Origin: Nonlabens spongiae
Lineage (GTDB): Bacteria; Bacteroidota; Bacteroidia; Flavobacteriales; Flavobacteriaceae
Direction of reading: 5' to 3'
Length of the DNA: 64,000 bases
Assembly: GCF_002117125.1 (NCBI RefSeq)
Contig: NZ_CP019344.1
Span: 1,702,501-1,766,500 of the forward strand
The first letter of the stretch is position 1; each line of letters begins with the position of its first letter. This document shows positions 1 to 64,000 of this stretch, in pieces. The notes below the pieces were generated by a model. That model saw nothing but the letters and a program-made list of their open reading frames with translations. It ran no database searches and was not told the origin of the DNA. The translations under genes were made by a program, and so were the position numbers.

Positions 1-223
1 TTTTGCTTGTAATGTCCGGGTCATACATGACAACGATATCATATATGACGCCCTTCTTGTATCTCTACAAATTGTTTCTTATTGTCCCGGATACGTAAAC
101 GTATCCGAAACGCTCGTTTTGATCTTTTCAGTATGTCAAAGAACTTTTTTTCAATTAAGAATTCATGTTTATGAATCTAGAATTGAAACGATCCAACTAC
201 GCACAAGGCTTCGTCGGACATAG

Positions 224-297
224 TGGAGAATATCGGAGTCGAACCGATGACCTCCTGCGTGCAAGGCAGGCGCTCTAGCCAGCTGAGCTAATTCCCC
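224..297 (-). tRNA. tRNA-Ala (TGC)
   Basis: Read on the minus strand it folds as a cloverleaf with acceptor stem GGGGAAT/ATTCTCC, D-arm AGCTCAGCTGG, anticodon TGC and T-arm GGTTCGACTCC. No CCA is encoded. It sits in the 16S-23S spacer of a rRNA operon, after tRNA-Ile in the direction of transcription, which is the classical Ile-Ala spacer order. Confidence 0.97.
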
Positions 298-303
298 ATT
301 TTT

Positions 304-334
304 TAGTTATGAGTTATTAGTTATGAGTTATGAG
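304..334. repeat. short degenerate AGTTATGAG repeat in the rRNA spacer
   Basis: AGTTATGAG-like units occur three times in 31 bases just beside tRNA-Ala. It resembles the simple heptamer repeats seen elsewhere in the window (26837-26923). No function is implied. Confidence 0.5.
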
Positions 335-405
335 TATACCCTACCCTTAACCTACCCAACTTCTAAAATTTCCTTTATTCTATAAATGAACATTATGCGA
401 TTTAG

Positions 406-419
406 GCTTTCGCGAAAGC
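406..419. repeat. palindrome GCTTTCGCGAAAGC, copy 1 (rRNA spacer)
   Basis: A perfect 14-bp palindrome between tRNA-Ile and tRNA-Ala, 9 bases past the 3' end of tRNA-Ile. In the precursor RNA it could form a 5-bp stem with a CGCG loop, next to a site that must be processed. Confidence 0.9.
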
Positions 420-428
420 GTAAAACAG

Positions 429-502
429 TAGTCTCGGGCAGACTCGAACTGCCGACCTCTACATTATCAGTGTAGCGCTCTAACCAGCTGAGCTACGAGA
501 CT
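429..502 (-). tRNA. tRNA-Ile (GAT)
   Basis: The minus strand reads as a cloverleaf with acceptor AGTCTCG/CGAGACT, D-arm TAGCTCAGCTGG, anticodon GAT in the loop CTGATAATG, and T-arm GCAGTTCGAGTCTGC. No CCA is encoded. It is the first tRNA after the 16S gene in the spacer. Confidence 0.97.
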
Positions 503-647
503 CTATGTGGACCACCCGTGGCGGACCCAAGATCTTAATTGACAGCGCCTCCTTAATCGAAAGCTTTTAAAATAAACACGCCGATCGGGCGTCGCGGAAA
601 AGGCAATGGAATCCCTCTCTACTTGGTTCCGTTATTTCAGGAACTCC

Positions 648-2175
<1,528 letters not shown>

Positions 2176-3024
2176 GATGTCTCTTTTGTTTTAACAATGA
2201 GATCTGTTGTACAGGATCCCACTACCTCCTCAAATGACGACAACCCGATCGACATATCGTGTCTATTCTATATACTTTCTTTATTATTGCTGTTCTTACC
2301 TTGAAGATTTCCCTGCCTATATATCTAGGACGGGAATCCTCAGAACTGTGCTGTCAACCAATATCTCAATGAACCTCTACCGGAACTTGTAAAACCAGAA
2401 TCAAAAAGGACAAAATTCAATTTGTTTTCCCTTGTGATATTCCAGCCTTCCAGTGAACTTCTGCCTCGTAAAACATATCGTTGTTTCGCTAAGCGGGTGC
2501 AAATATACAGACACTATTTCTTTCCAACCAAAACTTTTTGCAAAATAATTATAGGTTTTTTTGACTTCTTTAGCCACCCCTCTAAAAACCAAATGCTTAG
2601 ACCACAAAAAAAAGCGAACTTTTTTTGACTCCAACCCCCATTACTTCAAAACAACCCTCCAAAAGCTTCTACAGCCTTGATGGACCAAAAATCAGGGCTC
2701 GATAGAATATCTGCCATTAGGCGCGGAACCCATAAGCCAGCTTAGTAGACTTGAATCAATCTCAAGGTTGCGATATCTAGAACCTGAATTGGGGTTTCAT
2801 ATTCATCAAAGCCTTATACAAAGTTTACTCGGTCTAAAGACCAGGCGTGAAATTGAAGCTACTTGACTTTACTATACTTTGATGGACTATCGCTTTGCAA
2901 AGCGTATATTTATAGGGGAGCTAGACTCAAAGATTAAAACAGATGAGGCTTTGAAGAATCACTTCACCATGTCAATTTACCTCAGAAGTATTAATGATAA
3001 CATCCAAGAAATCATTTTATGGGA
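2176..3024. other. rRNA leader and intergenic stretch without genes
   Basis: About 850 bases between the 16S gene and the MATE gene. The first 325 are the transcribed leader of the rRNA operon up to the promoter near 2500-2527. From about 2640 to 3024 I see no convincing gene. There is a variant palindrome CGCTTTGCAAAGCG at 2891-2904, which looks like a relative of the abundant CGCTTTCGCGAAAGCG repeat with an altered centre. An open frame at 2401-2634 overlaps the promoter and is taken as chance. Confidence 0.7.
2500..2527 (-). promoter_or_regulatory. promoter of the rRNA operon
   Basis: On the minus strand the sequence has TTGG, 16 bases, then TATATTTG followed by CACCCGC. This fits the Bacteroidota vegetative promoter (TTG near -33, TAnnTTTG near -7). 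It lies about 325 bases upstream of the mature 16S 5' end, with an A/T-rich run just upstream that could act as an UP-like element. Confidence 0.75.
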
Positions 3025-4359
3025 TCAGTTTAGCTTATTGCTGAGCAGGTATCTATAACGTAAGTACATCATCACGCTTGAAGCGGTTAGTCCCGCGCAC
3101 AGTCCAATCCATATTCCTGATAAAGCCAGATCAGTTTTCAAACCTAAATAGTAAGATACCGGCAAACCGAGAAGTCCATAAGACACCATACAAATCATAC
3201 TAGGCACCCAAACATCTTGTAGACCTCTTAGCGCACCTAGTATTACAACTTGAAATCCATCTGAAATTTGAAACAGGGCCGCAATCAACAGAGCAGACGC
3301 CGCAAGTTGAATAACGCTAACTTCTTTAATATATAAGAGTGGCAATAGATCGTTCAGCAAAACAAAAAGTGTTGCGAACAAGATCTCCAGTACCAGCGTC
3401 ATCAAGAATATAGAACGAGCGATGCGCTTGAGATCGATATAATTCTTCAATCCTACTTGATTTGAGACTCTAATGGTTGCCACCACACTTAACCCTACTC
3501 CAAACATGAATGTTATTGCAGACAAGTTCAATGCTATCTGATTTGCCGCTTGATACTCTGTTCCTAATTTACCTGAGAGAATTATCGCCGCAGTAAACAA
3601 TGACACTTCAAAGAACATTTGCATGGCGGTGGGGAAACCGATATTCAACAACTTAAGTACCGATCGTTTTGAGAACTTGATCGACTTATCGAAGAATTTT
3701 TTGAGTTCTCGCTTTCGCGAAAGCGTAAGATAAATAAACAGAAACATCAAAACTCTTGATGCAAGTGTGCCAATAGCGGCCCCTTCTACCTCAAGCCTTG
3801 GAAAACCCCATTTACCGTATATTAAAAAGTAATTGAGTAATACGTTAACCGCATTTGCACCAATTGCCGCATACATAGGAATAGTGGTGATGGAAAGACC
3901 GTCTGAAAATTGCTTGAGACCTTGAAAAAGCATTAAAGGTATCAATGAAAGAGCCACCCATCGCATATAGGGTATTGCCAGTTTTACAACTTCTGGCGGT
4001 TGATCCATATGGTGTAGGATAGGTTCTGCCAAAAAGAGCAATCCAGAAAGTATCATACCTAGAACTACGCAAAGCAAAAAGCCGTTATCCAAGTAAGATC
4101 GGGTTTTATCTAGAGTCCCATTTGAATGAGTTTCTGCAACTAGTGGTGTTATGGCAAAGGAAAATCCTATACCGATGGACATAGCTACAAAAACAAGGGT
4201 ATTGCCCAGTGAAACTGCAGCGAGCTGAGCTGCACCCAACTTTCCCACCATAATGTTATCAGCAAGTGCTACAATTAAATGAGCAATCTGACCCAAGACT
4301 ATCGGGTAGGCTAATTTTACGTTTGTGGGTAATTCTCTTGTATAATCTGAAAGTCTCAT
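3025..4359 (-). CDS. MATE family efflux transporter (NorM-like)
   Basis: The 444-residue integral membrane protein has about 12 hydrophobic segments in the two-bundle arrangement of MATE proteins. The N-terminal stretch PIVLGQIAHLIVALADNIMVGKLG matches the first helices of NorM-type exporters, including the conserved D-x-x-MVG. The family exports cationic drugs and metabolites in exchange for Na+ or H+; the substrate here cannot be read. Length is typical (430-460). It is monocistronic or leads the block that continues leftward to nothing. A copy of the GCTTTCGCGAAAGC palindrome lies inside the gene at 3711-3724 and encodes LSRKR in the loop after the central helices. Confidence 0.92.
   Translation of the reverse strand: MRLSDYTRELPTNVKLAYPIVLGQIAHLIVALADNIMVGKLGAAQLAAVSLGNTLVFVAMSIGIGFSFAITPLVAETHSNGTLDKTRSYLDNGFLLCVVLGMILSGLLFLAEPILHHMDQPPEVVKLAIPYMRWVALSLIPLMLFQGLKQFSDGLSITTIPMYAAIGANAVNVLLNYFLIYGKWGFPRLEVEGAAIGTLASRVLMFLFIYLTLSRKRELKKFFDKSIKFSKRSVLKLLNIGFPTAMQMFFEVSLFTAAIILSGKLGTEYQAANQIALNLSAITFMFGVGLSVVATIRVSNQVGLKNYIDLKRIARSIFLMTLVLEILFATLFVLLNDLLPLLYIKEVSVIQLAASALLIAALFQISDGFQVVILGALRGLQDVWVPSMICMVSYGLLGLPVSYYLGLKTDLALSGIWIGLCAGLTASSVMMYLRYRYLLSNKLN
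3711..3724. repeat. palindrome copy 2 (inside MATE gene)
   Basis: GCTTTCGCGAAAGC in the frame that yields Leu-Ser-Arg-Lys-Arg, placed in a cytoplasmic, positively charged loop where such residues are tolerated. Confidence 0.9.
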
Positions 4360-4411
4360 CTAGCAACTTAAGCCGACGAAATTAGTGGGATTTTCAGGAA
4401 AAAAAGATCAA

Positions 4412-5281
4412 TTATTCAGAATTGAGCTGGTCTTTGTAAAGCTGAAGGTTATTTTGTTCAAGCTCTGAAAGTTCTGGAAAATCGATATCCTTATATTTAT
4501 TTAGTTCTTCCAATAAAATCCTAGCGACTATAAGTCTTGCCATAGGCTTATCATCTGCTGGGATGATGTACCAGGGCGCTTCTGAGTTATGAGTATGTTT
4601 TATTGCTTCTTGATAACAGTACTGATATTTATCCCACAGCTTTCTTTCCGCAAGATCTCCTGGTGAGAATTTCCAATTTTTTTCAGGTTTGCGCAAACGA
4701 CGTAACAGACGATTCTTTTGCTCGCCCTTGCTTAAATGGAGAAAAAACTTAAAGACAATTGTACCGTTCTGAACAAGTTCCGTCTCAAAATTATTGATTT
4801 GATCAAAACGCATGTCCCAAAAGTTTTGATCGACATCATCAACATTATTAATGCCTGGGAGCTTTTCAGCCATCAAATATTCTGGATGAACTCTTGTCAC
4901 CAAAACATTCTCGTAATGGGTACGATTAAAAATACCGAAGGTTCCTTTTTGAGGTAGTTTCACGTAGTGCCTCCACAAATATCCATGACTGCGCTCTAAT
5001 TCTGTAGGAACCTTGAAACTGTGCTGTTCTACACCACGCACATTAAAATCCTTGAACACCTCGCGAACCAAACTATCCTTACCTGCAGTGTCCATTCCTT
5101 GGAAACAAGCGAGTACCGAGTATGTATCATTCGCAAAAAGTTTTTCTTGAAATTTTGCGAGATCTCGACGCACTTGATCTAGTTCAGCTTTTGCTTCAGA
5201 TTTTGAAAGGGTAATGCTGTCACGCGTTGGGATTTGTGATAAATCAACATTTGCAGATGCAAGGTATTTCTTAGTATCCAT
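4412..5281 (-). CDS. ppk2: polyphosphate kinase 2 family phosphotransferase (PPK2, class III-like)
   Basis: The 289-residue protein phosphorylates nucleotides using polyphosphate (AMP and/or ADP for class III). Seen: a Walker A-like loop GMDTAGKDS near residue 62, the lid region RVHPEYL, the conserved FNRTHYENVLVTRVH block typical of PPK2 proteins, and the basic lid motif KGEQKNRLLRRL near residue 185. The length fits single-domain PPK2 (about 270-300). It ends only 3 bases from the start of the next gene on the left strand order (5285), so it is probably co-transcribed with the NtrC-like regulator upstream. Class III assignment is by resemblance to the FNRTHYEDVLV signature and is not certain. 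Confidence 0.92.
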   Translation of the reverse strand: MDTKKYLASANVDLSQIPTRDSITLSKSEAKAELDQVRRDLAKFQEKLFANDTYSVLACFQGMDTAGKDSLVREVFKDFNVRGVEQHSFKVPTELERSHGYLWRHYVKLPQKGTFGIFNRTHYENVLVTRVHPEYLMAEKLPGINNVDDVDQNFWDMRFDQINNFETELVQNGTIVFKFFLHLSKGEQKNRLLRRLRKPEKNWKFSPGDLAERKLWDKYQYCYQEAIKHTHNSEAPWYIIPADDKPMARLIVARILLEELNKYKDIDFPELSELEQNNLQLYKDQLNSE

Positions 5282-5284
5282 AGA

Positions 5285-6451
5285 CTATTGCTTACTAGCA
5301 AAAAGGGTCACATCTTTTTTTGAGATTTCATCTCCCCCTAAAATAATCAACCTTTCTACTACATTACGCAGTTCTCTAATATTACCCGTCCAGTCATACT
5401 CTTTCAAGAGTTTTAGAGAATCTGAAGTGAATTTTTTTGCACCATTGCCTTGTTCTTGCGCTATCTTTTTAGCGAAATGTTCTACCAATAATGGTATATC
5501 ATCTCTGCGATCATTGAGAGAGGGTACATTTATCAAAATGACAGCTAGGCGATGGTATAAGTCCTCACGAAACTTTTTGTCCTCTATTTCTTTCTTTAGA
5601 TCCTTATTAGTCGCAGCGAGAATACGCACATCAACCTTAATGTCCTTGTCGCTACCTACGCGCTGAATTTTATTTTCTTGAAGAGCTCTCAGAACCTTAG
5701 CCTGCGCTTTGAGACTCATGTCTCCTATCTCATCCAAGAAGATCGTACCACCATTTGCGGCTTCAAATTTACCTGCACGATCTTTATTTGCTCCTGTGAA
5801 ACTACCTTTAACATGACCAAAAAGCTCACTTTCAATAAGTTCACCTGGTATTGCTGCACAGTTTACCTCAATAAACGGTGCCTTGCTCCTATTGCTTTTT
5901 TCATGCAGCCAGTGTGCTACAAGTTCTTTACCTGTACCATTACCACCGGTAATGAGTACCCGAGCATCTGTAGGTGCGACTTTTTCAATAATATTCTTAA
6001 TAATGGTAATGAGCTCAGACTCACCTACCATCTCATAATTTTTACTGACTTTCTTCTTGAGCCTGGTGTTCTCTGTCACTAAAGTTTTCCTATCAAGAGC
6101 ATTCCGCACTGTGTTCAACAGGCGATTCAAGTCTGGCGGTTTAGAGATATAATCAAATGCTCCGAGCCTCATGGTATTAACGGCAGTCTCAAGATCACCA
6201 TGTCCAGAAATCATCACAACGGGTGTATCAGGCTTGATTTTTTTAATTGCTTCAAGCACCTCCACGCCGTCCATTTTAGGCATTTTGATATCACAGAGTA
6301 CCAGATCGTAGTCTTTTTCTTTAATCATTTCTATACCGCTGAGGCCGTCCTCAGCTTCAGAAACGTTATAGTTTTTACTTTCTTCGGCTAGAATTTTAAC
6401 CAGAACCCTGCGTATTGCACTTTCATCTTCTATTATGAGTATTTCTGCCAT
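5285..6451 (-). CDS. NtrC-family response regulator with sigma-54 AAA+ domain but no Fis-type HTH
   Basis: The 388-residue protein has a receiver domain at residues 1-120, with phospho-acceptor Asp54 in CDIKMPKMDG and the Lys of YISKP near 104. An AAA+ sigma-54 activator domain follows (about 140-370): Walker A GGNGTGKE, GSFTGA loop (the family consensus is GAFTGA), Walker B GGTIFLDEIGD and the arginine-finger region. Usual NtrC proteins are 440-480 residues because a Fis-like DNA-binding domain follows; this one stops soon after NIRELRN at ...FASKQ. It may therefore act from solution on sigma-54 holoenzyme or as an oligomeric partner. Its start overlaps the stop of the barrel-protein gene by one base. 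Confidence 0.9.
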   Translation of the reverse strand: MAEILIIEDESAIRRVLVKILAEESKNYNVSEAEDGLSGIEMIKEKDYDLVLCDIKMPKMDGVEVLEAIKKIKPDTPVVMISGHGDLETAVNTMRLGAFDYISKPPDLNRLLNTVRNALDRKTLVTENTRLKKKVSKNYEMVGESELITIIKNIIEKVAPTDARVLITGGNGTGKELVAHWLHEKSNRSKAPFIEVNCAAIPGELIESELFGHVKGSFTGANKDRAGKFEAANGGTIFLDEIGDMSLKAQAKVLRALQENKIQRVGSDKDIKVDVRILAATNKDLKKEIEDKKFREDLYHRLAVILINVPSLNDRRDDIPLLVEHFAKKIAQEQGNGAKKFTSDSLKLLKEYDWTGNIRELRNVVERLIILGGDEISKKDVTLFASKQ

Positions 6452-7326
6452 TAAATTTTAAATTTTATACCAGCTCGAGAATAAAACGTATTGGTTTCGT
6501 TAATAATTTTCACATCATCCCCATCTGTGTTACGCAATCTTATCTCATTTAAAAACGTGTAACCAGCATAGACATAGACTGATATGTGCTTGGTAAAATT
6601 GTATTGATAACCTGGTCCTGCCATCGCTGTAGTCATGGATATGTTATCCCCTATCCCTCCATTTGTATCTACATCGTTCTGAATATTTGCATAAAAACCG
6701 TCAAGTCTTGCATATAACTGAACGCTATTTTTATCGTCAAATCTGTATCTAAGATTCATTTTGGGCGCACCTAAGGTAAAACTCCAGTCTTTCTTAAATT
6801 CTCTATAGTAATTCAAATATGGCAATGGAAAGGGTCTTCCTACGGTAGTGCTGTACTGTACACCTACCACGAGTTGCCAGGGCTTCCCTCCATCATCTCG
6901 TTTCTTCTCATTCTTAATAAAATATGCTGATGCTGATACAAAGTAATCATCTTTAACCGGCTTTGCCTCGTCAAAGTCAGAAGCTATCAAAACCCCAGCT
7001 CGGGAACCAAAACGCCAGTTATTCTTCAGCGGTTGTGTATAACCTAGAGCTATCTCGTAGCTTTCGTACCTATCGGTTGAGAATTCTTGGAAACGTTCTG
7101 TGTCACGTATCACCATGTGAACATTCCGATACTCGATAAACGGCACGAAATAAGTCCCTTCCCCTACTTTGAGAGGAATATTTGCAAATGTTCTGAACCT
7201 TCTGAAGCTGTTATCAGATTTTCTCTGCGGGAAATACGTATATTCAGCTCTGAAGAGATCTGTTCCTTGTGCGTCCGCTTTCGCGAAAGCGAGAACTAAA
7301 AATAAAGCTGCAAGAACACTTTTCAT
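6451..7326 (-). CDS. outer-membrane beta-barrel protein (DUF6268-like)
   Basis: The 291-residue protein starts with a signal peptide (SVLAALFLVLAFAKADAQ), followed by alternating aromatic/polar strands and a terminal strand ending in SRAGIKFKI, typical of outer-membrane barrels. The overall pattern resembles the flavobacterial DUF6268 family; function unknown. The c-region of the signal peptide is encoded by a copy of the palindrome (7277-7290, AFAKA). It lies between an MscS channel and the NtrC-like regulator, all on one strand and closely spaced, so an envelope-related operon is possible. Confidence 0.8.
   Translation of the reverse strand: MKSVLAALFLVLAFAKADAQGTDLFRAEYTYFPQRKSDNSFRRFRTFANIPLKVGEGTYFVPFIEYRNVHMVIRDTERFQEFSTDRYESYEIALGYTQPLKNNWRFGSRAGVLIASDFDEAKPVKDDYFVSASAYFIKNEKKRDDGGKPWQLVVGVQYSTTVGRPFPLPYLNYYREFKKDWSFTLGAPKMNLRYRFDDKNSVQLYARLDGFYANIQNDVDTNGGIGDNISMTTAMAGPGYQYNFTKHISVYVYAGYTFLNEIRLRNTDGDDVKIINETNTFYSRAGIKFKI
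7277..7290. repeat. palindrome copy 3 (signal peptide of barrel protein)
   Basis: The repeat encodes Ala-Phe-Ala-Lys-Ala just before the predicted signal peptidase site of the DUF6268-like protein. Confidence 0.9.
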
Positions 7327-7353
7327 ATCAAGAAGTCTTTTGAGCTCAGAAAA

Positions 7354-8205
7354 TCAATTGCGTGTGTCATAAAAATGAACATCCCTTTGTGGGAATGGTA
7401 TTGTGATGTTATTCTCCCTAAATGCCCGGTCTATCGCAAATCGTAGATCACTTTTAATACGTGGATCAGTGAAACTGTCCTCAACGAAAAAATAGACTCC
7501 AAAATCTAGAGAGCTATCCCCAAAGTTATTGAACATCACAAATGGTTCAGGACTATTTAAGATAGCTTTAGACTTGTTTGCACAATCTAAAAGCACTCTC
7601 TCGACCAGTTTTGTGTCACTTCCATAAGCGACGCCTACTTCAACCACTTCTCTAGTTTTAGGGTGGTTTTGTGTATAATTATAAACGGTTTCTGTAAGAA
7701 ATAGATGGTTAGGAATTACAAGAATCTTATCGTCGCGGGTAATGATTCTTGTACTGCGCAGCTTGATCTCAAAAACACGGCCTACTTTACCGTTCATCTC
7801 GATAACGTCATTAACAAGCACTGACTTATCAATAAGAATGGTTACGCCTGCAATAATATCCTTGAACAGATCCTGCAATGCAAAACCAAGACCCACAAAG
7901 AGCACAGCCGATGCCGTGAAGAGCGCCGTAAGATTGACACCGTTAGTACTCAGTACGATTACGATGACAATGATGTAAACGACATAGTTGAAGAACTTAA
8001 AAATGCTGTCAAATTTGCGTTTGTCAGCAATGTCCATTTTTCTCGTGAAAAAGCGTTTTACAAAATTTAGAAATATAGAAGTTAATACGATACCTATGAC
8101 CGCAAGGATTACCATCCAAGTATCAAGATGAAAACCCTCTTCACCTTTTTGACCTATGATTGGGTAGTTCAAAAAATCCTTAATCTCTTGCCAGTTGATA
8201 TCCAT
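7354..8205 (-). CDS. small-conductance mechanosensitive channel (MscS family)
   Basis: The 283-residue protein has an N-terminal helix pair, the pore-lining TM3 region (LFTASAVLFVGLGFALQDLFKDIIAGVTILID) and the beta domain with the MscS signature GKVGRVFEIKLRSTRI. A C-terminal alpha/beta vestibule ends at QRDVHFYD. MscS channels open under membrane tension to release solutes on hypo-osmotic shock. The length equals that of E. coli MscS (286). It sits 7 bases from the ABC permease gene, suggesting shared transcription. Confidence 0.94.
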   Translation of the reverse strand: MDINWQEIKDFLNYPIIGQKGEEGFHLDTWMVILAVIGIVLTSIFLNFVKRFFTRKMDIADKRKFDSIFKFFNYVVYIIVIVIVLSTNGVNLTALFTASAVLFVGLGFALQDLFKDIIAGVTILIDKSVLVNDVIEMNGKVGRVFEIKLRSTRIITRDDKILVIPNHLFLTETVYNYTQNHPKTREVVEVGVAYGSDTKLVERVLLDCANKSKAILNSPEPFVMFNNFGDSSLDFGVYFFVEDSFTDPRIKSDLRFAIDRAFRENNITIPFPQRDVHFYDTRN

Positions 8206-8212
8206 TCCTCTC

Positions 8213-9508
8213 TTAATACTTAAGCCACTTGTAGAGCTCTTTCCAGTTTGTTTTTTTGCCGTACATCAAGATACCTATGCGATAGATTTTTGCAGATATA
8301 AATATCATTAAAAATATAGATCCATAAAGTATAGTCATACTTAACAAAATCTCCCATATGGCAATTTCTCCAAAGGGTATGCGCATCAACATTACTATGG
8401 GAGACGTCAGTGGAATGTATGAGAAAACCACCGCAACCGTTCCATGTGGACTATCCATAACTGAAAAGAATCCTACGTAAATAGCAAGCATCAACGGTAA
8501 AATGACTGGCAACATAAACTGTTGTGTATCTGTCTCGCTATCAACTGCAGCACCGATAGCTGCATAAATAGACGCATAGAGAAAATACCCCCCTATGAAA
8601 TAGATAAAAAAACAAATGATCAATTTAAGTAATGGCAACTGAGCTACGTCGTTAAGTATCAATTCAATTTTAGAAGCATCTTGTGTTGTTGCGATAACAT
8701 CTGCATTTGCGGGAGTCGTAAATGCGTCTACTCCTAAGATCATAGAACCTACAGTTACTAAAATCCCACCCAGGACTACCCAAATAGCAAACTGAGTAAT
8801 TCCAGCAAGGGATGTACCCGTAATTTTTCCCAGCATCAAGTACTTAGGCTTTACACTGCTTACAATGACTTCTATGATTCGATTGGTTTTTTCTTCAATT
8901 ACAGATCGCATCAACATATTGCCGTAGATAATGATAAACATCATTAAGAGGTATCCAGCAGCTCCACCAGTCGCTATCTTTATCCAGCCTGCTTGTTTGC
9001 TGGTTTGTTCTCCACTGAATTTTTGAAGTTTTATATCGTTATCCACCTGAGCATTTGCAATGGCAGTGAGATCAAGACCTTTTGAGAGGTAATTACCTTC
9101 AGTAGCTTTTTTATTGATTTTGTTTTCAATTGCTTCTATAAATCCTGACGATGGCGAGTCATCTGAATAAAAAATAGCTTGATCCAATCCCTGCTGATTG
9201 CCGTTGAGCAATAAAAGACCATAATAATCTGCCTCGCTGCTGGCAGTAACAGCCATGTCCTGAGACATATCTTCTAGAAGTATGTAGTCTGTACGTTCTG
9301 TATCTTCAAAGAGAGCCGCATAATCTTGACCCGTAGAATCTAAAATGGCCACCTTACGCATTTCATCAGAATTAATACTGGTCAACCAACTTATCAATAA
9401 AACAACGCCCACAAAAATCAACGGACTTACAAATGTCATGATCACAAACGTGCGATTACGTACTTTATTGAGATACTCTCTTTTAAGTATAAGCCAAAGT
9501 TTATCCAT
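8213..9508 (-). CDS. ABC-2 type transporter permease (NatB-like)
   Basis: The 431-residue protein has one N-terminal TM helix (residues about 20-43), a large extracytoplasmic domain of about 130 residues, then five or six TM helices from about 178 onward. This is the architecture of ABC-2 permeases such as NatB/YhaP. It contains MRSVIEEKTNRIIEVIVSSVKPKYLMLGKI, the conserved cytoplasmic coupling segment of this family. The gene overlaps the ATPase gene by 8 bases, so the two form one exporter. The substrate is unknown; NatAB homologues extrude Na+ or resist membrane-active compounds. Confidence 0.92.
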   Translation of the reverse strand: MDKLWLILKREYLNKVRNRTFVIMTFVSPLIFVGVVLLISWLTSINSDEMRKVAILDSTGQDYAALFEDTERTDYILLEDMSQDMAVTASSEADYYGLLLLNGNQQGLDQAIFYSDDSPSSGFIEAIENKINKKATEGNYLSKGLDLTAIANAQVDNDIKLQKFSGEQTSKQAGWIKIATGGAAGYLLMMFIIIYGNMLMRSVIEEKTNRIIEVIVSSVKPKYLMLGKITGTSLAGITQFAIWVVLGGILVTVGSMILGVDAFTTPANADVIATTQDASKIELILNDVAQLPLLKLIICFFIYFIGGYFLYASIYAAIGAAVDSETDTQQFMLPVILPLMLAIYVGFFSVMDSPHGTVAVVFSYIPLTSPIVMLMRIPFGEIAIWEILLSMTILYGSIFLMIFISAKIYRIGILMYGKKTNWKELYKWLKY

Positions 9509-10430
9509 GATTGCGTACCGTTTGAATGAAAATATCGTTTACGCTCGGAATAATTTCACTAAAATGAACCAGTTCTCCTAGTGAGGTCAACACATTTAAA
9601 ACTGACGGAAGCGTCACTTCCTCAGGTAACTGTATCGTAAAATCGAGAGTAGAATCTAGTCCTTTGAGCTGGGTAGATTGAGGTTGCAAATCCGTTGGGA
9701 CTTTTTCAAATGTAGATTGAGCATCATTTGTAATGAGTGAAACAGCATAAGATCTGGATCTGAATCTTTGTTTAACCTCATTCAACTTTCCTTCAAGAAC
9801 AAGGTGTGACTTGTTGATCAATGCGATATGGTCACACATTTCCTCAACACTTTCCATGCGGTGCGTTGAGAATATGATGGTTGCTCCCTGATCCCTCAGG
9901 TTGATAATCTCATCTTTTATTAAATCTGCATTAACTGGATCAAAACCTGAAAATGGTTCATCAAAAATCAATAATGATGGCTCATGTAACACCGTTACGA
10001 TGAACTGGATTTTCTGCGCCATACCTTTAGAAAGCTCTTGCAACTTTTTGTTCCACCAGCCTTCAATCCCCAGTCGGTCAAACCAGTATTGCAATCGTGC
10101 TTTTGCCTCGCGCTTAGATAGACCTTTGAGCTGGGCAAGATAAATGCACTGCTCACCTACTTTCATAGTTTTGTAAAGGCCTCTCTCCTCAGGCATGTAC
10201 CCTATATCGGCAATATGTTTGGGATGAAGAGGCTCTCCATTGAGCAGGACTTGACCTTCATCGGGCATGGTAATCTGATTGATGATTCTGATCAGACTGG
10301 TTTTACCAGCGCCATTAGGTCCCAAGAGTCCGAAAATACTTCCCTTGGGAACTTTAAGCGTCACGTCACTAATCGCAGTGTAATCGCCATAAGTTTTTGT
10401 AATGCCTCGCGCCTCGAGTGTATATTCCAT
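9501..10430 (-). CDS. ABC transporter ATP-binding protein (NatA-like)
   Basis: The 309-residue ATPase carries Walker A GLLGPNGAGKTS (residue about 36), Q-loop in GYMPEERGLY, signature LSKGMAQK, Walker B LLIFDEPFSGFDP and the switch His in FSTHRME. A C-terminal extension of about 90 residues is usual in exporters of the DUF4162 type. It pairs with the overlapping permease at 8213-9508 to form an ABC-2 exporter. A run of 100 bases separates it from the next gene upstream, so the promoter is probably directly in front. Confidence 0.94.
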   Translation of the reverse strand: MEYTLEARGITKTYGDYTAISDVTLKVPKGSIFGLLGPNGAGKTSLIRIINQITMPDEGQVLLNGEPLHPKHIADIGYMPEERGLYKTMKVGEQCIYLAQLKGLSKREAKARLQYWFDRLGIEGWWNKKLQELSKGMAQKIQFIVTVLHEPSLLIFDEPFSGFDPVNADLIKDEIINLRDQGATIIFSTHRMESVEEMCDHIALINKSHLVLEGKLNEVKQRFRSRSYAVSLITNDAQSTFEKVPTDLQPQSTQLKGLDSTLDFTIQLPEEVTLPSVLNVLTSLGELVHFSEIIPSVNDIFIQTVRNHG

Positions 10431-10498
10431 TGAAAATTATATCAAATCGGGCTAAAATACCAACTTTATAGGTTTAATCATTACGTATAAAACATCAA

Positions 10499-10522
10499 TT
10501 ACATTTAAGTTCTTAAATGTAA
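10499..10522 (-). terminator. possible terminator after the DUF2911 gene
   Basis: A perfect inverted repeat TTACATTTAA / TTAAATGTAA with a 4-base loop lies just past the stop of the DUF2911 gene. The stem is A/T-rich and the trailing T-run is poor on the minus strand, so this is a tentative call. Confidence 0.4.
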
Positions 10523-10532
10523 AAAAACTACA

Positions 10533-11126
10533 CTACATCATTATAGGTAATTCTGCGCGATAATAACCCCAACCTATAAGCATGTGAATCGCTTTCTTCT
10601 CATCAGGGTTGTATAAAGAAATACTTAACTCATCAACAAAATCTTTTACTTTTCTAACGGGAATCTTTGCTGCGACTACATCAAAGTCTGATTCATAGGA
10701 ATAATTTCCCCAGCCATCATTTTCTTTATTGATACGGATTTCCCACTCATTTTCATAAGGAACGACAATCATGGTATATCTTCCTGCAGGCAACTTTTGC
10801 CCGTCTATCATTGCAGAGTCCATAAGCAACAACTCTGTACTCTCATTTGCTCCCAGCCTCCACGGCTCACCTATTTTTAAAACACCGTCTTCTCGGTTAT
10901 CACTATCGCGCAAAAGTTCTCTCCCGCTCAAACTAGGCCTACTATAAAGTACCCGAATCTTAGGCTCAAGACTTTTACGTTGCACAGCAGTTTTTGCAAA
11001 TTTTCTTTTGGCGGCATTAGCTGGGTAATAAGCCGCATCCATAGGGCTTTTGTCCAAAGGCGCAAATTCCTGTGCGCTCCCGATCAGACTCATTAAAAAA
11101 ATCCCTAATACTAATATGTTTTTCAT
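10533..11126 (-). CDS. DUF2911 domain-containing secreted protein
   Basis: The 197-residue protein has an N-terminal signal peptide (KNILVLGIFLMSLIGSAQ). The DUF2911 core is recognisable by RPSLSGRELL, GEPWRLGANESTEL, LPAGRYTMIVVP and the later NDGWGNYSYESDFDVV. This Bacteroidota family is periplasmic or surface-located and of unknown function. The gene stands alone between TruA and the ABC exporter, all on the minus strand. Confidence 0.88.
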   Translation of the reverse strand: MKNILVLGIFLMSLIGSAQEFAPLDKSPMDAAYYPANAAKRKFAKTAVQRKSLEPKIRVLYSRPSLSGRELLRDSDNREDGVLKIGEPWRLGANESTELLLMDSAMIDGQKLPAGRYTMIVVPYENEWEIRINKENDGWGNYSYESDFDVVAAKIPVRKVKDFVDELSISLYNPDEKKAIHMLIGWGYYRAELPIMM

Positions 11127-11205
11127 CTCGTGAATTTTTATTTGTGGTTAAATATAGTCAGCAATTGAACAACTATTATATGAACTAAGGATTTTGAATT
11201 GTTTC

Positions 11206-11219
11206 GCTTTCGCGAAAGC
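11206..11219. repeat. palindrome copy 4 (intergenic)
   Basis: The repeat lies between the truA stop (11230) and the DUF2911 start (11126), close to the 3' end of truA, flanked by C and G so that 16 bases are symmetric. Confidence 0.9.
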
Positions 11220-11229
11220 GTAGAAAATT

Positions 11230-12036
11230 TTACAGAAACTCAGATTTGTAAAGCATCAATCCGCTGGCGGGTGCGATATGTGCCAGATGGATGCGGTTAC
11301 TACCATCGAGCGTGTGCTCAAGTTCCTTCAGTGAGACTTTTCCTAAGCCTATGTCAAATAGCATCCCCATCATAAGTCTCACTTGGTGCCTCTTAAACCC
11401 AGACGCTTTTACACGATATAAAAAGCTGGTTTCTGGAAAAAAATTTGCGGTGAAAAGATCGTTCACCACAATTTCCGACTTCTCGATATGAACCGTGGTC
11501 TCTGTCGTCGAGCTGGGTTTATATACATAGGACCAGAAATCATGATTACCTTCAAACTTTTTTGCAGCTGTTTTCATGAGTTCAATATCAAGAACCTCCT
11601 TTATATAGACCATCATGGAAGCACAGAAGGGATGAAATTTTTTACCATGTGAAAAGAGGTAAATGTATTCCTTGTGTTTACTAGCTTGAATAATGTTGAA
11701 ATCTGCATCTGTTTCCACAATTTCCAAAGCTCTGATATCGCTGGGTAGATTTAAATTGAAATTTTCAAGAAACAACTCGGTATCCAGAGGTTCCTCCTGC
11801 TCAAGGAACAATTCTATCCAGGTCTCGTTTACAGAAACCTTAGCATCTGTACGACCCGCGGCAAGAACTTTAAAGTTTGAATGGTCAAATACAAAGCGTA
11901 ACGTGCGCAGCACCATGCGCTCTACAGTAGGAATCCCACCAGGCTGCTTTTGCCAGCCATGAAAGCGGAAACCCAAATACTGCAATTTGATTAAAAAATA
12001 TTGACGCTTTTTTTCGTCAAATGGATTGCGCTTCAT
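11230..12036 (-). CDS. truA: TruA-like tRNA pseudouridine synthase
   Basis: The 268-residue protein fits the TruA family (E. coli 270), which makes pseudouridine at positions 38-40 of tRNA. Seen: YLGFRFHGWQKQP (family consensus Y-x-G-x-x-Y/F-x-G-x-Q) and the catalytic aspartate loop as AGRTDAKVS. In most TruA proteins that loop reads RTD-x-GVHA, so the Gly-Val-His-Ala part is altered here while the Asp is kept. That may mean a divergent paralogue with a different target. The C-terminal FKRHQVRLMMG resembles the usual F-x-x-x-M-V/I-R-x-x-V/M block. Confidence 0.82.
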   Translation of the reverse strand: MKRNPFDEKKRQYFLIKLQYLGFRFHGWQKQPGGIPTVERMVLRTLRFVFDHSNFKVLAAGRTDAKVSVNETWIELFLEQEEPLDTELFLENFNLNLPSDIRALEIVETDADFNIIQASKHKEYIYLFSHGKKFHPFCASMMVYIKEVLDIELMKTAAKKFEGNHDFWSYVYKPSSTTETTVHIEKSEIVVNDLFTANFFPETSFLYRVKASGFKRHQVRLMMGMLFDIGLGKVSLKELEHTLDGSNRIHLAHIAPASGLMLYKSEFL

Positions 12037-12079
12037 GAGTACGTATTAAAACTTTTCATTTGGGAATTTGGCAAGATAC

Positions 12080-12087
12080 TATTCCTG
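12080..12087. repeat. target-site duplication, left copy (TATTCCTG)
   Basis: Eight bases directly before the left inverted repeat of the IS982-family element; the same eight bases follow its right end at 13105-13112. Confidence 0.85.
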
Positions 12088-13104
12088 ACCCGTTGTGCTA
12101 GTTAAAATTAAAAAACAGATTAAAAAAAGACCGTGCATTTTGTTGATATTCAGTATATTAATGGTGCCTAATCTGTAATTCTGATACCATGCACGATCTA
12201 CCTGCAATGTACAAAAAACACCTTTCCTACCTCATTGATCTCTACCAAACCGTCACGGTGGACGGAAACTTCATCAAGCGACCGGTCAACACGAAAATGA
12301 ATGACCTGGAGGTCATGGCACTCGCCATTACCGGAGAGGCGGCCTCGATCCCCAGCGAGAACCTATTGTTTGCCGAGATAAAGAAGCACTTTCGCGAGGA
12401 CTTTCCCATGCTGGTCGACCGCACCAGGTTCAACCGGCGCAGGCGCTCGCTCGAGCCACGCTTCAAGGAGTCCGCGGGACTCTTGGGCGACCGTATGGAT
12501 GATGGCAGATCTGCCCTTCTGGTGGACTCGATGCCCTGTCCCATCGTGCACAACGCCAGGGAGCACCGCATGAAGATCTGTATGGAAGATCTGGGCACGG
12601 CTCCGAGAAAGGGCTACTCGGCGGTTGACCGCCTCTACTACATTGGATACAAGCTCCACCTGCTCATGAGTACGCAGGGCATCTTCCATGACATGGCAGT
12701 GACCCCAGCAAACGTACACGACATAAAGTTCCTGAAGGAAAGGCAGTACGACGGTAGCGAGGAGAGGCAGATCATCGGCGATCGAGGCTATATATCCAGG
12801 GAGCTCCAGGCAGATCTGTTCACAAGCTACGGTATAGAACTTCTCACCCCACCCAGGAAAAACCAGCTGGTCAAAAGCGCATTCTCGCCCGAGAGGAGAA
12901 AGAACCGTAAGTTTATAGAGACAAGGTTTTCACAGTTATGCTCCCAGTTCTCCATCAAGATCAACCTGGCAAAGAGCTTCAAGGGCTTCCTGACAAGGGT
13001 CTCAAGCAAACTGGCCGCAGTTGCCATGCTGCAGATGTTCAATAGGGAAAACAACAGACCAATAAATAGGATCAGGCATGCATGGAACTACTAGCACAAC
13101 GGGT
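12088..13104 (+). mobile_element. IS982-family insertion sequence, copy A (1017 bp)
   Basis: The element is bounded by inverted ends ACCCGTTGTGCTAG / CTAGCACAACGGGT and flanked by the 8-bp duplication TATTCCTG. It holds one transposase gene. An almost identical copy of exactly the same length lies at 41123-42139 in the opposite orientation. Its codons are clearly richer in G and C than the host genes around it, suggesting recent arrival. It landed between truA and the HD gene without breaking either. Confidence 0.95.
12189..13094 (+). CDS. IS982 family transposase, copy A
   Basis: The 301-residue transposase has the DDE pattern of the family: LLVDSMPCPIVH (first Asp), the YIGYKLHLL block, IIGDRGYISRE (second Asp) and LTPPRKNQ before the terminal Glu region. 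It differs from copy B at only two residues that I can see (Glu versus Lys in LLFAE/KIKKHF, and Leu versus Arg in VDRL/RYYIG). The start at ATG 12189 is preceded by the left end and about 100 bases of leader. Confidence 0.95.
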   Translation: MHDLPAMYKKHLSYLIDLYQTVTVDGNFIKRPVNTKMNDLEVMALAITGEAASIPSENLLFAEIKKHFREDFPMLVDRTRFNRRRRSLEPRFKESAGLLGDRMDDGRSALLVDSMPCPIVHNAREHRMKICMEDLGTAPRKGYSAVDRLYYIGYKLHLLMSTQGIFHDMAVTPANVHDIKFLKERQYDGSEERQIIGDRGYISRELQADLFTSYGIELLTPPRKNQLVKSAFSPERRKNRKFIETRFSQLCSQFSIKINLAKSFKGFLTRVSSKLAAVAMLQMFNRENNRPINRIRHAWNY

Positions 13105-13112
13105 TATTCCTG
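13105..13112. repeat. target-site duplication, right copy (TATTCCTG)
   Basis: Matches 12080-12087 exactly, directly after the right inverted repeat of IS copy A. Confidence 0.85.
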
Positions 13113-13144
13113 ATATCATTAAATGAAAACACTGTTTGATCAGA

Positions 13145-13783
13145 TTATTCAGCATTCCATTCTACATAAAACTGATCTAGAAATTGTAACATGAAATTAT
13201 GACGTTGTTGGGCCTTTAAACGACCAGGTGTTGTATTCATGAGATCCTTCAGCAATAATAGCTTTTCATAAAAATGATTGATTGTAGGAGCTACGCCATT
13301 TTTGTATTCTTCTTTAGTCATATATAATTGTGGCGGCACTTCTGGATCGTAAATTTTATTGTTTTTGAAACCACCATAATTGAAAGTGCGTGCAATTCCT
13401 ATCGCTCCCATGGCATCGAGTCGATCTGCATCTTGAACAATTTGTAACTCAAGTGTTTTCTCTCTGTCCTCATCATGACCTCCTTTAAATGAGATATGCT
13501 TCACAATATGGACAATACCTGACTTTTGAGCATCAGTGATCGTCAATGCTTCTAAATATTCTGAAGTTATTTTGGGACCTATAGTTTCATCTCCATTGTG
13601 AAACTTGCTATCAGCAATATCATGTAATAAAGCACCTAATTCAACAACTATTTTGTCTGCTTGTTTAAAATGGGCAGCAATGGATAGCGCATTTTTTCTA
13701 ACCCGGTCTATGTGGAACCAGTCGTGTCCACTTTCTGCATTTTTAAGGGTGGCCTTTACGAAATCTTCTGTTTGTTTGATCAT
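13145..13783 (-). CDS. HD-domain phosphohydrolase
   Basis: The 212-residue protein carries the HD metal-binding pattern: His in GHDWFHIDRV, the His-Asp pair in ELGALLHDIADSKF, and the distal Asp in QIVQDADRLDAMGAIGIARTF. The last block is characteristic of the YedJ-type subfamily of HD hydrolases. The substrate is not known. The gene ends 33 bases from the right duplication of IS copy A, so the IS sits immediately downstream of it. Confidence 0.88.
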   Translation of the reverse strand: MIKQTEDFVKATLKNAESGHDWFHIDRVRKNALSIAAHFKQADKIVVELGALLHDIADSKFHNGDETIGPKITSEYLEALTITDAQKSGIVHIVKHISFKGGHDEDREKTLELQIVQDADRLDAMGAIGIARTFNYGGFKNNKIYDPEVPPQLYMTKEEYKNGVAPTINHFYEKLLLLKDLMNTTPGRLKAQQRHNFMLQFLDQFYVEWNAE

Positions 13784-13809
13784 TTGCTACAATAGGTTTT
13801 AATAGTTAC

Positions 13810-13823
13810 GCTTTCGCGAAAGC
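13810..13823. repeat. palindrome copy 5 (intergenic)
   Basis: The repeat lies in the spacer between the HD gene start and the terminator of the DUF2807 gene. The right flank is T rather than G, so symmetry stops at 14 bases. Confidence 0.9.
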
Positions 13824-13830
13824 TTAAAAT

Positions 13831-13866
13831 AAAAAAATCCCTTCCATCTCATAGATAAAAGGGATT
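13831..13866 (-). terminator. terminator of the sigma-factor operon
   Basis: On the minus strand AATCCCTT ... AAGGGATT is followed by a run of seven T. It lies just past the stop of the last gene of the operon (13891). Confidence 0.75.
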
Positions 13867-13890
13867 GCTTATGTAAAGACTTTAGGCAGT

Positions 13891-14619
13891 CTACATCTTA
13901 GATATATCGCCACTGCCAATAACGGATTTCTTCATACTGCTGGTGGATCCTTTATAGCGTAGATCGCCTGAGCCGGCAATACTGGCCTTCATGTTGCCAC
14001 CATTGCAGTAGACTGAAACATCACCACTACCTGCGATGCTTGCCTCTACGTTATTTGCCTTCATGCCAAAGGCTTCAATATCACCACTGCCGGCCAGACT
14101 CGCATCAAGATTTTCAGTACGGCCTTTTAGTTTAATATCTCCACTGCCCGCGAGGGAAACGTTGAGCGTTTCAGATTCTGTATGCAAATTGATATCTCCG
14201 CTACCGGCAAGTGATAACTTGAATTTACTGTTGCGCAAAACCATATCGCTGTAAATGTCACCGCTTCCCGCAAGGCTCACACCACTTATTTTCTCTACTG
14301 GCACGGTGACCTTTATTCCTTTACGAGTGCTGATATTAATTCCCTTTTTTACACCTACTATGAGTTTGCCTCCTTTAGTTTCTATCTCAAGGTGCTCCAT
14401 GATGTTAGATTCTGCCTCTACCTTTATTGAACCTTCTGATCCATCTACCAGTTCAACATCAAGACTGTTATTAACCGAAACGAAATCATAATCGCTGGTT
14501 TCAAAGGTTTTTGTAATGACATCACCGTTTCCTTTAACGCGTTTACCGCTTCCCCACCATTGGGCGCTTGCGATATGACAACTTGATATTATTAAGATTA
14601 ATGTGAGTACTTTTTTCAT
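13891..14619 (-). CDS. DUF2807 (head-GIN) repeat protein, exported
   Basis: The 242-residue protein has a signal peptide (KKVLTLILIISSCHIASAQ), then a right-handed beta-repeat core. SGD motifs recur about every 20 residues: AGSGD six times and IGSGD once between about residue 115 and the C-terminus. This is the signature of the DUF2807 putative auto-transporter adhesin family. It is the last gene of a sigma / anti-sigma / surface-protein operon, 27 bases after the previous gene, and is likely under control of that sigma factor. Function unknown; a surface or periplasmic role is inferred. Confidence 0.88.
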   Translation of the reverse strand: MKKVLTLILIISSCHIASAQWWGSGKRVKGNGDVITKTFETSDYDFVSVNNSLDVELVDGSEGSIKVEAESNIMEHLEIETKGGKLIVGVKKGINISTRKGIKVTVPVEKISGVSLAGSGDIYSDMVLRNSKFKLSLAGSGDINLHTESETLNVSLAGSGDIKLKGRTENLDASLAGSGDIEAFGMKANNVEASIAGSGDVSVYCNGGNMKASIAGSGDLRYKGSTSSMKKSVIGSGDISKM

Positions 14620-14646
14620 GATTCTATAGTTTTAGGTTTATTAAAA

Positions 14647-15750
14647 TTAGTTTCTTTTTAGTGATACGCTTCCAAATTCGCTTTTGATCTTTATCATTCC
14701 AGAACTACTAGATCGTCCCACATAACCTGAAATGCTTTTTTCTGTATGATCTTTTGAGGAATTTGTTATTTCTGCATCGCCAGAAGTATTGATCCCTGCA
14801 AACTCGGTATCTATATCAAACCTAAAGCTTGCATCTCGATGGTAAATCAAGTCTATTCCAGTATAGTCTGACCGTACGTTAACGGACTTGATATTTTTAC
14901 CCAATTCCCTAACTTTTAATGTTCCGAAATCCGCTGTTATATCCAGTTTTTCCAGTACCACACCCAGTCTGCTGGTCGTATAATCTGCGCGCCCTACCAC
15001 ACTGATACTTTCTTCAGTTTCTACAGTTCCAAAGTCTGCCTTGTAGTTAAGCCTCTCAGTTTTGTGAAGTCGAGCTTTTGTGTAGTCACCTTTAAACTCC
15101 AGCTGCTCACAATCATAGAGATCAAAGTCACTAAAATCTGCTCTGATAATTCCAGACTTCATATAATCAATGTGTGAGTTACGCGTGTAGTCAAAACTCA
15201 GTTCATTCTCTCGAGCCATAAGTTGGCCAATATCCAGTCTACCGTAATCGCAGCTTATATCTGCACGTCCTTCTAATTTATCGATGATAACAGCGCCATA
15301 ATCATTGCTTAAGTCTAGAGAAGCGGTAATCGGCATTTTAACCACATAATCGATCTTCACTTTCCCATTATAGCCGCGGTTGTTATTGCTTTTGAACAAA
15401 TCCCAGAAACTGAAATCATCGTCACCACTGTTTTCACCATTAAAGGTTCTGGCCTCTACCATTTCACTTGAGCTAGTAAAACGTACATCGATGTCCTTGA
15501 GCTGTTTTTCTACTCGAGATTCATCATCACCATTAACCTCAACCACGATTTCAAAAGTTACCTGTGGTTGATCCCAGGTGGTGATAGTAACATTACCAAA
15601 GCTGTTACTGATCTTCACCATTCCATCTGCATTGAGGGAATATTGCTTGGATAGTTTTTTGCTTTTGGTATACTTGCCTCTGCCGTTTCCCGCTAAGTTC
15701 AAAGCAGGCACCAAAAGTAAAAGTGCCAGTATCTTATATAAATTCTTCAT
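14647..15750 (-). CDS. exported beta-repeat protein (putative adhesin, DUF4097-like)
   Basis: The 367-residue protein starts with a hydrophobic leader (NLYKILALLLLVPALNLAGN) and continues as repeated short beta strands such as ITADFGTLKVREL, VRSDYTGIDLIY and IKSEFGSVSLKRN. This pattern is shared with DUF4097/DUF2807 putative adhesins. Its start overlaps the end of the anti-sigma gene by 17 bases, so translation is probably coupled. A surface or periplasmic location is inferred from the leader only. Confidence 0.78.
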   Translation of the reverse strand: MKNLYKILALLLLVPALNLAGNGRGKYTKSKKLSKQYSLNADGMVKISNSFGNVTITTWDQPQVTFEIVVEVNGDDESRVEKQLKDIDVRFTSSSEMVEARTFNGENSGDDDFSFWDLFKSNNNRGYNGKVKIDYVVKMPITASLDLSNDYGAVIIDKLEGRADISCDYGRLDIGQLMARENELSFDYTRNSHIDYMKSGIIRADFSDFDLYDCEQLEFKGDYTKARLHKTERLNYKADFGTVETEESISVVGRADYTTSRLGVVLEKLDITADFGTLKVRELGKNIKSVNVRSDYTGIDLIYHRDASFRFDIDTEFAGINTSGDAEITNSSKDHTEKSISGYVGRSSSSGMIKIKSEFGSVSLKRN

Positions 15751-16318
15751 TTCTATTTTCTTTTAGCATTTTGAGTTGTTCAATCTGTTGTTGCGCTTTT
15801 TGGAGCACATCGATCCTACTTTGAAAGTTAGCAATCATCGCTGCGATAACAGTTTTGTTGTCACTATTAGCCTTGAAATCCTTTTGGATCTTCTGGTAAT
15901 CATCCTCTAGTTTTTTGAGAATCTGCTTAGTATCTGCAATGATCAGCTCGGTTTCAGGAGACTGTTGCTTGTTAAGTTGCTCCAGCTCATAGGTTATGGT
16001 GCTGGTAAAAAAATCTTGGGTCTGCGCCATTTCTGGTGAAACATCTTCAAGACCTTGATCAAAATCTTTTAGGTTTTGAGCATAATTAAAGCCTCCCAGT
16101 CCAACAAGTATCGCCAGCCCAGCAACCAGTCCCCATTTGAACAAGCTTGTCATGGAAATTACCTTCCCTTCTTCTGGTTTGTCAGCTATTATTTTTGAAT
16201 CTGTATTCTGCTCTTCACAGGCGGCCTCCAGTTTTTCCAAAAAACGGTTTCTGTGCCCGCTAGGCATTTGTTCTGTATCAAAATCTTGTTCTGCAAACCA
16301 CTTCTCTAATTCTTTCAT
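15734..16318 (-). CDS. probable anti-sigma factor (membrane)
   Basis: The 194-residue protein has a cytoplasmic N-terminal part of about 60 residues, one TM helix (FKWGLVAGLAILVGLGGF, residues about 60-78), and a periplasmic coiled-coil-like tail rich in Gln, Lys and Glu. It begins inside the stop of the ECF sigma gene (4-base overlap), the usual arrangement of sigma and anti-sigma partners. No recognised zinc anti-sigma motif is visible, so the role is inferred from context and topology. Confidence 0.72.
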   Translation of the reverse strand: MKELEKWFAEQDFDTEQMPSGHRNRFLEKLEAACEEQNTDSKIIADKPEEGKVISMTSLFKWGLVAGLAILVGLGGFNYAQNLKDFDQGLEDVSPEMAQTQDFFTSTITYELEQLNKQQSPETELIIADTKQILKKLEDDYQKIQKDFKANSDNKTVIAAMIANFQSRIDVLQKAQQQIEQLKMLKENRNEEFI

Positions 16319-16902
16319 ATCGCTTGCAATTTTTGTCTTAAACTATCTTTTGCTCTTGAGATCGTCGTGCGGCAGGCACCATTTGAAATACCTAAAATCT
16401 CGCTGATCTCTTCATTATCCATACCCTCAATCAAACTCAGGGTCAACACTTCTCTGTACCTATCGTTCATGGCTTTCATGATTTCAAGGACTTTTTTAGC
16501 AGTCATTCCAGCGCTCTCCATGTCGATTTGCTGGTCTGGAACAGCTTCCATCTCATAGGAAACGCTATCATAATCTACCTTTTGCATCTTCCTATGTTTC
16601 CTTAAGTGGTTCAAACTGTTGTTCACTACGATGCGTTTAAGCCAGGCGCCGAAGGTTGCCCTACGGTTCCACTGTGACATTTTCTGAAAGGCGGTAATCA
16701 TACTTTCCTGCATGATGTCTTCTGCCTCGCCCTCATCTTGTACGATGCGCAGCGCCACGTGATACATCCCCTTACAATATTGGTCATAAACCGCCATCTG
16801 GGATTTGCGATCTCCCTGCTCGCACAGATCATAAAGCTGTATTTCAGTTTCAGTAAGCGTCACTCGGTTAGTGTTACGACATAAAGATGCGTATATATCC
16901 AT
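16315..16902 (-). CDS. ECF-type RNA polymerase sigma factor
   Basis: The protein has region 2 (YDQYCKGMYHVALRIVQDEGEAEDIMQESMITAFQKM) and region 4 (MNDRYREVLTLSLIEGMDNEEISEILGISNGACRTTISRAKDSLRQKL) of extracytoplasmic-function sigma factors. An upstream ATG (16923) would add seven odd residues, and a GTG at 16863 (TLTETEIQLYDL follows) also resembles starts of relatives; I chose the ATG at 16902. It heads an operon with its probable anti-sigma factor and two beta-repeat exported proteins, which it may control. Confidence 0.9.
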   Translation of the reverse strand: MDIYASLCRNTNRVTLTETEIQLYDLCEQGDRKSQMAVYDQYCKGMYHVALRIVQDEGEAEDIMQESMITAFQKMSQWNRRATFGAWLKRIVVNNSLNHLRKHRKMQKVDYDSVSYEMEAVPDQQIDMESAGMTAKKVLEIMKAMNDRYREVLTLSLIEGMDNEEISEILGISNGACRTTISRAKDSLRQKLQAI

Positions 16903-17027
16903 GTTGTTACACCAGCATGGCAAGAAATTTGAAAATTTTCAGGTCGCGGTATGCGATTCCTGAAATGCAAGAGGATATTTTCCTTTTACAAAACGCTGAT
17001 TTTCAGAATGATGATTGATATAGTTAT

Positions 17028-17041
17028 GCTTTCGCGAAAGC
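17028..17041. repeat. palindrome copy 6 (upstream of lon)
   Basis: The repeat lies in the divergent spacer between the sigma operon and lon, 84 bases before the lon ATG. Confidence 0.9.
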
Positions 17042-17125
17042 GTGCAAACCACAATCCACCGCAACCTAATAAATACTAATTTAAAAAGCCACCGAGTGAC
17101 TGACACTCTGGCTAATCGAAATTAT

Positions 17126-19594
17126 ATGTTTGATTCAAAGAAATTAAAACTAGACAACTTGTCACTTCAAGAATTTGAGCAGGATGCTGAATTCATACCA
17201 TTATTGAGCAGCGAGGACGAGGAGGAGATGAATGCCGAGAGTGTTCCAGATTCTCTACCTATTTTACCGTTGCGTAACATGGTACTTTTCCCTGGTGTTG
17301 TGATTCCCATCACCGCTGGGCGCGATAAATCCATCAAATTACTGCGTGAGGCAAATTCTGCCAAAAACGTGATAGGTGTCGTTGCTCAAAAAGATGAAGA
17401 GGTTGAGGATCCTGACCACAAAGACCTGCACGATGTAGGTGTCGTGGCGCGTATTCTTAAAGTCTTCAAAATGCCTGATGGTAACACAACGGTGATTATT
17501 CAGGGTAAGAAGCGTTTTCAGCTAGGTGAGATCGTGAGTGAAGAGCCTTATCTACGAGCCAAAGCGATCGACATTCCAGAGCAACGTCCTGAAATGGATA
17601 ATGCCGAGTTCAACGCGATCATTGAAAAAATCAAGGACCTATCGCTTGAGATCATCAAGCACAGTCCCAATATCCCGACGGAGGCATCTTTTGCGATCAA
17701 GAATATTGAGTCCAACTCATTCCTAGTGAATTTTGTATCGTCAAACATGAATCTTCAGGTTGCCGACAAGCAAAAGTTATTGCAGATAAGCGACCTTAAG
17801 GAGCGAGCTTTGGAAACGTTGCGTTTCATGAACATCGAGTTGCAGAAACTTGAGCTCAAAAATGATATCCAGTCCCGTGTCCAAACTGATATCAATAAGC
17901 AGCAACGTGAGTATTTCTTGCACCAGCAAATGAAAACCATTCAAGAAGAACTGGGTGGTGGTGTGAGTTCGCACGAGGAGCTGGATGAAATGCGCCAGCG
18001 TGCCAAAAAGAAGAAATGGGACGACAAGGTCAAAGAGCATTTTGAGAAAGAGCTCTCAAAGATGCAACGCATGAATCCACAGGTCGCAGAGTATTCCATC
18101 CAGCGTAACTATCTGGATTTATTTCTGGACCTTCCATGGAATGAGTTTTCAAAAGATAATTTTGACTTGAAACGCGCTATGCGCATTTTAGATCGGGACC
18201 ATTATGGTCTTGACGAAGTGAAAAAGAGAATTATCGAATACCTCGCTGTTCTGAAACTGCGTAATGATATGAAATCTCCTATTTTATGTCTTTATGGACC
18301 TCCTGGTGTGGGTAAAACCTCTCTTGGTAAATCTATTGCAGAAGCTTTGGGTCGTGAGTATGTGCGTATTTCGCTAGGTGGTTTACGTGACGAGGCAGAA
18401 ATCAGAGGGCATAGAAAAACCTATATAGGAGCAATGCCGGGTCGTATCATACAGAGTATTAAAAAAGCTAAAACATCGAATCCCGTTTTTGTATTGGATG
18501 AGATTGATAAATTAAGCAGCTCTCATAATGGTGATCCCAGCAGCGCAATGCTGGAAGTACTGGATCCAGAGCAAAATAATGCTTTTTACGACAACTTCCT
18601 TGAAATGGGGTTTGATTTGAGTAAAGTGATGTTTGTGGCAACTTGTAATAGTTTGCAGACCATTCAACCTGCTTTACGTGATCGTATGGAGATCATCAAT
18701 GTTACCGGTTACACGATTGAGGAGAAAGTCGAGATCGGTAAACGCCACCTACTTCCAAAACAATTGAAAGAGCACGGTCTTGATAAGTCGCACCTGAAAT
18801 TAGGCAAGCCTCAAATTGAAAAAATTGTCGAAGGCTATACTCGAGAGAGTGGTGTGCGAGCGCTGGACAAGCAAATTGCCAAAATGGTACGTTACGCTGC
18901 AAAAAGCATCGCCATGGAGGAAGAATATGATCTTAAAGTAAATAGCGATACGATCGTAGAAGTTCTGGGAGCTCCCAAACTTGAGCGCGACAAGTATGAA
19001 AATAACGATGTTGCCGGAGTGGTGACCGGCCTTGCCTGGACTAAAGTAGGTGGTGATATCTTATTTATAGAATCCACGCTCAGTAAAGGCAAAGGCAATC
19101 TCACTATTACCGGTAACCTAGGAAAGGTGATGAAGGAAAGTGCCACGATCGCGATGGAATACATCAAGTCTAATGCTGATGTGCTGGGCATCAATCCAGA
19201 TATTTTTGCAAAATATAATGTGCACATCCACGTCCCAGAGGGAGCAACTCCTAAAGATGGACCTAGTGCTGGTGTCACGATGCTGACTTCGCTTGTGAGT
19301 TTATTTACTCAGCGGAAAGTAAAAAAGAGCATCGCCATGACGGGAGAAATCACATTGCGTGGTAAAGTTTTACCGGTTGGTGGGATTAAGGAAAAAATAC
19401 TTGCAGCTAAGCGCGCCAAGATTAAGGAAATTCTACTTTGTGATCAAAACAAGCGCGACATCGATGAGATTAAGCAGGAATACCTAAAAGGATTGACTTT
19501 CCATTACGTAAGCGATATGAGCAATGTTTTAGAATTAGCTTTGACTAAGCAAAAGGTGAAGAATGCCAAGAATCTTGATGGTGGGGATTATTAG
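17126..19594 (+). CDS. lon: ATP-dependent protease Lon
   Basis: The protein is about 822 residues from the ATG at 17126. The upstream frame from 17042 begins with GTG and a non-conserved tail, whereas [21 protein letters not shown] resembles known flavobacterial Lon starts. Seen in order: the N-terminal substrate domain, a coiled middle, AAA+ module with Walker [10 protein letters not shown], Walker [11 protein letters not shown], and the protease domain with catalytic Ser in DGPSAGVTM and Lys in [13 protein letters not shown]. Lon degrades misfolded and regulatory proteins in the cytoplasm. The gene is divergent from the ECF sigma operon. Confidence 0.96.
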
Positions 19595-19665
19595 GTGCTA
19601 TTAGCTTTTAGCTATGAGCCAATAGCCTGTGCTGAGGAATTTTCAGATAATTCATAAATTGTAAT

Positions 19666-20442
19666 TTACTCCTCAACAATCAATCTCCCCCTCCACGTCT
19701 CATCAACATTGATGAACGCAGGTTGAGATTTAAGAATAACATCTCCGTAACCACTTATGGTTCCGGAGATGTTTTGTTTTACGTCCATGCGCCACTCGTT
19801 AGTTCCACGGTGTAAGATCGTAGCATTTTGAATAATAAGTTCTTCAGCGAGTAATCGGCCATCGCCTTGATCCCAATTTAGAAACGCATTTTCAACCGTA
19901 CCCGATAAATAGAAATTGGAGAGTTTGTTGGTATTGATGATTAAATTACCTACGTCCAGCTGGAGCCTAAAGTTTCCAGAAGAATGGTAAAAGTCCTCTT
20001 CTGGACCATCGTTTGAAACCAGCGTTAGATCTTCAAAAGTTAGAACTCCATCTGAAATAACGTCAAGTCCCGTACTGGATCTGATTTCTTTTAGGTCAGG
20101 AACGGTGATTTCAACTACCGTAAGACCATAATCCCGTACTACGTTACAGCCATTATCATTGAGTATCATGAGACGCTCGTCTTCAACCGTAATCTCGATG
20201 TCATTAACAAGGTTTTCTCCGGTTTTCATAACTACTTTTTGAACATCATCTTGTTTTACCACCAGACCAGTGCGTTCTAATACGGTTACCTTATCAAAAA
20301 AATCTACATCAAATTCAACGGAAACCTGATCCCCAGCGGCTTGAGTACAATTCAGCCCGTCTTCTGAATCGCAAGCATTAAATCCGACCAAAACAAGGAT
20401 CACCATCAAATATCGAAAATCTTTTAAACCGGACATCCTCAT
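19666..20442 (-). CDS. DUF2807-type lipoprotein
   Basis: The 258-residue protein has a lipoprotein signal: hydrophobic VILVLVGFNAC with the lipobox Cys, then Asp-Ser. The body is a beta-repeat head-GIN domain (VVEITVPDLKEIRSSTGLD, LIINTNKLSNFYLSGTVEN, QNISGTISGYGDV) of the DUF2807 family. It overlaps the PagL-like gene by 4 bases and is probably co-translated. Function unknown; lipid anchoring in the outer or inner membrane is inferred from the signal. Confidence 0.85.
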   Translation of the reverse strand: MRMSGLKDFRYLMVILVLVGFNACDSEDGLNCTQAAGDQVSVEFDVDFFDKVTVLERTGLVVKQDDVQKVVMKTGENLVNDIEITVEDERLMILNDNGCNVVRDYGLTVVEITVPDLKEIRSSTGLDVISDGVLTFEDLTLVSNDGPEEDFYHSSGNFRLQLDVGNLIINTNKLSNFYLSGTVENAFLNWDQGDGRLLAEELIIQNATILHRGTNEWRMDVKQNISGTISGYGDVILKSQPAFINVDETWRGRLIVEE

Positions 20443-21560
20443 AATTTAAAGCCTTTAAATCGATAACCCACGCCCAGACTTACGCCTTCGGCAGCAGCTC
20501 CATGAGAATGTACTGTGAGTGAGGCAAAAATCTTATCGGTTATACGACGCTGCAAACCTATTCTGTTATAAATTCTGGTTTCAAAATCTATAGGCCAATA
20601 CAAGTAGTAACCCAATTGAGTCAGCAGGCTGGTTTTGCCTAAATGCAGTTCATGTCCTACAAAAACACTCACACGTTGATAATTTTCATCACCTGTTAAC
20701 CCTTCTTCAGGAAAGCTGTTTGCTAGGTAATCCCGATACTCTTTTAAAAACTCGGCAAAAAACACTTCAGTTCCCAATTGCAAGCTGCTTTTAATGTTGA
20801 TGCGTTTATCTGCGTAAAAAGAAAAATCGTAAAAAGGGTACTGACCACTTCCTCTAAAGTCACTTTCATTAAAACCTAATCTTCCCACCAGATTAAAGTG
20901 AATAGGTTCAGAATACGCTTTTTTTTCCCAAATCTTAAATTCAGGAATATTCTCATGATTAAATGTATAATTCAAGCCAGCGTTGAAAAACCAAGTGTTA
21001 GTCGAGTTATTCGGAGCCCTCATATTGGCATTAGAATAATGGATAATGTTAAATCCCGCTTGGAACCCAAGTCCATGGTAAATGTTCTCCTTTCTGTAAT
21101 TAGCGAGAAGAAACGTAGAACTGGTAAATCGAGTTCCGTAGGCATTGTTTCTGGGATTATCAACCGCGTCAAAAGGTTTGGTCATATAACCCAAACCCTG
21201 CCCTATTCTAAATTGAAGATTGCGCTTTAAAAAATAAAAGTTGAAATGCGCGTAGGCACTATACGCCTCCCCCAAGAAAAAGTTTTTCATGTCCTGATAC
21301 GCGACGCTTATTCCCCAGTCTGGATAACCATACCTGGCTTGCCACTCTTCTTCACCGAAAGTCTTCTGATTATAGCTCAACAAAACCCCTTTAGGATGAT
21401 CGGTGATTAAATGGGCAATGTCTGGATTATGCTCGAGAATCGTACCATGCATGAGCGATGCGTCTACTGTGAAGATGGATGGTAGTTCTTCGGTATTTTG
21501 TGCTGATACCGCTTTCGCGAAAGCGAGAACCACAACAACCCAAACATAAATTCTGTTCAT
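20439..21560 (-). CDS. PagL-like acyloxyacyl hydrolase / lipid A deacylase
   Basis: The 373-residue protein has a signal peptide (VVVVLAFAKAVSAQ) and a barrel ending in GVGYRFKGFKL. The motif IHYSNANM (residues about 185-192) carries the His and Ser of the PagL active site (H-x-S-N-A). PagL enzymes remove a 3-O acyl chain from lipid A in the outer membrane. The protein is longer than PagL itself (about 170) but within what is usual for the Bacteroidota members annotated as acyloxyacyl hydrolase. The palindrome at 21511-21524 encodes AFAKA in the signal peptide. Confidence 0.82.
   Translation of the reverse strand: MNRIYVWVVVVLAFAKAVSAQNTEELPSIFTVDASLMHGTILEHNPDIAHLITDHPKGVLLSYNQKTFGEEEWQARYGYPDWGISVAYQDMKNFFLGEAYSAYAHFNFYFLKRNLQFRIGQGLGYMTKPFDAVDNPRNNAYGTRFTSSTFLLANYRKENIYHGLGFQAGFNIIHYSNANMRAPNNSTNTWFFNAGLNYTFNHENIPEFKIWEKKAYSEPIHFNLVGRLGFNESDFRGSGQYPFYDFSFYADKRINIKSSLQLGTEVFFAEFLKEYRDYLANSFPEEGLTGDENYQRVSVFVGHELHLGKTSLLTQLGYYLYWPIDFETRIYNRIGLQRRITDKIFASLTVHSHGAAAEGVSLGVGYRFKGFKL
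21511..21524. repeat. palindrome copy 7 (signal peptide of PagL-like protein)
   Basis: The repeat encodes the AFAKA segment immediately before the cleavage site, exactly as in the unrelated barrel protein at 6451-7326. Confidence 0.9.
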
Positions 21561-21675
21561 GGGACGCTAAACTAAGCCAAATCAAAACTTCAAAGAGTTC
21601 AAAATCTAATTTCTTCGACTAAAGACTGAAATAATTTTTGAACCAAATCGTGGTCATTTGTCGTTACGAAAGTGT

Positions 21676-21745
21676 CACTTCGAGTGAATTTCATTTTGAC
21701 GGTAGGAGAAATGAAATTTATATCGAGAAGTATTGAAATTCTCGA
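21676..21745. repeat. REP-like composite inverted repeat
   Basis: The spacer holds AATTTCATTT (21687-21696) facing AAATGAAATT (21709-21718), then TCGAGAA (21723-21729) facing TTCTCGA (21739-21745). Similar CACTTCGAGTG...ATCGAGAAGT blocks are, from memory, dispersed repeats in many flavobacterial genomes. No gene overlaps it. Confidence 0.5.
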
Positions 21746-21826
21746 TCATCAACGGTTCTCGGTACAATTTTCTCTTGCAAAGCTGAAGAAAATCACTCAA
21801 ACTGATATCTTGAGGTACAACTTTAA

Positions 21827-22780
21827 TCAAAACAACTCCCGCGCCACAGCCTCGATGTTGTCACTTTTACCCATGCTATAGAAATGCAGCACGGGAACAC
21901 CATATTCTAGAAGTTCTTTGCTTTGCTGAACGGCAAACTCCACGCCTACTTGACGTACTTCCTTATTGTTTTTGCACGATTCCACCGCATCCACAAGCTC
22001 CTGAGGTAAGTCCAGATGGAAAGTTTGTGGCAGAATATTTAAGTGCTTTTTTGTAGCAATGGGCTTGATACCTGGAATGATAGGCACATTGATATCCATC
22101 GCTCGAGCCGCTTCTACAAATTCAAAGAATTTATTGTTGTCAAAAAACATTTGGGTCACCACATAATCGGCGCCGGCATCTACCTTTTCTTTAAGTCTTT
22201 TCAGGTCACTTTTCAAACTGGGAGATTCCTCATGCTTTTCTGGATAGCCGGCAACACCTATGCAAAAGTCCACATCGCAAGAAATTTCAATCACCTCGTG
22301 CAGATATTTACCCTTGTTCTGAGCCTGAATTTGCTTCACGAGATCGATGGCAAATTCATGACCTTCCTCAGTCTTTGAAAATCTTTTTTCCTCTTTACGC
22401 GCATCGCCTCGCAAAGCCATCACATTATCGATTCCCAAGTACATACAATCCACCAGCAGATATTCGGTTTCTTGTTTTGTGAATCCGCCACAAAGTATGT
22501 GGGGAACTGTGTCTATTCCATATTTATTCTGTATGGAGGCACAAATCCCAAGTGTACCGGGACGCATTCTGGTAAGTCGTTTTTCCAGCAGGCCATTTTC
22601 CTTTTCAATGTAGATGAACTCTTCTCGCGAGGTCGTAACATCAATAAATGGTGGTTTGAACTCCATCAAAGGGTCGATATTGTCATAAAGTTCCTTGATG
22701 GATTTCCCTTTAACAGGTGGTATGATCTCAAAGCTAAAAAGTGGTTTGTCAGCTTTCTTTAGGTGATCCGTTATTCTCAT
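21827..22780 (-). CDS. metF: methylenetetrahydrofolate reductase
   Basis: The 317-residue protein reduces 5,10-methylene-THF to 5-methyl-THF, the methyl donor for MetH. Family features: FSFEIIPPVKG with the catalytic Glu near the N-terminus, IDVTTSR, HILCGGFTKQETEYLL, DNVMALRGDARK, and DYVVTQMFFDNNKFFEF followed by VPIIPGIKPI. The length is normal for the bacterial FAD-type enzyme (about 300). It is the third gene of the methionine operon, 27 bases after metH, and downstream of the SAM riboswitch. Confidence 0.96.
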   Translation of the reverse strand: MRITDHLKKADKPLFSFEIIPPVKGKSIKELYDNIDPLMEFKPPFIDVTTSREEFIYIEKENGLLEKRLTRMRPGTLGICASIQNKYGIDTVPHILCGGFTKQETEYLLVDCMYLGIDNVMALRGDARKEEKRFSKTEEGHEFAIDLVKQIQAQNKGKYLHEVIEISCDVDFCIGVAGYPEKHEESPSLKSDLKRLKEKVDAGADYVVTQMFFDNNKFFEFVEAARAMDINVPIIPGIKPIATKKHLNILPQTFHLDLPQELVDAVESCKNNKEVRQVGVEFAVQQSKELLEYGVPVLHFYSMGKSDNIEAVARELF

Positions 22781-22807
22781 AGTGATTTTTGCGAGTTGGG
22801 TTTTGGG

Positions 22808-25480
22808 TTAGTCGGCGATGTTAGGATTGAGCCAGCGTTCTGCTTCTTGATAGGTAATTCCTTTGCGCTCTGCATAATCCTGCACCTGATCTTCCTTAAT
22901 CTTCCCCAGTCCAAAATACCGTGCTTCTGGATGCGCGATATAATATCCAGAAACACTTGCCGCTGGCCACATCGCGAGACTTTCTGTCAAGCGTACATTG
23001 ATTTTTTCCTTAACACCCAGCATTTCCCAAATCGTCTGTTTCTCTAAATGATCTGGACAGGCAGGATAACCGGGCGCAGGTCGAATCCCTTTGTATTCTT
23101 CCTTAATCAACGCATCATTATCAAGGTGCTCATCGCCCGCGTAACCCCAGAATTCCTTTCTAACTTTGAGGTGCAGATATTCCGAATAAGCCTCTGCCAG
23201 TCGATCAGCGAGCGCTTTTAACATAATGCTGTTATAGTCGTCGTGATCTTTTTCAAATTGAGCTGCCTTTTCTGCGACTCCAAAACCTGTACTCACGCAA
23301 AACGCACCGATATAATCTTGAACGCCGCTATTCTCAGGGGCGATAAAGTCTGAAAGAGCAATATTGGGCTTGCCCTTGGCTTTTTTGCTTTGCTGGCGTA
23401 ATGTTCTGAACGTAAAACCGCCTTCGTGATCTACGTTGATATCATCTCCTGCATTTTGGGCTGGGAACAACCCGTAGATTGCACGGGCCTCTAGCCAATT
23501 TTCTTCAATGATTATTCGCAGCATTTCCTGCGCATCGGCAAAAAGTTCTTTTGCTTGCTCTCCCACTACCTCATCAGTCAAAATGAGTGGATATCTCCCG
23601 TGTAGATCCCAGCTTCTAAAAAATGGCGACCAATCGATGTAATCCACCAGATCCTTGATCTCAACATCATTGAATTCAAAAACACCCAGTTTGTTAGGTT
23701 TTATCGGGTGATAATTTTCCCAATCGGTGGTCCACGGATTCTTTCGTGCTTCCTCGATGCTCAGGTATTCCTTCTTTTTTGATCGACCTAGGAAATCGGT
23801 TCTTAGTTTTGCGTATTCTTCTTTTTTCGCTTTCGCGAAAGCGTCATGACTACCATCTTCCTTCTCAATAACGGCACCAGCAATCGTAACCGCTCTACTC
23901 GCGTCATTTACATGGACTACCGTGCAGTCATATTCCGGATCGATTTTTACAGCGGTATGCGCACGAGAAGTCGTCGCTCCGCCTATCATTAGCGGCACTT
24001 TGAAGTCGCGTCGCTGCATCTCTTTTGCCAGGAAAACCATTTCATCGAGCGATGGAGTTATCAAACCACTCAAACCGATTATGTCCACATCATTTTCAAT
24101 GGCTGCATCAAGAATTTTCTCTGGTGGAACCATCACACCCAGATCGATGATCTCGTAATTGTTACACGCCAGCACCACGGAAACAATATTCTTACCGATG
24201 TCGTGAACATCGCCTTTAACGGTGGCCATCAAAACCTTACCGTTTGAAGACTTTGCACCGTCTTTCTCCTCTTCAATAAATGGCAGCAAATATGCCACCG
24301 CCTTTTTCATGACACGAGCACTTTTTACCACTTGAGGCAAAAACATTTTTCCACTCCCGAAAAGGTCTCCCACGACATTCATACCAGTCATCAAGTGCCC
24401 TTCAATTACCTCAATGGGCCTACTGACCGACTGCCGCGCCTCTTCCACATCTTCAATGATAAAGCCATCGATCCCCTTTACTAGCGATCTCGTGATGCGC
24501 TCTTGCAGTGAATCCTCTCGCCAGGAATCGTCCTTTGTAGAGGCTTTGGTGGTTTGTGTAACACTTTCTGCATAATCGAGCAATCGTTCTGTCGCATCAT
24601 CGCGACGGTTGAGCAGTACGTCTTCCACGTACTCCAACAGTTCTCTATCGATATCATCATAAACCTCAAGCAGAGCTGGATTTACTATCCCCATATTCAT
24701 ACCGGCATTTATCGCATGGTATAAAAATGAGCTGTGCATGGCCTCACGCACTGTATTGTTTCCCCTGAAACTAAAACTCACATTACTTACTCCACCGCTG
24801 ACACTTGCGTACGGCAAATTGTTACGCACCCAGCGAGTTCCTTCGATAAAGTCAATGGCATTGAGTTTGTGCTCCTCCATTCCAGTCGCTACTGGAAAAA
24901 TATTGAGGTCAAAAATGATGTCCTCTGGTGGAAACTTTACTTTTTTGACAAGGATTTCATAGCTGCGTTTTGCAATTTCAATTCTGCGATCATATGTATC
25001 GGCTTGTCCTACCTCATCAAATGCCATGACGATCACGGCTGCTCCATAACGTTTTATGGCTTTAGCTTGTTTAATAAATTCTTCCTCACCTTCTTTAAGG
25101 CTGATTGAATTTACGACGCATTTTCCCTGGACTACCTGAAGGCCAGCCTCAATGATTTCCCATTTAGAACTGTCGATCATGATAGGGACCCTTGAGATAT
25201 CAGGCTCGGCAGCGATTAGGTTCAGAAATTTTACCATTGCAGATTTCCCATCGATGAGACCGTCATCCATATTGATATCGATGATCTGCGCTCCGTTTTC
25301 TACTTGATCTCTCGCAATCTCAAGAGCTTCATCAAATTTTTCTTCTTTGATGAGTCTTAAAAACTTTCTGGAACCGGCGACGTTTGTACGCTCACCTACG
25401 TTGACAAAATTGCTCTCTGGCGTGATGACGAGCGGTTCAAGACCGCTTAATTTTAATGGTCGACAATCAGTTTTAGACAT
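22808..25480 (-). CDS. metH: methionine synthase, C-terminal part (pterin, B12 and activation domains)
   Basis: The 890-residue protein holds the folate-binding domain ([16 protein letters not shown]), the cobalamin cap and binding domains (GDVHDIGKN with the axial His ligand of the DxHxxG motif, then [13 protein letters not shown]), and the AdoMet activation domain ([15 protein letters not shown]). It lacks the homocysteine domain, which is encoded by the overlapping upstream gene. Together they equal a standard MetH of about 1230 residues. The palindrome at 23829-23842 encodes AFAKA at the linker before the activation domain. Confidence 0.96.
23829..23842. repeat. palindrome copy 8 (inside metH)
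   Basis: The repeat encodes Ala-Phe-Ala-Lys-Ala in a charged linker ([14 protein letters not shown]) between the B12 and activation domains, a position likely to tolerate insertions. Confidence 0.9.
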
Positions 25481-26495
25481 GCGCTAACTTGTTTTGTGCA
25501 GGAATAGTTCTAGGCGTGTAATTCTTTGCGAGCTCTGCGATCGCCCTAATATGATCTGGTGACGTGCCACAACAGCCGCCTATAATATTCACCAAGGACT
25601 TATCGAGGTAGGTTTTTATTTGAGCTGCCATTTGCTCAGGGGTCTCATCATATTCGCCAAAAGCATTAGGCAATCCCGCATTAGGGTGCGCGCTAATTCC
25701 GTAAATGGATTTATTACTTACAGACTCTAAATAAGGTGTGAGTTGTTTTGCTCCCAGCGCGCAATTAAATCCTACGCTTAGTAACGGTAGATGCTCTATG
25801 GAGATTAAAAAGGCTTCTGCGGTCTGACCACTCAGGGTTCTTCCTGAAGCATCCGTTATTGTACCGCTGACCATAACCGGAATATCTATCCCTAACTCTT
25901 CTTGGAGTTCCTCAATAGCAAAAAGTGCTGCTTTTGCATTAAGCGTATCAAAAACGGTTTCTACCAGCAATACATCTACACCACCTCTCACTAATGCAGC
26001 AGCTTGCTGCTTATAGGCCACACGTAACTCTTCAAATGTAATCGCCCTGAAACCAGGATCATTGACATCGGGAGACATGCTTGCGGTTTTATTAGTTGGT
26101 CCGATGGAACCAGCAACATATCGCGGCTTGTGCGGCTCTTTTGAGGTGAATTCATCAGCGACTTTTTTGGCGATTTTGGCACTTTCTTCGTTCAGCTCAT
26201 CTACAAGAAATTCCATCTCATAGTCTGCCATGGCTATGGTTGTGGCTGAGAAAGTGTTAGTTTCTACAATATCAGCACCTGCGGCAAAATAATCGGCGTG
26301 GACTTGAGCGATGGCCTCAGGCTGTGTTATGGAGAGCAGGTCATTGTTTCCCTTCACATCACTAGAATGATGCTTAAACCGATCTCCTCTAAAATCCTCT
26401 TCTTGAAAATTGTATTTCTGCAGCATGGTTCCCATGGCCCCATCAAGAACGAGGATGCGTTCTTTAATCGCTTCGGTTATAGATATTTTATTCAT
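25473..26495 (-). CDS. metH: methionine synthase, N-terminal homocysteine-binding part
   Basis: The 340-residue protein is the homocysteine S-methyltransferase domain: [40 protein letters not shown], and the zinc Cys residues in GFNCALGA and [11 protein letters not shown]. It overlaps the second MetH gene by 8 bases, so the two chains are made together and should assemble. It lies first behind the SAM riboswitch at 26563-26664. Confidence 0.95.
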
Positions 26496-26562
26496 AGACT
26501 TTTCGTCGGTTTAAATGAATTGAACCGTTATCCGTAATTATTAAGTCAAAAGAATCTTAGTC

Positions 26563-26664
26563 GTTATCTGGCCGCATTTTAAACACGGTAGAATGAGGCA
26601 CCTTCTGATAGATCAGGGTTGCCAAGGTATCATAGAGTCTAATCTCTCCACCTTTCTTTATAAC
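26563..26664 (-). promoter_or_regulatory. SAM-I riboswitch (S-box leader)
   Basis: On the minus strand the sequence reads AAAGAAAGGTGGAGAGA, then GATACCTTGGCAACC, then AGAAGGTGCC. These are the conserved S-box blocks (A/G-rich P1 junction, kink-turn region and SAM pocket). The closing stem pairs GTTAT (26660-26664) with ATAAC (26563-26567). It lies 68 bases ahead of metH(N), so SAM would control the metH-metH-metF operon. Whether it acts on transcription or translation is not clear from the sequence. Confidence 0.88.
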
Positions 26665-26686
26665 TCAATAAAAGAATGAACTACAG

Positions 26687-26717
26687 CAAAGATGCATTTC
26701 AAGAAGGTTCTGTGCAA
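26687..26717 (-). promoter_or_regulatory. promoter of the methionine operon
   Basis: TTG, 20 bases, then CATCTTTG (near TAnnTTTG) on the minus strand, ending about 22 bases before the riboswitch begins. Confidence 0.55.
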
Positions 26718-26836
26718 GTTTTTTGATAAATAGGTATGCGGGATGCGGGATGTGAGGCTTCAGGATTTGTAGATTAGAGTAATAAGTTACATGCTGTAGA
26801 ATTTGAACTATGAATTTGCGTATTACTGATTCAACT

Positions 26837-26923
26837 TTGGAACTTGGAGCTTGGAATTTGGAGCTTGGAGCTTGGAGCTTAGAGCTTAGAGCTTAGAGCT
26901 TAGAGCTTAGAGCTTAGAGCTTA
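26837..26923. repeat. tandem heptamer array (TTGGAGC / TTAGAGC)
   Basis: Twelve consecutive 7-bp units. The first six are TTGGAGC-like (TTGGAAC, TTGGAGC, TTGGAAT, then three TTGGAGC) and the last six are identical TTAGAGC. The order suggests later expansion of the right half. It is intergenic, between metH and the flippase gene. Confidence 0.9.
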
Positions 26924-26980
26924 ATTTTTTATTTTCTCAGAAACGCAAAATCACTACAAGGAGACTCTATCTGGAAAGAA

Positions 26981-28288
26981 TTATTCTATCGAGATTTTGG
27001 AAAAGAGCTCCTTTCGCAATAGCGAAATCAACACCAAAACATAAAACACATAGTTCAGAAAATAAGCGATTACGACGCCTTCTTCTTGATAAATGGGGAT
27101 GATTAAATAGCTAATGATCACGAAAAAACCTACGCTGGCTATTTCAGCAATGAGGTATTTTTTGAGTTGGTTCTGAGCGATGAATCTAAAGGCCATCACT
27201 GTGGTGACGATTTTAATTAAATCGCCTGCTAGCTGCCATTTGAATAACGGAACAGCTCCAGAGAATTCTGCGGTAAAAAGTAATTGAATGATAAGTTCCT
27301 TGCATAAGAATATGCTGACCAAACCTAAAATTACGATGGGCAAAATATTCTTGTAAAAATGTGTAATTGTAGAGCGATAATTTCTGATGCTACTGTCTTT
27401 GCTCAAACTGGGCAAAACATATAAACCTATGAGTGAAGTAACAAACATCATGTAGTAGTTTGAGATTCTACTCACTGCTTCCCACCAGCCAGCAGCTTCA
27501 TCGCTTACTTCAAGCATGACCTGTTTGCGAATGAAAATATAGGCCGCCGGCAACATTACTGCACTCGCTAGAGCCATAATACTGTACTTCAGCAATGGCT
27601 TTGCTATTAAAGCATCAAAGTCAATATTGAAAATTTGGGTTAAACGGAGTGATTCCTGATGGTCCTGTTTGAGCCAGAAACCTATGGCCAAAAGCGATTG
27701 AATGAAAGGAACGACGACCATTCCGTAAAGCGCACCGAGCAAATTATAGTTGTAAATCAAATAAGCAGATACCGCAAATAATGCAAGACTAGCGCAAATG
27801 TTAAGAGTAATAAACCGGCGATACCACTCATTACCCTGCATCAAACTGCTTAAGATTATGAATACCGCATGAAAAGGGAGGGAAATACCCAGAATTCTAA
27901 AAACCCCATCGTAAGAAACTTCACTCGCGATAAGCGTATCATCCAACCATGATGCATAAACAGCACAGAATGCCCCTATTAAAATGGAAGCGACTAAAGA
28001 CAGGCACCAGGCGGTATTGAAAGTCTTTTTCAATCTATCGCGGGAGCCTTTTAGTTCTGCAGCATTTTTTACGAGACCGTTATCCAACCCTAAAACGGCA
28101 AACCGACATACGCCTTGAGTAAAATCTCTCAAATTTCCCATGACAGCCATGCCAGCAGCGCCTACAAATCGTGAGATGATTTGAGTCATGAACAGCCCTA
28201 TCACGATACGAATACCTACATGAATAGAATTATAGCCAGCTACTTTGAGCAAAAGATTTTTATTCAGTCTGGTGAGTAGGCGTTTCAA
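26981..28288 (-). CDS. polysaccharide flippase (Wzx/O-antigen translocase-like)
   Basis: The 435-residue membrane protein has about 12 TM helices and the MOP/polysaccharide-transport pattern (SRFVGAAGMAVMGNLRDFTQGVCRFAVLGLDNGLVKNAAE). Such proteins flip lipid-linked sugars across the inner membrane for O-antigen or capsule assembly. No glycosyltransferases are nearby, so the glycan cannot be named. It is on the same strand as the small membrane and FemAB-like proteins upstream. Confidence 0.85.
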   Translation of the reverse strand: MKRLLTRLNKNLLLKVAGYNSIHVGIRIVIGLFMTQIISRFVGAAGMAVMGNLRDFTQGVCRFAVLGLDNGLVKNAAELKGSRDRLKKTFNTAWCLSLVASILIGAFCAVYASWLDDTLIASEVSYDGVFRILGISLPFHAVFIILSSLMQGNEWYRRFITLNICASLALFAVSAYLIYNYNLLGALYGMVVVPFIQSLLAIGFWLKQDHQESLRLTQIFNIDFDALIAKPLLKYSIMALASAVMLPAAYIFIRKQVMLEVSDEAAGWWEAVSRISNYYMMFVTSLIGLYVLPSLSKDSSIRNYRSTITHFYKNILPIVILGLVSIFLCKELIIQLLFTAEFSGAVPLFKWQLAGDLIKIVTTVMAFRFIAQNQLKKYLIAEIASVGFFVIISYLIIPIYQEEGVVIAYFLNYVFYVLVLISLLRKELFSKISIE

Positions 28289-28349
28289 GTATTATTTCTC
28301 AGTACAATGTGATGAGTCTATCGCTATTGCAAGGTATTGCATTTACGAT

Positions 28350-28637
28350 TTATATCGCAACAAGATTCTGTAGCACGTAGAAACCTAAAAATAAGAATAG
28401 TACAACGTTTACGATAAAAGCAAACGCCTTCTTAGTACTATGACCGTCCCTAATGCTGAGCAGGGCAAATACAAATCCAGTCAGGACTGTAATCATGAAA
28501 AAGGTTATGAGAAACGCAGTAACGTCATTCATTGCCGTATTATCTTTTGTGCGCTGGACCGTACTTAGAATCAAAAATACGACCATCAAGATTATGGATA
28601 TGATTGAGAAATGAAACGAGCGTTTTGTGAATTTCAA
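28350..28637 (-). CDS. small membrane protein, three TM helices
   Basis: The 95-residue protein has three hydrophobic segments (about 10-28, 42-63 and 73-92) and no motif I recognise. It lies between the flippase and the FemAB-like gene, 15 bases from the latter, which suggests co-transcription. Length and topology are common among flavobacterial hypotheticals. Function unknown. Confidence 0.7.
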   Translation of the reverse strand: MKFTKRSFHFSIISIILMVVFLILSTVQRTKDNTAMNDVTAFLITFFMITVLTGFVFALLSIRDGHSTKKAFAFIVNVVLFLFLGFYVLQNLVAI

Positions 28638-28652
28638 AAGTTATTTTTTTAG

Positions 28653-29615
28653 TTACGCTTTCGCGAAAGCGTGATTATCAACTCTTAACTTTAAAACCCA
28701 TCTATTCATTTGAGATTCTTTTGCTCCGAGCTCAGACTTATAACGTTTTAATCCTGTATTTATACTTCCGTCTGGTAAATGTGTGGTGCCAAAATCAAAA
28801 AATTTAAATCCCTTATTCTTAAAATCCTTGAAGGATTCCTGATTTAAGTAATCCATTGCACGTAACTGAAATCCTGTAGGAGTACTGGCTGCGTATTGAT
28901 TTTTGACAACTTCTCGATCCAGGAAAAAAAGTGATCCAGCTACAACCTCTTCTTCAAAACGTACCGTTTTCAGAATTATATTTTTCGGGAATCGAGATTT
29001 AAGTAGGGTAATCTCATCTAGCGAATGAACCGGTGTTGAATCATGCCTTGCCTGAAGCGATGGAATAAGCACCGAATGCCAATAACTCGCTAAATCTTCA
29101 CTTTGAGCGTAAGAGAGGGTATTAAAAGTACCATTGCGATAACCCGCAGATTTTTTCCCTGATATTAGGATCTCATCTTGCAAATTCATCCCCATACTGC
29201 ATAAGGAACGCGACAGCTCAAAGCCAGAATTTTCAAGTTGCACCTCCATTTCTACAATAGATATATCATAACTCAAGGGCGGTAGGTTAATTTCTATTTG
29301 ATTAATTTGATTTGTATCTAGATACGAGATAGTCGCGTCTAGAACCTCTCTAAAACGTTTTGAATCATAGGACTCCATTAATAGACCACCATAAGTTAAC
29401 CCACCATGAGAGCAGAACTCTCGACCCTTTTTATGAGCTGGGATACAGGCAATGAGATCACCATGATTATAAACTAACAGGCTGTAATCCTCAAAACGAT
29501 CTGAGTGATACTCCATAAAATCTCGCTGATGCATAAAAGAAGCATTGCAGCACTTGGAAACAAAATTGTTCCATGCATCTTTCAAATCGGGTGTGTATTG
29601 TGTTACAGAAACCAT
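28653..29615 (-). CDS. FemAB/GNAT-like acyltransferase
   Basis: About 320 residues from the ATG at 29615. An earlier ATG (29666) would add a hydrophobic 17-residue tail not seen in relatives. Seen: FMHQRDFMEYHSDRFEDYSLLVY, LIACIPAHKKG, SHGGLTYGGLLM and FKDFKNKGFKFFDFGTTH, patterns of the FemAB/GNAT-like group often found with polysaccharide genes. It probably adds an acyl or aminoacyl group to a cell-surface molecule; the substrate is unknown. Its C-terminal residues AFAKA come from the palindrome at 28657-28670. Confidence 0.8.
   Translation of the reverse strand: MVSVTQYTPDLKDAWNNFVSKCCNASFMHQRDFMEYHSDRFEDYSLLVYNHGDLIACIPAHKKGREFCSHGGLTYGGLLMESYDSKRFREVLDATISYLDTNQINQIEINLPPLSYDISIVEMEVQLENSGFELSRSLCSMGMNLQDEILISGKKSAGYRNGTFNTLSYAQSEDLASYWHSVLIPSLQARHDSTPVHSLDEITLLKSRFPKNIILKTVRFEEEVVAGSLFFLDREVVKNQYAASTPTGFQLRAMDYLNQESFKDFKNKGFKFFDFGTTHLPDGSINTGLKRYKSELGAKESQMNRWVLKLRVDNHAFAKA
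28657..28670. repeat. palindrome copy 9 (C-terminus of FemAB-like gene)
   Basis: The repeat encodes the last residues AFAKA of the FemAB-like protein, directly before its stop codon. Confidence 0.9.
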
Positions 29616-29653
29616 GTACGAAGCAACAAACTTAAGCTTAAAAAGTACGTATA

Positions 29654-29688
29654 AAAAAACCAGCAAATTGAATCAATCTGCTGGCTTT
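29654..29688 (-). terminator. terminator after typA
   Basis: CCAGCA ... TGCTGG hairpin followed on the minus strand by seven T, 25 bases past the typA stop. Confidence 0.75.
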
Positions 29689-29712
29689 ATAATTTAAAGA
29701 TAAACAGGAGAA

Positions 29713-31518
29713 TTAACCCATTTCTTTTGCTTTTCTCTTGCGCTCATTTTCGTCAAGATAGATTTTACGTAATCTTAAGTGATTAGGCGTTACCTCAACG
29801 TATTCATCCTTTTGAATGTATTCAAGCGCTTCTTCAAGAGTAAATTTCACTGGTGGTGCGATCTTTACTTTATCATCAGCTCCAGCACTACGTACGTTTG
29901 AAAGCTTCTTTGTTTTAGTCAGGTTCAAAACAAGATCGTCTGGTCTTGAATTTTCTCCTACTACCTGACCGGTATAGATTTCTTCACCCGGCTCGATAAA
30001 AAACTTACCACGATCTTGCATTTTATCCATAGAATAAGGAATCGCAGTTCCTTTTTCCATAGAGATTAAAGACCCGTTGATACGTCCCGGAATATCACCT
30101 TTGAAGGGCTCAAAACCTACAAATCTATGGTTCATGATCGCCTCACCTGCAGTAGCAGTAATTAATTGATTACGCAACCCTATGATACCTCGCGATGGAA
30201 TTTTGAACTCGCACAGCATGCGGTCCCCCTTAGGACTCATACTGGTCATCTCACCTTTACGCATGGTCACCATTTCCACAGCCTTACCACTCACGCTTTC
30301 TGGAAGATCGATAGTCAATTCTTCTACAGGCTCACACTTCACACCATCTATTTCCTTGATTATAACCTGTGGCTGACCTATCTGCAATTCATAACCTTCA
30401 CGACGCATGGTTTCTATCAAAACCGAAAGGTGCAATACCCCACGACCGAATACCATGAATTTATCAGCACTATCGGTGTCGTGTACTTGAAGCGCTAGGT
30501 TTTTTTCAAGCTCTTTTGTCAAGCGATCCTTAATATTTCTAGATGTTACATATTTACCATCTTTTCCAAAAAACGGTGAATCATTTATCGTAAACAACAT
30601 ACTCATGGTAGGCTCGTCGATAGCAATAGTCTCCATAGGCTCTGGATTTTCAAAATCGGCTACGCTGTCGCCTATTTCAAAACCTTCAAGTCCTACTAGA
30701 GCGCAAATATCTCCAGCGTGTACTTCTGAGACTTTGGCACGACCCATCCCGTCAAATACATAAACTTCTTTAACGCGAGTTTTTTGTTGGTCTCCGTTAC
30801 GCTTACAAAGCGTTACCTGCTGGTTTTCTTTTATGGAACCTCTTTTCACACGACCTATAGCGATACGTCCGGTGTAGTTTGAAAAGTCAAGCGAAGTAAT
30901 AAGCAACTGAGTCGTTCCTTCTTCAACCTTAGGTGCTGGCACATGCTCAATCACCATGTCTAGAAGCGGCTCGATGTTTTCAGTTTCCTGCTGCCAGTCC
31001 TCACTCATCCAGTTGTTTTTTGCACTCCCGTAAACGGTAGGAAAATCCAGCTGCCATTCTTCGGCACCCAGTTCAAACATGAGGTCAAATACGGACTCGT
31101 GGACTTCTTCTGGAGTACAGTTTTCTTTATCAACTTTATTGACTACCACACAAGGTTTCAAACCTAGATCCACAGCTTTTTGCAATACAAAACGAGTCTG
31201 CGGCATAGGACCTTCAAAGGCATCCACAAGTAACAGAACACCGTCTGCCATATTGAGAACGCGTTCTACTTCTCCACCAAAATCGGCGTGACCAGGAGTG
31301 TCGATGATGTTGATCTTTGTTCCTTTATAATTTACTGAAACGTTTTTTGCCAGAATGGTAATCCCGCGTTCACGCTCGATGTCATTATTGTCAAGAATGA
31401 GCTCGCCCGTGTTTTCGTTCTCACGGAAGATCTCGCAATGGTGTAAAATTTTATCTACCAGCGTAGTCTTACCGTGGTCTACGTGGGCGATGATTGCGAT
31501 ATTTCTTATATCTTTCAT
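29713..31518 (-). CDS. typA: translational GTPase TypA/BipA
   Basis: The 601-residue protein has the G-domain motifs AHVDHGKTTL (G1), DTPGHADFGGEVERVL (G3) and NKVDKE (G4), then EF-G-like domains and the C-terminal domain (RGIIGLRNQLITATAGEAIMNH). TypA binds the ribosome and helps assembly and growth under stress, especially at low temperature. Length is typical (about 600). A good promoter (31541-31548) and a terminator (29654-29688) suggest it is transcribed alone. Confidence 0.97.
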   Translation of the reverse strand: MKDIRNIAIIAHVDHGKTTLVDKILHHCEIFRENENTGELILDNNDIERERGITILAKNVSVNYKGTKINIIDTPGHADFGGEVERVLNMADGVLLLVDAFEGPMPQTRFVLQKAVDLGLKPCVVVNKVDKENCTPEEVHESVFDLMFELGAEEWQLDFPTVYGSAKNNWMSEDWQQETENIEPLLDMVIEHVPAPKVEEGTTQLLITSLDFSNYTGRIAIGRVKRGSIKENQQVTLCKRNGDQQKTRVKEVYVFDGMGRAKVSEVHAGDICALVGLEGFEIGDSVADFENPEPMETIAIDEPTMSMLFTINDSPFFGKDGKYVTSRNIKDRLTKELEKNLALQVHDTDSADKFMVFGRGVLHLSVLIETMRREGYELQIGQPQVIIKEIDGVKCEPVEELTIDLPESVSGKAVEMVTMRKGEMTSMSPKGDRMLCEFKIPSRGIIGLRNQLITATAGEAIMNHRFVGFEPFKGDIPGRINGSLISMEKGTAIPYSMDKMQDRGKFFIEPGEEIYTGQVVGENSRPDDLVLNLTKTKKLSNVRSAGADDKVKIAPPVKFTLEEALEYIQKDEYVEVTPNHLRLRKIYLDENERKRKAKEMG

Positions 31519-31540
31519 AAATCGTGCTTCTTAGCGGCTG

Positions 31541-31548
31541 CAAAAGTA
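31541..31548 (-). promoter_or_regulatory. typA promoter, -7 element
   Basis: TACTTTTG on the minus strand fits TAnnTTTG, about 22 bases before the typA start codon. No clear TTG was found at the -33 position. Confidence 0.55.
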
Positions 31549-31723
31549 CTCTTATTTCTCGGGTATTGCGTTAATTATAAATAAGTTCAAGATTATTTCA
31601 TCTTGTGAGTAGAAATAGCGGTAGAGCCTCAAGTTTGAGACTAGGTCTTATTGGATTTTTTTTTGATGAAGGCTTGAACTGTTGAGGGGTTTAGAAGGAG
31701 ATGATGAGTCTGTTATTTATTAC

Positions 31724-31737
31724 GCTTTCGCGAAAGC
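31724..31737. repeat. palindrome copy 10 (intergenic)
   Basis: ACGCTTTCGCGAAAGCGT, the full 18-bp symmetric form, in the spacer just after the stop of the small membrane protein at 31753 and upstream of typA. Confidence 0.9.
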
Positions 31738-31752
31738 GTAACCTTCAAAATC

Positions 31753-32076
31753 CTACCAGCTCCAGACCCAGATCGCGATATCTTGATAGAAAATCCTTAG
31801 CAAAATCACAACCGCAATACAAGTTCCAGTCAAGATCCAAGAATACCGTTTCTGCAGAATGGAAATGAGGGTAGCGATAAAAATGAGCAGGTGCACCGCC
31901 GCGCTAAAGTAGATCGGGTTGTAAAGGTTTTGCGGCATGAGCGCATTTTCACTCACTGGGTCAAACAGCAGCGGGACTAAAGCGGTAGCGATGATAAATA
32001 AAGAATAAATCGCTACAATCTTAGTACCTATACGAAGGCTACGGTCTGAAAAAATGGGTGGTGTATTATCGCTCAT
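31753..32076 (-). CDS. small membrane protein, three TM helices
   Basis: The 107-residue protein has hydrophobic segments around residues 18-38, 55-75 and 80-100 and no motif I recognise. It lies 23 bases after the DUF6576-tailed rhomboid gene and is probably in the same transcript. Function unknown. Confidence 0.68.
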   Translation of the reverse strand: MSDNTPPIFSDRSLRIGTKIVAIYSLFIIATALVPLLFDPVSENALMPQNLYNPIYFSAAVHLLIFIATLISILQKRYSWILTGTCIAVVILLRIFYQDIAIWVWSW

Positions 32077-32099
32077 AAATGGTGAATCACGGTCAGGGG

Positions 32100-33014
32100 C
32101 TAATCCTTACCTGCTTTGAACAGCGTATCTTTTTCATCTTTGGAAAGACTATCGTACCCACTCGCAGAAATTTTGTCTAAAATCTTATCGATATCGGCTT
32201 GATTAGGCGCTGCAGCTCTGGATGTTTTAGTAGCCTTACCAGCAGTTTTAGTTTTGCTATTGCGATACACGGTTTTCATGCGTGAGCTACTCTTCCTTGA
32301 GCTTGATCTGCGGCTGCGCGATGTACTGGAAGTTGTAGATGACGACTGAAAAAGATTGGCAAAAAAATCACCCACATTTGCTACGGGTTCAAGGATATCG
32401 ATACCGTCTTTCATTCTAATCGCTGCATAATACCCAACGACCATACCGGCGAGGTGACCTAGACCGGAACCAGCTTCAAAACGTGAAGTCAGTGCAAACA
32501 AATTGATTGCGAGGAAAGCATAGCCTACATATTTGAGCTTAATATTGAAAAAGATCAATCGAATCTCACTCTCAGGCAAATAAGTGCAAACAAAAATGAT
32601 CAACGCAAAGACTCCTGCACTTGCCCCCAGTGCGTAGTCAGCACTGAAATAGGATGGTAGTAGAAACGTAGCCAAGGTAAAAGCAGCACCGCCTCCCAAA
32701 ACGCCTAGAAAAAACATACTCAAATACTGTCGCCCTCTGAATATATTGAGGAAAAATTGAGCTGCATAAAACAGGCCTAAAAGATTTCCCAGTAGATGAA
32801 ACAATCCTGAATGTAAAAATGCGTGAGTAATATATGACCACGGCTGCAACAAGGCCGGAACAAATCCAGCAGGCAGCATGAATTGTTCAAACAAGGGCTC
32901 GTAAAAACGTTGCATGATCCAGCCTATAATCGAGGTTATAGCAATTATTGCCATCAATCGACCGCTGGTGTTCCAACTGTTGTATTTACTTTTTGCGTCG
33001 TCTAGAAAACTCAT
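32100..33014 (-). CDS. rhomboid family protease with DUF6576 tail
   Basis: The 304-residue membrane protein carries the rhomboid serine motif ALGASAGVFAL and the catalytic His in GLGHLAGMVVGY. A C-terminal cytoplasmic part is rich in Ser/Arg/Thr, then ends in DIDKILDKISASGYDSLSKDEKDTL, which matches the DUF6576 tail attached to many Bacteroidota rhomboids. Rhomboids cleave TM substrates within the membrane. It follows the second rhomboid gene by 4 bases. Confidence 0.9.
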   Translation of the reverse strand: MSFLDDAKSKYNSWNTSGRLMAIIAITSIIGWIMQRFYEPLFEQFMLPAGFVPALLQPWSYITHAFLHSGLFHLLGNLLGLFYAAQFFLNIFRGRQYLSMFFLGVLGGGAAFTLATFLLPSYFSADYALGASAGVFALIIFVCTYLPESEIRLIFFNIKLKYVGYAFLAINLFALTSRFEAGSGLGHLAGMVVGYYAAIRMKDGIDILEPVANVGDFFANLFQSSSTTSSTSRSRRSSSRKSSSRMKTVYRNSKTKTAGKATKTSRAAAPNQADIDKILDKISASGYDSLSKDEKDTLFKAGKD

Positions 33015-33018
33015 AAAT

Positions 33019-33732
33019 TTAATAAAGACGGTGTTTGTTCATATCGTTTTTTTTCCAGTACCAGATCATGACAAAACCAAAAACTGCTCCTCCGAAATGC
33101 GCCAAGTGCGCCACTCCAGGCGTACTCTCGATGATGTTAAAAGTAGCCAGTACTTCACGACCTATAAAGAAGCCTATCAAATATTTAACTTTAATAGGGA
33201 TAGGAATGAAAAGCAACTGGATCGTCCGGTTAGCAAAGAGATACATGTATCCCGCCATAATTCCGTAAATAGCACCGCTAGCTCCTACCATGGGCGTCCA
33301 GTAATCTTTCACATTATCGGCCACAAGTAATTTCTCGTTGTACGCACTTATAATATCAGCACGCTCGTATCCTTGTTGCATCAAATCTGCAATGGCAAGT
33401 TCATATTCAACAAAATTAATTCCAGCTACGGCTAGAAATGAACCTATACCACTTGCTATGTAAAAGAATAGGAATTTTTTACTCCCCATCCAGGTTTCAA
33501 CATCACTACCCAGAATCAATAACCACAACATATTAAAAAGGATATGGCTCAGATCGATCCGGCTGTGCATAAACATATGCGTGATAGGCTGCCAAAGTTC
33601 AAAATTCGGATTTTTAAAGAACCACAAGGCAAATAGGTCATATAAATCTGGCGCAATAAATACCGTGCAGACATAGAAAACCACATTGAGAATAATGAGG
33701 TTTTTTACCATGGGTGTCAATCGTCCAAACAT
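33019..33732 (-). CDS. rhomboid family intramembrane serine protease
   Basis: The 237-residue protein has the serine motif MVGASGAIYGIMAGY and the catalytic His in GVAHLAHFGGAVFGF, with six hydrophobic helices. It is the shorter of two adjacent rhomboids and lies 1 base from mutL. The pair may form two related but distinct proteases; substrates are unknown. Confidence 0.92.
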   Translation of the reverse strand: MFGRLTPMVKNLIILNVVFYVCTVFIAPDLYDLFALWFFKNPNFELWQPITHMFMHSRIDLSHILFNMLWLLILGSDVETWMGSKKFLFFYIASGIGSFLAVAGINFVEYELAIADLMQQGYERADIISAYNEKLLVADNVKDYWTPMVGASGAIYGIMAGYMYLFANRTIQLLFIPIPIKVKYLIGFFIGREVLATFNIIESTPGVAHLAHFGGAVFGFVMIWYWKKNDMNKHRLY

Positions 33733-33733
33733 G

Positions 33734-35605
33734 CTAGTTGAATTTTGAATTTAAGTTCTCACCCGTGATTTTCACGAAGGTCTTTTTACCGTCAGGAGTA
33801 AGACCAGGTTCTTCACAGCAGAATAGTTTGTTGATTAAATGTTCCATTTCTTCCATTTTCATGGATTCTCCACTTTTTATGCGCATGTGTCGCGACATGA
33901 TCTCGGCGAGGTGACGCTTTCGCGAAAACGTATTTTCTTCCGGCACCTCAACCTCCTGACCGGCAATCACCGCATCTAATACGGATTCCACGTGATTTTC
34001 TTTGAGTTCCAAAGGCAAGCCTTCGATTTCAATAATATTGTCGTCCAGCTTTTTGAAAAGAAAGCCCATTTGTTCCAAATCGCTTCTAAGTTGGGCTAGA
34101 ATCGCAACTTCATTTTTGGATCGGTTCAATTTTATAGGAAATAGCAACTGTTGGCTTACGCTGTTTTGCGACCTGAATTGTTGTAATAAATATTCAAACA
34201 AAACACGTTCATGAGCCCTGCTCTGATAAACCACCAGCAATCCGCTTTGTAAGGTACTGATGATGAATTTACGTTGTAATTGAAAGATATTTCCTTTCTT
34301 CTCTTGACCCTCATCAAATAAGGAAGCTTGCTCGTCGCTGCTTTCTACAATGGTCGCAGATTCATCTGTTGCGGCATAAAGCGCTTCCCATGGCGCAGGG
34401 TCTTTCTTGAAACTTTGAAATGATGTGATTGATTTTGGTTCTCTGGGCGTCGCGGGTCGATCGTCAAAACCAGCATCGCCGCTTCCTACTCGTTCATTCT
34501 TGAACGGATTGAAATTACGGTCTACTTCTATTTTAGGCGTATTTACCGGAGCTGTTCTGGCCACATCATAAGGAACCTCATATTCTGTATCGCGTTCAAA
34601 ATCGATCGCGCTCACCTGAAATTGTCCTAAGGCGTGCTTGACACTTGCTCTAATAATCGCATACAAACTATGCTCATCGTCAAATTTCACTTCCGTTTTT
34701 GTGGGGTGAATATTGATGTCCACGCTATCGCTAGGCACTTTCAGGTATAAAAAATAACTGGGGTTTGCACCATCTTTTAAAAGCCCTTCAAAAGCAGCGG
34801 TAATCGCATGGTGTAAGTAGTTATGTCTTATAAAACGATCGTTCACAAACAAAAATTGGAGCCCTTTCGTTTTACGAGCAAACTCTGGTTTACCTATAAA
34901 TCCAGAAATCGTGACAATCTCTGTCTCCTCTTCTACCGCAATAAGCTTTTCATTGGTTTTAGAACCCATGATGTTAACGATGCGCTGTCTTTTGTTACCG
35001 CTGGGCAGATTAAAAAGGTCGTTGCTGTTATGAACAAAATGCATAGTAATATTAGGATGGGCTAGTGCTACTCGATGGAATTCATCGGTAATATTGCGTA
35101 ACTCTACATTGTCAGACTTCAGGAATTTACGGCGGGCTGGGACATTGTAGAACAAATTGGAAACACTTATCGTTGTCCCATGCTGCATTACAGCTGGTTC
35201 TTGGGAGCTTACTTTGCTTCCTTGAATGTGGATTTCAGTCCCTAGATCTGTATCGGGTTGTTTGGATTTCAAAACCACATGGGCAATTGCCGCAATGGAA
35301 GCTAGTGCTTCTCCTCTGAAACCTTTGGTATGTAAATTAAACAGATCATCAGCCGATTGGATTTTAGAAGTTGCATGACGTTCAAAGGCCATTCGCGCAT
35401 CCATCATGCTCATGCCTTTACCATTGTCAATGACCTGGACTAAAGTTTTACCCGCATCTTTTACGATGAGTTTGATCTCTGTCGCACCCGCATCGATCGC
35501 ATTTTCCAGTAATTCTTTAACCACACTAGCCGGTCGCTGTACAACCTCACCAGCAGCGATCTGATTTGCCACGTGATCGGGCAATAATTTAATTACATCT
35601 TGCAT
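33734..35605 (-). CDS. mutL: DNA mismatch repair protein MutL
   Basis: About 623 residues from the ATG at 35605. The earlier ATG (35620) adds five residues, but QDVIKLLPDHVANQIAAGEVV is where relatives begin. The N-terminal GHKL ATPase is complete: ELLENAIDAGA (N), DNGKGM, FRGEALASIA and HGTTISV. In the C-terminal domain the usual metal motif DQHAxHER appears as YQSRAHERVLFE, so the Asp is missing here. MutL couples MutS to repair. The imperfect palindrome at 33916-33929 encodes FSRKR near the C-terminus. Confidence 0.93.
   Translation of the reverse strand: MQDVIKLLPDHVANQIAAGEVVQRPASVVKELLENAIDAGATEIKLIVKDAGKTLVQVIDNGKGMSMMDARMAFERHATSKIQSADDLFNLHTKGFRGEALASIAAIAHVVLKSKQPDTDLGTEIHIQGSKVSSQEPAVMQHGTTISVSNLFYNVPARRKFLKSDNVELRNITDEFHRVALAHPNITMHFVHNSNDLFNLPSGNKRQRIVNIMGSKTNEKLIAVEEETEIVTISGFIGKPEFARKTKGLQFLFVNDRFIRHNYLHHAITAAFEGLLKDGANPSYFLYLKVPSDSVDINIHPTKTEVKFDDEHSLYAIIRASVKHALGQFQVSAIDFERDTEYEVPYDVARTAPVNTPKIEVDRNFNPFKNERVGSGDAGFDDRPATPREPKSITSFQSFKKDPAPWEALYAATDESATIVESSDEQASLFDEGQEKKGNIFQLQRKFIISTLQSGLLVVYQSRAHERVLFEYLLQQFRSQNSVSQQLLFPIKLNRSKNEVAILAQLRSDLEQMGFLFKKLDDNIIEIEGLPLELKENHVESVLDAVIAGQEVEVPEENTFSRKRHLAEIMSRHMRIKSGESMKMEEMEHLINKLFCCEEPGLTPDGKKTFVKITGENLNSKFN
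33916..33929. repeat. palindrome copy 11, one change (inside mutL)
   Basis: GCTTTCGCGAAAAC; the right arm has A for G. In mutL it reads as Thr-Phe-Ser-Arg-Lys-Arg. Confidence 0.8.
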
Positions 35606-35609
35606 GCAC

Positions 35610-35894
35610 CTATCTACCACTAAAAATACTTAAGTCAAAATCCATAAGCCATAGAAATAAAGCGACGAGAACAATTATGATCACATAAATCCTTGTTCTC
35701 ACATTTGCATCACTCCCCTGTCTAAAATCGTCTATGGCATTATTGAATTTACCCTTCAAATTTGTTTTCTGGACTGTCTTGCGCTGATCGTCAAATTTAT
35801 GTTTGATTTCAAAAGGACGTGAACCATCGCTAGATTTGTAATAACGTGGCTCGTAGTCAAATTTCTTGTTTTTGCGTCTGTGTAGAAGTCCCAT
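35610..35894 (-). CDS. small conserved membrane-anchored protein
   Basis: The 94-residue protein has a basic N-terminal half (LLHRRKNKKFDYEPRYYK) and one TM helix near the C-terminus (IYVIIIVLVALFLWLMDF). Similar proteins next to mutL in flavobacteria are, from memory, sometimes labelled riboflavin synthase subunit beta, which the sequence does not support. Function unknown. It ends 4 bases before the mutL ATG and has its own promoter at 35910-35941. Confidence 0.72.
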   Translation of the reverse strand: MGLLHRRKNKKFDYEPRYYKSSDGSRPFEIKHKFDDQRKTVQKTNLKGKFNNAIDDFRQGSDANVRTRIYVIIIVLVALFLWLMDFDLSIFSGR

Positions 35895-35909
35895 GATGAA
35901 TTGAATTTA

Positions 35910-35941
35910 CAAAGTTACGGTTTACCCATCACAATGGGCAA
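35910..35941 (-). promoter_or_regulatory. promoter of the small protein-mutL-rhomboid operon
   Basis: TTG, 21 bases, then TAACTTTG on the minus strand. The likely start of transcription is about 11 bases before the small gene's ATG. Confidence 0.65.
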
Positions 35942-36058
35942 AGATCGTTCCGTTGCTTTCGCCCTCGCATCACTTTTAGAATCTTAGTCATCAATCACTA
36001 CATATTGTCTTAACCACCTATTAAGAAAGATCCGTTAAAGCCTGTTAATGGAGGTCTC

Positions 36059-36072
36059 ACTTTCGCGAAAGC
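36059..36072. repeat. palindrome copy 12, one change (intergenic)
   Basis: ACTTTCGCGAAAGC in the spacer before the 49-residue gene; the first base is A instead of G. Confidence 0.8.
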
Positions 36073-36096
36073 GTGCTACATTTAAAATAAAAAATC

Positions 36097-36246
36097 ATGA
36101 GCAAAGAAGATGTAAAGCCAGAAAAAACTAGTAAAAGAGAACAGGCTATCAATATGGAAGAGACGCATGGAAAGAAGATCAACCATCAAGTCGCCGACAA
36201 AAAAGAGCACCACCAGCCGCGCGATAGCGTGATGGATCAAAGCTAG
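36097..36246 (+). CDS. 49-residue charged protein
   Basis: The frame starts with MSKEDVKPEKTSKREQ and ends HHQPRDSVMDQS. It is very rich in Lys, Glu, Asp and His and has no hydrophobic segment, so it should be a soluble, perhaps disordered, cytoplasmic protein. It is followed within 8 bases by a strong terminator (36254-36281), which supports it as a real gene. It has no homologue that I recognise. A longer open frame on the opposite strand (36082-36360) is rejected. Confidence 0.65.
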   Translation: MSKEDVKPEKTSKREQAINMEETHGKKINHQVADKKEHHQPRDSVMDQS

Positions 36247-36253
36247 AACTACA

Positions 36254-36281
36254 AAATCTGCTGAAAAGGCAGATTTTTTTT
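36254..36281 (+). terminator. terminator of the 49-residue gene
   Basis: AAATCTGC ... GCAGATTT hairpin with a 7-base loop followed by a T-run. Confidence 0.8.
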
Positions 36282-36311
36282 GCCGCCACTCGCAGAATTT
36301 AAAAAAAGAAG

Positions 36312-36319
36312 TATATTTG
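36312..36319 (+). promoter_or_regulatory. promoter of tRNA-Ser, -7 element
   Basis: TATATTTG, identical to the rRNA promoter element at 2500-2507. It would start transcription about 90 bases before the mature tRNA. Confidence 0.6.
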
Positions 36320-36366
36320 CAGCCGCTTGCGACTAGGGTCGCAGTGGTCATATGGAGCAATGACAG

Positions 36367-36384
36367 TCCCGATAGCTATCGGGA
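36367..36384. repeat. 18-bp palindrome TCCCGATAGCTATCGGGA
   Basis: A perfect palindrome in the 5' leader of tRNA-Ser, unrelated to the GCTTTCGCGAAAGC family. The same motif is, from memory, common in Bacteroidota genomes. Confidence 0.85.
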
Positions 36385-36416
36385 GGTCGAAAGTGGGAAA
36401 CCGCGCTCCACGAAAT

Positions 36417-36501
36417 GGAGAAATGGCAGAGTGGTCGAATGCACTGGTCTTGAAAACCAGCGAGGGTCACACCTCCGGGGGTTCGAATCCCTCTTTCTCC
36501 G
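36417..36501 (+). tRNA. tRNA-Ser (TGA), island integration site
   Basis: Acceptor GGAGAAA/TTTCTCC, a long variable arm and anticodon TGA in CTTGAAA give a class II tRNA-Ser. The last 22 bases form the left attachment repeat, so the gene is rebuilt intact by the integrated element. Confidence 0.97.
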
Positions 36502-36502
36502 C
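36480..36502. repeat. attL (23-bp direct repeat)
   Basis: Identical to 51616-51638. It covers the T-arm and 3' acceptor half of tRNA-Ser, the usual place for tyrosine-recombinase islands. Confidence 0.93.
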
Positions 36503-36523
36503 TGAATATCATTCAGAAATTAG

Positions 36524-36559
36524 AAAAGTCCTGTAAACACTACGTTTATAGGACTTTTT
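36524..36559 (+). terminator. terminator behind tRNA-Ser (island side)
   Basis: AAAAGTCCTGTAAAC faces GTTTATAGGACTTTTT with a five-base loop and a T-tail. It replaces the chromosomal terminator now found beyond attR (51644-51670). Confidence 0.85.
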
Positions 36560-36615
36560 CTTTTGGTACATATCCCAAAATGCACATCCTTTCGCATTCT
36601 ACAAGTGACCTGATC

Positions 36616-36737
36616 GGTGACCTTTTTACAATCTACAAAAGGTCACCTATTTGTTTATAACCATTTGAATTTTAATAAGTTGAATTCAACTAGGTGTCCT
36701 CTAAAAATCGTAAATTAATAACTAAATAAAGGTCACC
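36616..36737. promoter_or_regulatory. GGTCACC repeats before the integrase
   Basis: GGTGACCTTTT (36616-36626) faces AAAAGGTCACC (36637-36647), and a third AAAGGTCACC (36728-36737) abuts the integrase ATG. A degenerate GTGACC lies at 36605-36610. Their place suggests arm-type integrase sites or an operator that would block integrase translation or transcription. Confidence 0.6.
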
Positions 36738-36740
36738 AAC

Positions 36741-37988
36741 ATGAGCAGAACATTTGGAATCCTATTTTATTTGAAGAAAAATAAAGTAGACAGTAACGGA
36801 CAAGGACCCATTTATCTACGAATCACAGTAGATGGGAAAAGAAAAGAAGTAAGCGTTAAAAGACGTATTGAAATTGAAAAGTGGAATACCAGCGCAAATC
36901 GAGCAAAAGGCCGCAATACCTCTATCAAAGAACTCAACACCTATCTCGATATCATTACTTCGAAGATTTATGAGTATCAAAAGGAACTTATTCAAGATGG
37001 TGAGATCGTTACAGCCGAAAAATTAAAAAACAAATACCTCGGTAAAACCATGCAAGGCAAAACCATTCTTCAGGTATTCAAGACTCATAACGACCAAGTA
37101 AAAAAGTTAGTCGGTCAAGACTTTGCACCAGGAACGTTAGAGCGATATGAAACTGTATACCGTCACTTATCAAATTTCATGGAGCACACGTACAATGTTA
37201 TAGACGTTCAGTTAAACAAAGTAAATCACCAGTTCATTACTGATTTTGACTTTTACCTACGCAGCGTAAGAAACTGTGGTAATAACAGTACGGTCAAATA
37301 CATAAAGAATTTTAAAAAGATCGTACGCATAGCTATTGCAAATGGCTGGATCAAGCAAGATCCCTTTTTAAATTACAAGGTAAAGGTCAAAACTGTGGAA
37401 AGAGAGTTTCTTTCTCAAGAAGAAATAGCAACCATGTTCAGTAAAAAACTGCACACCGATCGATTAGAAGTCGTGAGGGATATTTTTATTTTCTGTTGCT
37501 TTACAGGGTTTGCGTATGCCGATGTAAAAGACCTCACTCCAGGACATGTAGTAAAAGGGATTGATGGAGGTATGTGGATTAATACTAGCAGAATGAAAAC
37601 TAAGGTAAAAACTAACATTCCCTTGCTGGACATACCTCTGCAGATCATTGATAAATACAAAGATCATCCAGTTTCCAGTAATAAGAATAAACTCTTACCG
37701 GTACTGAGTAATCAAAAGTCCAATGCCTATCTCAAAGAAATTGCCGACTTATGTGGCATCAATAAGAACTTAACCACGCACCTAGCCCGACACACCTTTG
37801 CTACTACCGTAACCTTGACTAATGGTGTTTCTATAGAGTCAGTAAGTAAAATGTTAGGTCATACTTCCCTTAGAACTACGCAGCACTATGCAAAGATTGT
37901 AGATAAGAAAGTGAGTAATGACATGAACGCGCTTAGAAGCAAATTAAATGCAGACCAGAAAAAGGAAAGAAAACAGCTTTCCAGCTAG
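36741..37988 (+). CDS. int: tyrosine recombinase (island integrase)
   Basis: The 415-residue protein has an N-terminal arm-binding domain, a SAM-like core-binding domain and a catalytic domain with HLARHTFATTV (His-x-x-Arg), LGHTSLRTTQHYAKI (His and nucleophile Tyr). The segment where the first catalytic Arg is usually found reads CFTGFAYADVKDL, with no Arg, as in some Bacteroidota conjugative-transposon integrases. It lies directly inside attL, as expected for a tRNA island, and is followed by a terminator (38010-38044). Confidence 0.95.
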   Translation: MSRTFGILFYLKKNKVDSNGQGPIYLRITVDGKRKEVSVKRRIEIEKWNTSANRAKGRNTSIKELNTYLDIITSKIYEYQKELIQDGEIVTAEKLKNKYLGKTMQGKTILQVFKTHNDQVKKLVGQDFAPGTLERYETVYRHLSNFMEHTYNVIDVQLNKVNHQFITDFDFYLRSVRNCGNNSTVKYIKNFKKIVRIAIANGWIKQDPFLNYKVKVKTVEREFLSQEEIATMFSKKLHTDRLEVVRDIFIFCCFTGFAYADVKDLTPGHVVKGIDGGMWINTSRMKTKVKTNIPLLDIPLQIIDKYKDHPVSSNKNKLLPVLSNQKSNAYLKEIADLCGINKNLTTHLARHTFATTVTLTNGVSIESVSKMLGHTSLRTTQHYAKIVDKKVSNDMNALRSKLNADQKKERKQLSS

Positions 37989-38009
37989 TGAGTTTTCAAC
38001 AAAAACAAA

Positions 38010-38044
38010 AGCCCTGTTTCCAACGAATCAGGGCTATTCTTTTG
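38010..38044 (+). terminator. terminator of the integrase
   Basis: AGCCCTG faces CAGGGCT with a 12-base loop, then ATTCTTTTG. Confidence 0.75.
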
Positions 38045-38176
38045 ATTATTTGAAGATATTTTGATGAAAACTTGTCAATAAATAATGCTGTATATCAGTT
38101 CATTATATAGCATTTTGTCGTAATTTAGAGACGATTTAAATAAAGATTTGCGCCATTCAAACTAATTCACAACATT

Positions 38177-38443
38177 ATGCATCTAGAAGTAATCATAACG
38201 GATGATTTAGAAAACTTCAAAAAAGAAATCATCCAATCCGTAAGCCAACTATTCAACAACCAGCAGCAACCTACGCAATGGTTAAAGAGTGCCCAAGTAA
38301 GGGAAATGCTTAGTATCTCAGCAGGTACGCTACAGAATTACCGCGAGAAGGGACGCTTACCCTACACACGTATAGGAGATACCATTTTCTATGACCGGAA
38401 CGACATCGAGCGCATTCTTAACCAAAACAAAGTAGGATCATGA
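38177..38443 (+). CDS. excisionase-like HTH protein
   Basis: The 88-residue protein carries the MerR/excisionase-type winged helix used by Bacteroidota islands: QWLKSAQVREMLSISAGTLQNYREKGRLPYTRIGDTIFYDRNDIERIL. In such elements it directs excision or turns on element genes. Its stop overlaps the start of the next gene by 4 bases, so the two are co-translated. Confidence 0.9.
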   Translation: MHLEVIITDDLENFKKEIIQSVSQLFNNQQQPTQWLKSAQVREMLSISAGTLQNYREKGRLPYTRIGDTIFYDRNDIERILNQNKVGS

Positions 38444-39990
38444 AACTATACTTACCACAGAACTTAGACTTATTCACAGTAAAAGAAGAATACCCCACCT
38501 CCATACCTAACGCGGTAGATAAATGCGCTTACATCTGTTCATTGATATTGATGTCTAAGCAATACAATAAAGACCGCATGGATGACGAGTATATCCCGCT
38601 CCATTCTACTAAGCTTCAAAAAGTAGTAAATGACTACAAGGCATGCCTAGATTATTTGGTAGAGTGTGGTATCATAGAGATCAATCATCACTATATAGTT
38701 GGGGAACATTCTAAAGGGTATCGCTTTACAAGGAAATACGATACCGTTGCAGTTCCATTCACAGCCCTTAAACCTACATTCAGAAGAAAACTCAAGCAAT
38801 TAGAGAATAATAGAATAGGCTACACTAAGCACCTCAATTACATTACTAAATGGCTCAACAGCAATTTAAAGATCAATGAAGAGCTAGCAGAGCAGTATAT
38901 CAATCTCAATTATAATCTAAAAACTCAATTCCCTGATTTACGCGACTACGATCAGCGTGAAAAGAAGTTTAAAAAACCAGAGAACCAATTCAAATTTTCG
39001 TCTTTGGTATTGGAGCGTTTAAAGAACGAAGACTACACTTATGCACAAGACAGAAATGTTTACCGGTTGCATACTAACCTGACGAATATGCCTAGCATAT
39101 TGCGCAATGCCCTTACCTACAATGGCAAGCCTCTAATTTCAATTGATATTAAAAATAGCCAGCCGTATCTGGCTATTTTATTATTGGTGAATTGCTTTAG
39201 ACTCACTCGCAGAACAAAGCCAAAAACTGAACTAAAGATTGATTTTGGCAGAAAATTGCGCGAGACCATCTCCACTTTTAAATCGTCAGAAAATGTGGGC
39301 AGAAATTGTCGCTCGTCAACTTTTCTTGATAATGATGATGTAAACAGTACTAAATCATACTCTAAAGAGATAGATAATGAAGATAGAGTCAATATCAAAG
39401 ACATTAGATTAAAGGATCAATCTACTTACATTATGTTATTAGATCAGCCTGTATCCCAGTCTGCTATTGACATTGACCTGTATATTGAAAAGGTTACGGG
39501 AGGTAGGTTTTATGAATACCTGGGTGAGTTGTTTTCAAGGGAATTAGGTTATGAATATGCAGATAGGAACAGAGTAAAAGTAGAAGTGCTCAAACTATTC
39601 TTCTCTTCAAATAGTTTCATATCTCAACCAGACGCAGCAGCAAAGAGGGAATTCAAAAAGCACTTTCCTACCGTTTATAAAATCTTTAGCGCAGTCAAGA
39701 AAAAGAATAAGGCAGATCTGGCCATACTCCTTCAGAGCATTGAGAGTTACCTTATGCTGGACGTTATCGCAAAGCGCATATCAAAAGAATTGCCCCACGC
39801 CCCTATCTTCTCCATACACGACAGCATCGCAACTACCCACGAGTATGCAGATGATGTAGAACGCATCATGAATGAAGAACTTACTAAGGCTATAGGCATC
39901 GCTCCCAGGCTCAAAAGAGAGTATTGGAAAGAAGATCATATTCTAGAACAAATGCGTAAGTTGGAGAGCAGTATTAACGCAGCGGGATAG
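38440..39990 (+). CDS. polymerase-like island protein, possible replication function
   Basis: The 516-residue protein is not of a family I can name. Two segments look like palm motifs of the single-subunit polymerase superfamily: SIDIKNSQPYLA with Asp236 (compare IDGSCSGIQ of T7 RNA polymerase and DYSQIE of DNA polymerase A), and IFSIHDSIATT with His460-Asp461 (compare IHDSFGT of T7 RNAP and VHDE of pol A). Between them RNRVKVEVLKLFF may be the fingers helix. A low-complexity insert fills about 255-330. It follows an excisionase gene, a place often taken by replication proteins. This is a family-level inference from motifs. Confidence 0.6.
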   Translation: MKLYLPQNLDLFTVKEEYPTSIPNAVDKCAYICSLILMSKQYNKDRMDDEYIPLHSTKLQKVVNDYKACLDYLVECGIIEINHHYIVGEHSKGYRFTRKYDTVAVPFTALKPTFRRKLKQLENNRIGYTKHLNYITKWLNSNLKINEELAEQYINLNYNLKTQFPDLRDYDQREKKFKKPENQFKFSSLVLERLKNEDYTYAQDRNVYRLHTNLTNMPSILRNALTYNGKPLISIDIKNSQPYLAILLLVNCFRLTRRTKPKTELKIDFGRKLRETISTFKSSENVGRNCRSSTFLDNDDVNSTKSYSKEIDNEDRVNIKDIRLKDQSTYIMLLDQPVSQSAIDIDLYIEKVTGGRFYEYLGELFSRELGYEYADRNRVKVEVLKLFFSSNSFISQPDAAAKREFKKHFPTVYKIFSAVKKKNKADLAILLQSIESYLMLDVIAKRISKELPHAPIFSIHDSIATTHEYADDVERIMNEELTKAIGIAPRLKREYWKEDHILEQMRKLESSINAAG

Positions 39991-40005
39991 ACAGTTGTTT
40001 ATCTC

Positions 40006-40019
40006 GCTTTCGCGAAAGT
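40006..40019. repeat. palindrome copy 13, one change (inside island)
   Basis: GCTTTCGCGAAAGT in the spacer between the polymerase-like gene and the next gene; the last base is T. Confidence 0.8.
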
Positions 40020-40085
40020 TGATTATTTTTAAGATCTAGTTCTTAACATCAACCATCCCAGTTTCCAACACAAGACTTAAAAGTC

Positions 40086-41123
40086 ATGACCAAAGCCAAA
40101 TCAACAGACATGCATCCTCTTGCGATAAACATTCTTAAACTCAATAGATATAACTACGACTTTTTCAACTGCGAGCAGGTTGTGTTTTTTGAATATATAG
40201 TAGTTAAAGGAATGGCTTTTAAAAAACGTAATGAGTTTTACCATAGCGCAGAGACAATCAGAACGGAGACAGGTATAAAAAGAAGTTCACTAAGAACAAT
40301 AATAAATAAGTTTGAAACGCTGGGAATCATCTCTACAGTAGTTAAAGGGATGCCGCGGGTAACTCATTTTCAAGTCCACTATCCCAGAATAGTAGAATTA
40401 TTTCCTAAAATCTATCAGTTGTCTGAAAACGGTCAACTGCCGTATGAATTAAGCAAACAACTAGCTGATTTCTTCTTACCATTAGTAGACAACTATCAAG
40501 AAAAGAATAATAATAAGAATACTAAAGAAGAATTTTCAATAGAAAAATATGACAGCGAATCAGAAGTTGAAGACGCTTTACTTTTCTTCAATGACTTTTT
40601 AGCTCAGTTTCGATACCAAAACAAGATTGCACCAGCAGCATTAAAATACAAGGAACTTGATTTTATAAAGGCCCTAAAAGTTTATGATCGGGAAACCATC
40701 ATTGAATTTGTAAAAATTTATTTTACAGACAAGGTAAATCCTAAACTCAGCAAATTCTTTGAATTTGATCAAATTTCAAAAAATCGATTGGTTTTTATAG
40801 AAAAAACAAAAGCTGAAGAGTACAGTTACGCAAAGAGTTTTATCGATAAACTTCAAAAGAGATACATACAGCGTTTAAACATGCATAATAGAAACGATTC
40901 TTACTCTCGAGGTAAAAACGAGAGTAAATTGGTGGTTACAGAAAGAATAGTACAGAAAATGATTAATGCACTCAGAGTTAAATCAGAGGTGGAAATAGAA
41001 AACGCTTTTGTACCATACATTGATGAAATATTGAAAGGAGAATCTTCAGCCCGTAAGATCTTGCCTTATTTCCTTTCGATTAAAGAAGGTGAATACGAAA
41101 TTATTGATACCTATTTAGAATAA
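40086..41123 (+). CDS. replication-type winged-helix protein, C-terminus cut by IS982
   Basis: The 345-residue protein has a winged-helix N-terminal domain (residues about 40-100: FFEYIVVKGMAFKKRNEFYHSAETIRTETGIKRSSLRTIINKFETLG) like plasmid and phage replication initiators, then a lysine- and asparagine-rich linker. IS982 copy B is inserted at its 3' end. Reading through the target site without the IS gives an open frame of 11 more codons (42145-42177) before a natural TAG at 42178-42180. The present protein therefore ends with LE followed by a stop whose last base belongs to the IS. Confidence 0.75.
   Translation: MTKAKSTDMHPLAINILKLNRYNYDFFNCEQVVFFEYIVVKGMAFKKRNEFYHSAETIRTETGIKRSSLRTIINKFETLGIISTVVKGMPRVTHFQVHYPRIVELFPKIYQLSENGQLPYELSKQLADFFLPLVDNYQEKNNNKNTKEEFSIEKYDSESEVEDALLFFNDFLAQFRYQNKIAPAALKYKELDFIKALKVYDRETIIEFVKIYFTDKVNPKLSKFFEFDQISKNRLVFIEKTKAEEYSYAKSFIDKLQKRYIQRLNMHNRNDSYSRGKNESKLVVTERIVQKMINALRVKSEVEIENAFVPYIDEILKGESSARKILPYFLSIKEGEYEIIDTYLE
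41116..41122. repeat. target-site duplication, left copy (TAGAATA)
   Basis: Seven bases repeated after the element at 42140-42146. Confidence 0.85.
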
Positions 41124-42139
41124 CCCGTTGTGCTAGTAGTTCCATGCATGCCTGATCCTATTTATTGGTCTGTTGTTTTCCCTATTGAACATCTGCAGCA
41201 TGGCAACTGCGGCCAGTTTGCTTGAGACCCTTGTCAGGAAGCCCTTGAAGCTCTTTGCCAGGTTGATCTTGATGGAGAACTGGGAGCATAACTGTGAAAA
41301 CCTTGTCTCTATAAACTTACGGTTCTTTCTCCTCTCGGGCGAGAATGCGCTTTTGACCAGCTGGTTTTTCCTGGGTGGGGTGAGAAGTTCTATACCGTAG
41401 CTTGTGAACAGATCTGCCTGGAGCTCCCTGGATATATAGCCTCGATCGCCGATGATCTGCCTCTCCTCGCTACCGTCGTACTGCCTTTCCTTCAGGAACT
41501 TTATGTCGTGTACGTTTGCTGGGGTCACTGCCATGTCATGGAAGATGCCCTGCGTACTCATGAGCAGGTGGAGCTTGTATCCAATGTAGTAGCGGCGGTC
41601 AACCGCCGAGTAGCCCTTTCTCGGAGCCGTGCCCAGATCTTCCATACAGATCTTCATGCGGTGCTCCCTGGCGTTGTGCACGATGGGACAGGGCATCGAG
41701 TCCACCAGAAGGGCAGATCTGCCATCATCCATACGGTCGCCCAAGAGTCCCGCGGACTCCTTGAAGCGTGGCTCGAGCGAGCGCCTGCGCCGGTTGAACC
41801 TGGTGCGGTCGACCAGCATGGGAAAGTCCTCGCGAAAGTGCTTCTTTATCTTGGCAAACAATAGGTTCTCGCTGGGGATCGAGGCCGCCTCTCCGGTAAT
41901 GGCGAGTGCCATGACCTCCAGGTCATTCATTTTCGTGTTGACCGGTCGCTTGATGAAGTTTCCGTCCACCGTGACGGTTTGGTAGAGATCAATGAGGTAG
42001 GAAAGGTGTTTTTTGTACATTGCAGGTAGATCGTGCATGGTATCAGAATTACAGATTAGGAACCATTAATATACTGAATATCAACAAAATGCACGGTCTT
42101 TTTTTAATCTGTTTTTTAATTTTAACTAGCACAACGGGT
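41123..42139 (-). mobile_element. IS982-family insertion sequence, copy B (1017 bp)
   Basis: It has the same length, inverted ends and gene as copy A but the opposite orientation; flanked by TAGAATA. It is inside the island, so it came after or with the island, and it truncates the gene at 40086. Confidence 0.95.
41133..42038 (-). CDS. IS982 family transposase, copy B
   Basis: The 301-residue transposase is nearly identical to copy A at 12189-13094, with Lys for Glu in LLFAKIKKHF and Arg for Leu in VDRRYYIG. The DDE landmarks (VDSMPCPIVH, IIGDRGYISRE) are intact, so it may be active. Confidence 0.95.
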   Translation of the reverse strand: MHDLPAMYKKHLSYLIDLYQTVTVDGNFIKRPVNTKMNDLEVMALAITGEAASIPSENLLFAKIKKHFREDFPMLVDRTRFNRRRRSLEPRFKESAGLLGDRMDDGRSALLVDSMPCPIVHNAREHRMKICMEDLGTAPRKGYSAVDRRYYIGYKLHLLMSTQGIFHDMAVTPANVHDIKFLKERQYDGSEERQIIGDRGYISRELQADLFTSYGIELLTPPRKNQLVKSAFSPERRKNRKFIETRFSQLCSQFSIKINLAKSFKGFLTRVSSKLAAVAMLQMFNRENNRPINRIRHAWNY

Positions 42140-42146
42140 TAGAATA
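42140..42146. repeat. target-site duplication, right copy (TAGAATA)
   Basis: Matches 41116-41122 across IS copy B. Confidence 0.85.
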
Positions 42147-42180
42147 TTATAACATTCAATATGGTTATGATAAGAGTTAG
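42145..42180 (+). pseudogene. severed 3' end of the replication-type gene
   Basis: The codons Y-Y-N-I-Q-Y-G-Y-D-K-S and TAG continue the frame of the gene at 40086-41123 once the IS and one copy of TAGAATA are removed. Confidence 0.7.
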
Positions 42181-42224
42181 CAACCACCTTTCAATCAAAG
42201 ATCTTTCAATCCTTTGATAATAAC

Positions 42225-42238
42225 GCTTTCGCGAAAGC
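42225..42238. repeat. palindrome copy 14 (inside island)
   Basis: ACGCTTTCGCGAAAGCGT in full, 130 bases before the methyltransferase pseudogene. Confidence 0.9.
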
Positions 42239-42333
42239 GTAAAACGAAAAAACACTCATAACCCAAAATAACCCATGGCTTTTCATGGGCTACTTTATTA
42301 TAAATAAAATCTTTCATTAGTGGCAAAGATGCA

Positions 42334-42341
42334 TAACTTTG
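42334..42341 (+). promoter_or_regulatory. promoter of the methyltransferase-helicase-nuclease operon, -7 element
   Basis: TAACTTTG, 28 bases before the ATG at 42369. No good -33 element was recognised. Confidence 0.55.
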
Positions 42342-42368
42342 AGTCGTAACCTTTCTTATTAAACGACC

Positions 42369-45079
42369 ATGACCACATCCCAGATAGAAAAGAACGTAAC
42401 CGCTTTAGCCAAAAACTTCGATAAAGAAGAGTTTGTGTTTGATCTATTGAGAGCTTATGGTATTTCTAAAACCTCTATTACACGTTTAAAAAATGGGGAT
42501 TTTAATTTATCTAAGATAGAGGGCGAAGTACTCTATAAGAGCAAGCTATATTTTAAGGAAATAAAAACAGGTTCTGTATTATCAGTCATAGACGACTTGA
42601 CAAAAGAGCCTGAGTCCCTTAAACATAATCCTAGGTTTGTTGTTGTAACCGATTATGAAACTCTCGCAGCAAAAGATATAAGAACCGGTGCTGCCCTAGA
42701 CATCCCTATTCTTGAAATCCATAAACACTTTGGCTTCTTTTTGCCCTGGGCGGGACAGGAAAAGTATAAATCACCAAATGACGTACAAGCCGATAGAGAT
42801 GCCTCCTACAAAATGGCAAAGCTCTATGATATTTTGGTCACAGAAAATCCAAACATCTATGACGATGGTGGCCATAATCTAAATATCTTTTTATCGCGTT
42901 TACTCTTTTGCTTTTTTGCTGAAGACACAGATATCTTCCCTATTGAAGGGATGTTTACAGATACTTTAGAGCAGCATACTCAAAAAGATGGAAGTGACAC
43001 ACATACATTTCTAGATAGATTGTTTAAAGCCCTAAATACGAAGGACAATGGTAAGGAGGCTTCACATTTTAAAGAGTTCCCTTATGTAAATGGTGGCTTG
43101 TTTAGAGACACTATTGTATCACCAAAGTTTACAAAAGAAGCACGAAAAATCATTATTGAGTGTGGTGATTTAGATTGGAGCGAGATCAATCCAGATATTT
43201 TTGGTTCCATGATACAGGCGGTGGTAAACCCTGCCTATCGCAGCGGTTTAGGCATGCACTACACCTCTGTACCTAATATCATGAAGGTGATCGAGCCTTT
43301 GTTTTTAAATGAACTGTACGAGGAGTTTGAAAAGTATAAGGAGAACTCCAAGAAGCTCGCCAACTCATATACAGAATATCAAAACTCAAAATCTTTGACC
43401 CTGCTTGTGGTAGCGGGAATTTTTTAATCATCGCTTACAAAGAGTTAAGAAAGTTAGAAATAGAGATTTGGAAACAAATAGATTACCTTAAAAAACAACA
43501 ACCTACCTACCAAACAGAAACAGTTTATACTCAAATCAAGCTATACCAATTTTATGGTATTGAGTTAGACGACTTTGCTCATGAGATGGCCATACTATCT
43601 TTATGGTTAGCAGAACACCAAATGAATAAAATCTTTGTAGATGAGTTGTTCGATTTTGGTAAGGCAAAACCAATTCTGCCCTTAAAAGAAGCAGGCCATA
43701 TTACAAAAGGTAATGCCACACGTTTAAATTGGGAAGATACTTGTCCTAAAAATGAAGATGATGAAATTTACATATTAGGAAATCCACCTTATTTGGGAGG
43801 TAAATCTCAATCAAAAACTCAGAAAGAGGATATGGCGATTGTGTTTGAAGGTGTAAAGAAGTTCAAAGAACTTGACTACATAAGCTGTTGGTTTCTTTTA
43901 GCTTCCAAGTATATTGTTGGTCAAGAAAAAAGCAAACTAGCATTTGTTACTACAAGCTCAATTAATCAAGGTGCTCAAGTTGAACAACTTTGGCCTTTAA
44001 TTAAAAATCATAAAAATGAAATTTTCTTTGCTTACAAACCATTTAACTGGAATAACAATGCAAAGGGAAATGCAGGAGTAACAGTTTCAGTTATTGGAGT
44101 AAGCAACAGCACCAATTCTACAAAATACATTTAAGAAAACAAGCTAAAAAACCAGGCTAAAAATATTAATGGCTATCTATTGCCTAATGAAGATATATAT
44201 GTAACTAAAAGACCGAAACCATTCTCGGGACTACCAGTCATGATTACAGGAAATAGTCCATATGAAGGAGGTAATTTAATGCTTACTCCTCAAGAAAAAG
44301 AAGAATTAATTAGTTCATATCCTTCAGCAAGTGGGTTAATTAGGAAGACTTTTGGAGCTAATGAATTCATTAAAAACATAGAACGTTATTGTTTATGGAT
44401 AGAAGATACTGTGCTAGATCAAGCTCAAAGTATACCTCCTGTTAACGAAAAAATAAAAAAAATCAAGGAGTTAAGACTAAAAGGAGGGGATGTAGCAAGA
44501 GGATTAGCTAAAAGGCCTCATCAATTTAGATATACACATACGGGTAAAACGGACATTATAATTGTACCCATTGTATCATCTGGTAGAAGAGAATATATTC
44601 CTATAGGATTTCTTCCAAAAGAATCAATCATCTTAAGTTCAGCTGCTGCAATTTATGATACTGAACCTTTTGTATTTGGTGTTATAAGTTCGAGATTACA
44701 TATGTTATGGGTAGAAACAACGGCAGGTAAACTAAGAGGTGATTTCCGATACTTAACAGGTCTTACATATAACACATTTCCCTTCCCTAGAATCAATTCG
44801 AAACAAAAAGAACAAATCAACCTACATGTATTTGCTGTTTTAGAAGAAAGAGAAAAGTATTATGGTAAAACGTTAGCACAATTGTACGACCCAGATAAAA
44901 TGCCTAAAGGCTTAAAAGAAGCACATCATCAATTAGATATTGCCATAGAGCGTTGCTATCGTTTAAAACCTTTTGAAAGCGATACAGAGCGTTTAGAATA
45001 TCTTTTTAAAGAATATGAAAAGATGATAAATAAGAATACCCTACTGGAAAAACCTAAAAGAACACGTAAGAAGAAATGA
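42369..45079 (+). pseudogene. Class I SAM-dependent DNA methyltransferase (MmeI/type IIG-like), broken
   Basis: Three open pieces make one gene. Piece 1 (42369-43427) holds the N-terminal and helical-spacer regions. Near 43388-43391 a run of four A shifts the frame; one extra base would restore IFDPACGSGNFLIIAYKEL (motif I DPACGSG). Piece 2 (43586-44134) holds YILGNPPYLGG (motif IV NPPY) and stops at TAA 44132-44134; the frame then goes on without shift as ENKLKNQAKNINGYLLPNEDIYV into piece 3 (44180-45079), the recognition and C-terminal region. With one base added the gene is 903 codons long. The lesions may be real or due to sequencing. Confidence 0.88.
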
Positions 45080-45429
45080 AGAGATTTGTAGGTCAACTAT
45101 TCAGATACGGTGGTGACTATAAAGACTTCATCACAGACACTTATGAATCTGCTGTTATAGAAAGAGCTTTTTTACAGGATAATATTATTAGAATGAGCTT
45201 TAAATATCAGGATAGCAATACCAGCGTCCAAATCAACTTAAAGTCAGATGATAATCTGTTATTCATAGGTTCTTCTAAAGCAATTGATGAAGATGGATTT
45301 TCTGGAAAAATAAAAGTCAGGTATTACCACAACGGTAAGAATGCCTTACTAATAGGTACATGGATTGAAGATGGAGAGATTGACACTTGTGTCATTGAGC
45401 TGCAAGAAGTAAAAGAATTTAAAGATTAA
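45076..45429 (+). CDS. small protein of the methyltransferase operon
   Basis: The 117-residue soluble protein is predicted mostly beta (SAVIERAFLQDNIIRMSFKYQDSNTSVQINLKSD). I do not recognise the family. Its start overlaps the stop of the methyltransferase by 4 bases and the helicase start follows 2 bases later, so it is part of the unit. It may help recognition or complex assembly. Confidence 0.78.
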   Translation: MKRFVGQLFRYGGDYKDFITDTYESAVIERAFLQDNIIRMSFKYQDSNTSVQINLKSDDNLLFIGSSKAIDEDGFSGKIKVRYYHNGKNALLIGTWIEDGEIDTCVIELQEVKEFKD

Positions 45430-45431
45430 AT

Positions 45432-47372
45432 ATGCCAGATATAGTAAACGTTACCTACCAGCAAACCGGTAAGAGCAAAAAGACTAATGAGTTAGGGATG
45501 CGAGAAATGCAACAAAAAGCATTTGAAGCGAGAACAGCTCAGTATTTACTTATAAAAGCACCACCAGCATCTGGTAAATCTCGTGCCTTAATGTTCATAG
45601 GGCTGGATAAATTGGTCAATCAAGAAATCAAAAAAGTAATTGTTGCGGTTCCTGAGAGATCTATCGGCAGCTCATTTGCTCAGACAGATTTAAAGAAGTA
45701 TGGATTTTTTGCAGATTGGTCACCTAATCCAAAATACAACCTATGTACTCCAGGCGGTGAACAAAGCAAGGTTAAAGCATTTCTTGAATTTTTAGAAAGT
45801 GATGAACAAATCCTGATCTGCGCACATGCTACGTTACGTAATTCATTTGATGCTATTGATGAAAAGCAATTGAACGATTGTCTATTAGCTATTGATGAGT
45901 TCCACCATGTATCAGTAGATGGTGATAATAAACTAGGCATGGTGTTAAGTAATGTCATGGCAAAATCGACTGCCCATGTCGTAGCTATGACGGGATCTTT
46001 TTTTAGAGGTGATTCTGTTCCTATTTTGTTGCCTGAGGATGAAGCTAAATTCACAAAGATCAAATACGATTACTATCAGCAACTTAATGGATATGACTAC
46101 CTAAAGTCACTTGGAATCGGCTATCATTTTTACCAAGGTAGATACACCTCTGCTATTAATGAGATACTTGATGAGAACAAAAAAACAATTATTCACATAC
46201 CTAGCGTCAATTCAGGTGAATCTACTAAGGATAAATATGAAGAAGTCAATAGAATAATAGATAGCATAGGTGAATTAGAATTCCAAGATCCAGCAACAGG
46301 TGTTCTATATGTAAAAAGTAGTACAACCGGTAAGACCTTAAAAATCGCAGATTTAGTTCACGATAATCAAAAGGATAGGGATAAAATTCAAGAGTATCTG
46401 CGAAATGTGTCGAGCGCGGATGATATCGACATGATCATAGCACTAGGCATGGCAAAAGAGGGATTTGATTGGCCATATTGTGAACATGCGTTGACGGTAG
46501 GTTATAGAGGCTCTCTTACCGAAATTATTCAGATAGTAGGTAGGGCAACAAGAGATAGTGAAAACAAAACACACGCACAATTCACTAATCTAATAGCACA
46601 ACCAGATGCGGAAGATGATTTAGTAAAGTTATCAGTAAATAATATGCTTAAGGCTATTACTGCTTCGTTATTAATGGAGCAAGTATTAGCACCTAACTTT
46701 AAATTCAAACCAAAATTTCCCGAAGAGGACGAAATTGATGATAGCGAAGAGGATGATGATACGATAAAAATCAGAGGGTTTAAGCTCCCAAGTTCACAAA
46801 GAGCAAAAGACATTATAGAAAGCGACATCAACGATCTCAAGGCAAAAATTATGCAAGATGACCAGATGCTTAAAGCAATGCCTGGTAATGTGGACCCAGA
46901 AGTCATCAATAAAGTTTTGATTCCAAAAATCATCAAAGAGACCTACCCTGATTTATCAGATGATGAAGTAGAAGAAGTACGCCAGCACGTAGTTGTAGAT
47001 TCTGTTATTAAGAATGGAACGATCGAAGAGCAAGGTGATAAGCGATTCATTCGCATGGCAGATAGTTTTGTAAATATTGACGATATTAACATCGATCTGA
47101 TAGACACTATAAATCCTTTTCAAAAAGCATTTGAAATATTGTCTAAATCGGTAACAGCATCAGTATTTAAAGCTATCCAAGAAACTATTGATGCTACGAG
47201 AATTCAGATGACCGAAGAGGAAGCCATCATTCTATGGCCTAAGATTAAAGCCTGGATTGCAAAAACCGGTGAACAACCCAGCATTCAATCTTTTGACCCT
47301 AAGGAAAGACGTTTAGCAGAAGCGATTGTATTTTTAAAAGAACAAAAGCGTAAAGCCCAAGCTAATGAGTAA
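45432..47372 (+). CDS. SF2 DEAD/DEAH-type helicase of the island operon
   Basis: The 646-residue protein has a Q-like start (REMQQKAFEARTAQ), Walker A APPASGKSRA, motif II LAIDEFHHVS, motif III AMTGSF and, in the second RecA domain, EGFDWPYCEHALTVGYRGSLTEIIQIVGRATR (motifs V and VI). The C-terminal part is acidic. It overlaps the nuclease gene by 8 bases and follows the small protein, so it should act with the methyltransferase and GIY-YIG nuclease as a DNA-targeting complex. Confidence 0.9.
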   Translation: MPDIVNVTYQQTGKSKKTNELGMREMQQKAFEARTAQYLLIKAPPASGKSRALMFIGLDKLVNQEIKKVIVAVPERSIGSSFAQTDLKKYGFFADWSPNPKYNLCTPGGEQSKVKAFLEFLESDEQILICAHATLRNSFDAIDEKQLNDCLLAIDEFHHVSVDGDNKLGMVLSNVMAKSTAHVVAMTGSFFRGDSVPILLPEDEAKFTKIKYDYYQQLNGYDYLKSLGIGYHFYQGRYTSAINEILDENKKTIIHIPSVNSGESTKDKYEEVNRIIDSIGELEFQDPATGVLYVKSSTTGKTLKIADLVHDNQKDRDKIQEYLRNVSSADDIDMIIALGMAKEGFDWPYCEHALTVGYRGSLTEIIQIVGRATRDSENKTHAQFTNLIAQPDAEDDLVKLSVNNMLKAITASLLMEQVLAPNFKFKPKFPEEDEIDDSEEDDDTIKIRGFKLPSSQRAKDIIESDINDLKAKIMQDDQMLKAMPGNVDPEVINKVLIPKIIKETYPDLSDDEVEEVRQHVVVDSVIKNGTIEEQGDKRFIRMADSFVNIDDINIDLIDTINPFQKAFEILSKSVTASVFKAIQETIDATRIQMTEEEAIILWPKIKAWIAKTGEQPSIQSFDPKERRLAEAIVFLKEQKRKAQANE

Positions 47373-48555
47373 AAAGCAAACATTAGAAGATATATTTAAA
47401 GACGATGAGTTTGGAATCTTAGATTCTAGACCCATAACCTCTAATGTAAAATCTGAAGATGAACGCTTGATTGAATCTTTTCAAGAGATAAACACTTTTT
47501 ACGAAAAACACCACAGAGAGCCAGAAGCCACAAATGTCACAGAATTCAAATTGCTTTCAAGATTGAAAGCTTTGAGAAATGATACCAAAAAAACAGAAAT
47601 TTTAAAACCATACGACAGCCACAACCTTCTTAACACAAATGAGGAAGTTAAGTCTGTTGCTGACATCATCAACGATGATGATTTGGGGTTATTGGATACA
47701 GAAGAAACCTTATCAATTTTCAAAATAAAAAATGTTCCTAATTCAAACGAACGTGCCGAGACTGATTTTGTAGCCAGAAGGAAGCCTATGAGTGATAAGA
47801 ATTTTGCACCTTATGAAGTACAGTTCAAACAAGTACAGCAAGATTTAAAAGTTGGAAAACGCAGATTGAAGAAGTTTCAAGATGTAGAGCAAAATCTTTA
47901 TAGTGGTAATTATTATGTTCTTGATGGTGTGCTATTATTTTTAGAAGACGATGGGATTGAAACAAGAAAACTAGGGACGACTGAAAGGAAAGATGGAAGA
48001 ACTACTATTGTTTTTGAAAATGGAACTAAAAGCAATATGTATTATCGTTCATTATCTAAATCCCTATACACTAACGGAAGTATAGTATCAGAAACCGATG
48101 AAGATGTAGAAAAGGAACTTTTTGACAATGCTAATTTAGTAAATGAAGAAGATGCTGAATCGGGTTGGATCTATGTACTCAAATCAAAATCTATCGATGA
48201 AAACATATCCTCTATTCAAGATCTGTATAAGATAGGATTTTCAACTGTACCAATTCAGGAACGTGTAAAGAATGCTTCTAAGGAAGCCACTTATTTATTT
48301 GCAGATGTAACAATTGTTTCTGGATATAAATGTTACAATTTGAATGCTCAAAAGTTTGAAAGTCTTATTCATAGGTTCTTTGCAGAAGTTTGTTTAGATA
48401 TTGATATACATGATGATCGAGGTCGAAGAATTATGCCCAGAGAGTGGTTTGTAGTTCCCCTCAATATAATTGATAAGGTAATTAAGCTGATCCTATCTGG
48501 AGATATAGTTAATTACAAATATGATTCTACAAATCAGAGATTAGTTGGGAAATAG
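47365..48555 (+). CDS. GIY-YIG nuclease (T5orf172-like)
   Basis: The 396-residue protein has a C-terminal GIY-YIG domain of the T5orf172 type: GWIYVLKSKS (the GIY part), DLYKIGFS (the YIG part), catalytic Arg in QERVKNAS, and Glu in AQKFESLIHRFF, then MPREWFVVP. The N-terminal half has two acidic repeats, IFKDDEFGILDS near residue 9 and IINDDDLGLLDT near 98, which may bind the helicase or a shared partner. It is the last gene of the unit. Confidence 0.9.
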   Translation: MSKKQTLEDIFKDDEFGILDSRPITSNVKSEDERLIESFQEINTFYEKHHREPEATNVTEFKLLSRLKALRNDTKKTEILKPYDSHNLLNTNEEVKSVADIINDDDLGLLDTEETLSIFKIKNVPNSNERAETDFVARRKPMSDKNFAPYEVQFKQVQQDLKVGKRRLKKFQDVEQNLYSGNYYVLDGVLLFLEDDGIETRKLGTTERKDGRTTIVFENGTKSNMYYRSLSKSLYTNGSIVSETDEDVEKELFDNANLVNEEDAESGWIYVLKSKSIDENISSIQDLYKIGFSTVPIQERVKNASKEATYLFADVTIVSGYKCYNLNAQKFESLIHRFFAEVCLDIDIHDDRGRRIMPREWFVVPLNIIDKVIKLILSGDIVNYKYDSTNQRLVGK

Positions 48556-48654
48556 ATTGTAAGTATATGTTTTTAAAACAGTTGTTTCGGCATGAGTATT
48601 GTTATATTATGTCTAAATAGATGGGTATATATGTAAATTCTATGTGCAATTACA

Positions 48655-48662
48655 TATATTTG
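48655..48662 (+). promoter_or_regulatory. promoter, -7 element, for the small gene pair
   Basis: TATATTTG, identical to the element of the rRNA promoter, about 47 bases before the 42-residue frame. Confidence 0.6.
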
Positions 48663-48708
48663 CTCCTGATAAATAAAATATTGCTGTACTATCAGCAGTT
48701 ATAACATC

Positions 48709-48837
48709 ATGAATAACAAAACTTTACATATCAAAAAACCTTCTAAAAGGCTTCTTGAATTTGTACGTTCTCTAAAAGAAAAAAAGGAGGAGGACAAAAA
48801 GGTACTACTCTCTAATAAAGATTTGTATTTTAAATAA
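48709..48837 (+). CDS. 42-residue basic protein, possible antitoxin-like partner
   Basis: A short frame, MNNKTLHIKKPSKRLLEF... ending KDLYFK, is rich in Lys and lies just 5 bases before the 157-residue gene. Its start is an ATG downstream of a good promoter. Size and position suggest a partner of the next protein, as in small two-gene modules, but no family can be named. Confidence 0.6.
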   Translation: MNNKTLHIKKPSKRLLEFVRSLKEKKEEDKKVLLSNKDLYFK

Positions 48838-48842
48838 TCTTA

Positions 48843-49316
48843 GTGATTGCCAATACTGTAATTCCTTTTACCAGTAATGCTGGCAGTCAATATCTTATAA
48901 AGTTATCATTATTTGAATCAGGATTAGACTTTGATATTCCTGTGATGGACGTTTCTATTACTTTAGTTGAAAAAGCTGAAAAAGTTGTCAGTCTTAGTGA
49001 TCTGATTAACATTTGCTATTTGATAAAAGATTATCTCATGGATAATCGTGTAGTTCTTTATTACTACTGTGATCATGGCGGTGATGATATCTTTATATCG
49101 GAAAGGAATAGTTTTAGGAGTCCTCAAAATTACAGGAGTAATCTTTTTGAGAGATTATTTGATTTTTTAGATACCGAAAATTATGTAAGAGATCAAATAA
49201 TTATTGGTGATGAAGACAGCAACGATGCACACTTCATTTCGCTAATCTCCAGAGAAGAAGACAAAAGTCATTTAACTGATATCAGCATACAAGTTCAAAA
49301 GATGAACGACAAATAA
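48843..49316 (+). CDS. 157-residue protein, possibly DUF6169-like
   Basis: The frame starts at GTG (48843), no ATG being nearer. The middle block VVLYYYCDHGGDDIFISERNSFRSPQNYRSNLFERLFDFL resembles the DUF6169 family of Bacteroidota (my impression, not a match by search). It has no TM helix and follows the 42-residue gene within 5 bases. A toxin-antitoxin-like pair is possible but unproven. Confidence 0.6.
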   Translation: MIANTVIPFTSNAGSQYLIKLSLFESGLDFDIPVMDVSITLVEKAEKVVSLSDLINICYLIKDYLMDNRVVLYYYCDHGGDDIFISERNSFRSPQNYRSNLFERLFDFLDTENYVRDQIIIGDEDSNDAHFISLISREEDKSHLTDISIQVQKMNDK

Positions 49317-49583
49317 ATCCAAGTTTCGTCATTTAATAAATATCGGGACAGGTAGTTAGGTATATCTCAGTCATTACATTTAGCTTCATAAATCATATCT
49401 GCAAGGGTGTGTACTAATAGAATAGCTTTTTATATGCTAGTGTATTAATTGATAAATAAAAGCTTTCTAGCCAGTCAATCCTTGCATATACCATAAGTCC
49501 CGCTGCCTTACGCACAGCGACGGCAAGACGGCGCTTATTTGATTTATTTCACACATTTCATTCCTTCGATATCCGCAATTCTC

Positions 49584-49637
49584 TTTTACCCATACCCAAT
49601 ATGGATACGCTACGCTAAACTGTTTTTATGGGTAAAA
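49584..49637. repeat. 11-bp inverted repeat TTTTACCCATA / TATGGGTAAAA
   Basis: Perfect arms at 49584-49594 and 49627-49637 with a 32-base centre that contains CCCATACCCAATATGG. Confidence 0.85.
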
Positions 49638-50182
49638 CCATTGCTTAATGTTGTGCGAGCCTGCGTGTCGCTTCGGGCTTCGGGAGGTCACAGTTTTTGT
49701 ACTACCCATGCTGCAATAAGAGAACATTGCAAAGCTTGAGAATTCATCTAACTATTTGCATGTAAGTTTTTGTATTCGCACAAATCAATTTGAAGGAGGG
49801 TGTTCACTTATTCCAGCCGCTGGCAAGAGCTATTCATTCATTCAGCAATTTAATCCGACGCTCACGGCATTAAAAGGCTAACCATCTGAAACGATAAACC
49901 CTGTATACAATTGAATAAACCACTTGATATGATCGATTTAAATCGCCCCTTAATGCCTATTCCATTCTTAAATGGCTTCATTCATTCACAGCCCTTGCCC
50001 TCCCCCAGCCGAACAAAAAACTGCGCCATCCCTCGTGTCAAGACATAAACGTGAGGACATTCCGCAGGGCTACATGTCATCACTCACATTACCCTTCGCT
50101 AATCTCGCAGTCGGCTCGCGCGACTTCACTACTAAAATCATCGGAATTAAATAAGATATCTACTTGCTTGGTTGGTAGGATC

Positions 50183-50252
50183 AAAATAGCCAAAGTAAAG
50201 CGGGTTGTGCCTTTATCAAGGCACGCTGATGGGCGTTCACTTTGGCTATTTT
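50183..50252. repeat. 70-bp nested hairpin
   Basis: Outer arms AAAATAGCCAAAGT (50183-50196) and ACTTTGGCTATTTT (50239-50252) are perfect over 14 bases; inside, GTGCCTT (50207-50213) faces AAGGCAC (50218-50224) around TATC. The two flanking loops, AAAGCGGGTT and GCTGATGGGCGTTC, are not complementary. Confidence 0.9.
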
Positions 50253-50316
50253 AATCTTAGTTTTTACATCTATGCATAATCATCAGGAAAACATTTTGAA
50301 CGACTGAATAAGACAT

Positions 50317-50346
50317 AAAAAAAGCTCTTTAGATATACCAAAGAGC
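50317..50346 (-). terminator. terminator of the 249-residue gene
   Basis: GCTCTTT/AAAGAGC hairpin followed on the minus strand by seven T, 25 bases past the stop at 50371. Confidence 0.8.
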
Positions 50347-50370
50347 CTTTTCACCAACAGAACAATATTT

Positions 50371-51120
50371 TTATACTACCTCGACGATATTCAATACGTT
50401 ATAAGCACCATTCTTTAAAGGATACTGAACACCATTGATCTCCTGAAAAAATTCCACCAGAAGTAAGTGAATTTGAGTACCAGGATCAGATGGAACCGAT
50501 GCAGGAAGTAGCGATATATTACTTGACGCAGAATCGATAGGAAAATTCTCGGTAGGACTGTAATCAATTGCATGGCTTGATAGCTCAAAGTCAATCTTTG
50601 CAACCGCAGATCTCAAACTGAAATGTGTAGCTCCAGATGGAGACGTAATAGTTTCAGTCGGGACCATATTAGGCATTGTTACCTCGCCCGTAGTAGTATC
50701 AACGTCAAAAGGAGCAAACAAGACAGCACTTAGTTTTGCCCTATCGTTAAAATCAAAGCTTTTCAAGAGACTTTTACCTTCCACCCCTGAAATACCTTCA
50801 GCTACATTACGCTGCCCTCTCACAGAGGTTGTATCAAGGTTTTTGATTGCAGCCATTTTCTGAGTCAAACGACTGGTCACCCGGTTATCCTTAGCCTTCA
50901 ACAGTAAGTTTCTTACCGCTGTTCTCAAAAGCTTCCCTGAACTAGCAGATTGACCGAATTCAGAACCGTTTTCACGAGTTCTCTCAAAAGCTGGATCGTT
51001 TTGGATGCGTTCTTTAGATACACCTCCCTTGGTACGCACGAGGTAACCCTCTTTACCCTTGTAAAAGGTAAGGTTATCGAGAGTACCTTCAATTTTGATA
51101 AATGAACTAACCTTTGCCAT
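50371..51120 (-). CDS. island-associated protein of unknown function (249 residues)
   Basis: It starts with MAKVSSFIKIEGTLDNLTFYKGKEGYLVRTKGG, a beta-hairpin-like N-terminus that I have seen in many Bacteroidota hypotheticals of about 250 residues carried on genomic islands. No catalytic motif or TM helix is visible. It has its own promoter (51144-51151) and terminator (50317-50346) and runs opposite to the other island genes. Confidence 0.78.
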   Translation of the reverse strand: MAKVSSFIKIEGTLDNLTFYKGKEGYLVRTKGGVSKERIQNDPAFERTRENGSEFGQSASSGKLLRTAVRNLLLKAKDNRVTSRLTQKMAAIKNLDTTSVRGQRNVAEGISGVEGKSLLKSFDFNDRAKLSAVLFAPFDVDTTTGEVTMPNMVPTETITSPSGATHFSLRSAVAKIDFELSSHAIDYSPTENFPIDSASSNISLLPASVPSDPGTQIHLLLVEFFQEINGVQYPLKNGAYNVLNIVEVV

Positions 51121-51143
51121 AGCTTAAATTTTTAGAATTTTCT

Positions 51144-51151
51144 CAAATCTA
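51144..51151 (-). promoter_or_regulatory. promoter, -7 element, of the 249-residue gene
   Basis: TAGATTTG on the minus strand, 24 bases before the start codon. Confidence 0.6.
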
Positions 51152-51329
51152 TACGAGTCCACCACCCAATCCTAAAAACTGATTCCGTTCTGTTCACAAT
51201 CTGCCGAAAAGTAGCTTTATCACTTATATTTCAATGATTTATATTTCGTAAATTGTAGGTAAGTAATAAATATGTAAGTCATACTTGAAGTATAGCAGAA
51301 GTATGGATAGTGTATGAAAACTTAACAAG

Positions 51330-51518
51330 ATGAAACGAATTTGCATGTATCCTAAGGACGTTCAGATCATAACTGGTAAAAGTGAACGCTACGGAAGAAA
51401 TGTCATCTCAGACATTAAGAAACAGCTCAATAAAGAGAAGCACCAGCTTATTACAATAGATGAGTTTTGTAATTATATGGGTCTAGAAATTAAGCAAGTA
51501 GAGCCATTAATCAAGTAA
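51330..51518 (+). CDS. 62-residue protein with HTH-like sequence
   Basis: MKRICMYPKDVQIITGKSERYGRNVISDIKKQLNKEK is followed by ITIDEFCNYMGLEIKQVEPLI, which could form two or three helices. It stands alone 98 bases before attR, a common place for small island control genes. No family recognised. Confidence 0.6.
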   Translation: MKRICMYPKDVQIITGKSERYGRNVISDIKKQLNKEKHQLITIDEFCNYMGLEIKQVEPLIK

Positions 51519-51615
51519 AAAGTTATATCTTTACTTTGATTGTAAAGGGCACCTATTAGGTTACCTCTCAATGCGACAGGACATAACTAACTGAATATCA
51601 GTATATATTTTAAGA

Positions 51616-51638
51616 GGTTCGAATCCCTCTTTCTCCGC
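51616..51638. repeat. attR (23-bp direct repeat of tRNA-Ser 3' end)
   Basis: Same 23 bases as 36480-36502. The bases outside differ (A before, A after; G before, T after at attL), so the repeat ends are exact. Confidence 0.93.
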
Positions 51639-51643
51639 AAAGG

Positions 51644-51670
51644 AAACCCGCAACGAGAGTTGCGGGTTTT
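51644..51670 (+). terminator. original terminator of tRNA-Ser
   Basis: AAACCCGCAAC, GAGA loop, GTTGCGGGTTT, directly past attR. It was moved 15 kb from its tRNA by the insertion. Confidence 0.85.
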
Positions 51671-51846
51671 GTGTTTATAAAAATTTTGTAGGTATGGTGA
51701 ACAAATAAGCTTTTTGGATAAACAAAATTTCCATTTTCTATATTTCTCACATTTTTCTGCAATCATATCGTTCAATTCCTCCAACCAAATCATTTGATTA
51801 TGTTAATAGTTCCTTTAAGTCAACCCAACCGACTTAATTTAGGAAC

Positions 51847-53274
51847 ATGAAAGTTTTACTTTCCGGTGCAAACGGCTACATAGGAGTACGGTTGCTATAC
51901 GAACTTCTCAAGGCAGATCACGAGGTGGTTTGTGCTGTGCGCAGTGCTGATAGACTCTCCGTACCGCAAGATATTAAGGATCAGGTTGAGATCGTGGAAA
52001 TCGACTTTTTAAAATTAAAAGACCATAATCCCATACCGCAAGACATTGAGGCGGCCTACTACCTCATCCACTCCATGACCTCGAGTACTGAGAATTTTGA
52101 CGAGATGGAGTCTGAAAGTGCTGAGAATTTTGTCAAACTGAACAGCGAGACTTCTTGCAGACAGGTCATTTACCTCTCAGGCATCGTTAATGAGGAGGAG
52201 CTGAGTAAACATTTGCTTTCGCGAAAGCGGGTAGAAGAAATACTGCGTTCTGGTGATTATAGTTTAACGGTTTTAAGAGCCGGAATCATCGTAGGTAGCG
52301 GAAGCAGCAGTTTTGAAATTATACGCGATCTGTGTGAAAAATTGCCCATCATGATTACTCCCAGATGGGTCAATACAAAGACGCACCCGATTGCCATCAG
52401 GAACGTGATGAGTTTTTTGATAGGCGTTTTGGGCCGGGACGACTGCATGAATGAGGGCTATGATATAGGCGGTGATAGTGTACTGACTTACAAGGAAATG
52501 ATGCAAGGGTATGCAAAAAACCGAAAGCTCAAGCTCGCCATCATTACCGTGCCTGTGATGACCCCTAAATTGAGTAGTTACTGGCTGTATTTTGTGACCA
52601 GTACCAGTTATAAATTGGCTCAAAATCTGGTCAACAGCATGAAGGTTGAAGTGGTTGCAAAACCAAATGATCTCGCAGAACGACTGGGAATCGAGCTATT
52701 TACCTATCAAGAGGCGCTGGAAATGGCTTTCGCCAAAATCGAGCAAAATCAGGTTGCCAGCAGCTGGAAAGACAGTATGGTAAGCGGTAGGTTTAGAAAA
52801 AGCTTGAATAAGTATAAAAAAGTTCCAGAATATGGTGTTGTGCGCGATGCTCAGAAAATGAAAACTAATGAGCCAGAGAAAGCGCTAGAACGCATCTGGT
52901 CCATAGGTGGTAAGAATGGCTATTATTATGCAGACTTCTTATGGCGCATACGCGGTGCACTAGACAAGCTCATGGGCGGTGTGGGATTGAGGCGTGGACG
53001 CACCAACCAAAACACGATTTTCTCTGGGGATGCACTGGATTTCTGGCGGGTTCTCGTCGCTGATAAAGAAGAAAAAAGACTACTTTTATTTGCAGAAATG
53101 AAAGTACCAGGAGAAGCCTGGCTGGAATTTGAGATAGACGATGATAACGTCATTCATCAAACCGCCACCTTCAGACCGCGAGGACTAAAGGGCAGGCTCT
53201 ACTGGTACTCCATGCTTCCCTTCCATTATTTCATCTTTCATGGTATGATTAAACATATTGCTGGCGCAAAATGA
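51847..53274 (+). CDS. SDR family NAD(P)-binding oxidoreductase with DUF2867 domain
   Basis: The 475-residue protein begins with VLLSGANGYIGVRLLYELL (dinucleotide-binding G-x-x-G-x-x-G pattern) and has YYLIHSM and VIYLSGIVN of atypical short-chain dehydrogenases. After about 320 comes the DUF2867 domain (RIWSIGGKNGYYYADFLWRIRGALDKLMGG ... FRPRGLKGRLYWYSMLPFHYFIFHGM). Substrate unknown; related proteins act on membrane-associated small molecules. The palindrome at 52215-52228 encodes LSRKR at residues about 124-128. It is just past the island and belongs to the core genome. Confidence 0.9.
   Translation: MKVLLSGANGYIGVRLLYELLKADHEVVCAVRSADRLSVPQDIKDQVEIVEIDFLKLKDHNPIPQDIEAAYYLIHSMTSSTENFDEMESESAENFVKLNSETSCRQVIYLSGIVNEEELSKHLLSRKRVEEILRSGDYSLTVLRAGIIVGSGSSSFEIIRDLCEKLPIMITPRWVNTKTHPIAIRNVMSFLIGVLGRDDCMNEGYDIGGDSVLTYKEMMQGYAKNRKLKLAIITVPVMTPKLSSYWLYFVTSTSYKLAQNLVNSMKVEVVAKPNDLAERLGIELFTYQEALEMAFAKIEQNQVASSWKDSMVSGRFRKSLNKYKKVPEYGVVRDAQKMKTNEPEKALERIWSIGGKNGYYYADFLWRIRGALDKLMGGVGLRRGRTNQNTIFSGDALDFWRVLVADKEEKRLLLFAEMKVPGEAWLEFEIDDDNVIHQTATFRPRGLKGRLYWYSMLPFHYFIFHGMIKHIAGAK
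52215..52228. repeat. palindrome copy 15 (inside SDR gene)
   Basis: The frame gives Leu-Leu-Ser-Arg-Lys-Arg, in a charged helix after the dinucleotide-binding half. Confidence 0.9.
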
Positions 53275-53616
53275 TTGTCTCCCATTATGAGATTAAATCC
53301 CCCAAAATCTCATAAGAAATAAACATAACAAAAAGAAAGAACCCTAAAATCCAACAGTTAAATGCTATTATGATTGATTGAAAGCCACTGTAAATTACTG
53401 ATTACAAACATACCTCGCTGTAATCACTATTGTTTACGGATTTCCTCAATTTTAAAAAAATGATTGGGTCAGTTTCAAGGCGGTAAAATATTGATGGCAT
53501 AAACAATTGAATTTGTAAAAGTTACAAACCACCTGCACTTTTTAAAAATCATTAGATTTTATTCGAGCATTGAAAATCTTCAAGACTAAATAAACCTTAG
53601 CTAGATTGATCTAGAA
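53275..53616. other. convergent intergenic stretch without genes
   Basis: It is A/T-rich and separates the convergent SDR gene and response regulator. I see no clear terminator, repeat or small gene in it. Confidence 0.6.
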
Positions 53617-54279
53617 TTAGATTATGCCTAGATCCTTCACGATTCCAACAAGATGGGTTGCATTACGAGCATTAAACTGGATCAAAAGTCTATTTTGCCT
53701 TTTTTCAATGGAACTTATGCTGGATGGTGAAATATTATTTAAATCAAAATTTGACTTGATTTCTTGTTTTGATTTTCCAGCAGCAAGTAAACTCATCAAC
53801 TGGATATCATAATCATCAATTTCAAGTTCATCATGGTCTGACAAGGCATTATGAACTTCCTTTGAGAAATATTTCTCATCATTACTCACCGCAACCACAG
53901 CTTTCTTCAAATCGGCTGGCCCTCTTCTACCCTTACATACAAATGCATCAATATTACAATGTTCTACAAGTGCTCTTACCTTATGTAAACGTTTATCTAC
54001 AGAATAGACAATAACCTTGAGATCAGTAAAATCTTTAATTTTTTGTAAAAGCTGTTCGCCAGAATGAATTGTAGTTTTTCTATGATCTGGTACAAAACTC
54101 AAATCTGTAATAAGGAGTCGATAAGGTAGTCCATCTTTTCGGGCCTTGATCAATTTCAAATAGGCTTCATCACAATACTGTACGTGATCGACGGTTTCCG
54201 CCCCTAAGCTGTTGAGCAATTCAATCACACTCAAGCCAATACTACCTAGATCTTCGGATATAAGAGTTTTTAGAATCAA
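53617..54279 (-). CDS. response regulator of tandem cassette 1
   Basis: The 220-residue protein has a receiver domain with Asp9-Asp10 pocket equivalent SED, phospho-acceptor Asp59 in LLITDLSF and Lys near 117 in FVCKGRRGP. A C-terminal LuxR-like part follows (DIQLMSLLAAGKSKQEIKSNFDLNNISPSSISSIEKRQNRLLIQF). It is a near twin of the regulator at 55991-56653 and lies 4 bases after its kinase gene, the likely partner. Confidence 0.88.
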   Translation of the reverse strand: MILKTLISEDLGSIGLSVIELLNSLGAETVDHVQYCDEAYLKLIKARKDGLPYRLLITDLSFVPDHRKTTIHSGEQLLQKIKDFTDLKVIVYSVDKRLHKVRALVEHCNIDAFVCKGRRGPADLKKAVVAVSNDEKYFSKEVHNALSDHDELEIDDYDIQLMSLLAAGKSKQEIKSNFDLNNISPSSISSIEKRQNRLLIQFNARNATHLVGIVKDLGII

Positions 54280-54283
54280 AATA

Positions 54284-55924
54284 TCAAATCGTTATAACAG
54301 CTTTGAAACCATTTCCATTCTCTGATTCAAATGTAATTGCTCCATTCATAGCATTAATACGGTTTTCCATATTTGTGATTCCATTACCTTTCTTAAAATC
54401 AGCAACTTTACCATTATCTTGATATGAGATTTTAATCTGCTTGCAGGTTTGCTGAAATGAAAAAGCAACGTGAGTTGCATGACTATGCTTTTTCATGTTG
54501 GTCAGGAGTTCTTGTAGAACGCGATACAGATTAGTACGGTCTTCTAATGTGAGACCTGCCCAATCTATTGTTCTGAGATTCAGAGCAGTAATATTTACAG
54601 AATCATTTTTATAATCTAATAGCAGATTCTTAATTGAAATGGAAAAATCTTTCCCTAAATCTATCTGGCTATTCTCATTTGAGATATCCCGTACACGATG
54701 ATAGATGTAGTCCATTTCATTTATGAGCTGGGCATCTTGCAATTGCTCTTTATCCATTTTAACCATGGTATGATAGAGGTCGTTTGCTATCTCATCATGA
54801 TTTTTTTTGGAAATACGGTTTTCAGTTTTAATCGTTTCTTGTATTAATGCGAGTCTGTTGCGCTGTCTAATTCTGTAATATAAAAGCAGAGAGATGAGCA
54901 AGATCACCACGGTGACCACGATAAAGATGAATGTGTTATACTCATTTTTCAGACGTAGTTGCTGGGCTTCTCGCTCTTTAAGCGCCACTCCATAACGGAC
55001 TTCGGCGAATTTGTTAGAGTTGATTTGATTTGCTCTATCTAAACTATCTTTGAGAATCACATAGCGATTAGCAGTTTCGACATCCTCAAGGTGTAATAAA
55101 TTCTCTAATGCTGTTAATTGTAGTGTGACAAGCCCAATGCTATCTGCAAACTGCAAAGCCTTAGATCCATGGGTCTTTGCTTTAATAATTTTATCGTTTT
55201 TTAAATAGTGTTGAGAAAGTCGCAGGTGACTCCAGTACAATTGGTCTTCAAAATTTAAACTATCACTCAAATTCAAGGATTTTAGCAGAATCGACTCTGC
55301 TTCCGGTAAGTTCATGGCTGATTTAGTTCTACCTATACCTTGAAAAATTCTAGCTTCTAATCTGAAGTTTTTTGAAAAATCTTTTAAAGCTAAGGCATCT
55401 TCAAAATACTGCAATGCTTTAGCATACTCACCTAATATGTAATACGAAATACCTAAGTTGCTATACGCTATCGCTAAATAAATAGGGTCGTTTGTTAAGG
55501 CAACGACTTTGTCATAATATAAAATGGATTTTTCAGGATCGGCCGTATTCATTTTCAACATACCTAACTGGTTATAGGTCTTGAGTTTGGCAAGTTGGCG
55601 CCAATCTGAATTTTCGACACTATCCAAAAGCTCTAATGCTCTGATAGAACTGGCTTCGCTTTGAAGGACCTCTCCTAATTCATGTTCAATGTGAGATTTG
55701 ATTGACCACGTATAGATTCTTCCATCAATATAATTATTACCATGATGATCAAGCGAATCTACAATTTGAATAATCTCTCCGTAATATTTCAATATCTCAG
55801 ATCTATCTGAGGCATTAAGGATGGCTGATTGAATGTTTTCTGCCCTAGTAATCACATCTTGAGCAACACTGTTTGAGTTAAAGAAAAGGCAGACTAAAAC
55901 AATTATAATTCTACATAAAATCAT
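54284..55924 (-). CDS. TPR-containing sensor histidine kinase, cassette 1
   Basis: The 546-residue protein has a signal peptide, TPR repeats (about 100-300, as in YSNLGISYYILGEYAKALQYFEDAL), one TM helix (FIFIVVTVVILLISLLLYYRI, about 325-345), the phospho-His region RISKKNHDEIANDLYHTM and an HATPase domain (ELLTNMKKHSHATHVAFSF, N box). The G1 box reads YQDNGKVADF, without the second Gly of DxGxG that the twin keeps (DNGMG). A -7 element (55929-55936) sits right at the ATG. Confidence 0.88.
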   Translation of the reverse strand: MILCRIIIVLVCLFFNSNSVAQDVITRAENIQSAILNASDRSEILKYYGEIIQIVDSLDHHGNNYIDGRIYTWSIKSHIEHELGEVLQSEASSIRALELLDSVENSDWRQLAKLKTYNQLGMLKMNTADPEKSILYYDKVVALTNDPIYLAIAYSNLGISYYILGEYAKALQYFEDALALKDFSKNFRLEARIFQGIGRTKSAMNLPEAESILLKSLNLSDSLNFEDQLYWSHLRLSQHYLKNDKIIKAKTHGSKALQFADSIGLVTLQLTALENLLHLEDVETANRYVILKDSLDRANQINSNKFAEVRYGVALKEREAQQLRLKNEYNTFIFIVVTVVILLISLLLYYRIRQRNRLALIQETIKTENRISKKNHDEIANDLYHTMVKMDKEQLQDAQLINEMDYIYHRVRDISNENSQIDLGKDFSISIKNLLLDYKNDSVNITALNLRTIDWAGLTLEDRTNLYRVLQELLTNMKKHSHATHVAFSFQQTCKQIKISYQDNGKVADFKKGNGITNMENRINAMNGAITFESENGNGFKAVITI

Positions 55925-55928
55925 TACT

Positions 55929-55936
55929 CAAATTTA
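55929..55936 (-). promoter_or_regulatory. promoter of cassette 1, -7 element
   Basis: TAAATTTG on the minus strand ends 5 bases before the ATG, so the RNA would begin at or within a base or two of the start codon. Confidence 0.5.
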
Positions 55937-55990
55937 CTATGCAGATACGTAATGACCCCCTTTAAATTATTTTTGAATGCTGCAGTTTAA

Positions 55991-56653
55991 TTAAATCAAC
56001 CCCAAGTCTTTTACGATCCCAATAAGATGCGCATCATTTTTGGCATCAAAAATCATAAGTAGTCTTCGCTGACATCGATCGATTACACTCACACTATTGG
56101 GCTCAATATTCTGTTGGTTTAAAATCGCACTGATTTCTTGCTTAGAGTTCCCTTCAGACATGAGTTGGAGCAATTTGATGTCATAATCATTAATGTCACG
56201 GTCTCTGTGATCTATGAAGGCAGAAAGTACATCCTTTGAGTAGTAGACATCATCCTCTTCCACCATTCTGATAGCTTTTTTTAGTTCTTCAGGACCTTTT
56301 CTACCCTTGGACACGTACGCGTCGATTTCATATTTATCAACGAGCATGCGGACTTTTTGTAGATTATTATCAATGGAGTATACAATTGTTTTAATTTCCA
56401 TTTGCTCTCGAATTCTTTTAATCAAGTGCATACCGTTTTGGATATCATCACTTTTAAAATCAGGACCAAAACTCAAGTCAGAAATAAAAAGGTCATAAGG
56501 TTTACCGATTTGTTGAGCATACATAAGCTTCTGATAGGCATCATCACAAAAGAGTACGTGATCTACTTGAGTCACGCCCATTTGACCTAACATCTCAACT
56601 ACGCTGAAGCCAATACTGCCTAAATCCTCTGCAACCAAAACTTTTTGAAACAT
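55991..56653 (-). CDS. response regulator of tandem cassette 2
   Basis: It has 220 residues, the same length as the cassette 1 regulator: VAEDLGSIGFSVVEML, phospho-acceptor Asp59 in LFISDLSF, Lys in YVSKGRKGP, then a LuxR-like end (LLQLMSEGNSKQEISAILNQQNIEPNSVSVIDRCQRRLLMIF). It lies 5 bases after its kinase gene. Confidence 0.88.
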   Translation of the reverse strand: MFQKVLVAEDLGSIGFSVVEMLGQMGVTQVDHVLFCDDAYQKLMYAQQIGKPYDLFISDLSFGPDFKSDDIQNGMHLIKRIREQMEIKTIVYSIDNNLQKVRMLVDKYEIDAYVSKGRKGPEELKKAIRMVEEDDVYYSKDVLSAFIDHRDRDINDYDIKLLQLMSEGNSKQEISAILNQQNIEPNSVSVIDRCQRRLLMIFDAKNDAHLIGIVKDLGLI

Positions 56654-56658
56654 AATAC

Positions 56659-58299
56659 TTATAAAATAATCGCGGCTTTAAAGCCGTGACCTTTCTCAGA
56701 CTCAAAGGTAACAGAACCATCGATGGATTTGATACGGTTTTTAATGTTGAGTAAACCATTTCCTTTCAAAATATCAGATCCCATGCCATTGTCCTGATAG
56801 GAAATTTTGATCGTATCATCGTTTTGAGAAAACATAAATACCACATGTGTGGCACCACTATGCTTTTTCATGTTAGTCAATAGTTCTTGCAAAACCCGAT
56901 AAAGATTGGTTTTTTCATGAGCCTTTAATTTTGACCAGTCCATTTTTCCTAAATTTAGAGTCAAAATATTTACTTCTGAATTTTTGTAAGCAATAAAAAG
57001 ATCTTCTAAATCCTTACTGAAATTGCTGTCAGGATCTAGCGGGCTATTATCTCGGGAAATGTCTCTCACTCGGTTATAGATGTGATCTAAATTATTTAAA
57101 AGGCTCTCGTTTTCTGGTACAACTTTTTGTAGCCCGAGCATAGTATGATAAAGGTCGTTTGCGATCTCGTCGTGCATTCTTGCCGAGATGCGCTTCTCAG
57201 TATTTATGCTTTCGTTCATAACAGCAATCTTATTACGTTGTCGGCTACGGTTATAAATAAGTATAGAGGTGAACACAACAACGATAATAATCGTTGAGAA
57301 AATCAGGAAATAGTATCTATTTTTGGTTCTCAACTGCTCGGCCTCTCTTTCTTTTAATGCAACACCGTATCGTATTTCGGCAAATTTGTTGGAGCTGCTC
57401 TGCTCCACGCGTTTTAGACTATCACTAAGAAAGGCAAATCTTTGAGTTGCTCTTTCATCTTCAAGTTTTAAGAGATTTTCAAGAGCCGATAATTCAAGTG
57501 GTATCAATTTGCTCTCTTGTGCAATTTGGAGTGCATTTTCTGAATGAAAAAGAGCCTTGGATTTATCCTCATTTCTAAAGTAATGTTCTGAAAGATGTAA
57601 ATGACTGTAAATTTCACCTTCCTTCAAATCCAAACTATCACGTATTTTCAAAGAATTCAGCAGTGTAGATTCGGCGTTCGAGAGATCAAGCATTGATTCA
57701 GCGTGACCTAAATCATCTAAAAATCTAGCTGTAAGCTCTGGCTTATCTAGATTTTCTGAAAGATTTAAAGCTTTCTCATAATGAGAAATAGCTAAATTAT
57801 ATTCCTCTAACTTAGTATATACGAGCCCTATATTACCATAAACACCAGCTAAATAGGCAGGATCGTCTGTTAAGGTTAATACTTTACGATAATACTTCAG
57901 AGACTTCTCATATTCTACCAATTCTTTTTTTAAAATTCCAAGTATATTATAAGTTCTTATACGAGCGAAGTTCATCCAGCCCGATTCCTCTGAACTGTCC
58001 ATCATCTTCAACACATTAATAGAACTTGCTTCACTTTCCCTCAACTCGCCTAATTTGTATTCTATGGCAGATTTAATTGTCCATAAATATATTTCAGTAT
58101 CAATACTTTTAGCAGGTTTTCTTTCAAGGGAATCTAAACTTTTCAGAAGCAACTGATATTGATCTAGTATTACCGTCCTTTCCGAAGTTTCATAGACTTG
58201 GTTTTCAATTTTAGTTAAGTGTGAAATAGTGCCCTGTGCTTGACATATTGAGCCTATTAGAAAAAAAAAGTAGGGGAATGTTGATCGCAATGAAATCAT
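56659..58299 (-). CDS. TPR-containing sensor histidine kinase, cassette 2
   Basis: It has 546 residues, the same length as the cassette 1 kinase: signal peptide, TPR repeats (GNIGLVYTKLEEYNLAISHYEKALNL), TM helix (YFLIFSTIIIVVVFTSILIYN), RISARMHDEIANDLYHTM with phospho-His, N box ELLTNMKKHSGATHVVFMF, G1 box YQDNGMGSD, then LKGNGLLNIKNRIKSIDGSV. All ATPase motifs are intact. The twin lies right behind it on the strand. Confidence 0.9.
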   Translation of the reverse strand: MISLRSTFPYFFFLIGSICQAQGTISHLTKIENQVYETSERTVILDQYQLLLKSLDSLERKPAKSIDTEIYLWTIKSAIEYKLGELRESEASSINVLKMMDSSEESGWMNFARIRTYNILGILKKELVEYEKSLKYYRKVLTLTDDPAYLAGVYGNIGLVYTKLEEYNLAISHYEKALNLSENLDKPELTARFLDDLGHAESMLDLSNAESTLLNSLKIRDSLDLKEGEIYSHLHLSEHYFRNEDKSKALFHSENALQIAQESKLIPLELSALENLLKLEDERATQRFAFLSDSLKRVEQSSSNKFAEIRYGVALKEREAEQLRTKNRYYFLIFSTIIIVVVFTSILIYNRSRQRNKIAVMNESINTEKRISARMHDEIANDLYHTMLGLQKVVPENESLLNNLDHIYNRVRDISRDNSPLDPDSNFSKDLEDLFIAYKNSEVNILTLNLGKMDWSKLKAHEKTNLYRVLQELLTNMKKHSGATHVVFMFSQNDDTIKISYQDNGMGSDILKGNGLLNIKNRIKSIDGSVTFESEKGHGFKAAIIL

Positions 58300-58344
58300 T
58301 CCCCTAAAATACGATGTGAAATATTTATTTATGTTTTGTATATA

Positions 58345-58509
58345 TCAATTCTCATCCGAATTTTCTTTTGGCGGAGGCGTTCTCATTAAAGTTTCATTGG
58401 AATAACTGTCATGTTGCTCATCTAATTCCTCCGTGATTCGTTCTGGAGTGCATGAAAAAAGTGTAGTCATCAATAGTCCGCACGCTAGTAGCATAAAGGG
58501 CTTTCTCAT
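58345..58509 (-). CDS. 54-residue lipoprotein
   Basis: The frame begins MRKPFMLLACGLLMTTLFSC, a lipoprotein signal with Cys20, and ends in a proline- and acid-rich tail (TPPPKENSDEN). It has no recognised family. It lies 46 bases before the cassette 2 kinase on the same strand, so it may share its transcript and belong to the sensor system. Confidence 0.68.
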   Translation of the reverse strand: MRKPFMLLACGLLMTTLFSCTPERITEELDEQHDSYSNETLMRTPPPKENSDEN

Positions 58510-58824
58510 AATAATAGTTTTTAAATGGACATACTCGTGGCTGTCCGATTAGTAATCAGATTTTTGAAATTGAAATTAAATTGTGTTGGGGAGATTAATT
58601 CCCTCAACCCTGAGAAGTGATAAGGGTCATAAATAAGAATCAACGCCACTTCTCAACCAGCGGTTTTTCTTACTTGACGCCTTACGGCTAAAACCTCGAT
58701 TACTTGATATCTATGATTTGCGCAGATGAACGAGATTTAGATTACAAATAAACAAGTGTTTTGAGAGATTTGAAAGAAATTTACCAGAAACTAATTGGAA
58801 GATATTTTCCGTACTTTTTAGTCG
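58510..58824. other. divergent spacer without genes
   Basis: About 315 bases between the lipoprotein and the plus-strand gene. GAGAAGTG (58613-58620) and CACTTCTC (58650-58657) form an inverted repeat; a weak -7 candidate TACTTTTT is near 58812. Nothing else is clear. Confidence 0.6.
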
Positions 58825-59175
58825 ATGAAAACCTCGGTACTAGAATCGCATAGGCTTTTGATTGTTAACGCTTTCGCGAAAGCGGAAACTGAACTCAGAG
58901 AAGCCAATATCACAAAAATATCGAAGTATAAAATGGCTGAGCGGGTATCCCATTATTTAACTTCTAATGGTTTTTCCTACGGTTATAGATCTTTGACCAA
59001 TCTTTACAATGATGCGATGACTGAGGGCCAAATAGTTGTTATCAAGCAAACTCAAGTGATTGAACTGTTATCCATGTATTTAGGATATGAAGAGTTTGCT
59101 GAATTCAGGCTCTACACCAAAAAGAATACATCCGATCCCTCCAAAACCAATCATGAACCCGTTGATCCAAACTAG
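58825..59175 (+). CDS. 116-residue protein of unknown function
   Basis: It starts with MKTSVLESHRLLIVNAFAKAETELREANITKISKYKMAERVSHYL and looks all-helical and soluble. The palindrome (58870-58883) encodes NAFAKA near the N-terminus. Resemblance to N-terminal helical modules of other flavobacterial hypotheticals is my impression only. Confidence 0.7.
   Translation: MKTSVLESHRLLIVNAFAKAETELREANITKISKYKMAERVSHYLTSNGFSYGYRSLTNLYNDAMTEGQIVVIKQTQVIELLSMYLGYEEFAEFRLYTKKNTSDPSKTNHEPVDPN
58870..58883. repeat. palindrome copy 16 (inside 116-residue gene)
   Basis: The frame gives Asn-Ala-Phe-Ala-Lys-Ala in a predicted amphipathic helix near residue 18. Confidence 0.9.
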
Positions 59176-59365
59176 GTGTTTGATATAAATTCTAGGTATG
59201 TAGAAAAACATTTTAATGGCTGCGACCTATTAAAACTTCAGCCTCTAGATTTGAAAATAGATTGCATGTGCGGAAGATCCCGGTAACTTCTCAACTCACA
59301 AGTTTATGACATAAAATCCGCTCGACTTGAGAGTAGGCTTTGTTCTTCCCTTAAAATAAATTCGT

Positions 59366-59920
59366 CTAATCAGGGCAATGTTTGTTGAAGAAAAGAATCA
59401 GATCAGGCAAATTTTTGTAATTGAACTTACTTCCTTCATCAAACTCTAGTTTGAGGGGTTTGCAAGAGCTCAGGCATGTCAACATATTATTAATCTCAAA
59501 CTCGCTTTCCAGATAACCTGTGTAGAACAGACTCTCCACATAGAGCCATGAATTTGCTTCGTGCCATTCACGCAATAGGGTGATTTTGCCGCGATCTATG
59601 ATTTCCATTTCCCTTAAATACCTTGAACCACTAGGTCGTTGTACCTCTACAATTTTATAGATGATAGGCCGTCTATTTTCGAGTTTACCATACGATGAGA
59701 TGTCTGAAGCCAGTAATTTTTTCTTAGCGCCATTTGGAAGCTTTAAGACATACCTTCGTTCCTTTTGCCAGAAATGGTGATGATCTTTGATTCCCAGAAC
59801 ATAAATAGTATCACCAGATTTTGTTTCAACAAAAGGCTTCAGTACGTCTTCCTGAGCAATAGAAGCCAATGTTGTGAAGAGTAAATAGATCATAATTAAG
59901 CTCGTGCGAATCAAATTCAT
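59366..59920 (-). CDS. secreted protein of unknown function
   Basis: The 184-residue protein has a signal peptide (LIRTSLIMIYLLFTTLASIAQ), then a mixed alpha/beta region with VLKPFVETKSGDTIYVLGIKDH and no motif I know. It has two Cys in CLSSC near the C-terminus. It lies after the M61 gene on the same strand but past a strong terminator, so it has its own transcript. Confidence 0.7.
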   Translation of the reverse strand: MNLIRTSLIMIYLLFTTLASIAQEDVLKPFVETKSGDTIYVLGIKDHHHFWQKERRYVLKLPNGAKKKLLASDISSYGKLENRRPIIYKIVEVQRPSGSRYLREMEIIDRGKITLLREWHEANSWLYVESLFYTGYLESEFEINNMLTCLSSCKPLKLEFDEGSKFNYKNLPDLILFFNKHCPD

Positions 59921-59983
59921 ATTTAGCTATTTGTATCCAAACTTAAACGCTCTTTATTTCCAAAACCATTAGACATTTGCCTT

Positions 59984-60014
59984 AAAAAAAAGGGTCGCAA
60001 ATTGCGACCCTTTT
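59984..60014 (-). terminator. terminator of the M61 peptidase gene
   Basis: AAAAGGGTCGCAA faces TTGCGACCCTTTT, followed by T on the minus strand. Confidence 0.9.
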
Positions 60015-60034
60015 CAAATAGATTTTGATCTAAA

Positions 60035-61927
60035 TTAGATATTCAACCAGGCTTTTCTGACTGCAATTTGCTCAGCAGTTGCATCTGGGTCTTCAACTAA
60101 ACTTTTACTTGTTGCCATAGGCGTGGTAAGTGTAGCCTTTCTCTCGATCTTCTTGCCATCACGTTCTATGGTATAAGTAATTTCATCGCCAGCTTTCCAT
60201 TGAAATACTTGACCTATTACAGTTTGAGCGTTTGCAAGATTCAGATCTGAGCCGTTGATCTTCAGGATTATATCATCTGCCTGAACTTTCTGCTCTCTCC
60301 AGAATGAGTTTTCAAGAGCCATAGCGCTGAATTTGATCAACTGGCGCTCGCGATCTGCATCAAAGATGATGTTTTGTCCTCCAGCGAAAATATAAGTAGT
60401 CTCCACTTCTTCTTCAGCCAGCATCAAGCCTGCTTTATTAAAAAACTTCTCGTAGTCGATAGGTGTATCACCTGCTACGTGAGTTCTTAAAAACTCTCCT
60501 ATCGATGGATACGTCATTTTAGTGATTTCCTCGATCAAGGAATCGTCGGCAAAGGGCTTGTCCTTTCCATATTTAGTAGAAAGCTCTTTCATCAAGCTCA
60601 ACATACTGCGGTTTCCATGACTCTCTTCACGCATCATGATGTCTATGCACATTCCTATCAAAGCTCCTTTTGAATACACGTTGATGTAATTGTCCTTATA
60701 AGGTTCTTCAAGAATGTTTTCACTCATTGTAGTAAAACTCATCGCGTCATCATAATTCATGGAACTAGCGATCTTACCCATGATCTCCTGATAGAATTCA
60801 TCTGGAGTTACAAGTCCTTCAGCAACCTGGAAGTGTTGAGCAAAATACTCAGTAACACCTTCATACATCCACAAGTGCTTTGAGAAGGTGGGCTGATTAT
60901 AATCAAAATAATGTACGTCTTCTGAATGTACAGAAAGCGGAGTAACGATGTGGAAAAACTCATGAGCAACAACATCTGTCATGCTAGAAGCTAATCGTTC
61001 TGAATCCATCATCTCTGGAAGCACTACAACGGTAGATGTATGGTGTTCCAGAGCTCCGAAGCCTTTGGGGGCAGTCTCAGACCCATCTGATAGGTACAGG
61101 TAGATATCATAACGAGCTGTGCTGTTGATGTCCCCTAGGTAAGCTTTCTGCGCTTGCATGGTTTTAAACATGTTATCCTTTTGACTAGCAGCAGTGTGAG
61201 TTCCATTAGGAGAATAAACGCTTAGGACGATTTTAATATCTCCTACCATAAATTCCTCAACATCGAGCTTCCCATACATCATAGGATTATCTGTAATATC
61301 AAAATAACGATCAGCACGATAGCTAGTTGTCATTTTTGAGCCATCTTCAGACATTGATGTTGCCACCTCTTGCAATGCTGATGTACGCACAAAATCAGCT
61401 GGAGCGGTAACGTCTAGGTTGTATGCGTTATTTTTAAGAGAATCAAAATACCCTATGAAACCATGAAGGTTTAAAACATAATTTGAATCTTCAATATTCG
61501 TTCCTGATGGAGAAAATGGCTGCTCATTCCCTATTCCGCCTGTTTGCTCGATATCAAATGTATCATTTACTAAATAAGTAATGTAATCTAAGTCTTGGGC
61601 ATTTGCCACAGTCCATGTGTTGTCATCTGCTCTGTTAACAGCCATCTCTTTCCCAGTATAATCATAGGCTACGAGATCGTCCACATATTTACCAAAATCA
61701 CTCACAGAATAAGTCCCTTGAACAACTCTAGGCAATCTATAAGTAACCATATCTTGAGTAAATCTACCTGGGTTAATCGTGACCGGTAATTTATCATTGA
61801 CAACCATGGTAAGATCCATGGAAGTCATAATGGGATTTGCCGTGGCAAGATCATTTTTTTTCTGTTTTGTGGAACTACAGCCCGTCAACAATAAAATTGC
61901 GAGAACTGAGGAAAATACATATTTCAT
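60035..61927 (-). CDS. M61 family metallopeptidase, lipoprotein
   Basis: The 630-residue protein has a lipoprotein signal (SSVLAILLLTGC, then SST). The zinc motif is VVAHEFFHIVTPLSVHSE (HExxH) with a second Glu in YEGVTEYFAQHF. A C-terminal PDZ domain (about 500-600, WREQKVQADDIILKINGSDL) is usual in M61 (glycyl aminopeptidase-like) proteins. It should cut periplasmic or surface peptides. Single gene with its own terminator. Confidence 0.92.
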   Translation of the reverse strand: MKYVFSSVLAILLLTGCSSTKQKKNDLATANPIMTSMDLTMVVNDKLPVTINPGRFTQDMVTYRLPRVVQGTYSVSDFGKYVDDLVAYDYTGKEMAVNRADDNTWTVANAQDLDYITYLVNDTFDIEQTGGIGNEQPFSPSGTNIEDSNYVLNLHGFIGYFDSLKNNAYNLDVTAPADFVRTSALQEVATSMSEDGSKMTTSYRADRYFDITDNPMMYGKLDVEEFMVGDIKIVLSVYSPNGTHTAASQKDNMFKTMQAQKAYLGDINSTARYDIYLYLSDGSETAPKGFGALEHHTSTVVVLPEMMDSERLASSMTDVVAHEFFHIVTPLSVHSEDVHYFDYNQPTFSKHLWMYEGVTEYFAQHFQVAEGLVTPDEFYQEIMGKIASSMNYDDAMSFTTMSENILEEPYKDNYINVYSKGALIGMCIDIMMREESHGNRSMLSLMKELSTKYGKDKPFADDSLIEEITKMTYPSIGEFLRTHVAGDTPIDYEKFFNKAGLMLAEEEVETTYIFAGGQNIIFDADRERQLIKFSAMALENSFWREQKVQADDIILKINGSDLNLANAQTVIGQVFQWKAGDEITYTIERDGKKIERKATLTTPMATSKSLVEDPDATAEQIAVRKAWLNI

Positions 61928-62005
61928 AAACTAAATTAAGTGGGATAATCCCGTTTAAAATTCAATGATTGGACTGATAGTCTAATTAAATGTTACTAAT
62001 TACTA

Positions 62006-62935
62006 TCAAGATTTTGGAAGAAAGACCTCTGCCATCATACACCTTACAGATCCCCCACCTAAAGTTTCAATTGTAGTAATGTCTGGATGAATGATCTCAT
62101 TATAAATACTCAACTTTTGAATTTGCTCACCTGTTAAAGATCTATAAGCTTGATCACTCATCACTAGATAGCGTTCTCCTTTATTATTGTGAACCTGCAT
62201 CATATTACCTGCAAAAGAGGCTACTTGTTGTTCTGTAATAGCGATCACCTCTTTACCGCTTTCTTTGATGTTTCTCAGAAGGTTTTTCCGTTCTTTTTTA
62301 TCATCAACACTATCGAGACAAACTACAGCAAATTGCTCTCCCAGCGCCATCATCACATTTGTGTGATATATAGGCATACGCTGGTCACCCACACTTTGAT
62401 TTGCAGTAAATATTACGGGAGTGTATTCCATATCCTCGCAAAATTCTATCAGCAACTCTTCATGGGCACGATCTGAAAGAGAGCAATAAGCCAGCTCGTT
62501 CTGGCGATCCAGCAATAAACTACCTGTTCCTTCTAGATAAACACCCTCTTCCTCTGCGCTGGAGTAATCTAAAACGTTGCTTATTTTAAATCCTTGCTCC
62601 TCTAGGGTGTCAAGAACCTCCGGTCTCCTTTCAAGTCTACGATTCTCTGCAAACATGGGATAGAGAACGACGTCCCCATTCTCGTGCGTAGATATCCAGT
62701 TATTAGGAAATATGGAGTCTGGCGTATCGTGTTTGTTATCGTCTTCTATGATGATGACGTTAATGCCTTTTGATTGTAACGCTTTCGCGAAAGCGTCAAA
62801 CTCTTTCTGCGCCTTGCTGTTTTGATCATTGATCTCAGCATCTTCATCTTGGTAAAAATTATTTACGGCAGTCTGTTCATTCAACCGGAAACGCACCGGA
62901 CGGACCATAAAAACGGTATCTGTAATTTGCTTCAT
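62006..62935 (-). CDS. ctlX: citrulline utilization hydrolase CtlX
   Basis: About 309 residues from the ATG at 62935. An upstream ATG (62962) adds nine residues that relatives lack, whereas KQITDTVFMVRPVRFRLNEQTAVNNFYQ fits the family start. Guanidino-modifying signatures: DDNKHDTPDSIFPNNWIS and the terminal catalytic Cys in GGGSVRCMMAEVF. CtlX-type enzymes of the amidinotransferase fold hydrolyse citrulline or a similar ureido compound. The palindrome at 62782-62795 encodes AFAKAL. The next gene upstream is a related hydrolase 23 bases away. Confidence 0.9.
   Translation of the reverse strand: MKQITDTVFMVRPVRFRLNEQTAVNNFYQDEDAEINDQNSKAQKEFDAFAKALQSKGINVIIIEDDNKHDTPDSIFPNNWISTHENGDVVLYPMFAENRRLERRPEVLDTLEEQGFKISNVLDYSSAEEEGVYLEGTGSLLLDRQNELAYCSLSDRAHEELLIEFCEDMEYTPVIFTANQSVGDQRMPIYHTNVMMALGEQFAVVCLDSVDDKKERKNLLRNIKESGKEVIAITEQQVASFAGNMMQVHNNKGERYLVMSDQAYRSLTGEQIQKLSIYNEIIHPDITTIETLGGGSVRCMMAEVFLPKS
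62782..62795. repeat. palindrome copy 17 (inside ctlX)
   Basis: The frame gives Asp-Ala-Phe-Ala-Lys-Ala-Leu, in a surface helix before the active-site loop. Confidence 0.9.
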
Positions 62936-62958
62936 AACTTTAATACTAGAAAGACTTT

Positions 62959-63879
62959 TCAATCTCTTATCAAAGGTAAGGTGGAACAGCGCAGCAGTCC
63001 TTCTTGTTTTGCAATCTCTGCATAAGGTACTTCCTCAACGGTTATGCCGTGGGAGCGCAACCATGTGTTGAGTCTAGTGAAATTACGCTCGCTGATGACC
63101 ACATCTGGAGCAATGGAGAAAATGTTAGAATTCATGTGAAACATTTCTTCCTTTGTAATCTCAAAACAATTCTCCTTGCCAAAAAAATCTACCAGATAAT
63201 GATATTCCTCCTCCTGCAAAAATCCATTTTTGTGAATAATGCATTTATCCTTACCAACAGGCTGGAAACAACAATCTAAATGCAAGGCATTACTATAGGG
63301 ATCTTCATTATCTTTTCTCAAATTGAATGAAACTACTTTCTTCTGTGGAAAAGTTTTTTCAAGCCATTCAATAGCCTCCGGATTAGTCCTTGCGATAATG
63401 TAGTCTGCATAATCAGCTCCACGATAGGTACCTACAAAAATATGATCACCATAAAGCATGACGTCCCCACCTTCAATGTGCACTTCCTCTGGAGGCCTGA
63501 TTACATTTTGAGGATCAATCTGGTCTATAACGTATTGAATGGCATCAATCTCATTCTCCCGATCGGGAAGAATATTAGATTTAACGAACTTATTGTCAAT
63601 TACAAAACCTATATCGCGCGTGAAAATTTGATTACAATCTTCTATGGTTTTTGGTCTAAAAACCTGAACGTCATATTTTTCAAACACGGCAGCGACAGCA
63701 GTCATTTCTTCTACCATATCCACAATCTGCGGATAAGTTCCCTGTTTAATGTGTAATTTACTTTTAGGATCATAAGCATCTTCTAGCGATGGTGTGGGCC
63801 CATTACTGGCCGCCGTACCTAGAATAACGCTACGTAAACGTGAGGTCTCATCGTTTACGTGAACATTGATTTTATTCAT
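62959..63879 (-). CDS. DDAH/arginine deiminase-like amidinohydrolase
   Basis: The 306-residue protein has the guanidino-hydrolase pattern: TRDIGFVIDNKFV, HIEGGDVMLYGDHIFVG, ALHLDCCFQPV with the catalytic His, and the terminal catalytic Cys in GLLRCSTLPLIRD. It belongs to the group of dimethylarginine dimethylaminohydrolases and arginine deiminases; the substrate cannot be decided. With ctlX it forms a two-gene operon for guanidino or ureido compounds. Confidence 0.9.
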   Translation of the reverse strand: MNKINVHVNDETSRLRSVILGTAASNGPTPSLEDAYDPKSKLHIKQGTYPQIVDMVEEMTAVAAVFEKYDVQVFRPKTIEDCNQIFTRDIGFVIDNKFVKSNILPDRENEIDAIQYVIDQIDPQNVIRPPEEVHIEGGDVMLYGDHIFVGTYRGADYADYIIARTNPEAIEWLEKTFPQKKVVSFNLRKDNEDPYSNALHLDCCFQPVGKDKCIIHKNGFLQEEEYHYLVDFFGKENCFEITKEEMFHMNSNIFSIAPDVVISERNFTRLNTWLRSHGITVEEVPYAEIAKQEGLLRCSTLPLIRD

Positions 63880-63883
63880 GCCA

Positions 63884-63891
63884 CAAAGGTA
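63884..63891 (-). promoter_or_regulatory. promoter of the hydrolase pair, -7 element
   Basis: TACCTTTG on the minus strand ends 5 bases before the ATG at 63879, suggesting a leaderless or nearly leaderless RNA. Confidence 0.5.
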
Positions 63892-64000
63892 GCGATAACG
63901 TTATAGGATGTGAAATAGTAACTGGTATAAATAATAAAAATTCCACCTGCTATAAAGCATTGAAAAATTTAAGTAAAGGAAACAACACAAACCAAAAAAC

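Follow-up and report, generated by a model that had tools for sequence, protein, structure and literature searches.

Few kinds of word iterated across whole genomes are understood so far, among them Chi, the uptake words, KOPS and HIP1. Chi is a short asymmetric word that is read on a single strand, and in E. coli its density is similar to one per 4.4 kb. The uptake sequences of Neisseriaceae and Pasteurellaceae (DUS and USS) are asymmetric words with lineage-specific dialects, and the AT-rich flanks of USS recall those of the motif described here; the sites of segregation proteins (parS, Noc-binding sites, matS and KOPS) are local, macrodomain-limited or polar. HIP1 (GCGATCGC) of cyanobacteria is a perfect, CG-rich palindrome of 8 bp, lineage-specific and of high frequency, and REP elements, palindromic as well, occur with RAYT transposases in hundreds of copies. 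An unexplained 18-nt word, mostly palindromic and spread over the chromosome of Caldithrix abyssi, has 38 exact copies that are mostly intergenic, weakly clustered and strand-specific, with nothing conserved outside the 18 nt (PMC5317091).

The word GCTTTCGCGAAAGC, a 14-bp perfect palindrome whose carriers are marine bacteria, is longer than Chi, the uptake words, KOPS and HIP1, evenly spaced and strictly kept. Unlike the C. abyssi word, it is found in genes too, has a flank signature and is present in 779 exact copies in the 3.39-Mb genome of Nonlabens spongiae, about one per 4–4.4 kb (reversed control word, 0 copies). The window, the whole 64-kb stretch of DNA analysed, contains the following copies (strand not assigned):

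406..419, exact core, tRNA-Ala/tRNA-Ile spacer of an rRNA operon
3711..3724, exact core, within a MatE transporter gene, reads LSRK
7277..7290, exact core, DUF6268 gene, near the N-terminus (signal-peptide-like stretch), reads AFAKA
11206..11219, exact core, intergenic
13810..13823, exact core, intergenic
17028..17041, exact core, immediately upstream of the first possible start codon of lon
21511..21524, exact core, PagL-family gene, near the N-terminus (signal-peptide-like stretch)
23829..23842, exact core, variable linker of methionine synthase MetH
28657..28670, exact core, 3' end of a GNAT-like gene, one base short of the stop codon
31724..31737, exact core in the full 18-bp form, intergenic
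33916..33929, one mismatch, G>A at position 13 (folded: C2>T), mutL
36059..36072, one mismatch, outer G>A, intergenic
40006..40019, one mismatch, outer G>A when folded, intergenic
42225..42238, exact core, intergenic
52215..52228, exact core, NAD-binding/DUF2867 gene, reads LSRK
58870..58883, exact core, counted as intergenic; an overlapping 116-aa frame looks spurious
62781..62794, exact core, DDAH-family gene, reads AFAKA

The first-pass annotation had counted 14 exact copies and three with one change, and a window search tolerating up to two mismatches returned the same 17 matches with an empty two-mismatch class; its start positions agree except for the last copy, which begins at 62781 and not at 62782. 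Its description of an 18-bp palindrome holds as a consensus, since the exact 16-mer occurs in 10 window copies and the exact 18-mer in only four; its view that copies lie in spacers and in genes was right (9 of 17 intergenic, 8 of 17 genic). A variant that it noted at 2891–2904 does not belong to the set, its core GCTTTGCAAAGC occurring once in 764 kb of the genome. A wider sample of 125 copies, in which genes were called by a rough method, divided into 62 intergenic and 63 genic ones, and the spacers of that sample held 8 copies in 22.5 kb when convergent, 14 in 20.9 kb when divergent and 33 in 62.9 kb when tandem.

The palindrome is far above Markov expectation genome-wide, as the over-representation check proposed at first pass demanded. 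A hundred shuffles of the window gave a mean of 0.24 matches and a maximum of 2, and a 750-kb sample contained 172 copies against 0.0004–0.0035 expected, the low end being that of an order-5 Markov model. The long word is the unit, because only 1 of 118 TTCGCGAA words (458 kb) falls outside TTTCGCGAAA; in 92 of 108 copies, C/G borders the core at either end. Copies with 0, 1 and 2 mismatches number 174, 22 and 5 (expected 0.001, 0.067 and 1.42), and hundreds of exact copies with such a steep fall to mismatched ones are also a feature of DUS and USS (PMC1939737). Two types of change, outer G>A (9) and T5>C (9), make up 18 of the 22 one-mismatch copies, among which positions 3, 6 and 7 are never changed; so restricted a spectrum is the pattern that a binding specificity would leave.

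The fairly even distances noticed at first pass were borne out by random draws, none of which matched the evenness observed in the genome's first 431 kb (0 of 10,000) or in sampled stretches (0 of 5,000). Only 2 of 99 intervals are shorter than 1.5 kb, against 29.5 expected, and density is near-uniform, 12 of 15 stretches having 0.20–0.35 copies per kb.

Around the core, a signature common to the copies extends some 20 bp outward on each side, for about 50 bp in all. With strands pooled, it consists of C at −1 (93%), T at −4 (77%) and a T-rich stretch from −13 to −10, with C depleted; it is present in genic as well as intergenic copies, and the left and right flanks each show it alone. The two flanks of one copy vary independently, complementary pairs numbering 771 against 785 expected (sd 20), and like flanks that vary independently on both sides indicate a duplex protein site and not a hairpin. 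A hairpin, cruciform or terminator is disfavoured by this independence and by the wrong polarity of the T-runs (5' side T-rich, 3' side A-rich); covarying flanks, a downstream U-run and a 3'-end preference, the marks of an intrinsic terminator or RNA hairpin, were not found, and three RNA folds computed at copies were no better than many shuffles (z −0.7 to −1.6).

All 22 of the other Nonlabens genomes searched carry 288–857 copies, one Dokdonia genome has 857 and a genome of one additional genus 408, while the 294 other sampled genomes of the family have 0–19 each; among those sampled, the dense motif is limited to three genera, and it is also a usable tag for DNA transferred out of them. Samples of 20–140 kb from 11 genomes of other genera revealed no dense long palindrome of their own. 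The motif strings were absent from the open-licence literature searched, where 10-mer matches were unrelated by title; searches, mostly of titles, on palindromes in Nonlabens or Dokdonia, uptake words of Flavobacteri- taxa and overrepresented or evenly distributed palindromes did not reveal the motif either.

Conservation of copies in relatives had been set beforehand as a check, and it was passed, although some copies turn over. In MetH the copy is unchanged in 9 of 9 relatives despite the variable linker and an identity of 72–75%, and each side has 387 or more aligned bases; the PagL-family copy (21511) is kept in all of the relatives (6 of 9) that align across the site and is exact in 5, a count biased toward presence because the alignment stops 4–16 bases past the site. 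Of 8 other Nonlabens in which the rRNA spacer was read, 4 lack the copy there. Copies 17028, 28657, 33916 and 36059 gave no alignments in nine relatives and 21511 gave none in 3 of 9; copy 31724 was excluded from the count, its alignments (G004 and G022) being motif-anchored and only 48 and 37 bases long. At the MetH and PagL-family sites, relatives without the copy show substitutions and short gaps in variable protein sequence; most rows of the MetH alignment are 2 residues shorter, and 20 additional residues are present in Dokdonia sinensis.

Between 2 and 5 copies occur on phage contigs marked by terminase, portal, integrase or head genes, and some phage contigs with no assigned host have the motif at the density of host chromosomes; in some phages copies lie at matching positions. 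ERF and YqaJ recombination genes are listed for two sequenced Nonlabens phages, neither of which has a copy. The restriction to a few genera, together with presence or absence among phages, opens to direct test the question of what a chromosome needs regular sites for.

The list of interpretations offered at first pass is supported in part, and its nucleoid or segregation-protein option is the best fit to the signature, the independent flanks, the spacing and the uniform density. We infer both the protein and the function of the motif, and consider the chances evenly balanced that, judging from sequence, the copies are the selected site of a putative dimeric protein whose action extends over the chromosome and the prophages resident in it. 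Nonlabens, Dokdonia and one further genus would have a symmetric, sequence-specific protein, a dimer or a larger assembly, that binds each copy as duplex DNA; selection, to which conservation and the mismatch spectrum point, would hold copies exact and maintain about one per 4 kb chromosome-wide, with few closer than 1.5 kb. The protein may have an architectural, segregation or maintenance role, using regular anchors on all resident DNA, prophages included. Several observations count against a protein site: some flank pairing at 2 of 25 offsets (z 2.5 and 2.3), the lack of the outer T-tract at −10 among 26 half-sites of G234, the two motif-free phages, and the copy in the rRNA operon spacer, which half of the other Nonlabens read there lack and whose location is awkward for a tightly bound protein. 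None of the families examined (C5 and N6/N4 methyltransferases, RAYT, a ParB paralogue) tracks the motif, and no candidate protein was found among them.

The motif may be like parS, Noc-binding sites, matS and KOPS in serving segregation proteins, and its TTTC...GAAA half-site resembles parS; unlike them, it is near-uniform and not regional, and parS (TGTTTCACGTGAAACA) is present separately in 7 of 7 Nonlabens searched, so that the ParB site has not been re-targeted. ParB_N matches number one each in 8 of 10 Nonlabens, G250 and G234; the extra match in G000 and G019 has a 616-aa frame that also occurs in G145, G204 and G259, genomes without the dense motif. The word CTTCGGAAAG, met in G033, belongs to a 9-bp odd palindrome, YTTCNGAAR, which is 4–6 times as frequent as expected in Altibacter, Ulvibacter, g12 and g95. 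A bolder and rather unlikely extension is a novel chromosome-wide maintenance system, in which a lineage-specific dimeric protein would need anchors at even spacing on every resident DNA. The TTC...GAA half-site would then have a second dialect, YTTCNGAAR with its spacer of one base, in neighbouring Flavobacteriaceae, and the word of the host would be taken up by temperate phages.

The main rival to a protein site is a DNA-uptake signal, which we regard as unlikely, though it would yield much the same sequence pattern, a point that counts against the protein-site reading. Competent cells would prefer DNA with the palindrome, a surface receptor would read naked DNA, and one copy per fragment would suffice, leading to accumulation and spacing. 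The even spacing of one copy per few kb, a lineage-specific word, the tolerated rRNA-spacer and coding locations and the two motif-free Nonlabens phages agree with this. Competence machinery, which the uptake option of the first-pass annotation would require, is present, with the ComEC family as its sole marker, in all 23 of the motif-rich genomes examined (23 of 23) and equally in 9 of 9 without the dense motif. Unlike DUS and USS, the motif is a perfect palindrome and reaches host density in some phage contigs; to our knowledge no uptake word is a long palindrome, which speaks against the rival, and uptake would not obviously favour the copy positions shared by some phages. Riemerella columbina is reported to take up its own DNA preferentially (PMC7965970), and the same paper places the related R. 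anatipestifer in Flavobacteriaceae.

A two-sided, Chi-like self-mark, at which a bound protein would halt or divert an exonuclease and so steer resident DNA into repair and away from destruction, seems improbable. The density of about 1 per 4.4 kb would suit it, as would the presence of the motif in some phages and its absence from the two that list ERF and YqaJ; Chi, however, is an asymmetric one-strand word, and the motif is a palindromic duplex site with like flanks.

More improbable still is a HIP1-like origin, in which an orphan methyltransferase and repair bias on TCGCGA or CGCG would create and keep the word. The centre of the palindrome is CpG-rich, and cyanobacterial HIPs track methyltransferases (PMC4390886); the motif is nevertheless 14 bp, with a signature of about 50 bp, and its unit is the long word. 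Of 10 Nonlabens, 5 lack the C5 family, as does G234, and 3 lack the N6/N4 family, as does the Dokdonia genome G250; both are absent from motif-rich G008 and G010, so neither is the common cause, which for these two families disfavours the methylation option of the first pass.

A REP-like palindrome spread by a RAYT transposase, the self-spreading option, is hardly credible: copies are palindromic and number in the hundreds, about half are intergenic and RAYT-family genes occur in 6 of 10 Nonlabens, but this Y1 transposase family is missing in the other 4 and in G234, close pairs are avoided, and genic copies, nearly half of those in the window, are read-through codons of variable stretches and not clear inserts.

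Several other genomes of the family have few copies, which are clustered and include a recurring pair 933 bp apart.

The 14-bp palindromic core GCTTTCGCGAAAGC is evenly spaced, carries a long flank signature and occurs far above chance. The window contains 17 copies at no more than one mismatch, 14 of them exact (mean of 100 shuffles, 0.24), and none with two mismatches in a search allowing up to two; the starts listed in the first-pass annotation were all correct but the final one, which is 62781. The full genome (3,393,235 bases, two contigs) contains 779 exact copies and no copy of a reversed control word. Across 764 kb of fully read sequence, or 22.5% of the genome, the classes with 0, 1 and 2 mismatches comprise 174, 22 and 5 copies, where base composition predicts 0.001, 0.067 and 1.42. 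Markov models (orders 1 to 5) predict between 0.0004 and 0.0035 exact copies for 750 kb, against an observed count of 172.

The first 431 kb contains 100 exact sites at a mean spacing of 4.2 kb, with a coefficient of variation of 0.60 versus 0.99 at random (0 of 10,000 draws was as even) and 2 of 99 intervals below 1.5 kb versus 29.5 expected. In sampled stretches, two of which overlap this region, 15 of 180 intervals are that short with one mismatch allowed (59.9 expected), and a control holding the intergenic share gave 10 of 117 versus 42.1. The density is 0.20–0.35 per kb in 12 of 15 stretches and lower in the short contig C2 of the same genome (0.14) and in two stretches picked for their gaps (0.12 and 0.15). 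The gap at 284–305 kb is transposase-rich by eye, and the window gap at 42–52 kb contains a split MmeI-type restriction locus; the two gaps suggest that DNA acquired recently is without the word. The MmeI-type restriction-modification gene (window 42369–45079) is probably broken; it lies in three open frames, corresponding to N-terminal and helicase, methylase, and target-recognition parts, with no motif inside.

Between genes lie 62 of 125 sampled copies, a share overstated by the rough gene caller, which finds just 73% coding; judged by hand, 9 of the 17 window copies are intergenic. The core is read as AFAKA in 38, LSRK in 17 and FRES in 8 of the 63 genic-called copies of the sampled genome. 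One IS110-like frame in a motif-poor gap (locus L326, 13–978) includes a single copy, read as AFAKA, and a second such element nearby has a different reading at the corresponding place.

Exact copies have C at −1 in 93% and T at −4 in 77% (counting outward from the core), and their flanks are also T-rich at −7 and −13 to −10, G-rich at −16 and −18 and depleted of C; the signature fades near −20 and is the same for genic and intergenic copies. The first profile pooled both strands, and separate analysis of left and right flanks gave the same signature; C/G flanks the core on both sides in 92 of 108 copies. In G234, a genome of a further motif-rich genus, the preferences for C and T close to the core are weaker, and T at −10 is absent (26 half-sites). 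The 22 one-mismatch copies include nine outer G>A and nine T5>C changes, and none at folded palindrome positions 3, 6 or 7. A hairpin is disfavoured, since the two flanks of a copy show no more complementarity than flanks exchanged among copies (771 pairs versus 785, sd 20), two single offsets reaching z 2.5 and 2.3; this favours a duplex site whose two half-sites are read independently.

Window copies followed among the Nonlabens relatives include:

406, rRNA-operon tRNA spacer
21511, signal-peptide-like stretch of a PagL-family gene
23829, variable linker of methionine synthase MetH

Conservation of copies among relatives was found, though some copies turn over. The MetH copy, the one position followed without bias, matches the core exactly in all nine relatives, in alignments that extend at least 387 bases to each side at 72–75% identity, and its 14 bases are constant although adjacent residues vary; 9 of 9 is the firm conservation figure. 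Copy 21511 is kept in the six of nine relatives aligning across it (five exact, one T5>C), a biased count that leans towards presence, since the alignment stops 4–16 bases beyond the site. Copy 406 occurs in both operons of its own genome, is exact in relatives G019 and G020, carries the T5>C change in G004 and G008, and is missing from G002, G005, G010 and G015, indicating that sites turn over. Taken across the genome, the word would be maintained by selection.

A dimeric protein may bind the word, and this putative protein would act along the chromosome. The weaker six-of-nine count leaves the odds unaltered, because the argument rests on the mismatch spectrum and the spacing. The strongest rival is uptake signalling; ComEC, found in 23 of 23 motif-rich genomes, makes competence possible, yet it does not discriminate, being present in 9 of 9 others as well. 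As for a chromosome-segregation site, ParB_N has a single match in 8 of 10 Nonlabens, Dokdonia G250 and G234, and parS is present as a site separate from the motif. The parS sequence is TGTTTCACGTGAAACA in the seven Nonlabens searched and of TGTTCCACGTGGAACA type in non-motif genera; pairs about 1.9 kb apart are common in both groups (e.g., G122, G259, G234, G250 and G019). A C5 methylase is lacking in 5 of 10 Nonlabens and G234, an N6/N4 methylase in 3 of 10 and G250, and both in G008 and G010; RAYT is lacking in 4 of 10 and G234.

By its 16S the genome belongs to Bacteroidota. Nonlabens, Dokdonia and one further genus carry the word densely. Among 59 genomes of relatives, the window's own included, all 22 others of the genus have 288–857 copies, other genera of the family have none in 12 of 13 genomes and six copies in one, and the rest of the order has none in 23 of 23. 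Of 299 family genomes sampled from a larger group, just five have more than 19 copies, namely G250 (857), G234 (408) and three of the genus; 56 have 1–19 and 238 none. In the phylum sample (296 genomes), any copy was found in 16, and only the window's own genome exceeds four. In a set of 80 named loci surrounding a conserved gene, one uncultured Nonlabens and three Dokdonia loci contain the 14-mer, one Leeuwenhoekiella locus has the 10-mer core only, and the remainder have at most three copies of the 8-mer TTCGCGAA. A quick tree built from two concatenated proteins grouped Nonlabens with Dokdonia (SH-aLRT 95) and left G234 on a long branch of unsure placement, so one or more origins of the motif are possible.

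The Nonlabens phages P12024S and P12024L (35.7 and 35.0 kb) have no copy at up to two mismatches. They (L274, L275) also lack TCGCGA and have 9 and 10 CGCG in 35 kb at 36% GC, with about 35 calculated by hand from base composition. Among the listed viral contigs found by the word, several that encode head, tail, portal, terminase or transposase functions have 2–5 copies. One lineage comprises five near-identical contigs with 3–4 copies each and a common 4480-bp interval, one contig encoding terminase, portal, SieB and weak integrase and repressor-like matches; 30 more distant relatives have no copies. In a second group, one of 23 contigs has five copies, and the search with a Mu-like contig returned only itself. 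A motif pair 933 bp apart recurs in clusters of several other genera, and such clusters are best interpreted as laterally transferred from lineages that bear the motif. Exact 933-bp pairs are found in genomes G122, G131, G145, G204 and G259; the G122 pair lies, by eye from translations, within a heavy-metal efflux island that includes a Fur-like gene and two P-type ATPases.

In five Nonlabens relatives, one- or two-mismatch copies form pairs 350–369 bp apart (L277–L279, L281, L282), possibly reflecting a repeated protein domain. A 9-bp odd palindrome, YTTCNGAAR, occurs at about 0.6–1.5 per kb in Altibacter, Ulvibacter and genera g12 and g95 (stretches L406–L410, L070 and L071 of G033; L411–L414 and L288 of G330; L421, L422 and L294 of G145; L088, L107, L110 and L112), 4–6 times the Markov expectation, versus 3.0 in G131, 2.8 in Aequorivita, 2.3 in a Mesonia/Salegentibacter set and 1.1–1.9 in others; RTTCNGAAY shows little or no enrichment in those stretches. 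This word may represent a second dialect, or it may arise from coding. Further features are as follows:

Window 12189–13094 and 41133–42038, two same-size 301-aa open frames, the first a DDE transposase; the pair may bracket about 28 kb
Window 53617–58299, a pair of genes (220 and 546 aa) that appears to be duplicated in tandem, the last frame matching TPR and a histidine-kinase-like ATPase
Contig C2 (L054) 5917–6768, tyrosine-recombinase-like frame; the series of small unrelated frames after it resembles, by eye, an integron cassette array
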